Positions 1-64,000 of a DNA stretch of 64,000 bases are shown here, in pieces. The notes beneath the pieces were generated by a model. The model saw nothing but the letters and a program-made list of their open reading frames with translations. It searched no databases and was not told the origin of the DNA. Within the stretch, counting starts at the first letter, position 1. Every line of letters begins with the position of its first letter. The translations under genes and the position numbers were made by a program. Source of the DNA: Loxodes magnus (lineage: Eukaryota; Ciliophora; Karyorelictea; Loxodida; Loxodidae); NCBI GenBank assembly GCA_946699065.1, contig CAMPDV010000139.1, positions 62,001-126,000 on the forward strand. Reading direction: 5' to 3'.

Positions 1-2396
1 TTATATGGTTCTATTTATAGGCTATGAATTTTGTATATTATAGTTTCTACCTCTTGTACCTCTTAATACTATCTTGTAAAACTTCAAAGTTCTATATATG
101 TAAGTAGGTACCAAAATATAGTAAATACACATCTCAGAGTGCTTTATGTGGTAATATCTTTATTTAAATTATACTTTAAATTATAAGAAAAAGTTATAAG
201 TTTATTTGATTTTTCGAAAAGGAATCTTATACCCTAATTACAGTTTTCTTAAGCTTCTTAGTCTAATTTAATATAAAATTTTAAATATTTTTTGCGATAT
301 AATATTAAAAGGATAATTTATTTAAATTTACAAATGATTTACTAAAATGTTTAATTTTAACTTTATACTGCATGTCTTGCTTTTTTATCTACCTTACTCT
401 TAAATTTTTCCTATAAATCCTCGAAGAATTATTCACGAAATTAACTTTGATTTCATATTCCACTTTTGGAAGTAAGAAAACATGAAAGAGTTATTTAAAA
501 TTTGTTCAGAGATCAAAAAACTAAATAATCATATCACTTCTAAATTTATACTTCTTTGCTAAATGTTTAGGATTAATAACTTTTTACTTTTAGTTCTAAA
601 ATTCTGATATTCTGGCATATGAATCTAACTTTAGTTTATTTTCACATTCATAATACTTAATAAGTCAAATTCATTAAATATTCAGTGTATTATATGTATC
701 TTACAGTTTAAAATTATAATATTAAGATTTTATAACTCCCAGAAAAATAAAATTAGTACTAAGTAATAACTATTAGATTTCCACAAGAAGTTGTATCAGA
801 AATTGCTTCGGTTAAAAATAACTAGCTCAGTATTTCATTGTTCGAAGACCAGCTACCAAATTAAAGTATTTTAGCATTTATTTCATTTTAAGTACAAGTT
901 TCTATTTAAATTCTTAACTACATAATTTATTTAATACTTTTCAATAAGCTTTATTTTTATTTTGTAATATAATCTAAATCTATTAGTAGATATTAACATT
1001 TTCGTCTTGCTTGCATTTTCTTAAAAATCTTGCGTTTAGCTGAAGTAATCTACATCTAATTTTCTAATTCTTTAATTTTCTCATTAGTCATTTAATCTTT
1101 TAAATTTAATCTAAAATCGTATTAGCCTAACATTATTAATCCTTGCATCAAATTTTAGTTTTTATCCAAAGCAATTCTTCATTAGATCTTCATATCTTGC
1201 AACTATTTTTTTATTTTCCTCTTGCTTTGATTTGTTATAAAAATATTCAAATTTAATTTATTAAATTATTGCAGGAAATTCGAAAAATTTTAGCTTTGAA
1301 GGTTTACTTAATATAATTTATCATTTGCTACACTTTTGTTTTCTTAATTGAATCATATTAACTCTAAAATTTATCTTACATTTTTTGCAATTAAATGTTA
1401 TTTTCCTAATAATATTTTTATTTATAAGGAATAAACTTTTTTTTAATTTCAGGTTTCATTTTAATTCTGAGTTGATAGACCCTAAACACTTAATTCTTTT
1501 TATTGTAATTATAATTATAATATCATATAATAGTCTGAATTAATTTGATACTTCTTCTCGTATTTTTTGCATAAAAGTAGAACTAAATTTTATAAATCCT
1601 AGAATTAATTAGTCAGTTGCTGATCTAGATCTACAAATATCTTATATTAATATCTGTTTTTTGTAACTCATTTAAATTATTTGTATTTGAATCAGAAAAT
1701 TTATGAATTTGAAACTAGTTGCTCTTTAATTAATTTATTGCTTTTGATAAATTTCATCTTAATCTCTATTTTTTTATCAGCATTTGTCTTATCTTATCTT
1801 TTAATTTAATTTATTTTCTTATTTAATTATGAATTTAAGATTTTAGGGATTCTAAATCTAAAGTATCTTATTTTCTGGTATTTTTTAAGTCACTAGAATT
1901 TGCTACTTTTTACTTAATTTTAAAGATTTAGGATAATTTTTTTAATTACTTATCTATATTTTATCTGAGTTTCTTATAAATTGGATTATTCTTATTATGG
2001 ATATATTCGACATTTAAAGAGGGATTCTAATAAATCAACTGAATATTATGAATTTTATTCTTTCCATAATTTATTGTCAAATTTGTTCTAAATTCCAATT
2101 AAGCATTTCTTATACGAAAAATTTAGAATCCAAAGTGTAAGTGCAGGCCTTTCCGCTATTTAATTAATTTGACCTTTTAAACAGAAATCTTCAATTAAGA
2201 TTATTTCCAAGTAGATATCATTTCTATTTAAGAAAATTACTTTATCTTCTCTAAATTTTTAAGTATCTCACATTAGCAATTTTTACTTTGCTAAATAGAA
2301 AAAATATAAGAGTAAAGTTTTGTTTGATTTTCTTAATATAAATTTAAATAAAACTTCAAGTACTTCATAGTTATTTAGTACTTAAAAGGTATTCAT
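1..2396 (-). CDS. Long unknown protein, 5' part (runs off the window)
   Basis: With TAA/TAG=Gln and TGA=Trp, one frame stays in phase from an ATG at 2396 to base 1, about 798 codons. The product is Lys/Asn/Gln-rich with no recognised domain. It starts MNTFQVLNNYEVLEV. The middle has charged helical stretches such as KIEIKMKFIKSNKLIKEQL (around 1760) and DQMTNEKIKELENQ (around 1090), suggesting coiled coil. The coding strand is purine-rich and the composition is varied (e.g. NKFDNKLWKEQNSQYSVDLL near 2060), better than the other two frames. It is divergent from the plus-strand gene at 2468, leaving about 70 bp for a shared promoter region. An all-sense code makes openness weak evidence, so this rests on composition only. 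No function assigned. Confidence 0.45.
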
Positions 2397-2467
2397 TTCA
2401 AGTAATATAAATAATTATAGGAGCAAAAGGAACTAATCAGAAAAATAAAAGAAATAATAGAAAATTA

Positions 2468-3250
2468 ATGTAAAATGCAACATTAAAATAATCAAAAAGA
2501 AAAAAGAAGCCATTTCATGATATTAAAGGAAGATAAGATCAAAACATCAAATCCCCAAAAAAATAACTAAGAAAAAACTATTATTTTAATTAAAATAATT
2601 ATGAAGAAGATTTAAGTAATTTATTAATTTCAAATATGAATTCTGAAAAAAGCAAAGATAGAAACAAGAAAAAAAGAAGACATAGCAGATAATTAAATTA
2701 AGAAGATAGAAAAATTATTATGTGCTTTTCTAAATAAATTTACAACAAAAAAAGAAGATGAGTATAGATAGAAGAATTTGAAATTTCAAAAGGTGTATGC
2801 AAGGCAATGAGTGAAAGCATAGAAACATTTAAATTAATTTTTTTCCTCGGAAGCAACATGGGAGCTATCAGGAGAGTTATTGAAAATCCTTCAAAAACAC
2901 CAAATATTTAATTATCAAATTAATATAAAATAAATTAACTTAAAATGTTTCTAATTATTGGAGACTCTTTCTAGATCAACAATACACAGCTCTCTCTTAA
3001 TGTAAATTATGTGGATATCCTGTTACTTTATCCAATAAGCTTTGGCCAGGAAGTTCCATAACTATGAGCCAACTAACTTCAAAATTTTGCAAGAGTGGAT
3101 AACCAAAATTTTTTTTTCTCTTACGGGGATTAACTCTAAGCTGAGACCTTCTCAGTGGCTAGATAGGAGTTTGACCCTATTCATAAAGCTAGAAAGTTTT
3201 ATCAGATGATCAACTTAAGCTCCCTCCATCTTTTTAAAATATAAGTCTAA
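2468..3250 (+). CDS. Unknown basic protein, divergent from the 1-2396 gene
   Basis: From ATG 2468 one frame gives about 260 codons in the recoded code. The first 90 residues are very basic (KRKKKPFHD, KDRNKKKRRHSR). They are followed by a balanced segment, CFSKQIYNKKRRW then CKAMSESIETFKLIFFLGSN and RRVIENPSKTP, which reads like a folded or DNA-binding domain. I do not recognise the family. The last third (from about 2958) lies in a GC-rich block that recurs in inverted orientation at 4958-5237, so the gene may really end near 2950 with a repeat inserted behind it. The 3' end is approximate; no clear terminal TGA was found. Confidence 0.4.
2958..3233 (+). repeat. GC-rich repeat, left arm of an inverted pair
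   Basis: A block much richer in GC than its surroundings. It shares scattered exact words with the reverse complement of 4958-5237, in the same order: GGATATCCTGTT, an 8-10 base block around CTATGAGC, CAAGAG(C/T)GGATAA, and AGCTCCC(A/T)CCATCTT at the end. The arms are diverged and enclose about 1.7 kb holding an H-type repeat and a Gag-like ORF. They may be old terminal inverted repeats, or two independent insertions of one family. Confidence 0.55.
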
Positions 3251-3344
3251 TTATCAATCTATCCATTTTCTAAATATAATTTGTAAATTATTTCTTTTGC
3301 CTCATTTTTATTTATTGTATATAATTTAATTTGGAATTTATACG

Positions 3345-3697
3345 ATTTCCAAGAGGTGAAGAGGAAGGGACATCTTCATCAATAGTTGAAGAAAGTTATT
3401 GTCCATAATTGACTGTTTTCCTCTACTTTGGTTGTACTTTGGAACTATGTTTTATTAGTCATCGGTAATGGCGCATCTCCTTTCAATAACTTGACTCAAG
3501 GTGCTTTTTCTTTCAAAAATATTTTTCATCAGAGGTTAGGGAATCAGAGTACCTATAATATATTTTCGTCTCCCTCTGCTTTTGCTTTACTCTACGATGA
3601 AATCTGCAATTGACCTGAAAATCTCAAGTAGTATATATTTTTATCAATACTGAACAGTAAAATAGCTGCGCACTATCGAAGTGCTACGCGCTCTCTA
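3345..3697 (+). repeat. H element, diverged copy H1
   Basis: Degenerate relative of the H elements at 14.9, 24.9, 35.0 and 59.5 kb. It has two 'CATCA..G..GG ... CCTCTRCTTT' modules (about 3370-3440 and 3525-3590) and short remnants of the TATCAATACTGAACA iteron. It ends in the GC-rich hairpin at 3663-3694 (GCTGCGCAC loop GTGCTACGCGCTCT). The hairpin arms are kept while the loop has changed from CAACGAGA to TATCGAA, which suggests selection on the stem. Confidence 0.7.
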
Positions 3698-4206
3698 ATT
3701 CTTTTTTTTAATTTAAAATTATCCAAAAGCAGTACATCGCTACCGTTTAAAATAAGTTGGAAATTTTTAATTTTTTGACTATTAAGGTCTTGTTGTCTTC
3801 TCTTTGGTCCAATTACTTTTTGGATCTTTTAATCGTAGGTTTTCTGCAAATCTAGTCATTCTTGATACAATAAATTTGTTTCCTCTTCTTTTGTTATTAG
3901 GTCTAAAGCGTCTTGAAGTCCATGTTGAATCTGTTCCGACAGCTTCAAGTTCTCCATCCATAGCTTCTTAACCTCTTACCGTAGGTTTAGCACTTCTTTA
4001 ATAAACCCTCCATGCTCATCTGGCCGAAAGGATTAGGCTCTGAAATCTCTTAGAGTGCAGTATGAACTTCACTTGCTTTCTAGGTTTCTCTTCCGATGTT
4101 TGTGTTTGTGCATGAGTCACTTTCTGGAGCTTTTTGCTTTCCTTTTATTGTTGCTACTTGCCAGGCTACTAGGAACAGGAAAAAATTTATTTCTGAAGCC
4201 CAACAT
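3690..4206 (-). CDS. Gag/ORF1-like protein with coiled coil
   Basis: Recoded reading from ATG 4206 on the minus strand, about 170 codons. The N-terminus GFRNKFFPVPSS matches the start of the Gag-like protein at 45215 (GFRKGFFPAS) and loosely that at 41548 (GLKKGFYTTSS). After a basic stretch comes a coiled coil, LNLRQEVKKLWMENLKLSEQ then IQHGLQDALDL. This parallels LRKENEKLTEQIQHGFQDTLDL in the cassettes at 28677 and 38773, so the family assignment is secure. No zinc knuckle is visible before the frame runs into the H1 hairpin. The 3' end is not fixed. Confidence 0.6.
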
Positions 4207-4605
4207 TTTTTTTATTATTTTCCCTCATTTTTATAAATCTTTCTTTTACTTTTACTAATTTTCTTTTTATTATAAGCAATTTAATCCACTATAAATTTTA
4301 TTTTTATTTATTTTTTTATTTTAATTATTTTTTTAATAATATTTTTAGTAATTCTAATTATTTATATTTATTTTTATTTCATCTTATAGTTTATTTCTGA
4401 GTCATAAAGCAGTTTTTTACATTGGGTGTGTTTTTTTAGTTTTTAAGTAAATTTAATTTTATAATAAACTTAATATTTTAATTAAATATTTATCATATTT
4501 TAATTTTGTTAAAATATAATAATTAATTTTTTACTTTTATTTTTTTAATTTTATTATTAAAAATTTTATTTTAGTATTTTTTTATTTTAATTAATTCTAA
4601 AACTC

Positions 4606-4725
4606 TTAAACATATCTTAAACAAATCTTTAACATAATTTAGGTATCCTTAAATATATTATTTAAATATCTTAAACAGCTTTAAACATACATTAAACATA
4701 TCTTAAACATATCCTAAACGCTTAA
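4606..4725. repeat. Short degenerate tandem repeat, CTTAAACATAT type
   Basis: About eight imperfect copies of an 11-14 base motif (TTAAACATAT / TCTTAAACA) follow one another here. The rest of 4260-4950 is AT-rich with no gene I can support. Confidence 0.6.
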
Positions 4726-4957
4726 TCTTGCAAAAAACCAACTTAAAACGTAAATCTTTTTAGATTCAATTACTTTGTAATTTCTTCAAGTCTTATTATT
4801 CTATAACTTAAATTTAATTTATTTTTGTTTAAATTTTTATTCTTAGTTTTCTGTCTTTTTAAGATAAAAAATTTGAAATAAAGAAATAATTAGCAAAATC
4901 TGGATTATTAAAAATAAGATAATTAGAATCAATATAATTTTTTATTATAATTGAAAA

Positions 4958-5237
4958 GATGGTGGGAGCTGAGAATGACCTTCGTGACAACACTTTCTGG
5001 TTTTATGGCTAGGAACAAGTTCCTTTCCTGTCGCTGAGAAAGTCCCTGGTCAGAGTCACTTTCTGAAGGGAACGCTGTCTTTGAGATTATCCGCTCTTGG
5101 TAGGGGCTTGAAGCCTGGCTGCTCATAGCGATGGAGCTCCCTAGCAGCTGTGCCTGGAGCACAACAGGATATCCCCGTTATTCCATAAAAAGAGAGTGTC
5201 TGATCGTGCAATCAGAAAGGAGTTTCCGGTCCAAATT
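4958..5237 (-). repeat. GC-rich repeat, right arm of an inverted pair
   Basis: The most GC-rich stretch of the first 8 kb, related in reverse complement to 2958-3233. A 77-residue standard-code ORF on the minus strand exists here, but its reading is not conserved with the other arm. I treat the block as repeat DNA, not a gene. It does not match any tRNA, 5S or spliceosomal RNA consensus I can recall. Confidence 0.5.
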
Positions 5238-5559
5238 TTTTTTTAGTTGAAATTAATTAATTAAAATTTTTTATTTTTTTAGATAAAAAAGTTTAATTCT
5301 AATTATGCAAGTATAAGGAATCTTATTTCAGTTTTTCTAAATATTATCCTTCATATAGACTTCATTCTAATACTTTTTACTATTAGTATAAATATCAAAA
5401 TAATTCCAAATAGATATCAGTGAGTTTAAGTCCGAAAAATAGAAAAAAGGTCAGTATTCAGTAGTAATAGAAACAACTATCTTGTACCAAAATTCCATAA
5501 TTTAAGAATACGAGATCGTCATTTAATCTGAACATTAACTTACAAAATAAGTATAACTA

Positions 5560-7300
5560 ATCATGTAAAAATACCAATTAACAGCAAAAACTTGTGGGAA
5601 GAACTCGAAATAATTATAATTAAGATGTAAATTACAAAGATAAATAATTAATCCTATTTAGCTTTAGCAGAGTTTACTTAAAAGCAAGTATATCTAAAGT
5701 AAACAACATCAGTAAATAAAGCTTTGTGTTAACAGCTAAGCAAGAGGAATTTGATACTTTAAAAACTAATCTGATGGTGAAATAGACAACAGAAAATAAA
5801 GCATTAAACTAATCCAAATCCAATTATCTAACTATATAAAAAAGCCAGTTAAATAAGAGTGTATAAAGTTATTTTTTAAGAGTGGATTTCGTCTTTGCTG
5901 AATGCTAATAAAGCTATCAGTAAGATATAAGCAATTTTTAGAACTAAGATTAGCAGGAAGAATATAATCGTGAAAAAGAAATCTGATACTTGAAGAAAAA
6001 TTCAGCATTTTTCATATAAATAGTGATAATATAAAACTTTCAATCTCAATATTGAGAAAAAAAGAAAAACATTAAATTTTAGAGAAGCTATAGAAATAAA
6101 ATGTAAAATACTTGTCAATAGCAGTAGTTTGAAAGCAGAGACAAAGAAAAATATAGAGCTTAATGTAGGCAAGCAAATAATATTCGTCCATAATAATTAG
6201 TTGACCTTATTCAACTCAGATTACTATTTAATATACAGGCAGGAGAAAGAAATTAATATGAAGTCTTATTAACATAAATGTCTCTAAGGAATACCAAATT
6301 AACTAGAGGATAAGCAAATAAATCATATAAATAGAAATTATTCCTATAACCAAAAGCACTTGCTATAGATTTTAAATATAATTTAACGATTATAATGGCT
6401 ATAAAAACTCCTTGAATAAACATTATTTAAAAATATTTTTGAAACTTTCTTTTCCTTCCCTGAAGTTGGCTTTAGAAACTTGTGTGTCCCTTCAACCGTT
6501 AATAGTAAATAAGACTAATCAGGTCTTATTTATGAATGCAGGCAAGACAATTTTGTGCAAGAAAATAACTTATCAATGATAGAGTAAATGACTTTAGAAA
6601 AGATTTAAGAACTAAATTCTGAAGTCTCTTTCTCAATAATAAAAAATTTCGAAGAAGCTACTCTCTAATTATTTTTTAGACGATCCAAGTAAATTTCAAA
6701 TTGAAAGCTTTGTAGATGAATTATAGATTAATTTCTTAATAAAAATTTAATATTTATCTGATAAATTATTTAGAGTGTTTTATGAAGGATAGCACTTTAA
6801 AATTTGGAATAATAAAGTACTTAAAGCAGCGAAACAAAAATTAATAAAGAATCAGAGATTACTGTTATAACGAGTTGTACAAGAGTGTAGAGGAGGAGAA
6901 TTAGAATAGACAACATTAAGATGTTAAAATTTTATAAGAAAGTAGCGTATAGATCAGTCGTTTGGCAAATCAAATATATTTACATAAAATACGAGTCAGA
7001 GGATGCCAAAACATTTTAAAGTTATAGGAAAGTCAAAAATAAGAGTAAAAGAATTAAGTATAAGAAAACTTAAGCAAAATCTATAAATTTAATTTTGGAA
7101 AATTTAAGGATGAAAAGAAATTTTAAAGTCAATTAACATAAATAGAGAAGATAAAAGCCATTTATATGAAACCCATGTATTTGAAAACACAAACTCATAT
7201 TAGCTTAATCAAATATTAAATCATAAATTAAGCAAAAATAATACTAGAAAATATTAAACCTAAATCTAAGTAGGTAAAATAAACAAAGCTGAAAAAGAGA
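5560..7300 (+). CDS. Candidate coiled-coil protein coding region, frame uncertain
   Basis: Purine-rich plus strand with long stretches that read as helical protein in the recoded code: AKQEEFDTLKTNLMVKQ (5735), RYKQFLELRLAG then LRKKEKHQILEKLQK (about 5930-6090), and QIEKIKAIYMKP then KQVKQTKLKKRKIKK (about 7140-7310). The best segments are in different frames, so there are frame breaks (indels or introns), or only some segments are coding. A T-rich block with unusually many C's at 6440-6520 interrupts it. No domain recognised. Listed as coding potential, not as a finished gene model. Confidence 0.3.
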
Positions 7301-7309
7301 AAAATAAAG

Positions 7310-8485
7310 AAATAAATAAGATAGTTAATATATTATATATCTATCTTTTAGAATAATAATTTTAAAGATTATCTCTAACTAAAGACAAAAATAAATAAAA
7401 ATAATATAGATACATATACACAGAGAGAATAAATTACTTAATTAAAAATCCTAGTTGATTCTTAGAAACTACGAAACTTTTTAAAAATTTGACGATATAA
7501 ATAATATTTATTTTCCTTGCTTATTTATTTACATAAAATAAAAGTAATTTTTGATTTAATATTTTAAATAAGATTTTCTTTCTTATTTTTTTATAAAATA
7601 AAACCAATTTCATATTAATAAAGTTTTATTTTTAGTATTTTAATAGTTAAGAAATATTAATTTTCAATCTTAATATAATGCATTTATTTATTTTTAAATA
7701 CTTATATTCTGCTAAAAATTTTCAAATAATAATTAAAAAATAAGTTAGACCTTTATGTTTTAAAATCAATTCTTAGTTTTAAAATTGTTTAACTTAGCAT
7801 TTTATTTTTTCTTAGAATTTAATCTGATTTTTATATTATTTTTTCTAATTTTTTATTTTATTAGCCATTTAATACTTTTTTAATATTTAGAAAATAATTT
7901 TTAATAAATAAAGTTTTTAATCTCATAATTAGAAAATTAAATTGTATTAAATCAGCTTAAAAATAATTTAAATATTTTTAATTTAAAGCTTATTTAATTT
8001 CTAATAGATTGTTATTTTTAATTTAATACATTATTTTATTTTTTCATATTTACTCTAATTATTTATTATCTAAAAAATTATATATTTCAAAGCTTTATGG
8101 GATTTTAAAAATATAAAGATTCAATTACTGTTTATATTTCTTACTTTATCTATATTTTAAAATGTTTTAATTATTTCCATTAGAACTAGAAAAAATTATT
8201 TAGATAAAAATAAGCAAATAATTTAGCATCTTACTAAGATTTTATATTATTTTATAATACAGAGAGCTAGATAGTTCGCTATATTAATCTTATCTTAGAT
8301 AGTAATACTTATTTGAAGATTTTATATAATATTTAGACTATTTAACAATTTTACCATACTAAAATTACTAAAAAATTGATTTTAAAATAATTATTTAAGT
8401 TAAACGTAATATAAAATCACTAAATATATTTTAAATATTTAAATTAAATTATTTGTAAATTTGTAAATATTATTAATATTTAAAA
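7310..8485. other. AT-rich stretch, nothing recognisable
   Basis: Over 80% A+T by eye, with long T- and A-runs and no conserved motif, repeat or coding-like composition on either strand. Confidence 0.6.
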
Positions 8486-8489
8486 AATA

Positions 8490-11440
8490 TCATGAAAGCT
8501 TTATTTATAATAAACAAACTTAAAGAAAATTTTAAATTTAAATTTAAACTAAAAGAGTTTTTTGACTTCTTTAATTGCAAGAATTGCTTCTTTCAATTAT
8601 AGACGTTAATAAATGTTTTTAAATTGTTTTTAATATTGTTTACATTTCATCATTTTTCTTTAATTAGTTCTTCTTTCTATTCATCTTTAGCTTCTTCCTT
8701 TTTTGCTTTCTCCATTTCTAGAATCTCAAGTCTCCTTGTCATTAGCTTCTTGTGAAATATTTTGATCTATAAGTCTAAATACTCCAATTTAGACCTTGAA
8801 AATGAGTTTAGGTATTCTTGATCGTATAGTATAAGGCGCCTTAAGTCATAATTTCCGATCTTTCCGATAATCAATTCATTATATTAGAATAGTACACACA
8901 TTTAAAGATATGCTCGAAAGTTTCATACTCTCCACACATACAATAGGGATTATCAATGAGGTAATGACGATCTTAAAGATCCTTACGAAATATAAGTTTA
9001 GGTTCTAAGTCTATATATACTGATAATTTCTCGTCTATACTATTTGTTTAATTTCGTATAAGTAATTTGTGGAAATTGTTAAAGATTACCAAATTATTCA
9101 GTATATACTCTAGCTGCTTTCATTCTCATAAATTTTTTAGTAGCTACTTTATAGAAATATTGTTGTATTTTTTCTCTTATATGTTTAGTAAAAGTTTTAA
9201 GATTGGTATTATTCTATTAATTCTGCAGATCGATATTATAAAGGTCCGATAATTGCTACACTTAATCGTAGTATTGAAATCCTTTTTTCCATATATTAAT
9301 GAAAAGAGAGCCTATTGTTGATCTTGGAAAATCAGTACTTTCTTATTTAATTTTATGGTAGAATCCGAAGAATTTTATAGCCATAATGTGCTTAAAGGGT
9401 AATCAATTCAGGTCTATATAACATGATTCATTAAATGTTGAAGTTGCTACTTAAAAAGCTTTTCTTGAAATTAATCTCATGCTTGATTCTATTCTGTTCA
9501 GAACTCCAGTTACTCCTTTTTGAATACTTCATGGTACTAAGTCTCCTCCATATTCTGCTTTAGGTAATGTAAAAAGTCTACATAAAGTTTTAAAATGTCA
9601 AGGAGTTAAATTCTTATATCTCATAAAAAGCAGCTTTCTTCATTGCAGCTATATATTTGAATGCAACTTCTTTGCAATGGGGATTTAAGTTCTTCTTCTA
9701 ATGTAGAATAACTCTTAAATATGTTACTTGTTCTTTTTAAGCAATTGGTTAATTTCCTAATTATAAATTTTAAATTTATTATTTCTGATTCTTCTTTAGA
9801 AATTAGATGCATTCGGATTTGGTAACATTAATCTTTAAATGTGTTCATGCAAAAACTTTATTTGCTTCATTTATTAAATTCTACATCTACTTTGCAGATT
9901 TGGAAAGAAGAATAAGATCATCTGCCCATCCTCTACAAGCGAAGCTAATACTCGAATCCTGGCATTTAAATCCCAATTAGTTACTTTTACTTCTAAATAT
10001 CTAATTACTATGTCATAATACAATAATGCTAAAACTGGTCCATGAGAACTTCCTTAAATAACTCCATTGTTGTATTATAAAGTTCTGGTGCTCTTTCCAT
10101 CTATGATAAATGAAGAATTAGGGTTTTTATAAAACGATTCTAATGCTATTATTATTCCAAGTGGTAGTTTAACTCTCTTAAGTTAATCAAATAAAAGTCT
10201 TCTTTCTATTGAGTCAAACATTTTTTCAACGTCTATCAGTGTTGCTATCAATTTAGTCTTACCTTTAGCACATTTCCGATAGTTATCAATTATTTCTTAT
10301 ATTATTCAAATTTATTAAGTTGTTTATCTGTTTTTCATAAATCCCATTTATGAAGGGTGAATCAAATTTCTCTAATAAATCAGATTGTATAGTCTTTTTG
10401 TTAAAGCTTTATCATATAGTTTTAGAATAGTATTAATAAGAGAAATAGGTAGTCAGTTTTTCCAATCATCTTTATTTCCTTTTTTAAATATTGGAATTAT
10501 CACCGATATATTTAATTCCTAAGGGATTCTTCCAAGTCTTAGCATATTATTCAGAAAAGAATGAAGAATTATTAATAAATATTATCCACCATATTTCAGA
10601 AGTTCACCTTTTATTCCATCTGGACCAGTTGCTTTTCCATTCGGAATTTCTTTTATAATTTCTTATATTTCTTTTATGGTAAAAAGATCAAATCCTTATA
10701 AATATGAGAGTGAATAATCTTTAATTTCTTAAATATTATCGTATATTTTATCTATTTTTTAATTACTAAGATTTATCTATTATTGAGCTAGATTAGAATG
10801 CTTGTTAAAAACACAATTTACCCATGATTCAATGAATTTATTTTTGATTTCTTAATTAAAGTTCATAGTATTTCTCTTCAAAGGATTTAGAATTTTCTTA
10901 GCTTGTGAAAAAATTTCCTTAGAATCTCCATTAAGAAGTAGAAATTTCTTTTTTGCTTTGTTTTTTTTAAATTTTCATAGATTATACTTAAAGTCTTTCC
11001 AAAGTCGTTTTGCTGCCTCATGAAAATTGGTTACTTGCTAGTTTATTCTTCCAAATTTTAAGTGAGCTTCCTTATATTCTGAGTTAGCTCTTTTTGCCTC
11101 TATATATTTCTTTGTGAGAGCTCGAGGAAGTTTGTTATAATTTGAGTCTGGAATAAACGAACCTAATGTTTAATCAGCATTGTCTTAAATACTACTTTTG
11201 ATGCATTCATACTAATCTTCAAGATTATCTTAATCTATTTAAAATAATTCTAGATAAGTTTGTAGGAAAGATTCTTAATATTTTTGCCTATCTATTGCAT
11301 CTTATAACCTATTTATTTTATATTTTCTCTCAGTTATCTTTTCCCAATATACTATAGAATTATTGATAAAGTCGACAGTGATTGGAATATTATCAGAAAA
11401 TAAACTATTATTATGATAAAAATATAAAATGGCTTCTAAG
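8490..11440 (-). pseudogene. LINE (non-LTR retrotransposon) ORF2 relic: endonuclease end, reverse transcriptase, C-terminal zinc motif
   Basis: Minus-strand ORF2, 5'-truncated. Going 5' to 3' it keeps the end of an AP-type endonuclease (SDNIPITVDF, about 11370). The reverse transcriptase motifs follow: IPNGKATGPDGI (10640), VIIPIFKKGN then NWLPISLINTI (10440-10500), HPSQMGFMKNRQ (10340), LIDVEKMFDSIERRLL (10220), QGSSHGP (10050) and ADDLILLSKSA (9915). The C-terminal CMCGEYETFEHIFKC (8930) is the usual LINE CxC...H...C. Catalytic Asps are present, but a ~14-base insertion just before ADD shifts the frame, and another shift separates the C-terminal motif. The Trp of NWLPISL is TGA (10453-10455); the Gln of SQMGF is TAA. 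Nearby fragments (17 kb, 50.2 kb, 53-54 kb) show the family was active here. Confidence 0.9.
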
Positions 11441-11512
11441 AAATAACAGAACTTTGAACAAAACATTTAAACAGGAAAATTCTCTAAAAAATAAAAAAGC
11501 GAAATAATTACA

Positions 11513-12175
11513 ATGAGTGAAAGTGAGAAATATGATTGATATGACGAACATTAACCACTTGGAAATCCAGAACTAAAAAAACTTCCGACACAAACTCAAA
11601 TAGAAATATTATCTAAGTCATTAAAAGAGTTTATGTTTAAAAATAGATATCTCACTGATAAAGTAGAAAAATTAGAAAAATTAGAAAAACTAATAATGTC
11701 TTTACTTGAGAAACAATATTAATCATCATAAGAAATAGAAAAAAAACTGGAACAAAGAATTCTTTAAATTTAATAATAAATTCAGGTAACACCATTTCCG
11801 TTTTAACAGAATTAATCAGATCCTATGGAAATAGAAAATGAAGCCTCAAATTAAAATAAACAGTAAACGTTTATTTAAAATAAGTAGTAAATTTAAATTA
11901 AATAAGTGTTACAGGAATAATAGGTTAAAAGAAGAATAAAATGCTACGTGTGCAATAAATAACACCAATGGAAATAATGCTACTAACTAAGCGAAATTTA
12001 AAGAAAGAATAAATAAGATATTTTTAGAAAACTATTTAGGACATATCCAACATAAAGCGGAAAAGTTTATAGAAAAAAATTCTTTAATTCAAATCTTAAT
12101 CCTTGGATAAATAATTAGGAACGCTAAGTGCAAGACCAAAACTATTCCGAATATTAAAGGATGGTGCACTAATGA
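11513..12175 (+). CDS. Gag/ORF1-like protein with CCHC zinc knuckle, 220 aa
   Basis: ATG 11513 to TGA 12173-12175 is 221 codons with no break. The order is an acidic start (MSESEKYDW), a Lys/Glu coiled coil (KVEKLEKLEKLIMSLLEKQ, residues ~50-70), a Gln/Asn-rich linker with PMEIENE, and a zinc knuckle CYVCNKQHQWKQC (CX2CX3HX4C, residues ~144-156). A tail with YPTQSGKVYRKK then NPW is shared with the protein at 41548. It lies head to head with the LINE ORF2, about 75 bp away, so it is not that element's own ORF1 in cis. By family it should bind nucleic acid as an RNP protein of a retroelement. No reverse transcriptase follows it. Confidence 0.75.
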
Positions 12176-12289
12176 AGTGCTACACCGCCTAACTAAGCCT
12201 AGTAGGAATTCAAGACAAACTAATAGAGACAAGCTGATAGAATAGGTCAGATGGCTGACTACTAAGGCTTTAACAAAGCTTTTTAACTT

Positions 12290-12611
12290 TTTTTTTTAAC
12301 TAGCTTCTCAATATTTTTTATTCGTTGCTTTAATCTTCGATGCAATCCATAAGTTCTCATATTCGATCTCCGTAATTGAATATCATTTCATCTTATTTAG
12401 TGATCATTGCTTTCATTTTTTCAATTTAATCTTGAAGAAAGTCGTTACTCTAAATTTGTGGATTAACTGACTCAGCTGGACCTATCATTATTTTTCCTTC
12501 AGGTGAAGAGCTAGATTCTTATTATTGTATTTATTTTTTTAGTTCCTCTTTCGTCGCTTGCTTTCTTGCTTTCCTTATTTAGTTTTTTGAAAGACGGACC
12601 TATTATTGCAT
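12290..12611 (-). CDS. Truncated Gag-like protein, relative of the 23293 gene
   Basis: Minus strand from ATG 12611. The N-terminus VRLSKNQIRKARKQATKEEL followed by ESSSSPEGKIMIG matches the start of the protein at 23293 (IRLNKNKIRNARKKAAQ, then ESSSDSQGKIMIG). A coiled coil follows. The similarity ends around 12290, where this gene meets the tail of the plus-strand Gag gene, so it is a 3'-truncated copy or its end has been overwritten. It sits upstream of and in the same direction as the LINE ORF2, and could be the remains of that element's ORF1. Confidence 0.6.
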
Positions 12612-12619
12612 TTTTAACA

Positions 12620-13340
12620 TCTAATAATAATAGTTATTATCTATACTGCTAAATTTTCATATATTTACATTTTTTATTTATAATGCTTTTCAAAACTTAT
12701 CTAAAAATCTTGAACTAAAATGATTATATAAAACACTAATAAAGACTTTATAAGGACAGATTATTCGCTTGCTATGATTATTACAAAAAGAGCATACTTT
12801 TATAACTAAAAGGGTTTAAGATTATATGTTAGCAATCTAAATAGCCATTAATAGGAAATTTTATGTTTTATTAGGTTTCTCTTTTTAGATATATTAACTT
12901 CTTAGTAAAGGCTTCATATCTCTAACTTCTATCTTTTTCATTTACATTTTTAAAATTTTAAAGAGAACTTTCTTTTATTTTAAGATTTAAGATCTATTTT
13001 ACAAATATTTGAGCTTGAATTAGACAGCGTTATTAATTAAAGAAAGGGAATAATTATTAGGCATTAATGAATATAGTAATAGCAATATGACTTGCTAGAA
13101 TCTAAATAAATAAGTGAATATTTACTTGAAATAGTAGTTAAAGATATTTGCTGTATCTGCTTTTAATTTAATGGTCAATTTGGAAGAATCATATTATATG
13201 AATTTGCAGGTAGAAAGCTTCCTATTTTAAGAGAATTTGGGAATAGTTGAAATATAATATATCCTAGATCTTAACAACTGATGGTATTAAAAGATTAAAG
13301 CAATGGCTATGAAGCCAATATCAGAAATAGAAAAGTTTAT
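12620..13340. other. AT-rich stretch without a supported gene
   Basis: No conserved motif or repeat found on either strand. There are some readable fragments, but none with family similarity or consistent framing. Confidence 0.5.
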
Positions 13341-13344
13341 ATGA

Positions 13345-13645
13345 TAATAATTGTTCAAATACTTAAATAAAAAACCTAAATAGAGATATTTTATTCAAAT
13401 CTAAATTATACAGGCTTTAAATCATTAAACTTAGTAAGAAATAGTAAATAATCTGATTATCAAAACATATAAATTTATTAATTAATTTGAAATAAATATT
13501 AGATCGAAAGTCTGGCGATAATATTAGAGTTTAACAGAGATCATTATATAATAAGTAATACATCAAATAAAGTTTAGGCATTAAAGCATTAAATGTATTG
13601 ATAAATATAGTTTGATAGGTACTTAAATGTAGAGATTTAATTAAT
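13345..13645 (+). repeat. Dispersed ~300-bp repeat, copy 1
   Basis: Closely similar to 58275-58580 in the same orientation (shared words include AATACTTAAATAAAAA, TAGAGTTTAA and GGTACTTAAATGTAGAGATT). Both copies lie about 1.2-1.5 kb upstream of a plus-orientation H element, so the two loci may be copies of one larger element. No coding reading is conserved between them. Confidence 0.75.
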
Positions 13646-14069
13646 AAAATAACTTTAATTGTAAAAGCTTTTTTATAATGGACTATTTAAAATCAATTTT
13701 ATAACTGTCTAGATTTAAGCAAAATAGAATTTTAAAATCGATGTTTTAGGAATAAGGTATTTATAAGTATGACTAAAAAATAAAAAATTTAAGTATTTAA
13801 TTATATTTCATTTTATTCAGAAAATTATTTTCATAAAATGAGCTACTTTAAATGATTATTTAAATAAGCTATATAATAAAAAATGGAAATAAAGTAAAAA
13901 CAATTTACTAAAGTATTTTTTTTTAGAAAGCTCTTAAGAAAAAGAAACTAGTTATTAGAAAGAATATCTCTTCTTGTTTTTGAATATGAAATCTTACCAA
14001 ACTTATCTTTCTAAAAACTTGCTAATAGAATAAACTACGACTAGAAATAAGGTAAAACTTTAATATTTT

Positions 14070-14819
14070 AGACTAAATCCTGACTGGACATACACATTGA
14101 GTTTACTCTGTAGAGATAACAGGTGACCAGAAATGAATTGCATCAGCTTCTTAAGATAAAACGATAAAGATCTGGGATTTCCGGACTGGAAGCTGTATGA
14201 GAACTTTGGCTGAACACACCTCTTACATTTCCTAGGTAGCAATAACAAGGGACCAGAAATGAATTGTATCGGGGAGTGTAGATAAAAAGATAAAAATTTG
14301 AGATTTCCAGACTGGAAGCTGTGTGAGAACTTTGACGAAGCATACAAATTCTGTTTTATCTGTAGCACTAACAAGTGACCAGAATTGAATTATATCAGGA
14401 AGCTTAGATATAACGATAAAGATCTGGTCTTTCTCAACTGGTTAGCTTATTCGTACCCTTCATGGCCTTCATAATGAATTTCTATGGTAATTGTATCTTT
14501 GAATAATAAGTATATAATATCAGGTTCGGATGACAAATCAATTAAAGTATGGGCCTTCTCTACTGGATAATGTATTCGTACTCTCTAAGGACATAAAGGA
14601 ACAATATCAAGTATTCAACTTAGCAATGATTAAAGTGTTATCTTTTCTGGATCTTACGACAATTTAATAAAGATATGGAACTTTGAAACGGGTGAATGCA
14701 TCTAGACTCTTTAAGAGCATACATCATTAATTAATTCTATAGTATTGAGTAGTAACAATAAATGATTAGTATCTGGAGCTGAGGACAAAACTGTGAGAAA
14801 GTGGAGGATTGTAAGTTGA
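14070..14819 (+). CDS. WD40-repeat protein, six blades, one frame break
   Basis: Six WD40 blades of about 42 residues follow one another, each with a GH-type start and an IKIWDF-like end. Examples are LTGHTHWVYSVEI then ASASQDKTIKIW, VSGSVDKKIKIWDF, ISGSLDITIKIW, ISGSDDKSIKVW, FSGSYDNLIKIW and LVSGAEDKTVRKW. TGA encodes Trp at least four times here, including the W of a WD dipeptide (14299-14301) and DQ(K/N)W positions. Blade 4 needs a frame change near 14480, with two or so bases missing. The gene ends with VSWGOPAL-free simple context: GTA AGT TGA at 14811-14819, followed at once by another TGA. No start codon with a clear N-terminal domain was found, so the 5' end is uncertain. Such proteins are scaffolds; the closest composition in the window is the WD40 part of the kinase gene at 54758. 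Confidence 0.8.
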
Positions 14820-14895
14820 GAGTGAGGAATGAATTTATTAAGAATATTTTAAACTTTATGACATAAGAATTTTATTATATATTTTTTTAAAACCG

Positions 14896-15380
14896 CCATA
14901 GTTGTTCGAAGGTGAACAACAAGGTCATCTTCATCAGAGGTTGGGGAAGTTAAGTACCCATAATCGACTTTATGTCTTCCTCTGCTTTGGTTTGGCCTCG
15001 AGACATAAGATTCTTAGGCCTTCGACGTTGGCTTGACTTGGTTTCGTTTATTTTTAATACTGGAACGAAAAAGAAATAATATTGCGAGCTTCATCAGAGG
15101 TGGGGAATTTAAGTACCCATAATTGACACATGTCGTCCTCTGCTTTGGTGATGCAATGAGACACAATCCAGCCATGTCCTTGGACCTCCAGCAAGTATTA
15201 AAGATTACGAGTATTCTTAAATTATATCAGTATTGAACATTTTTATCAGTACTGAATAATTATACAGTATTGAACAAGGTTTATCAGTATCTGATAATTT
15301 TATCAGTAACAAACATTCTTGTCAGTATGAAACATTTTTTTTAAAGAGCTGCGCACCAACGAGAGTGCTACGCGCTCTAT
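14896..15380 (+). repeat. H element copy H2
   Basis: Structured repeat. It opens with the palindrome GTTGTTC-GAAGGT-GAACAAC (14901). Two ~60-bp modules follow, each bounded by CAGAGG ... CCTCTGCTTTGG (about 14930-14995 and 15085-15150). A run of about six degenerate iterons of the type ATCAGTATTGAACA spans about 15215-15335. It ends in the hairpin AGAGCTGCGCAC / GTGCTACGCGCTCT (15345-15378). It is inverted relative to H3 at 24.9 kb, with hairpins facing each other across 9.5 kb. Confidence 0.85.
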
Positions 15381-15619
15381 AATCAAATTTATTTATTATA
15401 AAAGCGCATAAATCTAAGTAAATATTTTATATTATTAAATAAAAATTGGAAAATAATACAATATCGCTCTACTAAAATCTTAGTGACTCTTCTTTATATA
15501 ACAATAAAGAAGCCGCAATAACAAAAGAAACGCACAGAAAGGTGCTCTATGATTTCCAAATAACAGATCTGAGATTGCTATAATTCAATTAAATCAATTA
15601 GATCTTGAGTTAATTAATA

Positions 15620-15835
15620 TCATTATTAAAAATCGTAAATAATATCCTTTAAATTAATTTCTTCAAGTCCCACTAAAATATCTTCAGAATTCCTTAGACC
15701 GTGGACAAAAAATTGATGCTTATTTTTAAAGATGAGAAGTATAAATAGTACAAGAAAAGTAATTTTACCGGTTAAATTTTCAGAAAGTATCCAAAATATA
15801 TTTTCAAAATTTAAGAAATCTAGTACGATATCCAA
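15620..15835 (-). CDS. Small putative membrane protein, 71 aa
   Basis: ATG 15835 to TGA 15620-15622 is 72 codons; most is open even in the standard code. A hydrophobic segment ITFLVLFILLIF (residues ~24-35) could span a membrane. It is followed by KNKHQFFVHGLRNSEDILVG and an acidic end. If the TGA is read as Trp, the frame continues into further plausible sequence (LIDLIELQQSQ). No family recognised. Confidence 0.35.
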
Positions 15836-15839
15836 GATA

Positions 15840-16980
15840 TTACCCTAAATAAAAAATAATACTAAAATTAAACGAAAATTAAGCACTAGCAAGTAGCATT
15901 TAAATATAAGATAATTATATCATTTCTAATAGTTTTGAAATGTAGAATATACAATTTTAATAAAAATTAAGCGAAATAAAAGATTAAATTTAAATAATGA
16001 AAAGATAAAGTTAAATAAATTTAAATACGTTTTTAATGAAATAAAGAGTTATAATTATAAAATATAAATCTAATGGAAAAGCTAGATAATAGTTAATTAT
16101 TTTACGGAAAGGATAAAAATTAATATATAAGCATTATTAGTCAATATTAGAATAATAAAATAATTATATAAATAAGGTTTTCCAGTAGTTAAAAAAACTG
16201 TAATATAAAAATAAAATATTAAGATTCAAACAATAAAAGTATAAATAAAGATAAACAAAGATCGAAAAATCGCATACGATTTAGAAAGGAGCTCTTTTTA
16301 TTAATAAAAAAGCTTAAACAAATTTAGTCATATCTACATAGTAAAGATATATTGATTGATGAATTGTTAAAAGAAAGTACTACAAATCATTATTTAAAAT
16401 ATTAAAATTAGGAGCTTGGCAATCAAGAGTAAATGCATAAAAAATAAATTGTAAATTTAAAATTCAATTATAAATTTAGTAATAGCAGATCTATGAGCAA
16501 TGCATTCATTTTTAAGCTGAAATATAGCAAAAAAATGTAAATATTCAGGAATTAGAAGCATAAAAGTAAAACACAATTTAAATTTAAATTTCAATATGAC
16601 TAAATTTAATAGTTATAAGTTTAATAAAAGCTAACGCGAATATTCAAATATAAGCATGTAAAAAAATTTCCTAAGTGAGTCATAAAATTATTTAAACAGC
16701 TATACTGAATTAAGATAAATAAATTAAGATTTATTAGAATTAATCCAATTTATAAACTGAAAGCAAGTATAAACAAACAGCAATAAAAAACTAAGATCAA
16801 CAAATTTAAGCATTTTTTATATGCCAAGAAATTTCAATTAACACTGAAAAATGTAAATTAAAAAATATTTACAAAATATAAAAATTTTAAGTTATAAAAT
16901 GTTTTATACTTTGAATAATGTTTATAATAGATTCAATTTAAATTTTCTAATAGTAAGAAATTTAATTTCTAATTTAAAAA
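15840..16980. other. A-rich plus strand without a supported gene
   Basis: Low-complexity A-rich DNA. A short readable stretch around 16370-16560 (RVNAQKINCKF, NIQELEAQKQN) is too weak to call. 16850-17000 is a diverged relative of 26765-26900, the edge of the tandem unit. Confidence 0.45.
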
Positions 16981-16984
16981 TATT

Positions 16985-18110
16985 TATATTAAGTTAAGTC
17001 TTCTCTCTATTTCGTTTCCAATGGCCATTAATTATCTGTTTTAATACGAAAATCTATTAAGTAGTTTATATGTTATTCACAAATGTCGCTTATGAGATTG
17101 AATAAAATTTCTCATGAATATTTTCAAAGTCTTTTCGTTAAAACTTTATCGTGCAATTTATAGTAGTATAAATAAGAGAATAAGGTGGTCTTTCTAATCA
17201 TTTTTATATCTTTTTTTAAATATTGGAATAATTACTGATATATTTAGTATCTAAGAATTCATCTTTACTTTAATATATTTAAAAAGGGGCCATGAATTAT
17301 TATAAGATTGCTTCAAGCATATTTCAATTTTTCTCCTTTTATTCCGTCTGGGTCAGCTTCTTTCCATTTCGAATATCTCTTGTAGTTCCTTATATTTTAT
17401 GTTAGGTCACAAGAAAATTTGTTATAATTTGAATTTGGAATAAATGATCCCAATGTTTAATATACCCTGTCATGAATGCTTGTTTTTTATTTGTTCATAT
17501 TAATCTTCAAGATTATTTTAATCTATTTAAAATTTCTTATAAGTTTGTAGTAAATAATCATATTAATTTTACCTAACTTTTATATCTTATAGCTTGTTAA
17601 TTTATTATTTTTTTAGTTAAATTATTCCAATAGAAATAGAATTAGAAAAAAAATTGGTAGTAATCAAAATATAATCAGCGGATAAATTATTATTGCTATA
17701 AATGAAATTTACAAATTAATTTATACTTAAATAGTAGCTTTTATGGTTTAATCATTATAATACATTTTTTGTTCCTTTAGTATATTTGTATTAACTTTAC
17801 TATTATTCACTACCTTTATGTCATTTTATAATTAAAATCTTATATTCTATAGGTATTATCATTAGTATTTTCAGATTTCTCCAAAATCCTTTATAAGGGA
17901 TTGAAGTCTCCCATCAATATATAAGGATTACTAGTAATCAATCAAATTTAATAATAAAATAAGTTAAAAATAGATTAACATTATTAATTTTAATAGCTCA
18001 TAGAATCATCATTTTTCTGATCTTTAAAGCACACAAATTTAAATCTAAACTACTGCTTTATAATTATAATATAAAATTAGGTAACTAAAAATTAGTTATA
18101 TGAAAAATTT
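16985..18110 (-). pseudogene. LINE ORF2 fragments with endonuclease GDFN motif
   Basis: Diverged, gapped copy of the LINE. 17090-17690 aligns with 10395-11360 of the ORF2 relic (same order, many indels). Upstream on the minus strand, 17700-18100 holds the endonuclease part missing from the 8.5-11.4 kb relic, with YILMGDFNPL at about 17905-17935 (the GDFN motif of AP endonucleases). In units 2 and 3 the same codon reads GEFN (27330, 37426), so the endonuclease there is damaged. Clearly non-functional. Confidence 0.75.
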
Positions 18111-18463
18111 TGTTTATTCGAGAATAAAAAGATCTAAAATACAGCATAAAAAGACTAATAAATAAAAATTATTTTTTAAATGAAAAGTTAATTAGTACAA
18201 AGCGAATTATTACTCTGATAATTAAACCTAAATAAGTAACCAAAGAAGCATTCAAAGCATATTATAAACATTATATTAATAAAACGTGATAGAAACACAA
18301 AAAATATGAAATATAAAATGAGTTAATAAATTTAGATATATAATAACAAAAGAAAAAGTTACAGTAAAACTCAATATTTAACTGATAAACAATAATTTTT
18401 AAATATGATTTATTGAAGATTACTCATCCCTTTTACAAGCTTAATTTTACAAACTAAGTTAAA

Positions 18464-18649
18464 TCATTAAAATAACTGTTCGCCTTCCGGCTTAATTGAA
18501 GTTTTAAATGTATAAAATCTCCTTTCCTGCATGTTCGTTCCTTGTGCTCTTTTTCCTGGACTTCTCTCTTTTTAATAGTCTGAGTTAAGAATTTGTTTTT
18601 TTTTAAAGATTTCCCATTTCCCGATGGGAAGAATTCCGTCGTTCGCCAT
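18464..18649 (-). CDS. Conserved 61-aa ORF, unit 1 copy
   Basis: ATG 18649 to TGA 18464-18466, 62 codons, in a patch clearly richer in GC than its surroundings. It begins MANDGILPIGKWEIFKKK and has a basic middle (KERSPGKRAQGTNMQERR). The frame is open upstream too (EYLEQYQLLATE), so it may be part of a longer protein such as the N-terminal region of LINE ORF2, whose endonuclease remains lie downstream on the same strand. In units 2 and 3 the ATG has become ACG. No family recognised. Confidence 0.45.
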
Positions 18650-18699
18650 TTCAGTTGCTAATAGTTAATATTACTCCAAATATTCATTCTTATTCTTTT

Positions 18700-20400
18700 C
18701 TATTGGGGTACAAACTAAGTAAATTAAAATTTTCTTAATTTACTTTCTGATTTACTACAGCTTATTTAATATAACTTATTATTTTTTTGATGCAAATAAA
18801 AAATCATAATTTTATTTCTTGAGATCAAATTAACACTATTTTGTATTATTATAGATAATAACTAGACTTAAATGGTTTTATTTTAAATCCAATAGGAAAA
18901 AGATATTTAATAGGTATCATTAAAGCATATTAAAAGTATATATTGTTAATATAACTAAGTAATAATTATTTATTATAATAACTAATGTCTTATAATAGTA
19001 AAATAGAAACTAAATATTAAAGGAATAGTAAAAATAGCAAAATAAATAAATATATTATTATTATTCTATATGTTTGGTATATTTTATAGCAGCTTATTAT
19101 TAAATATCTTTTAATTAAATATACTATACTTTATTCTCATTAAAAATAGAAAGGTTTTAACCTTAATAATTTTCAAATTAAAACTACACAGAAAAAAGAT
19201 TTTAAAAGTTATAATATTAAGAATTTAAATATAATTTAAATATCTTAAATATGTTAGTTTTTTACTTAAAACTAGTAAGTATTTTAAAAAATATATGAAA
19301 AAAGCTTCTCTAAACTTTAGATATTATTCTTATAATATTTAATAGTAAATATATCAATTTGAATTTAGAAAATTCTAACATTAGATTTAAATTTTATAAT
19401 TACCCATACTAAGTAAAATCTATAAAAAGATAGTAAAAAGAAATAAAATTGCAATTTATTTTTATTTACAAAAAATAATAATATAAAATGATAAATTTCT
19501 AATTTAATTATATAAGTACTCATAAATATAAATATTTGAAATAATATTTTATTATAAAATGATTAAAAAAGATATGTTACTTGGTTAGTTATTATTGATA
19601 ATTAAAGATGAACAAATAAAGTTTATGAAGTGAATTAAAAGTAATGATTTATATATAAAATTAGATATAATTTTTATTTCTTATAGTAAATATATAAACT
19701 AAGTAAAATATAATAATTATTAAATAAAGAGGTAAATATATTATGAATTACTATATCATCAAATAATATAAATTAAAATAATTTAACCACTTTTAGGATA
19801 TTTCTTAAATTATCAAGGCATATTAAAACTATTTTTATTTCTTTTTATCATTATTTCGTATCGTCAGTACAAAATATTTAGATAATTTAGTATTATTATT
19901 CAGTATATTAGATGATGAGTATCTTACACTATGATTTATTTCTTGAAATTTATCTTATTATATTAATTAAAGAATTATTTAATAGTTTTCTCTAAGATAA
20001 TTCTTTACATATTTTAAATAATTCAATCTATTTAGAAATTTTATTCTTTTCTATAATTTGACTAATTTAGTGAATTTTTCAAATATCTATAAACTTTTTA
20101 GTAATTAAGGTGTAAGAAAGAATTAGATTTAATTAAGCGGAAATTCAGTTGATTTTAATATATATCTACGAAAATAGATTAAATAGGCATACTCAAGTGG
20201 GTAAGTTAATTAAAAGATAATCGAACCGTAAGTAATTTCAAAGGAATCTCATTTTAGTTTGTCAAGCAAGAACTTCGATAAAATTAATAATAAAAATTTT
20301 CCTTCTCCAAGTTTGCTATTGATTTTAAGGAAAAGGCTTCTTACATATTTAAGAAAAAAAATTATCAATACATGTTATTCTTGATGGAATTTCATCCTGT
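18700..20400. other. AT-rich part of tandem unit 1, no gene seen
   Basis: Low-complexity AT-rich DNA, repeated in unit 2 (28120-30500) and unit 3 (38220-40610). It contains the empty insertion site of the 28677 Gag cassette at about 19245-19262. Confidence 0.6.
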
Positions 20401-20409
20401 ACCATTGAT

Positions 20410-20919
20410 TCAATGGTCAAAAGAAAAAATAAATATTTAAATGTCTTTTTCCATTATTTTCAAATCTTGCACAGTTTACTTAATGATTAATTTCTCTTTG
20501 TCAATAGTCCTTTCCTTTTTTCCTAAAAATTTCTCCTAAACCTTCGAAGCTAAGCTTTCAAATTAATTCTTGATACTTCTCTAGTATTATCTTTTTATTT
20601 TTGCTATTTTTTCAAGTCGCTTTTCGGTACTATCTAAGGATCTATATAAATTTTTTAACATATTTTCAGTAATTTTTTGACAAATTGCAATAGTGAAACT
20701 GTTTCTTCCTATTTTCCTAATTTTTAATCTGAACATCTTCTATTTGTATTCGATCAGATTTTTAACCCTGTTTTTAAAGTTTGTAGTTAAATTCTCTTTA
20801 CTACTTAAACATCCAATCTGTTTATAAATTTTGCTTATCTATTTTCTTAGACTGGGTGTTAGGTTTCTACTTTGGTTTTTTCCAAATTTTAGAAGGATTA
20901 AGATCTCTTCTTAAGACAT
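20410..20919 (-). CDS. Unknown 169-aa helical protein, intact copy
   Basis: ATG 20919 to TGA 20410-20412 is exactly 170 codons. It starts MSQEEILILLKFGKNQSR and is helical and basic throughout (KNRVKNLIEYKQKMFRLK; LYRSLDSTEKRLEKIAKIKR; KERTIDKEKLIIKQ). No domain recognised. Comparison with the unit 2 and 3 copies shows several synonymous changes (AGT context CAA/CAG, TTT ATC/ATT), which supports real coding. Those two copies share a one-base deletion near codon 65 that breaks the frame. Only unit 1 is intact. Confidence 0.6.
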
Positions 20920-20929
20920 AAATTTTGAG

Positions 20930-22440
20930 TTATTTTTTTTATTTTTTAAATTATTCCAAAATATTTCGAATTTTATTGCTTTTTAAGATTTTACAAACAG
21001 TTTCCAATTAATAAATTTATAATATCTAGATATATGAAAAAGAGGATTTTCTCATTATTTTAATATTATAAATAATTAATAGAAATTTTATAAAAAAGTA
21101 AATATAACATTTTTTTCTTTATATTAATTGAATAATGTTCTATTTAAAAAAGCATTTTAAGTTAATTCTAATAATTTTTTTAACTTTTAATAGAGTTGCT
21201 AATTGGAATTTTATTATTACTATTTAATTTAAAAATTACTTTTTATTCTTTTATTTGATAAAAAATGTAAAATAAATATAATATTATTTAAATATTTAAT
21301 TATTAAATTATTTATTATCTTATACTATTTTTATTTTATAAAGTATCTATTTTATTTAATTAAAATGTTTTATAATATTTAAATTTTCCAAAATTTTCAA
21401 TTATATATTTATAATAATCAACATTAGGCCTACCAATTTTAATATGTTTTCCAATTTCTAATTATACTGATAAAATAAAGAAATATAGTATAGATTTTAT
21501 TCTATTAACATATATATTTAAAAATTTAATGTCTTTACTATCTTAAAATAAGTAATTAATGGTAAGAATTCTTAATATTCTTATTTAGAAATGTTTGATT
21601 TTCCAATATAAAGTTAAATGATATTTAGTAATTTTACTAAAACTAAACTATTTTCTTATATATTTACTTATTTTTCTTATATTAAGATATTAAATTACTA
21701 TTCACATTTATATTATATTTCATTTTATTATAATAGTTATTTCTTGACTAGGATAATAAATAATTTCTTTTCTGATGTATAAAAGATTTAAAAGAACCTA
21801 TCAATTCTTTAGACTAAAATGAAATAAATACAAATATATGTAATAAATTATGTTTCCGTTGTTTAAAGGCTTTTCGAATAATAGAACTCAAGCTTGTCGC
21901 ATATTTTTTATAGTAGAAATAGTTATTTTTAAATATTTAATTACTATATCTATCATCCATTTTCTCATGTGTGTAATACAAAATATCCGCAAATGGTTTT
22001 AAAATACCAAGATATGTTTTAATATCTCACTGTTGAAAAGCTACTATTTCCTCTATAAAATGCTAATCAGAGATGCTTATTTGACGCATTTTATTAGCTT
22101 TTTTAAGTTAATTGAGAATATAAATTTATAATTCGCTATTATCTGATTTACGACATTTCATCAACTTTTAAATTCTATTTTACTTATTTTATTTTCCTTT
22201 TCAATTATTAATTGCTCATATTTATCAATTTTAACTACAATTTAGTTTATTTGAATGTACTTAATCCGTTTAATAAAATCTTCATTTTTTCAGATTGATA
22301 AAACAATAAATTATCTTCTATTCTTCACATAAATACTATGATCATAATTATTATATTTTAATCCAAAAATATTACTTTTACTTTCTGACTTACGAAAGAT
22401 AATATCTTAATATATCAAAGCAAGCATAGAAAAAATGATT
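20930..22440. other. AT-rich part of tandem unit 1, no gene seen
   Basis: AT-rich, repeated at 31027-32536 in unit 2. It includes the empty site (around 21955-21975) matching the insertion point of the 45199 cassette in the diverged fourth unit. Confidence 0.55.
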
Positions 22441-22447
22441 TTCTATA

Positions 22448-23317
22448 AGTAATTTCGCTATAATAATAATAATAGTAAACTAAATGTTAAAAAAATGTTT
22501 TGGCATATTCTGGATTTTCAACCAGTTCCTGCCGCCATTTTTTTGACTCGGATGGATACCGCGACCATTTTTTTATGTGGATGGTTACCACTGATTGCTT
22601 TCAAAAGAGCGCATAGACAGTTTTTATTTGTATATTCCTGTTGGAGTTATCCATAGAAAATTCAATGCTCTTCATGTTCTTTATTATACCTTTTCATTTA
22701 ATTTCTTTCATTCTCGGCATCTTCTTAATAAGTGGTAATTGGATTGGCAATATCAACATTATTTTTTAATCTTCTTTTGACTAATATGTATTTTTAAATA
22801 GCTTATTTTCAATATTTTCTAGTCTTTTAATTAAGTTATTATCATATTTAATTTCTTTCTGTTCTTAAGCACTTTATAATGGAGTGAAAGTTTTTTCAAT
22901 TTCCATCTTTGATGTACGTTAAGATTTTTATTGCGATTACATTCAAAGTTGTTCTTCCGTTATTACCTTGTTTTCTATTAGCTGATTCTTAAGGATTTCC
23001 ATTTCATTATTTTGCACGTCAATGTTTGTTGTAAGTTCCCGTATTAATAAGTCTTAATTATATATTGTTTCTTCGTATCGGGATATAATTTTTTACATTT
23101 GTTCGATCTTTTGTCGTAGTTCCTCTGAAATATCTGATTTAAATTCCTCAGCTTGCAAAGTTCCGATCATTATTTTACCTTATGAGTCGGAACTTGATTC
23201 TTCTTATTGTTTTTCTTTTTATCGAAGTACTTAAGCAGCCTTTTTCCGAGCATTTCTTATTTTATTTTTATTTAGTCTAATGTTCTGGTCCATCTTTTTT
23301 TTTAGTAATTTCGCTAT
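22448..23317 (-). mobile_element. ORF1-only retroposon with 14-bp target-site duplication, unit 1 copy
   Basis: The 14-mer AGTAATTTCGCTAT occurs at 22448-22461 and again at 23304-23317, directly flanking the insertion. On the minus strand the element starts with a short A-rich leader just before ATG 23293. It ends in a simple TTA/TAT run (22462-22476), a typical LINE-like tail. The diverged unit at 46.6 kb has the undisturbed, unoccupied site (AATTTGCTTTTA.. context, about 46603-46640). The only gene inside is the Gag-like ORF. Confidence 0.8.
22500..23293 (-). CDS. Gag/ORF1-like coiled-coil protein inside the retroposon
   Basis: About 260 codons from ATG 23293. The basic N-terminus (IRLNKNKIRNARKKAAQ) and ESSSDSQGKIMIG are shared with the truncated gene at 12611. 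A long coiled coil follows (EELRQKIEQMQKIISRYEE; NNEMEILKNQLIENKVITEEQ; LIKRLENIENKLFKN). Instead of a CCHC knuckle the C-terminus has a Trp/Lys-rich piece (IHIKKWSRYPSESKKWRQEL) encoded by an imperfect 29-bp tandem repeat at about 22530-22588. TGA is used as Trp three times. The exact end is unclear. Confidence 0.65.
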
Positions 23318-23319
23318 TA

Positions 23320-24920
23320 TTTAAGATTTAACTTGATTATATAAACGATTATTAATATATCTTTCTAATAATCAAATCTGGAAATCTACTAACTTTATGA
23401 TTTAAACTTTATTTAACTAAAAGAGTCTTGAATCATCTTTTAATTATTGGAATTTGCTTCCTTCAATTAAAGTTGTTATAGTGTTATTTAAAAAATTTTC
23501 AACTCTTCACGCTTTCATCTTCATCCTCTTTTACAGCTAAATCACTCATTCACCTAAAATCTTCCACTAGTTCTTCTTACTCTACTTTCCCTTCCACGTT
23601 TTCTTGACTCTTATTTATGATTTATTGAAGGAATTTCTCTTCTTAAAGATAATGATTAGTTACTAAGCTAATATTGATAGAAATATAATCATAAATTAAC
23701 TTTTTAAATAATTTTAAAATTTGCTTACTAATTTATGCTTAAGTAATTGATTATTACGATATAATAATTACAACAAATTACATGTACCTTTGTATATACG
23801 TATATTATTATAGCTTAGTTAATTATATAAAGGCCATTTTAATGAATAAATCTTAAATTCTATTTTATTATAATTATTATTTTAAGGTTTATTTCTCAAT
23901 TTATAAAAGAGTAATAAAATCTCAAATTTTATAAGTGTTTTATCTGAAAACCATTTAAGAAGAGTATTTTTCAAGTTGCATAATCTTTAATAAAATAATT
24001 TTTACATTATTGGCATGTAGCATGTTATAATTAATTTGATTCTATTTTAACTGCAACAAATTAATTATAAACTTCCAAGTTTTCTTTTTCGTTTTCTTTA
24101 ATATTTATTTCTTAAATTAACTTACATAACTTTATTTTCCTTAATTTTTAAAATAAGTTAAATAATTTTAAAATAAAGGAAAATACTTATTTCTTTTTCA
24201 TGTTTCATTAAAAATTAATTAATTCAATTTTCCTTAATAAACCTTTATTCTTTTTACAATTTTTTATAATTCCCTATTATTTCAATTTTTAGTTAATTGA
24301 TATAAATATAGCTCATTATTTATTAAGCTTCTTATCAAATATGAAATTAGTTCCCACGAATAGAAATATTTTTATTTTTTTATTAATCAATGTTAATTAG
24401 TAAGAACTTAATATTTTTATTATTGAAAGATTTTAGTAAGAATATAAATAAGTTAATTTTTAAATATCTACAAAACATAATTTATACTGATTAATTCACA
24501 TTATAATTCAATTAAGTAATGAATACTTTTCATTGACATTATTTTAATAATTAATTAAAATTTTTATTTCTTTTTATAAATTTTCTAAATATCATACTTA
24601 ATAAAAATTATACATTTTTTTAATATACATAGAAGATATCTCTTCTAATCTATTTTTATAAAAGCATCAATAAAAATATTTTGCTTTCACTAAAAATAAA
24701 TTATTTCCTTCTTAATTATCTTTTAAAATCTATTTTCATTCTTTTTTCAAGCATTAACTATTATTATTTGCTTGCAAAGGTCAATTTTTGAAACTATTAA
24801 CTCTTTTAACTTTAAATATTTTAGCTTTAAAAAAGTAAAAATTATTAAATATCAAAGTTAAATAAGGAAAGTAATTTCTGATAGTAAATAAGTAATTTAG
24901 ATATAAATAAATAAATAAAT
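23320..24920. other. AT-rich part of tandem unit 1, no gene seen
   Basis: AT-rich, T-rich on the plus strand and repeated at 33416-35016. A C-rich patch at 23500-23600 gives no coherent reading. Confidence 0.55.
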
Positions 24921-24928
24921 TTTATTAT

Positions 24929-25395
24929 AGAGCGCCTAGCACTCTCGTTGGTGCGCAGCTCTTTAAAAATGTTTCATACTGACAAGAACGTTTGCTACTG
25001 ACAAGAATGTTTGCTACTGATAAACCTTGTTCAATACTGGTATAATTATTCAGTAATGATAAAAATGTTCAATATTGATATAATTTCAGAATACTCGTAA
25101 TCTTTAATAATTGTTGGGAATTCAAGAATATGGCAGGGTTGCGTCTCATTGCGTCGCCAAGGCAGAGGACGACATGTGTCAATTATGGGTACTTAAATTC
25201 CCCACCTCTGATGAAGCTCGCAATATTATTTCTTTTTAGTTCCAGAATTAAAAATAAACGAAGCCAGTGCCGAAGGTTGAATTAGCAGATGTCTCGAGGA
25301 AAAGCCGAAGCAGAGGAAGTCATAAAGTCGATTATGGATACTTAGCTTCCCCAATCTCTGATGAAGATATCCCTTGTTGTTCACCTTCGAGCAAC
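24929..25395 (-). repeat. H element copy H3 (unit 1)
   Basis: Reverse orientation. Terminal hairpin 24929-24964, iterons about 24970-25085, the two CAGAGG/CCTCTG modules about 25155-25225 and 25305-25365, and the outer palindrome GTTGTTC-ACCTTC-GAGCAAC at 25376-25395. One base of the hairpin stem differs from H2 (GCTAGGCGC for GCTACGCGC). Confidence 0.85.
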
Positions 25396-25399
25396 TATA

Positions 25400-26090
25400 T
25401 TAAAAAATGAATAATAAAGTTATTATATAATAAAAAATTAAATTATCATTAAAAACTTAGCATTTATAGATTTTTTTCAGATTATAGTTCACATTGCTAA
25501 TGAAGAAAAACCTTGATTAATAAATTTTAATAAAACATTTAACGATATAAGAAATTATTATTTATTATACCATAATTTATATATTAATTTCTAGATTATT
25601 CAAAATAAAATTATTAAGTAAGTATATTATAAAAAGTTTTATCTATTTTCTTTAGTTTTATTTTTAAAACACATTAAATAGCAATTTCTAGTTTTTCCAC
25701 AATTAATCAATAATTCAGTTTCAGTTCACTATATTACTCATCTACCTTTTTGCCATCTGAAGAAATCTTAAACAACTCAAAATAATTAAACAATATTTTT
25801 TATTTTCTTTATATTATTTATTCTGAAGATAAAGAATTTTATATAATTCACTTAATGAAAACTAATTATATTATATTATATTAAATTTAATTATGTAATC
25901 AAAATTTGTTTCATATAATTAAGATGCTTATTTTATGTATTAAGCAAAAAATTTATTTCATTAAAATTTATTTCTAAGAGCGTCAATTAATTTTTATGCT
26001 TGATAACTAATTTCTTAATTTTTTATCCATTTTTTATAAAATAATCTAAAAATGTTTTTATTTATAAAATATGCTATGTTAGATCTAATA
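25400..26090. other. AT-rich part of tandem unit 1, no gene seen
   Basis: Low-complexity AT-rich DNA, repeated at 35496-36186. Confidence 0.6.
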
Positions 26091-26095
26091 TATGG

Positions 26096-26638
26096 TCATT
26101 ATTTTAAAACCAACATAAAAAGTTAAAATATTAAAATTAAAAAAATTGTTAAATTTACGTTCTTTTTTTGATAATTAAAAAATGCTAAAATTACTTCATC
26201 TTATTCGATTTCCGCTGGATTAAGTTTTTTTCCTTGATATTGTTTTTCTAAGTAATTATTAAAGTAGGCTACTCCTACTCATTTTGTTATGTTTGTTTGC
26301 GCATTTTCAAAAACCGTTTGTGTCATTTGTTCTTTTTGATTTCCAACTACTGAGAGAATTTGCTCGTATTCATTTCTAGGGATAATGGCTTGCAACATTT
26401 GTTTTTTCTGATAGATATTTTCGTTTTGGGACTTGTTTCTCTCGTTTTTTCTCATAATTTCTCCAAGAAGTTTGCTTTTCTTTCTAAAAGCGTTTTTTAG
26501 GTTATGAAAGTTATGCAAATTTTCACTCTTTGGTAAACTCTTACATGTCTTTAGAATTACTTACCTGTAATCCCGTTTCAGGTGTTGCGGCATGTAGGAA
26601 GTGGGATTGCTATATTTCTTTAGAGCTAAAGTATCCAT
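26096..26638 (-). CDS. Unknown 180-aa helical protein, unit 1 copy
   Basis: ATG 26638 to TGA 26096-26098 is 181 codons. The first ~150 residues are clearly coding-like: MDTLALKKYSNPTSYMPQ, KNAFRKKSKLLGEIMRKNER, QAIIPRNEYEQILSVVGNQ, KWVGVAYFNNYLEKQ (the W is TGA). The 79-residue block in the middle is open in any code. The last ~25 residues are low-complexity hydrophobic and may be untranslated. No family recognised. An apparently identical copy is at 36192-36734. Confidence 0.6.
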
Positions 26639-27886
26639 ATTTTTTTATTAATAACTATTATAATATTTATCCATTTAAATTAGTAAAATTATAAATTTTA
26701 GTAATTCTATACTAATATACATAGCTTAAACTAGTTTAGATTTTAAAACTTTGAATATAGTTTAAGTTAAAATGTTTACTAAATATAAAAATTAAAAGTT
26801 ATAAATGTTTTTATTTTTAATAATTCTTATAATTGATAAAATTAAATTTTCTAATAGTAAGACATTTAATTCTATTTTACAAAATACTTATATTAGCATT
26901 ATTTTACCCTTAAGATCTCCTCCGATAATTATAAATTATCTGTTTCTAAATAACTTTTAAATAAAGAATCTTAATAATTTTGCCTATCTTTTACTTCTTA
27001 CAGCATAATTTTATATTTCATTTTAGTTAAATTATTCCAATAGAAATAGAATTAGAAAAAAAATTGGTAGTAATCAAAATATAATCAGCGAATAAATTAT
27101 TATTGCTATAAATGAAATTTACAAATTAATTTATACTTAAATAGTAGCTTTTATGGTATAATCATTATAATACTTTTTTTGTTCCTTTAGTATATTTGTA
27201 TTAACTTTACTATTATTCACTACCTTTATGTCACTTTATAATTAAAATCTTATATTCTATAGGTATTATCATTAGTATTTTCAGATTTCTCCAAAATCCT
27301 TTATAAAGGGATTGAATTCTCCCATCAATATATAAGGATTACTAGTAATCAATCAAATTTAATAATAAAATTAATTAAAAATAGACTAACATTATTAATT
27401 TTAATAGCTCATAGAATCATCATTTTTCTGATCTTTAAAGCACACAAATTTAAATCTAAACTACTGCTTTATAATTATAATATAAAATTAGGTAACTAAA
27501 AATTAGATATATGAAAACTTTTGTTTATTCGAGAATAAAAAGATCTAAAATACACTATAAAAAGACTAATAAATAAGAAAAAATTTTTAAATGAAAAGTT
27601 AATTAGTACAAAGCGAATTATTACTCGAATTATTACTCTGATAATTAAACCTAAATAAGTAACTAAAGAAGCATTTAAAACATATTATAAACATTATATA
27701 AATAAAACTTATTAGAAACACAAAAAATATGAAATATAAAATGAGTTAATAAATTTAGATATATAATAACAAAAGAAAAAGTTACAGTAAAACTCAATAT
27801 TTAACTGATAAACAATAATTTTTAAATATGATTTATTGAAGATTACTCATCCCTTTTACAAGCTTAATTTTACAAACTAAGTTAAA

Positions 27887-28072
27887 TCATTAAAATAACT
27901 GTTCACCTTCCGGCTTAATTGAAGTTTTAAATGTATAAAATCTCCTTTCCTGCATGTTCGTTCCTTGTGCTCTTTTTCCTGGACTTCTCTCTTTTTAATA
28001 GTCTGAGTTAAGAATTTTTTTTTTTTTAAGATTTTCCCATTTCCCGATGGGAAGAATTCCGTCGCTTGTCGT
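27887..28072 (-). pseudogene. 61-aa ORF, unit 2 copy without its ATG
   Basis: Same reading as 18464-18649 (DGILPIGKWE, KERSPGKRAQGTN) over 62 codons, but the start codon position is ACG and the next residues differ (TTSDG for MANDG). Either the true start lies upstream or this copy is dead. Confidence 0.5.
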
Positions 28073-28657
28073 TTCAGTTGCTAATAGTTAATATTACTCC
28101 AAATATTCATTCTTATTCTTTTCTATTGGATACAAACTAAGTAAATTAAAATTTTCTTAATTTACTTTCTGATTTACTACAGCTTATTTAATATAACTTA
28201 TTATTTTTTTGATGCAAATAAAAAATCATAATTTTATTTCTTGAGATCAAATTAACACTATTTTGTATTATTATAGATAATAACTAGACTTAAATGGTTT
28301 TATTTTAAATCCAATAGGAAAAAGATATTTAATAGGTATCATTAAAGCATATTAAAAGTATATATTGTTAATATAACTAAGTAATAATTATTTATTATAA
28401 TAACTAATTGCTTATAATAGTAAAATAGAAACTAAATATTAAAGAAATAGTAAAAATAGCAAAATAAATAAATATATTATTATTATTCTATATGTTTGGT
28501 ATATTTTATAGCAGCTTATTATTAAATATCTTTTAATTAAATATACTATACTTTATTCTCATTAAAAATAGAAAGGTTTTAACCTTAATAATTTTCAAAT
28601 GAAAACTACACAGAAAAAAGATTTTAAAAGTTATAATATTAAGAATTTAAATATAAT

Positions 28658-29307
28658 TTAAATAATTTAAATATGTACCTCCAGGAAGAGGTTAGAAAAT
28701 TACGAAAGGAAAATGAAAAGCTAACTGAGCAGATTTAACACGGGTTTTAGGATACTCTAGACCTTAGAATGGCCAATTAGGAAAGAGAGCTCACTGCTCT
28801 CTGAAATTATTAAAAAGATAAACTTTGTTAGACGAACTCCTAAGTAAAGAAGATTTAGGACTAAAATTAATTCCTTGAAAACATAATATAGAGCCAATAA
28901 AGCCAATAGAGTCAGGTGATTCCCTAGCATAATAGAATGGACATTGAAAATGAAAATATTTACTAAAGGATGATAGTAGCATAATAATAGAACTGGAAAC
29001 CTAGAAAGCGCTGTTACTTTTGTAAAAGTAGTTATCTTCTGCAAAAAAATGTAGATAATTTCAATAATTTAAAAGATAATACTGACTTAGAGAGATACAA
29101 AGAGCTCAAAGGCTATGATGTGATCGAGAAGGGAGAATTTTCAAGCGTAGAATTACTGTAATGTAATCAGCTAAGGAGCAGGAAATGCAAGGAAGAGAAA
29201 CTAAGACCATTGGTAGAGAAGGACTAAACTTTTAGACCCATTATTTGAACGGCGGATATGATTCTGCTGTTAAACAATATTAAATAAATTAAATAATTTA
29301 AATATGT
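28658..29307 (+). mobile_element. 5'-truncated Gag cassette with 19-bp direct repeats, unit 2
   Basis: TTAAATAATTTAAATATGT occurs at 28658-28676 and 29289-29307, flanking about 612 bp that is absent from unit 1 (empty site at about 19245-19262). The inserted DNA is richer in GC than its surroundings. The flanking repeat itself supplies an ATG in frame with the Gag reading. Because the flank is low-complexity AT DNA, the exact duplication length is uncertain. Confidence 0.7.
28672..29280 (+). CDS. Gag/ORF1-like coiled-coil protein, knuckle degenerate
   Basis: About 200 codons reading EEVRKLRKENEKLTEQ then IQHGFQDTLDL (matching the 4206 gene), Gln-rich linkers, MDIENENIYQ (compare PMEIENE at 11513), and RKRCYFCKSSYLLQKN. 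In that last block the CX2C of the knuckle is present but the expected His and last Cys are missing. The starting ATG comes from the target sequence. The minus-strand standard-code ORFs of 95 and 63 codons here are shadows. Confidence 0.6.
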
Positions 29308-30507
29308 TAGTTTTTTACTTAAAACTAGTAAGTTTTTTAAAAAATATATCCTATTCATTCTTGGAATTTCGTTTTAAAAAATTAAAAAATATATGAAAAA
29401 AGCTTCTCTAAACTTTAGATATTATTCTTATAATATTTAATAGTAAATATATCAATTTGAATTTAGAAAATTCTAACATTAGATTTAAATTTTATAATTA
29501 CCCATACTAAGTAAAATCTATAAAAAGATAGTAAAAAGAAATAAAATTGCAATTTATTTTTATTTACAAAAAATAATAATATAAAATGATAAATTTCTAA
29601 TTTAATTATATAAGTACTCATAAATATAAATATTTGAAATAATATTTTATTATAAAATGATTAAAAAAGATATGTTACTTGGTTAGTTATTATTGATAAT
29701 TAAAGATGAACAAATAAAGTTTATGAAGTGAATTAAAAGTAATGATTTATATATAAAATTAGATATAATTATTATTTCTTATAGTAAATATATAAACTAA
29801 GTAAAATATAATAATTATTAAATAAAGAGGTAAATATATTATGAATTACTATATCATCAAATAATATAAATTAAAATAATTTAACCACTTTTAGGATATT
29901 TCTTAAATTATCAAGGCATATTAAAACTATTTTTATTTCTTTTTATCATTATTTCGTATCGTCAGTACAAAATATTTAGATAATTTAGTATTATTATTCA
30001 GTATATTAGATGATGAGTATCTTACACTATGATTTATTTCTTGAAATTTATCTTATTATATTAATTAAAGAATTATTTAATAGTTTTCTCTAAGATAATT
30101 CTTTACATATTTTAAATAATTCAATCTATTTAGAAATTTTATTCTTTTCTATAATTTGACTAATTTAGTGAATTTTTCAAATATCTATAAACTTTTTAGT
30201 AATTAAGGTGTAAGAAAGAATTAGATTTAATTAAGCGGAAATTCAGTTGATTTTAATATATATCTACGAAAATAGATTAAATAGGCATACTCAAGTGGGT
30301 AAGTTAATTAAAAGATAATCGAACCGTAAGTAATTTCAAAGGAATCTCATTTTAGTTTGTCAAGCAAGAACTTCGATAAAATTAATAATAAAAATTTTCC
30401 TTCTGCAAGTTTGCTCTTGATTTTAAGGAAAAGGCTTCTTACATATTTAAGAAAAAAAATTATCAATACATGCTATTCTTGATGGAATTTCATCCTGTAC
30501 CATTGAT

Positions 30508-31016
30508 TCAATGGTCAAAAGAAAAAATAAATATTTAAATGTCTTTTTCCATTATTTTCAAATCTTGCACAGTTTACTTAATGATTAACTTCTCTTTGTC
30601 AATAATCCTTTCCTTTTTTCCTAAAAATTTCTCCTAAGCCTTCGCAGCTAAACTTTCAAATTAATTCTTGATACTTCTCTAGTATTATCTTTTTATTTTT
30701 GCTATTTTTTCAAGTCGCTTTTCGGTACTATCTAAGGATCTATATAAATTTTTTAACATATTTTCAATAGTTTTTTGACAAATTGCAATAGTGAAACTGT
30801 TTCTTCCTATTTTCCTAATTTTTATCTGAACATCTTCTATTTGTATTCAATTAGATTTTTAACCCTGTTTTTAAAGTTTGTAATTAAATTCTCTTTACTA
30901 CTTAAACATCCAATCTGTTTATAGATTTTGCTTATCTATTTTCTTAGACTGGGTGTTAGGTTTCTACTCTGGTTTTTTCCAAATTTTAGAAGGATTAAGA
31001 TCTCTTCTTAAGACAT
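30508..31016 (-). pseudogene. 169-aa gene, unit 2 copy, frameshifted
   Basis: 509 bp against 510 in unit 1. One A is missing at about 30821 (codon ~65), so everything after KMFR is out of frame. Otherwise it has only scattered substitutions, several of them silent. Confidence 0.65.
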
Positions 31017-32543
31017 AAATTTTGAGTTATTTTTTAATTTTTTAAATTACTCCAAAATATTTCGAAGTTTATTGCTTTTTAAGATTTTACAAATAGTTTC
31101 CAATTAATAAATTTATAATATCTAGATATATGAAAAAGAGGATTTTCTCATTATTTTAATATTAAAAACAATTAATAGAAATTTTATAAAAAAGTAAATA
31201 TAACATTTTTTTCTTTATATTAATTGAATAATGTTCTATTTAAAAAAGCATTTTAAGTTAATTCTAATAATTTTTTTAACTTTTAATAGAGTTGCTGATT
31301 GGAATTTTATTATTACTATTTAATTTAAAAATTACTTTTTATTCTTTTATTTGATAAAAAATGTAAAATAAATATAATATTATTTAAATATTTAATTATT
31401 AAATTATTTATTATCTTATACTATTTTTATTTTATAAAGTATCTATTTTATTTAATTAAAATGTTTTATAATATTTAAATTTTCCAAAATTTTCAATTAT
31501 ATATTTATAATAATCAACATTAGGCCTACCAATTTTAATATGTTTTCCAATTTCTAATTATACTGATAAAATAAAGAAATATAGTATAGATTTTATTCTA
31601 TTAACATATATATTTAAAAATTTAATGTCTTTACTATCTTAAAATAAGTAATTAATGGTAAGAATTCTTAATATTCTTATTTAGAAATGTTTGATTTTCC
31701 AATATAAAGTTAAATGATATTTAGTAATTTTACTAAAACTAAACTATTTTCTTATATATTTACTTATTTTTCTTATATTAAGATATTAAATTACTATTCA
31801 CATTTATATTATATTTCATTTTATTATAATAGTTATTTCTTGACTAGGATAATAAATAATTTCTTTTCTGATGTATAAAAGATTTAAAAGAACCTATCAA
31901 TTCTTTAGACTAAAATGAAATAAATACAAATATATGTAATAAATTATGTTTCCGTTGTTTAAAGGCTTTTCGAATAATAGAACTCAAGCTTGTCGCATAT
32001 TTTTTATAGTAGAAATAGTTATTTTTAAATATTTAATTACTATATCTATCATCCATTTTCTCATGTGTGTAATACAAAATATCCGCAAATGGTTTTAAAA
32101 TACCAAGATATGTTTTAATATCTCACTGTTGAAAAGCTACTATTTCCTCTATAAAATGCTAATCAGAGATGCTTATTTGACGCATTTTATTAGCTTTTTT
32201 AAGTTAATTGAGAATATAAATTTATAATTCGCTATTATCTGATTTACGACATTTCATCAACTTTTAAATTCTATTTTACTTATTTTATTTTCCTTTTCAA
32301 TTATTAATTGCTCATATTTATCAATTTTAACTACAATTTAGTTTATTTGAATGTACTTAATCCGTTTAATAAAATCTTCATTTTTTCAGATTGATAAAAC
32401 AATAAATTATCTTCTATTCTTCACATAAATACTATGATCATAATTATTATATTTTAATCCAAAAATATTACTTTTACTTTCTGACTTACGAAAGATAATA
32501 TCTTAATATATCAAAGCAAGCATAGAAAAAATGATTTTCTATA

Positions 32544-33413
32544 AGTAATTTCGCTATAATAATAATAATAGTAAACTAAATGTTAAAAAAATGTTTTGGC
32601 ATATTCTGGATTTTCAACCAGTTCCTGCCGCCATTTTTTTGACTCGGATGGATACCGCGACCATTTTTTTATGTGGATGGTTACCACTGATTGCTTTCAA
32701 AAGAGCGCATAGACAGTTTTTATTTGTATATTCCTGTTGGAGTTATCCATAGAAAATTCAATGCTCTTCATGTTCTTTATTATACCTTTTCATTTAATTT
32801 CTTTCATTCTCGGCATCTTCTTAATAAGTGGTAATTGGATTGGCAATATCAACATTATTTTTTAATCTTCTTTTGACTAATATGTATTTTTAAATAGCTT
32901 ATTTTCAATATTTTCTAGTCTTTTAATTAAGTTATTATCATATTTAATTTCTTTCTGTTCTTAAGCACTTTATAATGGAGTGAAAGTTTTTTCAATTTCC
33001 ATCTTTGATGTACGTTAAGATTTTTATTGCGATTACATTCAAAGTTGTTCTTCCGTTATTACCTTGTTTTCTATTAGCTGATTCTTAAGGATTTCCATTT
33101 CATTATTTTGCACGTCAATGTTTGTTGTAAGTTCCCGTATTAATAAGTCTTAATTATATATTGTTTCTTCGTATCGGGATATAATTTTTTACATTTGTTC
33201 GATCTTTTGTCGTAGTTCCTCTGAAATATCTGATTTAAATTCCTCAGCTTGCAAAGTTCCGATCATTATTTTACCTTATGAGTCGGAACTTGATTCTTCT
33301 TATTGTTTTTCTTTTTATCGAAGTACTTAAGCAGCCTTTTTCCGAGCATTTCTTATTTTATTTTTATTTAGTCTAATGTTCTGGTCCATCTTTTTTTTTA
33401 GTAATTTCGCTAT
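32544..33413 (-). mobile_element. ORF1-only retroposon, unit 2 copy
   Basis: Same insertion as 22448-23317, carried along by the duplication: the 14-bp repeats are at 32544-32557 and 33400-33413. The gene reads from ATG 33389 to about 32596 and I saw no difference from the unit 1 copy. Confidence 0.75.
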
Positions 33414-35024
33414 TATTTAAGATTTAACTTGATTATATAAACGATTATTAATATATCTTTCTAATAATCAAATCTGGAAATCTACTAACTTTATGATTTA
33501 AACTTTATTTAACTAAAAGAGTCTTGAATCATCTTTTAATTATTGGAATTTGCTTCCTTCAATTAAAGTTGTTATAGTGTTATTTAAAAAATTTTCAACT
33601 CTTCACGCTTTCATCTTCATCCTCTTTTACAGCTAAATCACTCATTCACCTAAAATCTTCCACTAGTTCTTCTTACTCTACTTTCCCTTCCACGTTTTCT
33701 TGACTCTTATTTATGATTTATTGAAGGAATTTCTCTTCTTAAAGATAATGATTAGTTACTAAGCTAATATTGATAGAAATATAATCATAAATTAACTTTT
33801 TAAATAATTTTAAAATTTGCTTACTAATTTATGCTTAAGTAATTGATTATTACGATATAATAATTACAACAAATTACATGTACCTTTGTATATACGTATA
33901 TTATTATAGCTTAGTTAATTATATAAAGGCCATTTTAATGAATAAATCTTAAATTCTATTTTATTATAATTATTATTTTAAGGTTTATTTCTCAATTTAT
34001 AAAAGAGTAATAAAATCTCAAATTTTATAAGTGTTTTATCTGAAAACCATTTAAGAAGAGTATTTTTCAAGTTGCATAATCTTTAATAAAATAATTTTTA
34101 CATTATTGGCATGTAGCATGTTATAATTAATTTGATTCTATTTTAACTGCAACAAATTAATTATAAACTTCCAAGTTTTCTTTTTCGTTTTCTTTAATAT
34201 TTATTTCTTAAATTAACTTACATAACTTTATTTTCCTTAATTTTTAAAATAAGTTAAATAATTTTAAAATAAAGGAAAATACTTATTTCTTTTTCATGTT
34301 TCATTAAAAATTAATTAATTCAATTTTCCTTAATAAACCTTTATTCTTTTTACAATTTTTTATAATTCCCTATTATTTCAATTTTTAGTTAATTGATATA
34401 AATATAGCTCATTATTTATTAAGCTTCTTATCAAATATGAAATTAGTTCCCACGAATAGAAATATTTTTATTTTTTTATTAATCAATGTTAATTAGTAAG
34501 AACTTAATATTTTTATTATTGAAAGATTTTAGTAAGAATATAAATAAGTTAATTTTTAAATATCTACAAAACATAATTTATACTGATTAATTCACATTAT
34601 AATTCAATTAAGTAATGAATACTTTTCATTGACATTATTTTAATAATTAATTAAAATTTTTATTTCTTTTTATAAATTTTCTAAATATCATACTTAATAA
34701 AAATTATACATTTTTTTAATATACATAGAAGATATCTCTTCTAATCTATTTTTATAAAAGCATCAATAAAAATATTTTGCTTTCACTAAAAATAAATTAT
34801 TTCCTTCTTAATTATCTTTTAAAATCTATTTTCATTCTTTTTTCAAGCATTAACTATTATTATTTGCTTGCAAAGGTCAATTTTTGAAACTATTAACTCT
34901 TTTAACTTTAAATATTTTAGCTTTAAAAAAGTAAAAATTATTAAATATCAAAGTTAAATAAGGAAAGTAATTTCTGATAGTAAATAAGTAATTTAGATAT
35001 AAATAAATAAATAAATTTTATTAT

Positions 35025-35491
35025 AGAGCGCCTAGCACTCTCGTTGGTGCGCAGCTCTTTAAAAATGTTTCATACTGACAAGAACGTTTGCTACTGACAA
35101 GAATGTTTGCTACTGATAAACCTTGTTCAATACTGGTATAATTATTCAGTAATGATAAAAATGTTCAATATTGATATAATTTCAGAATACTCGTAATCTT
35201 TAATAATTGTTGGGAATTCAAGAATATGGCAGGGTTGCGTCTCATTGCGTCGCCAAGGCAGAGGACGACATGTGTCAATTATGGGTACTTAAATTCCCCA
35301 CCTCTGATGAAGCTCGCAATATTATTTCTTTTTAGTTCCAGAATTAAAAATAAACGAAGCCAGTGCCGAAGGTTGAATTAGCAGATGTCTCGAGGAAAAG
35401 CCGAAGCAGAGGAAGTCATAAAGTCGATTATGGATACTTAGCTTCCCCAATCTCTGATGAAGATATCCCTTGTTGTTCACCTTCGAGCAAC
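35025..35491 (-). repeat. H element copy H4 (unit 2)
   Basis: Same as H3 base for base wherever compared; hairpin 35025-35060, palindrome 35472-35491. Confidence 0.85.
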
Positions 35492-36191
35492 TATATTAAA
35501 AAATGAATAATAAAGTTATTATATAATAAAAAATTAAATTATCATTAAAAACTTAGCATTTATAGATTTTTTTCAGATTATAGTTCACATTGCTAATGAA
35601 GAAAAACCTTGATTAATAAATTTTAATAAAACATTTAACGATATAAGAAATTATTATTTATTATACCATAATTTATATATTAATTTCTAGATTATTCAAA
35701 ATAAAATTATTAAGTAAGTATATTATAAAAAGTTTTATCTATTTTCTTTAGTTTTATTTTTAAAACACATTAAATAGCAATTTCTAGTTTTTCCACAATT
35801 AATCAATAATTCAGTTTCAGTTCACTATATTACTCATCTACCTTTTTGCCATCTGAAGAAATCTTAAACAACTCAAAATAATTAAACAATATTTTTTATT
35901 TTCTTTATATTATTTATTCTGAAGATAAAGAATTTTATATAATTCACTTAATGAAAACTAATTATATTATATTATATTAAATTTAATTATGTAATCAAAA
36001 TTTGTTTCATATAATTAAGATGCTTATTTTATGTATTAAGCAAAAAATTTATTTCATTAAAATTTATTTCTAAGAGCGTCAATTAATTTTTATGCTTGAT
36101 AACTAATTTCTTAATTTTTTATCCATTTTTTATAAAATAATCTAAAAATGTTTTTATTTATAAAATATGCTATGTTAGATCTAATATATGG

Positions 36192-36734
36192 TCATTATTT
36201 TAAAACCAACATAAAAAGTTAAAATATTAAAATTAAAAAAATTGTTAAATTTACGTTCTTTTTTTGATAATTAAAAAATGCTAAAATTACTTCATCTTAT
36301 TCGATTTCCGCTGGATTAAGTTTTTTTCCTTGATATTGTTTTTCTAAGTAATTATTAAAGTAGGCTACTCCTACTCATTTTGTTATGTTTGTTTGCGCAT
36401 TTTCAAAAACCGTTTGTGTCATTTGTTCTTTTTGATTTCCAACTACTGAGAGAATTTGCTCGTATTCATTTCTAGGGATAATGGCTTGCAACATTTGTTT
36501 TTTCTGATAGATATTTTCGTTTTGGGACTTGTTTCTCTCGTTTTTTCTCATAATTTCTCCAAGAAGTTTGCTTTTCTTTCTAAAAGCGTTTTTTAGGTTA
36601 TGAAAGTTATGCAAATTTTCACTCTTTGGTAAACTCTTACATGTCTTTAGAATTACTTACCTGTAATCCCGTTTCAGGTGTTGCGGCATGTAGGAAGTGG
36701 GATTGCTATATTTCTTTAGAGCTAAAGTATCCAT
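36192..36734 (-). CDS. Unknown 180-aa helical protein, unit 2 copy
   Basis: Same as 26096-26638 with no difference seen, including the internal TGA at the KWVGVAYF tryptophan and the terminal TGA. Confidence 0.6.
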
Positions 36735-38753
36735 ATTTTTTTATTAATAACTATTATAATATTTATCCATTTAAATTAGTAAAATTATAAATTTTAGTAA
36801 TTCTATACTAATATACATAGCTTAAACTAGTTTAGATTTTAAAACTTTGAATATAGTTTAAGTTAAAATGTTTACTAAATATAAAAATTAAAAGTTATAA
36901 ATGTTTTTATTTTTAATAATTCTTATAATTGATAAAATTAAATTTTCTAATAGTAAGACATTTAATTCTATTTTACAAAATACTTATATTAGCATTATTT
37001 TACCCTTAAGATCTCCTCCGATAATTATAAATTATCTGTTTCTAAATAACTTTTAAATAAAGAATCTTAATAATTTTGCCTATCTTTTACTTCTTACAGC
37101 ATAATTTTATATTTCATTTTAGTTAAATTATTCCAATAGAAATAGAATTAGAAAAAAAATTGGTAGTAATCAAAATATAATCAGCGAATAAATTATTATT
37201 GCTATAAATGAAATTTACAAATTAATTTATACTTAAATAGTAGCTTTTATGGTATAATCATTATAATACTTTTTTTGTTCCTTTAGTATATTTGTATTAA
37301 CTTTACTATTATTCACTACCTTTATGTCACTTTATAATTAAAATCTTATATTCTATAGGTATTATCATTAGTATTTTCAGATTTCTCCAAAATCCTTTAT
37401 AAAGGGATTGAATTCTCCCATCAATATATAAGGATTACTAGTAATCAATCAAATTTAATAATAAAATTAATTAAAAATAGACTAACATTATTAATTTTAA
37501 TAGCTCATAGAATCATCATTTTTCTGATCTTTAAAGCACACAAATTTAAATCTAAACTACTGCTTTATAATTATAATATAAAATTAGGTAACTAAAAATT
37601 AGATATATGAAAACTTTTGTTTATTCGAGAATAAAAAGATCTAAAATACACTATAAAAAGACTAATAAATAAGAAAAAATTTTTAAATGAAAAGTTAATT
37701 AGTACAAAGCGAATTATTACTCGAATTATTACTCTGATAATTAAACCTAAATAAGTAACTAAAGAAGCATTTAAAACATATTATAAACATTATATAAATA
37801 AAACTTATTAGAAACACAAAAAATATGAAATATAAAATGAGTTAATAAATTTAGATATATAATAACAAAAGAAAAAGTTACAGTAAAACTCAATATTTAA
37901 CTGATAAACAATAATTTTTAAATATGATTTATTGAAGATTACTCATCCCTTTTACAAGCTTAATTTTACAAACTAAGTTAAATCATTAAAATAACTGTTC
38001 ACCTTCCGGCTTAATTGAAGTTTTAAATGTATAAAATCTCCTTTCCTGCATGTTCGTTCCTTGTGCTCTTTTTCCTGGACTTCTCTCTTTTTAATAGTCT
38101 GAGTTAAGAATTTTTTTTTTTTTAAGATTTTCCCATTTCCCGATGGGAAGAATTCCGTCGCTTGTCGTTTCAGTTGCTAATAGTTAATATTACTCCAAAT
38201 ATTCATTCTTATTCTTTTCTATTGGATACAAACTAAGTAAATTAAAATTTTCTTAATTTACTTTCTGATTTACTACAGCTTATTTAATATAACTTATTAT
38301 TTTTTTGATGCAAATAAAAAATCATAATTTTATTTCTTGAGATCAAATTAACACTATTTTGTATTATTATAGATAATAACTAGACTTAAATGGTTTTATT
38401 TTAAATCCAATAGGAAAAAGATATTTAATAGGTATCATTAAAGCATATTAAAAGTATATATTGTTAATATAACTAAGTAATAATTATTTATTATAATAAC
38501 TAATTGCTTATAATAGTAAAATAGAAACTAAATATTAAAGAAATAGTAAAAATAGCAAAATAAATAAATATATTATTATTATTCTATATGTTTGGTATAT
38601 TTTATAGCAGCTTATTATTAAATATCTTTTAATTAAATATACTATACTTTATTCTCATTAAAAATAGAAAGGTTTTAACCTTAATAATTTTCAAATGAAA
38701 ACTACACAGAAAAAAGATTTTAAAAGTTATAATATTAAGAATTTAAATATAAT

Positions 38754-39403
38754 TTAAATAATTTAAATATGTACCTCCAGGAAGAGGTTAGAAAATTACG
38801 AAAGGAAAATGAAAAGCTAACTGAGCAGATTTAACACGGGTTTTAGGATACTCTAGACCTTAGAATGGCCAATTAGGAAAGAGAGCTCACTGCTCTCTGA
38901 AATTATTAAAAAGATAAACTTTGTTAGACGAACTCCTAAGTAAAGAAGATTTAGGACTAAAATTAATTCCTTGAAAACATAATATAGAGCCAATAAAGCC
39001 AATAGAGTCAGGTGATTCCCTAGCATAATAGAATGGACATTGAAAATGAAAATATTTACTAAAGGATGATAGTAGCATAATAATAGAACTGGAAACCTAG
39101 AAAGCGCTGTTACTTTTGTAAAAGTAGTTATCTTCTGCAAAAAAATGTAGATAATTTCAATAATTTAAAAGATAATACTGACTTAGAGAGATACAAAGAG
39201 CTCAAAGGCTATGATGTGATCGAGAAGGGAGAATTTTCAAGCGTAGAATTACTGTAATGTAATCAGCTAAGGAGCAGGAAATGCAAGGAAGAGAAACTAA
39301 GACCATTGGTAGAGAAGGACTAAACTTTTAGACCCATTATTTGAACGGCGGATATGATTCTGCTGTTAAACAATATTAAATAAATTAAATAATTTAAATA
39401 TGT
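38754..39403 (+). mobile_element. 5'-truncated Gag cassette, unit 3 copy
   Basis: Same insertion and flanking 19-mer as 28658-29307, shifted by 10,096 bp, with the same reading frame and degenerate knuckle. Confidence 0.7.
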
Positions 39404-40619
39404 TAGTTTTTTACTTAAAACTAGTAAGTTTTTTAAAAAATATATCCTATTCATTCTTGGAATTTCGTTTTAAAAAATTAAAAAATATATGAAAAAAGCT
39501 TCTCTAAACTTTAGATATTATTCTTATAATATTTAATAGAAAATATAATTAAAAAATATATAAATTTATATTAAGAAAATTCTAACATTAAATTTAAATT
39601 TTATAATTACGTATACTAAGTAAAATCTATAAAAAGATAGTAAAAAAGAAATAAAATTGCAATTTATTTTTATTTACAAAAAATAATCTTATAAAATGAT
39701 AAATTTCTAATTTAATTATATAAGTACTCATAAAAAATAAATATTTGAGATAATATTTTATTATAAAATGATTAAAAAAGATATGTTACTTGGTTAGTTA
39801 TTATTGATAATTAAAGATGAACAAATAAAGTTTATGAAGTGAATTAAAAGTAATGATTTATATATAAAATTAGATATAATTATTATTTCTTATAGTAAAT
39901 ATATAAACTAAGTAAAATATAATAATTATTAAATAAAGAGGTAAATATATTATGAATTACTATATTATTAAATAATATAAATTAAAATAATTTAACCACT
40001 TTTAGGATATTTCTTAAATTATCAAGGCATATTAAAACTTTTTTTATCTCTTTTTGTCATTATTTCGTATCGTCAGTACAAAATATTTAGATAATTTAGT
40101 ATTATTATTCAGTATATTAGATGATGAGTATCTTACACTATGATTTATTTCTTGAAATTTATCTTATTATATTAATTAAAGAATTATTTAATAGTTTTCT
40201 CTAAGATAATTCTTTACATATTTTAAATAATTCAATCTATTTAGAAATTTTATTCTTTTTCTAGAAATTGACTAATTTAGTGAATTTTTCAAATATCTAT
40301 AAACTTTTTAGTAATTAAAGTGTAAGAAAGAATTAGATTTAATTAAGCGGACGTTCAGTTGATTTTAATATATATCTACGAAAATAGATTAAATAGGCAT
40401 ACTCAAGTGGGTAAGTTAATTAAAAGATAATCGAACCGTAAGTAATTTCAAAGGAATCTCATTTTAGTTTGTCAAGCAAGAACTTCGATAGAATTAATAA
40501 TAAAAATTTTCCTTCTGCAAGTTTGCTCTTGATTTTAAGGAAAAGGCTTCTTACATATTTAAGAAAAAAAATTATCAATACATGCTATTCTTGATGGAAT
40601 TTCATCCTGTACCATTGAT

Positions 40620-41128
40620 TCAATGGTCAAAAGAAAAAATAAATATTTAAATGTCTTTTTCCATTATTTTCAAATCTTGCACAGTTTACTTAATGATTAA
40701 CTTCTCTTTGTCAATAATCCTTTCCTTTTTTCCTAAAAATTTCTCCTAAGCCTTCGCAGCTAAACTTTCAAATTAATTCTTGATACTTCTCTAGTATTAT
40801 CTTTTTATTTTTGCTATTTTTTCAAGTCGCTTTTCGGTACTATCTAAGGATCTATATAAATTTTTTAACATATTTTCAATAGTTTTTTGACAAATTGCAA
40901 TAGTGAAACTGTTTCTTCCTATTTTCCTAATTTTTATCTGAACATCTTCTATTTGTATTCAATTAGATTTTTAACCCTGTTTTTAAAGTTTGTAATTAAA
41001 TTCTCTTTACTACTTAAACATCCAATCTGTTTATAGATTTTGCTTATCTATTTTCTTAGACTGGGTGTTAGGTTTCTACTCTGGTTTTTTCCAAATTTTA
41101 GAAGGATTAAGATCTCTTCTTAAGACAT
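40620..41128 (-). pseudogene. 169-aa gene, unit 3 copy, frameshifted
   Basis: 509 bp with the same one-base deletion as the unit 2 copy, so the deletion predates the split of units 2 and 3. Confidence 0.65.
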
Positions 41129-41530
41129 AAATTTTGAGTTATTTTTTAATTTTTTAAATTACTCCAAAATATTTCGAAGTTTATTGCTTTTTAAGATTTT
41201 ACAAATAGTTTCCAATTAATAAATTTATAATATCTAGATATATGAAAAAGAGGATTTTCTCATTATTTTAATATTAAAAACAATTAATAGAAATTTTATA
41301 AAAAAGTAAATATAACATTTTTTTCTTCATATTAATTGAATAATGTTCTATTTTAAAAAAGCATTTTAAGTTAATTCTAATAATTTTTTTAACTTTTAAT
41401 ATAGTTGCTGATTGGAATTTTATTATTACTATTTAATTTAAAAATTAATTTTTGTTCTTTTATTTGATAAAAAATGTAAAATAAATATAATATTATTTAA
41501 ATATTTAATTATTAAATTATTTATTATCTT

Positions 41531-42511
41531 ATACTATAATTAAAAATATGGAAGGTCTTAAGAAAGGCTTCTATACCACCTCCTCCAAAGTCTAAAAGGA
41601 GGAGAGGAAGAAGGAAGTTCTAAAGACTAAAACCCAAACCTAGACCCTCTAATAATAACATTCTCCCCAGAAGACCTAAAAATAACTCTAAACAACTCCT
41701 CCCAAACAGCCTCAGAAACATAGCCATGCTACTACCTCAACGGAAAATCTTCCAAAGAAGCAGAAGATAAGCGACTTTCAGACGCAAATTCGGAACTTCT
41801 CACCATATATGGACCTCGGTGAGATAAACAAGGAACAAATACTCGGAATGGCTAAAGAGGAAATGGCTAAATTAATTATAGCGTTAATTAGCCATAACTA
41901 AGACCTAGAGAAATAGGTTATGGAGCTTGCCCAAGAACAACAATGACACCTAGACGACGAGGAGATGCATGCTCCTAGAAACAAAAACTAAGCTGCCATG
42001 AATATTCGAATTGACGAATTCGACAGGCAGTTGGAATAGCTATATGAGATGAACGAGAACGTGCACATCAAGTTAGAGAAAATTGAAAACAATATTAACC
42101 TTAAAATGGAGAATATCAAGAATGATATCAAGATCTAGACAGCACACTCCGTTCCAATGGAGTTGGAAGAGGTCTAGAATAAACAAATCGAATTAACTAA
42201 AGAAAGATACTTTAAGAAAAAATGCTTTATCTGTGGAAGAATAAACCATCTCTGAAGGAAATGCAGATAAAGAAAAGAGATCCTAAAGAAAATTTGAAAC
42301 GAACTAACCTAATTCTACCCAACTAGCAGTGGGAATATTTATAGGAAGAAAAGCAATATTCGGAGCAATCCACTGCGAAGACTTGAAAGTGACTGGAGGA
42401 ACAGACCATCAAGAGTTTAAGTACCTATCAGTTGTATAGGGAGTAGGAAACTATTAAGAAAACAATCCCTTCTCTAAATAACTTAAATTTAATTTAATAA
42501 TGCAATACTAT
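41531..42511 (+). mobile_element. ORF1-only cassette inserted in unit 3
   Basis: Unit 3 is interrupted after ATACTAT (41531-41537). ATACTAT recurs at 42505-42511, followed by sequence resembling the continuation of the unit (TATTTTATAAAGT). The inserted ~967 bp is markedly richer in GC and has a single clean ORF. The 7-bp direct repeat is short, so the insertion boundaries are less certain than for the other cassettes. Confidence 0.6.
41548..42490 (+). CDS. Gag/ORF1-like protein with CCHC zinc knuckle, ~310 aa
   Basis: The cleanest member of the family: one frame from ATG 41548 with no break. N-terminus GLKKGFYTTSSK, a Gln/Pro-rich region (residues ~30-75), then a long coiled coil (EEMAKLIIALISHNQDLEKQ; DEFDRQLEQLYEMNENVHIK). 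Then PMELEEV, the knuckle CFICGRINHLWRKC (CX2CX4HX4C, about 42217-42260) with its Trp encoded by TGA at 42253-42255, and the tail YPTSSGNIYRKK shared with the 11513 protein. A second in-frame TGA at 42295-42297 precedes that conserved tail, so it must also be read through as sense. No enzyme domain. Confidence 0.8.
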
Positions 42512-44290
42512 TATATTAGTTATAGTGTATTTTATAAAGTTAGTAAGAGAACAGTCATTATATTAGAATATCATTTTAATCTAAAAATAATTATATATTT
42601 ATATGTATATTTGCTTTATTAATACTATCTATTAAATATTAAAAATGATTACCAAAAATGGAAGTTTTCAAATAAGATTAGAAAAAAAGTAAACAAATTT
42701 TAATATAAAATTTAGTTATTAACATTATAAAAAATTGATTTTTGTTTATTAATTATATGAATCTTATTAAGTTTTGAGTAAAATATGTTCTTTTATTAAA
42801 AAGTTGGCAGTTACACTAAATTAAACATACTACTTATGATAGGAAATTTTTTATAAATTATTAAATAAAAAAATGAAAAACCCGTTATTATTTCTAAAAT
42901 TCTGTTTATGATTTTTTAAATAGTAATTAGCAAAAATAGATAAAATAATTTGTAATAAGGTATAGCTAAAGCTAGTAAATAAATGTAAATAAAACAATTA
43001 TGTATAATAAAAATTGATACTTAAAAATTAATAAAACATAAATTAGTTAAAGATATATTAACTTAATATTTATTAATTTTATATTTTAAATTGATGCTAT
43101 TAGAGTCTTTTAATTACTCACATTTAATTAAAATATTTAAATTACTAGAGAAACTAATATTTTATTAGAAAAATTTAAAATAATTCTTTTAAGAGACTAA
43201 TTATTATGTTGTATAAAATTAAATAATTTAAGATTGTAAAAAGATGTATTATTTTTGAATTAATCATATGAAAGAAAATTAATAATTTATTTAAATTTAA
43301 TTTTCTTATAGTAAAGATGGGTAATTATAATATAAATTAACTTTTTAGGAATCAAAAGATAATATAATTATACAATGGAATTTAATATTTAATAATATTA
43401 ATTTTAGTAGTTTAATAATGTAATTTTTTTACTGATATAAAGTAAACTAAATGCTAGTATAGATTTAATTTCCTTAGTCTAATTTCTTTGAATTTTATCG
43501 TTTAAAATTACTTCTTTTAATTAAAGATATTTCCGTTCTTAAGAAATAAAAGCTTTATTCTTCCTTTTCCTTGTCTACCACACTCATTGCAATCTTCTCT
43601 AATCTTAATAACTTAACAATTATAAGATAAAATTAAGGTAAATGATTCAAGTCTATCTTTCTTCAAAAAAAACTTGTTAAATTCAAGATGTACATATTTT
43701 CATCTTCCCAGCCTCTAATATTTAGCATCTTAATATTCTACCAACTTTCTAAAAAATTATTTATGTACATTAACAGCACAGCATCAATTTCTTATATCTA
43801 AATTTATAACCTTATACTGAAATGATTTCCTCAAATCTTTATAATATATATATTTCACCATATAATTGAATATAATTATTCTTTACATTTAAAATATAGA
43901 TTTTGAACTAGATATTTAGAGTTTTATAATTACTTTTGGAAATTATAAGAAATGTTCTTATTTTATATTAATAATATTATTTTCTATATTATTTATTTAA
44001 CTTTACATATTATATTACTGGTATATAATATTTAAAAAATTATATTTTAGAAATTACAATCTTTCCAACAAAACTTTAAAATTCTTCATGACCAATGATC
44101 TTCTTTTTAAGAAGGAGAAGTAAAAGTTAACAAAGGCAGTGATATTTATATTCTTAAAATTAAATTAATTCTATGGAAATTTTAAAATCAGAAAGCTTTA
44201 TATTACGAAAGGAATTAGATCTAAATACATAGTTTTAGAAAATTTAATGGATAATTTTATAGAAAGAATATATCGAAAGTGAAATTTAAA
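42512..44290. other. AT-rich stretch, no gene seen
   Basis: Very AT-rich. A slightly more C-rich patch at 43550-43760 gives no consistent reading. No repeat relationship recognised beyond the first few dozen bases. Confidence 0.55.
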
Positions 44291-44299
44291 GCACTAGAA

Positions 44300-44800
44300 A
44301 CTGTAAGTTAGAATAATTCTAAATACTAAACGGCTCAATGGAAATAGGGCAAAAACCTATAAAATAATACATTACCTACCAAGAGTAACATTTGAAGATA
44401 TTGTAAGCAGCTAGGACATAAAGAACGAGCTTGTTATCAATTTAGAAAAAAGAAAAGAGAATAATAGATAAATATTTATTCATATTTATTGCATTAAAGA
44501 AGGTTTGTTTTATAGGAAAAAATACTCTGAGTAAATAAAGTAGCTCCCTATATCTAATAAGCAATTAATGAATTCAATAGAGGATTATTATTATTTTACC
44601 TATAGGAATAAATCAAGAAAAATAATCTTAAATTCATCAAGACTAATGAAAGTGAAGATTTCAGAAAACTTTAGGCTACCACTATTTTTAAGCAATAATA
44701 TAATATGCGGTAAACCAATAAAAGGTAGTACAGAAATAATAAATTGTATTATGTTATATACTTTAAAATCATTTAATATAAATTTATACCGTAGCTAATA
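44300..44800 (+). pseudogene. Degenerate Gag/ORF1-like gene
   Basis: Pieces of the family in order: MEIGQKP (44338, the PMEIE position), a knuckle reading xRYCKQLGHKERAC (CX4HX4C) in which the first Cys codon position is TGA, and a tail GLFYRKKYSEQ (44500) matching the YRKK tails at 11513 and 41548. A frame change lies between the first two pieces. A 76-codon stretch from 44568 follows in frame with the tail (LPLFLSNNIICGKPIKG) and may be the protein's C-terminus. Confidence 0.55.
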
Positions 44801-45182
44801 TGCTAAATCTTTCTTTTAAAGTCTTATAAAGATAGTATTGTTTTCTTTATTTGATAAACTTAATAAAAATCAAATCTGCTGCAAATTACTTTTTTCTTAA
44901 TTCTTTATCATAGAATGTAGCTATTTATTGATTTTATTGTAGTATATTTTCTCTTAAAAAATTGCAAAAAATGTTATTTCTGATTTAATATATAAAATAA
45001 TTTCTTTCTGATTTCTAACAAATTTTAAAATATTTTCATTATTTTAACTTAAAAGGAAATAAATTTAAAAATATGTAATAAATTATGTTTCCGCTATTTA
45101 AATCTTCATAATTTAATAAAACTTAAGCTTGCCATATATTTTTATTTGTAGGAATAATAATTTGCAAACTATTTTATTATTC

Positions 45183-46136
45183 TAATTATTCTCCACTTAA
45201 AAGAGGAAAAAAAGATGTCGTAATCTGGTTTCAGAAAAGGCTTTTTTCCTGCGAGTAAAGAGGAGCAGAAGAGTGGCTAGCAAACTGCATCAGTTCAATC
45301 TGGCAAAAGAATCTAGCACTCACTTGGAACTCCAGTCATTCAAGAGCAACCTAGATAATAACAGGAAACTTAAGTCAGATAAATCCCTGTTGAAAAAGTC
45401 CTAATAGAATAGGAGGAAGAAATAGACTATAAGTAATTGGCTTTAAGCTTAGTCAAAGAGGTTGCGAAATTGAAATAGGAAATTTAATAGCTCAGAGTGT
45501 ATGCTGAAACGGAAGCTTAAACATCTGATTAGCGAGCCGTTAACTCTGAACGAGAACTACAAGCAATGTGGAACATGACATAAGAGCAGTCCCATCTATA
45601 GACTATGACCAATGGTAAGATTGACGATATTTTAAAAGCAGTTTCTATGGCAAAAATTTTAAATTATCCTCTATTAGCTGTTAGGCCAGTTACGATGGAA
45701 ATAGAATCAGTTTAACCTTTCAGCTAAACTTTCAGAGTTAGACCAAGGAAAAACCTGTAAGGAAATGCTTTCAATGTGGTAGCATTTGACATTTATACCG
45801 TTAATGGAATAAATTTAGGTAGGTTCAACATTAATATTGGGAGAAGTAGTATTGGCTTCAGCAGAACTACCTAGCAGAGTAAAGAGCTAGAACAAGATTT
45901 TAAAAAGCAAAGTTAAACAAAATGTATTGCAACCCGAATGGTTATGTATATAAAGTTAAGGTTTAAAACCAATGAAACTACCCTCACGGCAACAAATGTC
46001 CCTAGTTGCAAAGCTGGAAGGAAAACCAGTTTGATAAACCCATCCAAAAGTAGATAGGATGTAAAAAAGTCAGTTCGAGTTCGAATTGAAAACCTTTCTA
46101 ACGTTTATTAACTTTATTTATAATTATTCTCCACTT
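45183..46136 (+). mobile_element. ORF1-only retroposon with 16-bp target-site duplication
   Basis: TAATTATTCTCCACTT occurs at 45183-45198 and 46121-46136, directly flanking a 922-bp insertion. The inserted DNA starts with an A/G-rich leader just before ATG 45215 and ends in an AT-rich tail. Units 1 and 2 show the uninterrupted sequence at the matching position (about 21955 and 32050). Confidence 0.8.
45215..46110 (+). CDS. Gag/ORF1-like protein with damaged zinc knuckle and a frame break
   Basis: From ATG 45215: GFRKGFFPASKEEQ, Gln/Ser-rich segment, coiled coil (ALSLVKEVAKLKQEIQQLRV), PVTMEIES, then the knuckle CFQCGSIWHLYRQW. In the knuckle the last Cys has become Trp (TGG) and one residue near His is TGA. 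Between MEIES and the knuckle (about 45710-45755) the frame changes. Removing a 14-base GT..AG stretch at 45709 would restore it, but a simple indel is equally likely. Probably a decaying copy. Confidence 0.6.
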
Positions 46137-48121
46137 TCATATTTGGACAATAAAATATATCCGCAAATGGTTTTGAAATACCAGGTATGCACATTTTAAT
46201 GTCTCATAATTGAAAAAATTAATTAATATATTATTATTTAAAGGCTGGCTCTTTTCAATGTTTTATATTATTTTTTTATCGAATTGAGAATATTAAATAT
46301 TTGATTTGTTATTTCCTAACTTATGGCATTTATTAATTTTTAAATTCTATTTAATTTAATTTATTTTTCAAAAATTAAATTACTCATATTTAGTTTATTC
46401 TAAGATTTTACTTAATTTTCTTAATAAAATCTATATTTTTCAGTCTTAGATAAAAGAATAAAATATTTATCATTTTTTGCATATTTTGATCATAATTATT
46501 ATCCTTTAATCTAAAAATATTACTTTTACTTTCTGAATTACGATTGATAATATAAAAATATATAAGGCAAGGATATTCCAAAATAAATAATCATGCATTA
46601 ATTTGCTTTTATCCTAGATTTAATTTGATAATAGAAATAATTATTAAATCATTTCTCTATAAATCAAATCTTGCAACCTACTAATTTTATGATTTATTAA
46701 AGGAATTTCTCTTCTTAAAGAAAATTGTTAGTTATTGGGCTAAGATTGATGGAAATATGGTAATAAATAAACATTTTTACGAATTTATAAATTTGCAAAA
46801 TAGTTATTGGCTTAAATAATTGATTATTATGATATAATAATAGCAACATAATTATCTGTATATTTTAGTATTATCTATTATAATCTGCATTTTTAACTAT
46901 ATTAAGGTCATTTTTATATAAGTTTTTTAATCTAATTGTATTATAATTAATATCTTTAGGAATATTTTCGTAATTTAAAAAAAATTTTAAATCTTCAATC
47001 GTTAAGAGTGAATTATCTGCTAAATATTTAGAAGAATATTATAGAAATCATATACTTAGTCTTTACCGTTGAATTTTTTATTATTTTTCATATAGCTTTT
47101 GTAATTAATTTAATCTATCTTAACTGTGAAAATTTATAGAAAGCTTCTGAATTTATTTCTCTTTCTTTGTTACTAATTATCCTAATTCTTAAATAAATTG
47201 CACAACCTTCTTTACCTGTATTTTAAAGCAATTCATACACTCTTATATTTATATGAAAGATAGTTCTTGCTTTTTCATGTTTTATTAATAGAAAAAATGT
47301 CTATTATATTTTCTTTAATAAATTCTTCTACCTTTAATATTATCTATAATCCTGTAAATAATCCTAATTTTGATTAGTTTATTATATATATCTCATTTTG
47401 TATTAAGATACCACAAGAAATCCGCTCTCATAAATACATAATTTTTTTTATTAGTTGCTGTTTTTGCATGAGATTTTCCCATATTTTTTGTGTTATTTAA
47501 AAAATGAGTAATACATAAATTATCCATTATTTTAAAAATAGAAATAAGATATAATTCTAACTAATTCAATTATCTAATTCATTTTAGTTTTAATTAATAC
47601 AACAAAACAATATTTTTTAATTTATTTTCTTACCTCAGAAATTTTTTCTTTTGCATAATTATTTTTGAAATGCTTTTAATTAATTTAAATATAAAATAAA
47701 TTATTAAAAAATAGCGTTTATTTATTTTAATTATATGTAAAGTAATCACTTCTAATCTATTTTTATAATATGATATCATATATATAATCTACTAAAAAGC
47801 AGTAAATAAAATCTATTTTCTTTCTTATCTATCTTTAATAATCAAATGAATATTCTATTTCTAAATTCTAACATGTTTATTCTAATTCTAGTGACCTTTT
47901 ACTTTTGGTTGATAACTGCCTTCTTCTGATTTGAATTAACATAATTTTCTACGAATTAAAAAATTCCATTTTACTTAAGTTACATTTTCTTAATTAAGTT
48001 ATTAAATGTGATAATGTAAAATATAGAATTTTAATAGCTGAAATATATGAGTGATCACTTAAATATTTTATAAATATTTAAGATTTGTAATACATATTAT
48101 ATTATTAACGTGACATTTCCA

Positions 48122-48265
48122 TCATTAGGATAATAAGATACACGTTTTGATTAAAAAATCCTTGAACTTCTTTACTTCTTGCTTTAATTCAAAAATTCGT
48201 GCCCTCTTCTCTTGATTCTGATGTATTGTCGAAGAATGGAGTTGAAATTCTTATAGAATTCTCAT
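48122..48265 (-). CDS. Small ORF, 47 aa, coiled-coil-like
   Basis: ATG 48265 to TGA 48122-48124, 48 codons, purine-rich. It contains RARIFELKQEVKKFKDFL, which resembles the LRQEVKKLWMENL helix of the Gag-like proteins. It may be a remnant of that family or a small independent gene. The flanks 47.9-48.1 and 48.3-50.17 kb are AT-rich without supported features. Confidence 0.35.
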
Positions 48266-48269
48266 TCTT

Positions 48270-50175
48270 GTACAAATACCAGTCTGTAGTAATCATCTAT
48301 TATTAAAAATCTTAGTTAATTTTTAATTTAAGAATCTATGCAATATCTTTATTTCACTATTTTAGTATAAATAATATCTCTAAAGTATTCAAATTGGATT
48401 CCTAGTATTTATAAAACATATTTAGACATTAATTTTCATGTTTCACTCTTTATAATTATGCACTAGTTAGATACTTTATAATATGCTTCATTTTTCTAAT
48501 TCTAATTCTAATAATAAAGATAAAGAAAAAGATAGAGTTTTAGAAAGATTTATAATAGTAACTTGAACATTTGAAAGAGTAAATGTGATTGTTAATAAAA
48601 CTTGGGATATTTAGAATATTTACTTTAAGTAAAATTTTATATTTCTAGTTTTACTTCTTATAGAATATAGTTAGAAATGGTTAATTTTCTTATAAAAAGC
48701 AAAATGGTATCAAGTTATAATATTTCCTCAGTATATCCGTTTGTTCTAAGAAATGAGAATTATAAGCTTGTTTTCTTATATATAATAGACTCATTTTTAT
48801 GGAAACCAGTAATTTTGAGTTAAAATCTTAAAATAGATAAGATAAAATTACAAAATATCTAATAATTTAACCAACTTAAGGTTAACAGTAATTTTTGTAA
48901 TTAAATAAATCCAAATTTAATATTAAAATATTTAATAATTTGCTAATTATATTAGTGATATTTTTATTTATGATAGTAAATTAAATTTGTCGTTTTATAT
49001 CTTATTGCAAAGTCTTTAATTATAATTGTTTTTCAATTGATTTTATATTTCTTTAACTTTTACTCAAAAAGTACTATTTTCGCTTATATAGTTTCTACTA
49101 TTCTTCAAACTGTAATTAGTTTTACAATTTTATAAATTTATATTATTTATTATAGAATGACTTTAATTATAGTAATCCAATTTATCAATTTTCAAAATAA
49201 ATTTTGAAATTCTAAAATTTAATAATTTTTTGATAAAATGCCTTTTATCTTTACAATAGTTGCATCTTTTATTTCTTACTCATTCTTGGAAATAATTTTT
49301 AATAAGGTTTGCTTATTTAATTCTTGAAATATTATTCTTAAATTCAATTTAAAAGAAATTTCATTTAAATCACTGAATAATTTTTTACTACCCTTAATAT
49401 TTTATTATTATATTATGGCGTTAGCTCACAGAGATTTCACAATCATAATAAATTTTCTAATGATTCTTAGGTGTATAATTTTATAAACGCATAATTTAAA
49501 AGCTTTTTAATTTTTCTTTCATAGTTCAAAAGCTTTATTCTTAGCTTATGCATTTTTCCTCAGATTTCTTAGCTTTTAATTTTTTAAATATAACAATTTA
49601 TTCTTTTTAGCAAATTATAGTAATATTTGAAAAATTTAATCCCATTTTTTCCCACATTTCAATTTTTTACTTTTTCAAACTTAATTATTATAAAACATTT
49701 TATGTTTTACCTTTCTAAAAAATTGCTGGTTTATGAGAAATTATTTATCATTTTTCTTTTTTATAGCTAACTTCATATTATCATCTCTAACATTTATAAT
49801 TAAAGAATAAATTACTTCAAAAGATAAAATATTTTATAAATTTTAGATAACTATCTTTTTCATTTTTTCTATTTAATAATTCTATTTAAATACCAAATAA
49901 TGTAAAATTTATTATCTTATTTTTAAATTTAAATATAGTAAAAAGCACAAAAAGTTAGAAAAGAGATTTAATAAAATATTTTTCTAAAATAAATTAGTTG
50001 TAAAAAAGCTATTATTTATAATAATAAGCATTAAATCAAAAATTTAGAAATTAATATTTTTATCACTTTTTAAATAGATAAAAAATCAATTTTTAGGAAT
50101 TGTCATTATTAAAAATTGAGCAGCTTATAATAACGTAAATATACTTAGATATAAGTAAATTTATAAATAAATTTA
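48270..50175. other. AT-rich stretch, no gene seen
   Basis: Long T-rich and A-rich runs, no conserved motif or repeat found on either strand. Confidence 0.55.
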
Positions 50176-50179
50176 AATT

Positions 50180-50445
50180 AAAATAGTTTTTTAATCTTGT
50201 TTACATCTCATCATTTTTCTTTAATTAGTTCTTCTTTCTATTCATCTTTAGCTTCTTCCTTTTTTGCTTTCTCCATTTCTAGAATCTCAAGTCTCCTTGT
50301 CATTAGCTTCTTATGAAATATTTTGATCTATAAGTCTAAATACTCCAATTTAGACCTTGAAAATGAGTTTAGGTATTCTTGATCGTATAGTATAAGGCGC
50401 CTTAAGTCATAATTTCCGATCTTTTCCGATAATCAATTCATTATA
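50180..50445 (-). mobile_element. LINE 3'-end fragment, near-identical to 8624-8887
   Basis: About 260 bp matches the 3' end of the LINE relic with only a few differences (e.g. one extra T in CTTTTCCGAT). It breaks off on its 5' side at about 50445. This is the usual form of a 5'-truncated LINE insertion, and the high identity shows it is young. Confidence 0.85.
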
Positions 50446-50449
50446 TTAG

Positions 50450-51205
50450 ATATAAGTAAATTTATCTATATTTATAATATATATAGAAAATTTAGAAATA
50501 TGTTTTTATGTAAATAAATTATAATTATAAAAGAGTTTCTTAAAGACTAAGAAAATAGACTGAATTAAATTTATAAGAAAGTAATAAAAAAACGAAAAAA
50601 ATAATTTTTTTAGCTAAATATTATAAGAAAATCAGTTTAAGCAAAACAAATTTCGAAATCATAACAATAAGAGATTGTGAAAAAGTTTTTACATGAGTAA
50701 AATATAAATATAATTTTATTTTAACCGAATGAATATCTTTGTTCTGTCTATTAAAGCTGAAAATATATTTTTAAAGATAAAAAATTTACAAAATTTGGTA
50801 GTAAAATCTCATACAATTTGATTTAAATAATTTCATTCTCTTAATTTGTTTGTGAAGAAAATTTCAAAATTAAAGTAGCTAATTATTTCTCTATTGAATC
50901 TTTTATCTTCACTATATTGAGTAAATTAGAAAAAAATGCTGTAGGATTTTACTATTTTAAGAGTAATGTAGCAACAATTAAAGAGTAAAATACTAAATTA
51001 TACGTAAAAATATTTAATATTAGTAGAAAAATATTTGACTATATCAAAAACTATTAATCATATGATATTAAAATGATTTATATATTTCATCATGATTTAA
51101 TTTTAAAACTTATTCAAAATATTTTAACATTTAATAGTCAAATTTAAGTGAATAAATAAATCATATTTATTTTAAATTTTTGGAAAAGGATATCCCTTTA
51201 TTAGC
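50450..51205. other. AT-rich stretch downstream of the eEF1A-like gene
   Basis: No gene or repeat recognised. Confidence 0.5.
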
Positions 51206-51210
51206 ATTAC

Positions 51211-52560
51211 TCAATGCATTTTTGTTTCAATTTATATTTCTTCGGTCATCTTCTCTACTATTTCTAGCTTCTTTACATCTTTAATTATTCCTATTGCAAC
51301 CGTTTGCCACATATCTCTTACTATGAATCTTCCTAGAGGAGGATATTATTATACTGATTCAACACACATTGGCTTACTTGGAACTAATTTTACAATAGCA
51401 GTATCTCCTTTTTTCAAAAATTAAGGCTCTTCTTCTATGACTGCACCTGTACGTCTATCTATAGTTTATCTAAGTTCTTAAAATGTGCAAGCTACATTAT
51501 CATTATGGCATTCTATAACAGGACAATAACCCTATCTAATTTAGCCGGGATGATTTAAAATTATCACTTAAGCTAAGAATGATATTGCTCTTTTTGGTGG
51601 ATCATCTTAAGTATTTCCACAAACAAAGCCTCTCCTTAATTCTTTGACTTTTAAATCTTTTACGTTAAATCTCACATTATCTCCAGGATAGGTTTCTTCG
51701 AGCATTTCATGATTTATATCAATGGAAGTCACTTCAGTTGCCAAACCTACGGGAGCAAAAGTTACCATCATACCAGTTTTCATAACTCCAGTTTCTACTC
51801 TTCCTAATGCAACTGTACCAATACTTCTAATCTTAAATACATCCTAAAGAAGAAGACGAAGAGGCTTATCAATGAATCTTTTTGGTGGAATAATAGAATC
51901 TAAACATTAAAGAAGAGTCGGTCCTTTATATCAATCCATATTTTTGGAAGGCTCTGTTAAGTTATCCCCTTTCCAACCTGAAATAGGGATGAATGGAATT
52001 TTAGCTGGATTATATCCTATTTTCCTTAATCGTTCCTTCACTTCTATCTATATTTCCTAAAACCTATTCATATCATAATTTACTGTTATATCATCCATTT
52101 TATTTACTCCTACAATAATTTATTTTACTCCTAAAGTATAAGCAAGAAGTGCATGTAATCTTGTTTAACCTTATTGGCAAATACCTGCTTCGAATTCTCC
52201 AATACTAGCTGCAACTATTAATAGAGCTATATCAACTTGACTAATTCCTGACATTATATTTTTAATAAAGTCATGTTATCCTGAGGAATCAATAATCGTA
52301 TAATCATATTTTGGAGTTTCTATTTTCCATTTAGTTGTATTAACTGCTATACCTCGTTAACGATCCGGTTATAGTCTTTAACATATCAAAAGAAACTTTA
52401 AAGAATCTCTGTTAAATTATTCAGCTTCTTTTCCAATTCGCTCAATCATACGTTAATCAATACCTCCACATTTACAAATCAAATGTCCTGTCGTAGTAGA
52501 CTTTCCTGAATCTACATGACCAATTACAATTAAATTGATATATGGTTTTACTTTAGGCAT
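51211..52560 (-). CDS. eEF1A-like translation GTPase, 449 aa, catalytic residues replaced
   Basis: ATG 52560 to TGA 51211-51213 is exactly 450 codons with no break, the usual eEF1A length. Domain order: GTPase domain with P-loop GHVDSGKS (residues 14-21), CGGID (31-35), DxxG as DSSG (91-94), NKMD and SGWKGDN; then domain 2 ([12 protein letters not shown]) and domain 3 ([21 protein letters not shown]). Six or more Gln positions are TAA/TAG, and the conserved MPWYKGPTL-type Trp is TGA (51931-51933). Two key residues are changed: the switch-I Thr of RGIT is Ala (RGIAVN, residue 72) and the catalytic His of DxPGHRD is Gln (SSGQHD, residue 95). Classical eEF1A delivers aminoacyl-tRNA to the ribosome. 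This copy could bind GTP, but I expect it to hydrolyse it poorly. It may be a specialised paralogue or a recently retired copy. Confidence 0.93.
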
Positions 52561-52984
52561 CTTTAACTTTAAAGAAAATTTAAATATTTATTGATGAATG
52601 AGACTTTTATAACTAAATCTTAAAAATTTAACTTTATACCTTTCACTATTATTTTAACTATAAAAGCCTAAATAAATTTAGTCTAAGCTTATATCCTAAT
52701 ATAGTTAATCTCAATATAATTAGTAGTGGCTATTCTATTCTTTAATAAATAATTGCAAAATATAGAGATTAAAGCAAAGAATTTTATCTAAATTTTATTT
52801 TATTAACTTCCTAATAAAAATGTAAGAATCATCATTTAGTCAATCCTTTTTATTTTAATTATTTTATATTTTTATGTCTACTACATCCAAATTTTATTAC
52901 TCAAAAAATGCTTAAACAATTATATTTTATATTTATCTTAAGCGAAACTAAGAAAGGATAATTAAAAGAATGATATTAAATTAA

Positions 52985-54040
52985 TTAATTAATTTTAAAC
53001 TAAAAGAGTTTTCTTTAGATGCAAGAATTGATTTCTTCAATTATAACGTTGATAAATACTTTTTAAATTATTTTTAAATATCTTCTTGATCTCCTCATTT
53101 TTAATTACATTACATTTACTTTCTTCATATCTTTTACTTCTTTCTTTATTGCATTCTCCATTCTAATAACTCAAATCTTCTTGACATTAGCTTCTTGGAA
53201 ATATTTTTATTTGTAAATATAAACACTCAAATTAAGACCTTGAAAATGAATTTATATATCCTTGGTCATTTAGTGCAAGGTATTTAAAGTCATAATTCCT
53301 GATCTTTTTCGAAAGTCAAATCCTTATACTAAAATAGAATATAAATATAAAGATGTGCTAAAATATTTCATCCTCTCCACACATACAATAAAGCTTATCA
53401 ATGGAATTATGACGATCTTGAAGATCCTTCCGAAAAATATTTGATTAAGTTCTAAATTTATGTGTAAAGATTATTTCTCATCTATATTATTTGTTCGACT
53501 TCGTATAAGTAATTTTTGGGAATTGTTAAAGATTACTAAATTGCTCAGTATATAATTTAGCTGTTTTAATTCTTTTAAATTTAAATGTAGAGACATTATA
53601 GAAATACTTTTATATTTTTCCTCTTATATATTTTGTAATGCTTTTAAGTTAGTGCGCCTCTAGATTTTATGCAGATCAATATTATAAAGATTTTATAACT
53701 GTTAAACTTAATCATAGTATTGAAATCCTCTTTTCCAACTATTAAAGAAAACTTATCTACTGTCAATCTAGGAAAATCAATGTTTTCTTATCTCATTTTA
53801 TAATGGAATTTAAAGAAATTTATAGTTATAATGTTCTTGAAGGTAACTAGTTTAAATCTATATAGCATTACTAATCAAATGTTGAAATTGCTACTTAAAA
53901 GACTTTCCTTAAATCATTCTCATACTTGATTTGATTCTATTCATAACTCCCATTAATTCTTTTTGAATACTCCATGGTACTAATTCTTCTCCATATTCTG
54001 CTTTAGATAACGTAAAAATCTGCCTTCAGTTTTATCTTAT
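52985..54040 (-). mobile_element. Older 5'-truncated LINE copy
   Basis: About 1 kb collinear with 8545-9590 of the LINE relic but diverged by many substitutions and indels. Recognisable words include CTCTCCACACATACAATA and CCATGGTACTAA. No open frame remains. It lies immediately upstream of the eEF1A-like gene start. Confidence 0.8.
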
Positions 54041-54044
54041 AAAT

Positions 54045-54750
54045 TATGGTTCTTTTATCGTAATATATATTTTAGGTTTAGTTTCTTAATTTTGTAAAAA
54101 TTAAAATGCTAATTTTAACCCACATTTTTTCTTACGTTCTAGGATTTTTTACATATATTTCCTAAATTTATTTATTCCAATACTACCAATTTTTTCCCTA
54201 AGTTCATTCTATAAAATCAAGTAGTTTCTTAATTTCTATTTTTAATTTTGCCTGCAAATTGATTTAAAGAAGAATGTTCAAATTAAAATAGCATCTTTTC
54301 TTCAAGCTACGGTTTATATTCTTAGAGTTTGTATTTATTGACTATTAAATTTATTTATTTAGTTCTTCTAAATATTTTTAAAATATCTGAGATCCTTCCT
54401 GTTCCACAAATCCTAAGAAGTATCTACATAAATAACCTTAAGAATGTGATAAAATAAATAAGATAAAAATAGTGAAATAGGATAAATAAAGCATGATAGA
54501 AATGTGAAGCTATATAAAAGTAATTTAACCTAATAATATATGATAGCTTTAGTTGCCTTTTATAATATTTATTTTCATTAAGACATAAGATTAAAATAAT
54601 ATCTTCGTATGCATGTTGAAAGAGAACAAATTAAGTAAAAAACATTTAAAACACCAAATAGTAAAATGATAATAGGAAATAATATGAAAATAAGTATCTA
54701 TTTTTGTATTCTGGCATATAAGCATAATTTTAATTTTTTCTTGCTTATAC
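54045..54750. other. AT-rich stretch upstream of the kinase gene
   Basis: No gene or repeat recognised. It presumably contains the promoter of the kinase-like gene. Confidence 0.45.
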
Positions 54751-54757
54751 AGAATAA

Positions 54758-56643
54758 ATGAAATCTAGCATTGACAAAGATTTCATAATTTAAAGTAAAA
54801 ATTTGGAATAGGGTGAAAATATAGCTAGTGGAACATTTGGAACAGTTTATAAAGGAAATTATTAAAAGGAGTCTAAGTAACTATAAAGAAGTTGTCAGTG
54901 TAAAATAACTCAAAAAATATGAGCAGCTAGTTTCTATAAGAGTTTTCTATGTAAAGAAATTAAATCATCCGAATGTTGTGTAGTTATATGGATATTGTCC
55001 GTAGCCATTAAGTTTGGTAATAGAGTTAATGTAGCGTTCTTTGTATGATATGCTACATAGTAATGAGGAGATAAATGGGAATTGAGATATAAGATAACTT
55101 AGAGTATAGCATTTGGATTATAGTATATTCATAAATAAAATATATTGCATAGAGATCTAAAAAGTGGTAATATTCTATTGGACAGCTAAAATATCGTGAA
55201 AAAATAGCTGATTTTGGATTAGCAAAGACTAAATTTGAGACTAGATTGAAACAAACTCAAAAGTAGGAGCAACACGTTGAATGACTCCTGAGTTATTGAA
55301 GGGGACTCAAGTATATAGTTGGAAATCGGACGTCTATGCACTTGGTATGTATATTGGGAGACAGCATCTAGAAATATACCATTTAAGGAGACATAAGATA
55401 TGGTGATGATAGCCTTGGTATTGAAAGGAGAGAGAGAGGAATACCTTAAGATTGTCCATAAAATTTTTGGTAAATAATAGTTGAATGTTGGGGAGAGAAT
55501 CCAGAAACTAGATTGGAAATGGAAGCCATCGAATAAAAAATAGATGAGTGCTTATAGAAGAAAAAATAAGAGGTTTAATAACAAGAAATTGTATTAGTAG
55601 TAAAAACTAATTAATTATCAAAAGTAATTATAAAAGAATCTAGTTAGAAATAAGAAGAAGAGGAAATAATAAATAAAACAGTAGAATTGGAATTAAATGG
55701 TTCTTCAGTTTAATATTAAACAATTGATTTTAGTAATATAAATAAGGAATAATTAAAGATATTTTTAGAATAGTTTAAAAAGTAGTCGTTAAAAGTAGAA
55801 ACCATAGTGTAAAATGTTTTAAATAAAGATAGTTTAACTGAAAAAGTTGATATATTGTTGTAGATGAATGAGATAAAAGATACTATAATAGAATAGAAAT
55901 TTTTAAAAATTGTGGATTTATCTAAAAATTTTTAAGAGATAACTTAAGCGTCATCCAATGCAATAACTTGTCTAAACTACATGAATTATGAATTTAGGAA
56001 GTAAATTTATTTGGAATAATAGTAGTAGGAGCAGATTTGTCAGATACAATTTTTACCGAATGCAATTTATCTCATTCATATTTAAAAAATTACAATCTCC
56101 GAAACACCAAATTTATAAACTGTAATCTCATTAGCTCAAATCTAACCAATATTTTAACCGAATAGGTTCATTTAATATAAGGTCATTCTAATTCAATATT
56201 TGCGTTGGCAATATCAAGTGCAATAAATGAATAGTATCAGGGAGTGATGCCAATCTGATAAAAATATAGGATTTCCATACTTAAGAGTTAAAAAATACAT
56301 TTACTGGTCATACAGATTCTGTATATTCAGTAGTAATATCAAGTTATGATTAATGACTAGTTCAGGAAGCTTGGATAAAAAAATAAAGATATGGCTAATT
56401 AAAGCTGGTTAATGCTTGGCAACTTTGTAAGGTCATAAGGGAGGAGTAGGAAGTGTTCAGATAGCATAAAATAATAAGTGGATAGTATCAGGAGGTGGAT
56501 ATGGTGAAATAAGAAGATGGAATGTGCAGAGGTTATTACAATCTTATAATTATAGCTAATAGTAACAAATAAGTAATGATTTAAATTATAATTAAGTAGG
56601 TATATTGGAATTTAATTTATTCCTTCTATAACTTAAAGTTTGA
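54758..56643 (+). pseudogene. Protein kinase + pentapeptide repeats + WD40, several frame breaks
   Basis: N-terminal TKL/Tyr-kinase-like domain with ASGTFGTVYKG (P-loop), VTIKKLSV (catalytic Lys), LNHPNVVQLYGYCP, HRDLKSGN (catalytic loop), ADFGLAK, GATRWMTPE (the W is TGA at 55278-55280), SDVYALGM and CWGENPETR. All catalytic residues are present. Next come a Glu/Gln-rich linker (55560-55990) and pentapeptide repeats (GADLSDTIFTECNLSHSYL... about 56030-56150). At least two or three WD40 blades follow (GHTDSVYSVVI, SGSLDKKIKIW, GHKGGVGSVQI, to 56530). At least five single-base-type shifts are needed to join these blocks (after YKG, near 54940, before AFGLQYIH, before GATR, after ALGM, and in WD blade 2). 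This is either a young pseudogene, sequence error, or a transcript using frameshifting. Confidence 0.8.
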
Positions 56644-57110
56644 GAATTGTAATACAAGCAAAATATTGATGAATGAAAGTGATAAATAGAGATTCTTAAG
56701 TAAATGTGAAAGTTGAGAATAAAGTATAAACTATTAAAAATAACTTAATTTAGCTAATAGCTCTACATTTATATAAATAATTATAAATGTAAATATATCA
56801 ATTAAAATATAAAGCAAGTGTTTAGTTATGAAGTCATAAATATTTAAAGATAAATTAGTAATTTTCATTAGCATAAGAAATTAAAAAGTGTAAAGATAAT
56901 TTTGGATAGAGTTGATGATTAGAAGAGTAGCTGGAAGGAAAATGTTGTCAAAAGATTCGAAAATAAAAGTTGATTGAAAAATTAATAGTAAAGATATACA
57001 TCTGTTTATTAAATAAAAAGAAATTAGAGTAAATAAACTTGCTTAAAAGGGATTTTTTTTAATTATTTAGAAATATTTAAAATATCAAATAAGTTAGATA
57101 ATTTGAATTT

Positions 57111-57344
57111 ATGGATATATGTGATAAAACTGGTTTTATTGATCCAAGAAAAAAGTTATTTGCAAATAAAGTAAAACAAATAATTTCTGCCTATACCTTA
57201 GATAAAACAGCTAAATAAGAAACTTCATCTGGTCTCTTTCAAAACCTTTAAAAGAAATATTATAAGCACTTATATTAATATATCAACATTTATTTGATAA
57301 TATGCTCATTTATACATAAAAATTAAGGTATCTTAATTACCTGA
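57111..57344 (+). CDS. Small unknown ORF, 77 aa
   Basis: ATG 57111 to TGA 57342-57344, 78 codons. The first half is balanced (MDICDKTGFIDPRKKLFANK, then DKTAKQETSSGLFQNLQKK); the second half is hydrophobic. Lys/Glu-rich reading continues further downstream to about 57560 in other frames. No family recognised. Confidence 0.35.
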
Positions 57345-57799
57345 AAAATATGAGATCCTGTTTAAATAAAGTATTGATAATCCAACTTTACAACTGCATT
57401 TACTTAATGTGAAAAATTAAAAATAATCTTCAAGCTAATTGAAAAAAAGCAAAAAGATAATAAGAAAGAAAGTAATAAGAAATAGAAGATTAAAAGAGAT
57501 AAATCTTTAATTTAAAAAAAACTCTAAAAGAACTTGAAAACATTATATAATCAAAGTATTTGAACAAATGATTTAGGATTAAAAATGTTTTGATCCAAAG
57601 CTTTTTATTAAATTTATTTTAGAAACTGTAATTTGAGTCTTTTAACTATATTCGTAATTTTTAGATTGATTTTTTGTAAAAATTAAATTTGACTGAATTA
57701 TTTTCAGCTTTAATTATTATTTTCACAGCAACTAGATTGTAAGTAGTTGAATTGAAAGGTTTTAGCAAGAATAGTATAATAAAAAATATAACGCTTTTT

Positions 57800-57985
57800 T
57801 CAAAATTATTAAGTTTCTTGCTTACAATCGGCTAATTTAGCTTTCCATAAAGGTTAAAACAAACTTGAGAGTTCCAAATAATTTTTTGCGTCATTGAGAT
57901 TCTCTGAAGACATATAACTGACAAGGAAGCACTTATTCGAATTAAAAATAGATTTGTAATTCTTTGTCTTTGAGATTAAATCCAT
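57800..57985 (-). CDS. Small unknown ORF, 61 aa
   Basis: ATG 57985 to TGA 57800-57802, 62 codons. The sequence is balanced (KTKNYKSIFNSNKCFLVSYM, SSENLNDAKNYLELSS, LWKAKLADCKQET), with three Cys and no low-complexity tract, and is GC-richer than both flanks. No family recognised. Confidence 0.45.
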
Positions 57986-58274
57986 TTTTTATTCTCCCTG
58001 GAATCTTCTTATTTTCTTATAAAATGTGTGTCTTGAATTTTAATTACACCTAGACTATGAAAATATCTTGTCATGTAAAAAATGATAACTAACTCTTAAT
58101 AGAAATTGTTTATACTATATAAAATATGGATGATAGCCATGATTGGGAGAACTTTTAGGTAACTTGGATCAGTGTATATTGCATTGCGAATTATCTATCT
58201 CCATATATCTCCACAGATAAGGGTGGATAAGTTCGGAAGTTGCATGCCTAACTTTTTTAGGTTATTATTCTGGT

Positions 58275-58580
58275 AATAATTGTTAAAATACTTAAATAAA
58301 AAGCCTAAATAGAGACATTATGTTAAAATTTAAATTATACAGACTTTGTGTCATTAAACTTAGTAAGAAGTAGTCAAATAATCTAATTATCAAAACATGT
58401 AATTTTATTTAATTAATTTGAAGGAAAAATTAGGTCTAAAGCCTAGCGATAATGTTAGAGTTTAATAGAGATTATTATATAAATAGTAACATATCAAATA
58501 CATTTTAAGCATTAAAGAATATAGAGAAGTATAGCTTGGATAGGTACTTAAATGTAGAGATTTAATTAATATCATTTACT
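58275..58580 (+). repeat. Dispersed ~300-bp repeat, copy 2
   Basis: Same orientation and closely similar to 13345-13645, including the distance-and-order relationship to a downstream H element. Between it and H5 (58590-59510) I see only AT-rich DNA. A possible weak similarity to 13690-13790 occurs around 58730. Confidence 0.75.
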
Positions 58581-59516
58581 AAAAGATAAAGCTAAAATAA
58601 AAAGTGGCAGATATTTTGGGTTTATTTTAAACTTAAGTTTCTTAAGCTATTTAATAGAGAATTATTCAAAGAATCTAACTAAAAAATTAAAACCTTTTTG
58701 ATATTTTAGAAGATGGTTCTTATGAACTGAGATATTTATGACTAAAATACGAAAAGGAAAAAATCTTCTTAGCTTTCTATTAAACAATAATTCAAACTGA
58801 TAAAGTTTCTAATTAATTATAAACTTAAGATATGTTTAAATAAAGATTAGCACTCTCAGTAAAAAGGAGAGTAACAAATGTAAAATTAACACTCAAACTG
58901 CTATAAGACAAATTATAAGATAAGCAAGATACCTACTTAATAATAAAGAGCATACATTAGAGAAAATGGATTGAGTTAAAATAATCGAAATTAGAAAAGA
59001 AAGATAAAAAGACTCTCAAAAAGTCTATCGAAAATTAAATTTTCAACACTTGCTTTTTAAGATATTTTAAATTAAAAAAGGTATCTTTTCTTAAAGAATC
59101 AAGATAAAGAATAAATTAGGCCAGAATTATAAATTATGTTAATATGCTTAATCCACAAGCTTCCTTTTATATAAAATTACTAATATTAATGAATTATTTG
59201 TTCTTTTGATGACTCATTTATAAATTATTTAGCAAAGCACACTCTGATATAATAATTCACTGATTGAAATACAAATTTAAATTTATAGCAACTTATGCTT
59301 AGATCGTGTAAATAATAATATTGTTTTATCAATAATTGTATAAATTATTTCCAAATGATTAGTAATGGTAAATGCCCTTAATTTAATTTCGGCTTATTTA
59401 TAATATTTATTATTAAAATCTTTATATTTATAAATACTCCAATCTCAGCTTGTCATTATACATCTATTTTTCATTTCAATTTAATGCTATTATTATATAT
59501 ATTAATTATCACCATA

Positions 59517-59969
59517 GTTGTTCGAAGGTGAACAACAAGGGACGGCTTTATCAGAGGTTGGGGAAGCTAAGTACTCATAATCGACTTTATGTATTCCTCT
59601 GCTTTGGCTTTGTCTCGAGACATCTGCTAGTTTGACCTTCGGCACTAGCTTATTTTAGCTTTTAATTCTAGAAATAAAAGGAAATTATTTTTGCGAGCTT
59701 CATCAGAAGTGGGGAATTTAAGTGCCCATAATTGACACATGTCGTCCTCTGCTTTGGTGATGCAATGAGACGCAACCCTGCCATGTCCTTAAACCTCCAA
59801 CAAGTATTAAAGATTACAAGTATTCTTAAATTATATCAGTATTGAATAATTATACCAGTATTGAACAAGGTTTATCAGTATCTGATAATTTTATGAGTAA
59901 CAAACATTCTTGTCAGTATGAAACATTTTTTTTAAAGAGCTGCGCACCAACGAGAGTGCTACGCGCTCT
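59517..59969 (+). repeat. H element copy H5
   Basis: Complete and close to H2. Palindrome GTTGTTC-GAAGGT-GAACAAC at 59517-59536, two CAGAGG/CCTCTG modules (one start changed to CAGAAG), iterons about 59835-59930, terminal hairpin 59936-59969. Confidence 0.85.
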
Positions 59970-60323
59970 ATAATCAAATTTATTTATTTATAGCTTTATT
60001 CATATTATGCTTTTCTAAAGTAAACATAATTCAAAGCATTGAATTCAAATTTTTTACATAATAAAGCATATAAACTCATCACTCTAAAGAGTTAGGTATT
60101 AGTAATAATATCTTTAAATTTAGTTTCTTACTTTTGCTTTAATAAAGAAGGGAAATTTAATTCTTGATATCTTTAATTTAAAAGTCTAAAATTTAAATAA
60201 AGGAATTAAATGCTTATGAGCATTTACTCTTTGCTAATATAATCTAAAAGCCAATTAATAGCATATGTATACTCATAAGTGTCTTTTTAAGAAAATAAAT
60301 CGTTTTAACAGACCAAAATCCTA

Positions 60324-60581
60324 ATGCAAGAAATTAAATATTTTAACGCTGCATCAACAAATAGATACAGCTACTTACTTAATAGAATTGCTCAAGCTAC
60401 GAAAATTAGTATGGAAAAAGAATTAGAAGACTTAATTGAAATGAAGAAATCCCAAGATAGAAAATTCCAAGAAAAGTGGAATAATTGCAAGTCTTACTAA
60501 GCTTTTATAAGCCTTCATAAATTAAACTGTACTGTAAGAAGATAAACTATTTCATACAATTTTATTAATCTTAATATGTGA
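60324..60581 (+). CDS. Small coiled-coil protein, 85 aa
   Basis: ATG 60324 to TGA 60579-60581, 86 codons. It reads MQEIKYFNAASTNRYSYLLN, then a strongly helical, charged core KISMEKELEDLIEMKKSQDR, KFQEKWNNCKSYQ. The codon use is purine-rich and coding-like. Its last 67 bases overlap, antiparallel, the end of the minus-strand gene at 60515. No family recognised. Confidence 0.5.
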
Positions 60582-62760
60582 AATAGGAAAAGCCATATGT
60601 TATCTATATGCTACATATCTTCACAAAACTTGCTTAGATAGCTTCTGGTTGAGCTTTAAAAAATCTAGGCAAAAAGTAGTTTTTCTTTGATTAGCTGAGA
60701 AAATTTTAAGTTATGTTGTCCCTCTCAAACTTTAACTATACTACTGGGCATTTTCTTATAAACTGTAAAGCATGTGAAAAGTTCTAAAATGGAATCCATC
60801 CTTTTGAAATTTGGAACTGAAGGACATGAGACTTTTAATTTATTAGATGAATCAGCAGGAGCTTAAATATGAGCTCTTAACGATTAGATTGTTGGCATAT
60901 CGGCTCATTCAGAGGTTAAACCGTGTGGAATACATTTAAATCGGAATACTACCCTTAGCTCTGCTTTTAATTAATTAAATAGATTACTTTTAAAAACTTC
61001 ATGGCTACTAATTCCTTCGAAGTTGCTGTTTTCTCTTCTTCTATTTTTTAGCCTAGCTCAATTAAAATATTTTGATATCCATTTTTATTTTTTGTATCTA
61101 GCTTTAAGGTTTAACAACTCTACTCCAGAACTTTCTTGCTTTTTCAATATGAAAATTATGAGATTTATTTTAATTTCTTGACTAGCTTTGCTTTTTTTAC
61201 TGAATTAAGTTAATCAAGAATTATTATCTTAAAAATTAAAATTACAGCTAAAGAGTCCTTCATTTTTGAAAGTAAGGGAAGCTTAGTATGCAAGAGTATC
61301 TTCTCAATAACTCTTTAATGTTGATTCAAAATTTCTTAAGCTATAAATAGTTTCTTATTACGTTTTCTGTAAACTCAGTTTTGTTTGCTTAGTTTATTAA
61401 TCTTCTATCTTTACCTTCTAGATGCAAAACTAACTCCTGCTTTTACTTTCGCTAATGAAAATGATGGTATGCTAGGAGAAAAAATTACACTCTTCTTACA
61501 TATTTACTGATTAATTCTAGGAATAGTCATTTCTTTCAGCTACAAACCTTTATTAAATTCTTCTGTTTTATAGAACTATAATAAGTCTAATGTTAAAAAT
61601 GCTAACTTGAATCCCTTCGCATTTAAAAATTAACACACTACGGAAAGGCTAGATTTTGGAGTAATCTCATTGCGCTTGATGAAGCATTTTAGGCTCATTT
61701 TAGTTTAAGCCAAGACTGTCTCAATGTTAGTTCAATCAATTGCTTCTTTGTTTATAATAAATCTACTTACACTTAGTTTACCTCATGTTCATACTCTATA
61801 ATTTCTGGTTTAAGCAAAGTTCAATATCAAGCTCTTCTCATAACTCTTATTTACTGAGGCATTCTAATTCTAAGGAAATAACTTTATATCTTAATAGAGT
61901 ATAGATGGTAATTTAGTATAATTAATCAAAAGCAGAAGTCTTAAAGCGAAAAACCATATTTATTAAGTTCATTTTAGCAAGAGCTAATTTTGTTTAGAAT
62001 TTGCTTTTATTAAATTTTCAAGAGTAGAAATATCAGTGCTATATCTCAGTAATCTAGTTGTAGAAATATCTTAGAGATTAAATAATCTTCTTCAGTATCC
62101 TTTTTGAGCTTCTAAGCATAGCTAAGCCATAGATTCATATTTACCGAGTATTTTTAAGTTTGCTAGAATATTGATATTTTCTATTTTATTTAGCTTACTT
62201 GATTTTTAACTAAAGCGAAAGAAAAGGATTAATTAAGTCAAACAGCAGCTTACTTAATCATAAAGTGGTAATAAGGTAACTAGATATTAATAACAAGTAG
62301 TCTAAAGTTTCTTTTATATCTTTAATAGTTGAGAGGTATTAAATTTCTTGTCCTTTTGCTCATTCATATCTTAGAGAATCATTTATCTATATTTAGATTT
62401 AGCATACATTGTCAATGCCAGTAAGCGGGGATAAAGAAACATAGACACATAGTTATAGAACTAATTACTCTAACTTTTAACCTTTAAATTTATTAATATC
62501 CTTACATTCTTACTCTCGTATATCTAGCATGCTTGAATTTTAACTTTCGACTTTATATAAACAACAAAAATAAGCTTAGCAACTATTCTATAGACTCAGA
62601 TATGAATACTAGCATTTATAATTTATATTTTATAATAAGATAAAATAATTTCTCAATATAAGGTCTATTTATCACTAGATTTATAACCTTCTATAACTTA
62701 GTTTAACTATATAGTAATAAGTATTTTTCTTAATTATAGAGTCTTTAGTTAATTCTAAAA
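60515..62760 (-). CDS. Large unknown protein (~740 aa), one frame change
   Basis: A phase-consistent minus-strand reading runs from about 62760 to 61960 (e.g. ILQDMNEQKDKKF, VTLLPLYDQVSCCL, YSTDISTLENLIKANSKQ). After a shift of frame near 61920-61980 it continues to TGA 60515-60517. The second part has varied composition typical of a folded protein: SYWEDTLAYQASLTFKNEG, FRFKCIPHGLTSEWADMP, APADSSNKLKVSCPSVPN, MDSILELFTCFTVYKKMPSS. GC is higher than in intergenic DNA. No signal, repeat or known domain recognised. The frame change could be an intron, an indel or an assembly error; the start codon is not determined. Confidence 0.55.
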
Positions 62761-62948
62761 TAAATAAATTAAAATTTTTTAATAAATATAATAAAAATAA
62801 TAGTTAATGGATTTTTAGTAGTTTTAAATTAGTTGGCTGTAAAAGTAAAGGTTAGAGGTAATATTAATAAAAGAATATTGTCATTAAAATTATGCTAAAT
62901 GTAATAACCTTACTCATTTTCTAGGAATTACAACCTATTTCCCAGTAG

Positions 62949-63476
62949 TCAATTTTTATCAATGATCGAAGTACTTTACTGTCCACTCAACTCTTCTCTA
63001 CTATTCTAACTTCCGATTAAGTGTCAATTTCTTCTTATATATAATCTCTATGAATAGCAGATCATCTTTCTAAAATATTATGATATTTTCTTTTCTAATA
63101 AGTATCTCTCTTCTCAATAAGTTCTACTTATTATAGAAAAATTAGGACTGTTGATAAAGGTCCTTTTCGCTTCTGCAAGTAATAGCATTTCTTCGCAATT
63201 AACTAAGATAATTTCTTGAGTATATAGGGGCAATATCATATTCTGGATGCATTTTATCTCTTATTTCCTTTTATATGTTGATCGCTATTTTGAGTTTTAA
63301 TTGCATTTTTGCCAATTTTCTTCTACTTTTTCTTGCCTACTTTCCAGTTCTATCAGCTTTTACTGTTAAATTTTAGATTGCTTCTCTTGTCTTGTGATAT
63401 GCTTAAAATGAGTTTAGGTCTCTCTTTTAGACAGATATATTGATTCTTTTTCTACAGCTATATTTAGTCTCTCCAT
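62949..63476 (-). CDS. Unknown helical protein, 175 aa
   Basis: ATG 63476 to TGA 62949-62951, 176 codons, reading MERLNIAVEKESIYLSKRET, KLIELESRQEKVEENWQK, VNCEEMLLLAEAKRTF, YWEERYLLEKKISQYFRK. Two internal TGA read as Trp. The N-terminal half looks like coiled coil. It lies in the same direction as, and ~190 bp before, the large gene ending at 60515, so the two could be exons or neighbouring genes. No family recognised. Confidence 0.5.
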
Positions 63477-63639
63477 TAACTTATATGACTAAATATCTTT
63501 TTTACCTAAACACCTTCTTTATTAATTCAAATGTCAAATTTGGCTTTTTACATATTATTAGGATTATAGATATTTAAATGCTTGAGCTTTGATAAACTAA
63601 TTATAGGCTCTAATAAAACAGAAGTTAACAACATATTAG

Positions 63640-64000
63640 AAAAGCTAGGACCAGGGAAAGGGTTCTTAAAAAGTTGTCCGTCAAATAGAGAGTCCCATCA
63701 CTGAAGAGAACCTAGGAAATAGGTTAAAAATAATATTCACTCGGGAGGCTCGAATTTCATCACAGAACAGTAAATAAGATATGATTACTGATAAAAATAG
63801 AACTGGACTCCATGAAAAGACCAAAAACTGAAGAAGTACAATAAAAGACTATTTGAAAAACTTGAAATAGTAGAGGAGAAAGAATTGAGAGCAATGACTT
63901 AAGAAAGAAATCTTAAGTCATCTGAAATATTTCACAAGAACAGAACAAGCAATCATAGAACTAGTAATAGAAGTAGAAAGAACTGAAAAAATGATAGAAA
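63640..64000 (+). CDS. Unknown coding region, runs off the window
   Basis: Purine-rich plus strand that stays readable in one frame to the end: RQIESPITEENLGNRLK, KIIFTREARISSQNSKQ, WLKKEILSHLKYFTRTEQA, IIELVIEVERTEKMIE. Start and end are not visible; a promoter region shared with the minus gene at 63476 is possible. No family recognised. Confidence 0.4.

Follow-up and report, generated by a model that had tools for sequence, protein, structure and literature searches.

Five related families of short repeated elements, E1 to E5, were found in a window of 64 kb (the whole stretch of DNA analysed here, 64,000 nucleotides) from the 705.7-Mb genome of the ciliate Loxodes magnus. The family units measure 0.84-0.96 kb, have fixed ends and code for one protein each, which by its sequence is Gag/ORF1-like. 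We consider it likely that these families are protein-coding retroposons devoid of reverse transcriptase (RT) that are copied in trans by the resident LINEs, on the pattern of HAL1 or HeT-A; no parental LINE was found. Most non-autonomous retroposons code for no protein, as is the case for SINEs, or are fragments in decay. In the present case a protein, though no enzyme, is carried by several families whose copies are young, and selection on this protein was seen in the two pairs of subfamilies tested. Whether an ORF1-type protein by itself gives its own RNA preferential access to the enzyme of another element can thus be tested.

Genome searches yielded 171-2,817 first-look candidates per family, with 2,760 for E1 and 2,817 for E5. 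Copies were judged from the best-scoring 40 hits of every search and are 92-99% identical among those scored, a set biased towards completeness because it was chosen by score. In a profile search of the window the best reversed-window control reached only E 0.36. The repetition of E1-E5 thus exceeds chance, and the initial observation is confirmed on a larger scale than first described. The genetic code of this genome reads TAA and TAG as glutamine and TGA as tryptophan. First readings of the window with the standard code and with code 6 were replaced by the TGA = W reading, code 6 being judged incomplete because TGA occupies the W positions expected in the NETW motif of the LINE endonuclease (EN) and in a knuckle. 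The features of the window are as follows.

8532-11416, minus strand: LINE-A, 5'-truncated, equivalent to positions 3158-6052 of the L039 copy
11422-12298, plus strand: E5, full-length ORF1-only element of about 877 bp, without target repeat
19236-19254: unoccupied target site of E2 in an older unit copy, 2 of 19 bases off the repeat
22448-22461 and 23304-23317, plus strand: 14-bp target repeats of E1
22462-23303, minus strand: E1, full-length ORF1-only element with 14-bp repeats, family unit 844 bp
23405-23613, minus strand: short LINE 3'-end insertion adjoining E1, 11-bp repeat TTTATGATTTA
28658-28676 and 29289-29307: 19-bp target repeats of E2, TTAAATAATTTAAATATGT
28677-29288, plus strand: E2, 5'-truncated copy of an ORF1-only element of about 0.86 kb, with 19-bp repeats
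32558-33399, minus strand: E1, second appearance through a 10.1-kb tandem duplication
38773-39384, plus strand: E2, second appearance through the tandem duplication
41543-42498, plus strand: E3, full-length ORF1-only element of 956 bp, here without a long target repeat
45183-45198 and 46121-46136: 16-bp target repeats of E4, TAATTATTCTCCACTT
45199-46120, plus strand: E4, full-length ORF1-only element with its ORF frameshifted here, family unit about 911 bp
46596-46613: unoccupied target site of E1 (approximate), in a paralogue about 70% diverged
50178-50450, minus strand: LINE-A 3' fragment, 20-bp repeat ATAAATTTACTTATATCTAA

The separate insertions that the preliminary description had placed at 22462, 28677 and 45199 were confirmed to the base as E1, E2 and E4, and the direct repeats of 14-19 bp attributed to them measure 14, 19 and 16 bp, respectively. 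A segment of about 10.1 kb is tandemly duplicated in the window (99.4%), so that E1 (22.5 and 32.6 kb) and E2 (28.7 and 38.8 kb) are both seen twice and represent two insertions, not four. The fourth insertion, thought probable at 41538, turned out to be the full-length E3, and the long repeat expected at this copy was not found, the longest flank match being 8 bp. An unoccupied site had been proposed for each insertion. This holds fully for E2, while the paralogues serving E1 and E4 are about 70-73% diverged and none is visible for E3, as the unit homology ends at the 5' end of this element. E5, an additional family missing from the initial list, stands head-to-head with LINE-A, and no target repeats were found at the window copy. 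The LINE-A/E5 pair was dropped as a candidate composite insertion, no flank repeat common to both being seen. A single E1 spanning 22.4-23.6 kb was also ruled out in favour of E1 and a separate LINE 3'-end piece with its own 11-bp repeat. A stretch at about 3.6-4.26 kb (minus strand; LGFRNKFFPVPSS) resembled another element, with part of it matching a different repeat and boundaries that are not fixed; it was not recovered by the profile search of the window.

Of 32 sampled E1, E3, E4 and E4b insertions, 27 are flanked by perfect direct repeats 12 bp or longer (8/11, 8/8, 8/9 and 3/4, respectively; the eight E3 copies lie at independent sites elsewhere in the genome), against 1 of 250 mismatched-flank controls. 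The repeats are thus not missing from most sampled copies of these families; E5, with 0 of 8 sampled copies, is an exception and counts against the explanation that we favour. The 32 insertions include the E1 and E4 of the window itself. The count excludes L002 (a tandem copy of L001), L041 (at the site of L040), any E4 locus with the same flanks as L012 or L023, and those E4 loci that were cut or truncated; of the 30 loci fetched by the E4 search, 9 were scored. For four copies of E2 the longest flank matches, read without a control, were 17, 12, 17 and 13 bp, of which the 12-bp match is probably tail sequence. Repeats of at least 12 bp were likewise present at 9 of 10 LINE-A copies (control, 1 of 90). 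Nested insertions, in which the interrupted element supplies the empty site, provided further cases: an E4b within a relative of LINE-A (L049, 17 positions repeated), an E1 within an E5 (L053, 13 positions repeated), an E8 within a LINE EN, and an E9 that lies upstream of LINE-C. The repeats of the last two, read by eye, measure 13-14 bp. The variable length of the repeats, 13-19 bp, together with the 5' truncation of some copies, fits target-primed reverse transcription and not an integrase.

Each unit looks like a copy of a whole short mRNA. It usually opens with a short A-run, followed by an ATG and a single ORF, about 250-310 codons long, and finishes at the 3' end in a family-specific short repeat; in units with a clear stop, 16-27 nt lie beyond it. 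The A-run ahead of the ATG was also present in 7 of 10 LINE-A copies, one of the others being truncated and two not displayed as far as the ATG. The E3/E8 tail is (TTTAAA)n-like and resembles that of LINE-A, both being low-complexity sequence. The tails of E1, E2, E4, E4b and E9 differ from it, tails vary between families, and none of those seen matched the LINE-E 3' end by eye, which indicates that no single LINE accounts for all of them. The length of the repeats, the A-runs at the 5' ends and the tails make it very probable that the elements borrow LINE enzymes. The sampled full-length members do not run on into EN-RT: their family-specific tail is followed by flanking DNA. No EN or RT match was obtained in a domain scan of E1, E3, E4, E4b, E5 and E8, so that the early claim of one Gag/ORF1-like gene without RT stands for these groups. 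In the same scan Pfam gave weak knuckle or chance matches below the cut-offs for the first five groups and none for E8. The EN and RT that define an autonomous LINE are accordingly not detected in these elements.

The encoded protein, of about 250-310 aa, comprises a coiled-coil-like stretch (by eye), a 'MEIE' motif, one CX2CX4HX4C (CCHC) zinc knuckle and a YPTxSGxxYRKK-type tail. Homology spans E1, E3, E4, E4b and E5, in which the knuckle ligands and the G, Y, K and P of the tail are invariant. The profile matched Copia Gag at E 9e-4 and retroviral nucleocapsid knuckles at E 0.005 and above; binding of RNA is a probable function of this protein.

HAL1 elements of mammals are interspersed and copied by L1 enzymes. 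They are described as half-L1, non-autonomous and with ORF1p as their sole product (PMC5753468), and offer a known precedent for families arising as internal-deletion remnants of a LINE with a homologous ORF1 and an EN-RT ORF2. The Loxodes elements are similarly non-autonomous, carry ORF1 only and, for E1, E3, E4 and E4b, have target-site duplications. LINE-A has EN and RT in one 1,981-aa frame (L039 copy), as do, in possessing EN and RT, the L. magnus LINE families rnd-1_family-27 and -19 of 5-6 kb (PMC11441545), from which the elements differ by having no detectable EN or RT; in the main text of that article there is no match for ORF1 and no occurrence of the whole words SINE, gag, zinc, coiled or non-autonomous. 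The N-terminus of LINE-A was ruled out as a source of the protein, its N-terminal 861 aa giving no match (probability 0.1%). LINE-E, which has an RT, shares through its ORF1 a GFKKGFYTTSS-type N-terminus with E3, E8 and E9. Among 1,693 ATG-started window peptides, a null that contains the window's own E3 and E4, the LINE-E score was reached by one peptide for E3, E8, E9 and E4 and by four for E4b and E2. Knuckle spacing is also alike by eye, with a weak alignment (hhalign probability 2.4%); past the N-terminal peptide and this knuckle LINE-E ORF1 did not match the elements, and its 3' end is different. Of 150 scored EN matches, nine had their upstream sequence searched, among them two LINE-A loci and perhaps some 5'-truncated copies. 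In none of the nine did the profile place an element-type domain at the N-terminus of the LINE itself, its three significant hits being separate or antisense copies (that at L085 without fixed bounds). Although this survey of LINEs is small, we regard an origin of the HAL1 type as unlikely. The suggested half-LINE likeness thus holds for the ORF1-only structure, whereas the protein is unlike the LINE-A N-terminus and shares a short N-terminal peptide with LINE-E; unlike HAL1, which derives from L1, the elements also form several homologous families of 0.84-0.96 kb.

Purifying selection acts on the protein between sister subfamilies in the two pairs tested. E4 and E4b contain ORF1 alone and align with each other over their whole length; their dN/dS was 0.10-0.12. 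For E3 and E8, given as pN and pS because pS exceeds the correction limit, the values were 0.20 and 0.76, with shifted-frame controls at 0.94 and 1.33. The E3 frame is intact to a TGA 20-21 nt from the end at 8 of 9 loci (7 of 8 independent sites). The idea that the elements keep a protein is thereby borne out for these pairs and not throughout: E1 has no clear terminal stop at any of 11 loci, and its protein may for this reason be dead; most sampled E4 copies are frameshifted, and of the seven E4 loci translated only one has an intact frame to a TGA near the end, as have two of four E4b loci. These frames count against our favoured explanation, as do the near-neutral private substitutions within families (82 of 226 synonymous, 68 expected, p 0.026).

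The frameshifted E4 copies, and the 2,760 candidates of an E1 family without a clear stop, would suit SINE-like parasites in which the RNA matters now and the ORFs are relics. Like SINEs, the elements are short presumed parasites of LINEs with family-specific 3' tails. They differ in being protein-coding, with an ORF under selection in both pairs, and in lacking a head derived from tRNA, 7SL or 5S, no RNA gene being found in the window by Rfam at gathering scores or by ARAGORN; we consider this reading improbable. The nearly neutral, mostly private variation within families would be expected of dead processed pseudogenes retrocopied from a few cellular genes under purifying selection, and the selection between families is equally compatible with host genes. 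The Gag-type knuckle, the hundreds to thousands of first-look candidates in each of several homologous families, and the element ends seen, which show no poly(A) and close, as in LINE-A, with short tandem repeats particular to each family, make host-gene retrocopies very unlikely. Remnants of LTR-retrotransposon Gag, suggested by the weak profile matches to Copia Gag and nucleocapsid knuckles, are hardly credible, as no terminal repeats were present at the ends seen, which are unlike each other (A-run against tail repeat).

Under the favoured explanation of copying in trans by LINEs, the element would be transcribed and translated, and its protein would bind its own RNA, mostly in cis. The LINE EN-RT protein would then be recruited, perhaps via the LINE-E-like N-terminal peptide or the LINE-A-like 3' tail, and would nick AT-rich DNA and prime reverse transcription from the 3' tail, a step expected to leave the signature seen here, repeats of 13-19 bp and sometimes 5' truncation. 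Selection may retain the ORF because the protein mainly helps its own RNA. Tentatively, and with rather more doubt than confidence, we also put forward a self-sustaining RT-less superfamily, not a decay product of any resident LINE, with a cis-acting RNA-chaperone-like protein, in which at least E3/E8 would be chimaeric (LINE-E peptide and LINE-A tail) and draw on two LINE machineries. Overall, the preliminary description's interpretation of ORF1-only retroposons spread by LINE enzymes is supported. A related case is HeT-A of Drosophila, a non-LTR element that lacks pol, has to obtain its Pol from another source and bears signs of negative selection on its gag (PMC5537684); the Loxodes elements are likewise Gag-only and non-LTR, whereas HeT-A lies in telomere arrays and the sampled Loxodes copies are interspersed, most with target repeats.

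Searches for relatives gave 6 pattern matches in GTDB and 52 in IMG/VR, none of them confirmed, as expected of two collections without eukaryotes. Loxodes is reported to be without extensive DNA elimination. In the Loxodes MAC assembly 366 Mbp of interspersed repeats are given as unclassified (PMC11441545), and part of these mostly unclassified repeats now gains an identity.

Five families of short elements carrying only an ORF1 (E1 to E5) are represented in the window:

11422-12298 (+), E5, a fifth family, head-to-head with a 5'-truncated LINE (LINE-A, 8532-11416, -)
22462-23303 (-), E1
28677-29288 (+), E2, 5'-truncated
41543-42498 (+), E3
45199-46120 (+), E4

The preliminary description had reported insertions for E1, E2 and E4, and these were confirmed at their coordinates, with exact direct repeats of 14, 19 and 16 bp, respectively. 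The unoccupied site proposed for each is clear for E2 (~19236-19254), and is found for E1 and E4 only in diverged (~70-73%) paralogues. The fourth insertion, considered probable (E3), is a full-length family copy, but neither a long repeat nor an empty site is seen for it in the window. E1 and E2 are each present twice, because a unit of ~10.1 kb is tandemly duplicated (17539-41537; 99.4% identity between adjacent copies). E3 starts within a few bases of the end of this high-identity stretch. In the LINE-A/E5 pair (8532-12298) the two elements abut directly, E5 being full-length, and no flank repeat common to the pair was seen.

The genome searched comprises 705,730,643 bases in 7,843 contigs, and the window (C139:62001-126000) has a G+C content of 23%. 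Reading TAA and TAG as glutamine opens up long reading frames, and TGA occurs at expected tryptophan sites such as those in HLWRKC of a zinc knuckle and in NETW of the LINE endonuclease. First-look candidates, unscored, numbered 2,760 for E1, 802 for E2, 1,482 for E3, 171 for E4 and 2,817 for E5. For each family the best 40 matches were scored, a choice biased towards complete copies; they were 92-99% identical to the window copy, except for nine E4 matches at 75%, which define a sister subfamily, E4b. The best 40 E4 matches comprise these nine, 18 full-unit matches at 96% or more (or 100%) and 13 partial ones, several with common flanks being copies of one insertion. The ends are fixed across copies, giving units of 844 bp (E1), ~860 bp (E2), 956 bp (E3), ~911 bp (E4) and ~877 bp (E5). 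Two further families, E8 and E9, were found unsought adjoining LINEs, as was another homologous stretch in locus L085. In ~100 kb of fetched DNA not chosen for elements, the protein profile detected six copies or fragments, three in 62.6 kb of seed flanks (without one seed in L017) and three in 38.0 kb of LINE-selected loci, a density of about one per 17 kb, to be read as an order of magnitude only.

Sampled E1, E3, E4 and E4b copies begin with an A-run (short in E3) and an ATG within ~12 nt, and E5 begins with ATATAAAATGG. At their 3' ends they carry family-specific short repeats: TAT (E1), AACTTTAT (E4), TTATAC-like (E4b), TATC (E9) and TTTAAA/TTTAA-like (E3, E8). Matched and mismatched flank pairs were compared for exact repeats 12 bp or longer. 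Direct repeats of 14-19 bp had been ascribed to the insertions, and most sampled copies of E1, E3, E4 and E4b do bear such flanks, repeats that reach this threshold being present in 8/11 E1, 8/8 E3, 8/9 E4 and 3/4 E4b copies, as opposed to 1/250 mismatched pairs of these families (2/396 with E5 and LINE-A added). Their lengths, some repeats being of low complexity, are 13-18 bp (E1), 13-19 bp (E3), 14-16 bp (E4) and 15-16 bp (E4b). In two nested insertions the interrupted element itself provides the empty site: an E4b in a LINE-A relative duplicated 17 LINE positions, and an E1 in an E5 duplicated 13 E5 positions. By eye, an E8 lying antisense within a LINE endonuclease region has a 13-bp repeat, and an E9 upstream of another LINE, LINE-C, a 14-bp repeat. 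Many target repeats adjoin the 3' tail or run into it, as target-primed reverse transcription would predict; the insertion repeats and tails together are typical of this process.

Copies of E5 (L057-L064, L016, window 11422-12298) lack target repeats, with 0/8 showing one of at least 12 bp (flanks of ten copies displayed), although identity among the scored copies is 96-98% and candidates abound. The copies in L016 and L062 have apparently similar 5' and different 3' flanks, and that in L061 is directly followed by sequence like the 5' end of LINE-E, another LINE.

Ten protein sequences from five groups (E1, E3, E4, E4b, E5) were aligned. They share one architecture, made up of a coiled-coil-like stretch (by eye), an 'MEIE' motif that does not align in E1, a single CX2CX4HX4C knuckle whose four ligands never vary, and a tail in which G, Y, K and P are likewise invariant. 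E2, left out of the profile, was recovered at 4.9e-5, the best reversed-window control scoring 0.36. Among solved structures the best profile match was a Copia Gag (E 9e-4); retroviral nucleocapsid knuckles came next (E from 0.005 upwards), and coiled coils, kinesin among them, ranked lower. Pfam gave only sub-threshold matches for the five groups, including zinc knuckles for E3, and none for E8; GTDB and IMG/VR yielded no confirmed relatives.

Judged from its substitutions, the protein is evidently constrained in two subfamily pairs. The dN/dS check on the ORFs gave 0.10-0.12 for E4 versus E4b at dS ~1.4-1.6 (three pairs, first 270 codons). For E3 versus E8, pN was 0.195-0.198 and pS 0.76-0.77, beyond the range of correction; the two other frames of one such alignment gave 0.94 and 1.33. 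E4 and E4b are both ORF1-only and can be aligned over their whole length, so the simplest view is that ORF1-only elements were themselves under this constraint. Private substitutions within families show a slight synonymous excess (82/226, 68 expected, p 0.026; none in other frames), and individual copies are therefore close to neutral. In E3, 8/9 loci (7/8 independent sites) stay in frame as far as a TGA that lies 20-21 nt from the end; 1/7 E4 loci and 2/4 E4b loci do so as far as a TGA 27 and 16 nt from the end, respectively. Such a stop is missing from 11/11 E1 loci, and some E5 copies are frameshifted.

As the preliminary description had held, no reverse transcriptase was found in the elements, nor any other enzyme, in scans of E1, E3, E4, E4b, E5 and E8. 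The same genome has a LINE with both EN and RT whose target repeats are of similar length and whose 5' ends likewise carry A-runs. One LINE-A copy (L039) spans ~6.05 kb with a single 1,981-aa frame containing an endonuclease (E 9.6e-9) as well as a reverse transcriptase (E 1e-26); 9/10 LINE-A copies have an exact repeat of at least 12 bp (16-19 bp long), and 7/10 an A-run immediately 5' of the ATG, one being truncated and two not displayed that far. The LINE-A tail is TTTAAA/TTTAA-like, a likeness to E3/E8 that is suggestive and low in complexity. LINE-A or another LINE would supply the enzyme, the element protein would bind its own RNA, and its action in cis would account for the ORF constraint. 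HAL1, derived from L1, encodes only ORF1p (PMC5753468), and HeT-A is without pol, its gag being under negative selection (PMC5537684); the present elements appear to work likewise. HAL1 is an L1 derivative, whereas no resident LINE was identified here as the ancestor of the elements. The N-terminal 861 aa of LINE-A did not match the element protein (hhalign probability 0.1%). No element-type domain formed a LINE's own N-terminus at nine loci upstream of endonuclease matches, taken from 150 scored of 2,075 first-look candidates, two being LINE-A itself and some perhaps 5'-truncated; the three significant profile matches there are separate or antisense element copies, that in L085 without set bounds.

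LINE-E, which carries a reverse transcriptase, has the ORF1 N-terminus MVSFKKGFYTTSS, versus MEGLKKGFYTTSS in E3 and MVEGFKKGFYTTS in E8. Among 1,693 ATG-started window peptides, a null set containing the window's own E3 and E4, the LINE-E score was reached by one each for E3, E8, E9 and E4, and by four each for E4b and E2. This peptide is not in E1 or E5 in the five-group alignment. Beyond it, LINE-E matches the elements weakly, at the knuckle, and its ORF1 had no Pfam match. By eye, its 3' end is an inverted repeat followed by a TTTA-repeat tail (L094 ~2940-3014, L095).

The L. magnus MAC assembly is reported at 706 Mbp, with LINEs of 5-6 kb and mostly unclassified repeats (PMC11441545). The main text of that paper does not mention ORF1, nor, as whole words, gag, SINE, zinc, coiled or non-autonomous. 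Titles and abstract openings in the literature covered, which excludes most subscription journals, do not describe these elements.

Elsewhere in the window, LINE-related pieces lie adjacent in opposite orientations (17391-18301), as in 5' inversion (twin priming). A ~0.5-kb repeat family of ~84% identity, unclassified and possibly a SINE, occurs in both orientations (14832-15397, 24910-25458, 35006-35554, 59490-59988). A frame-broken stretch at 51211-52560 (-), a possible retrocopy, presumably resembles translation elongation factor 1-alpha. The 126-bp tandem repeats at 14081-14441 (73% matches) are WD-repeat-like in translation, by eye. In L070 (contig C232), the DNA that a LINE-A copy interrupts, seen in its 3' flank, looks by eye like a tRNA gene.
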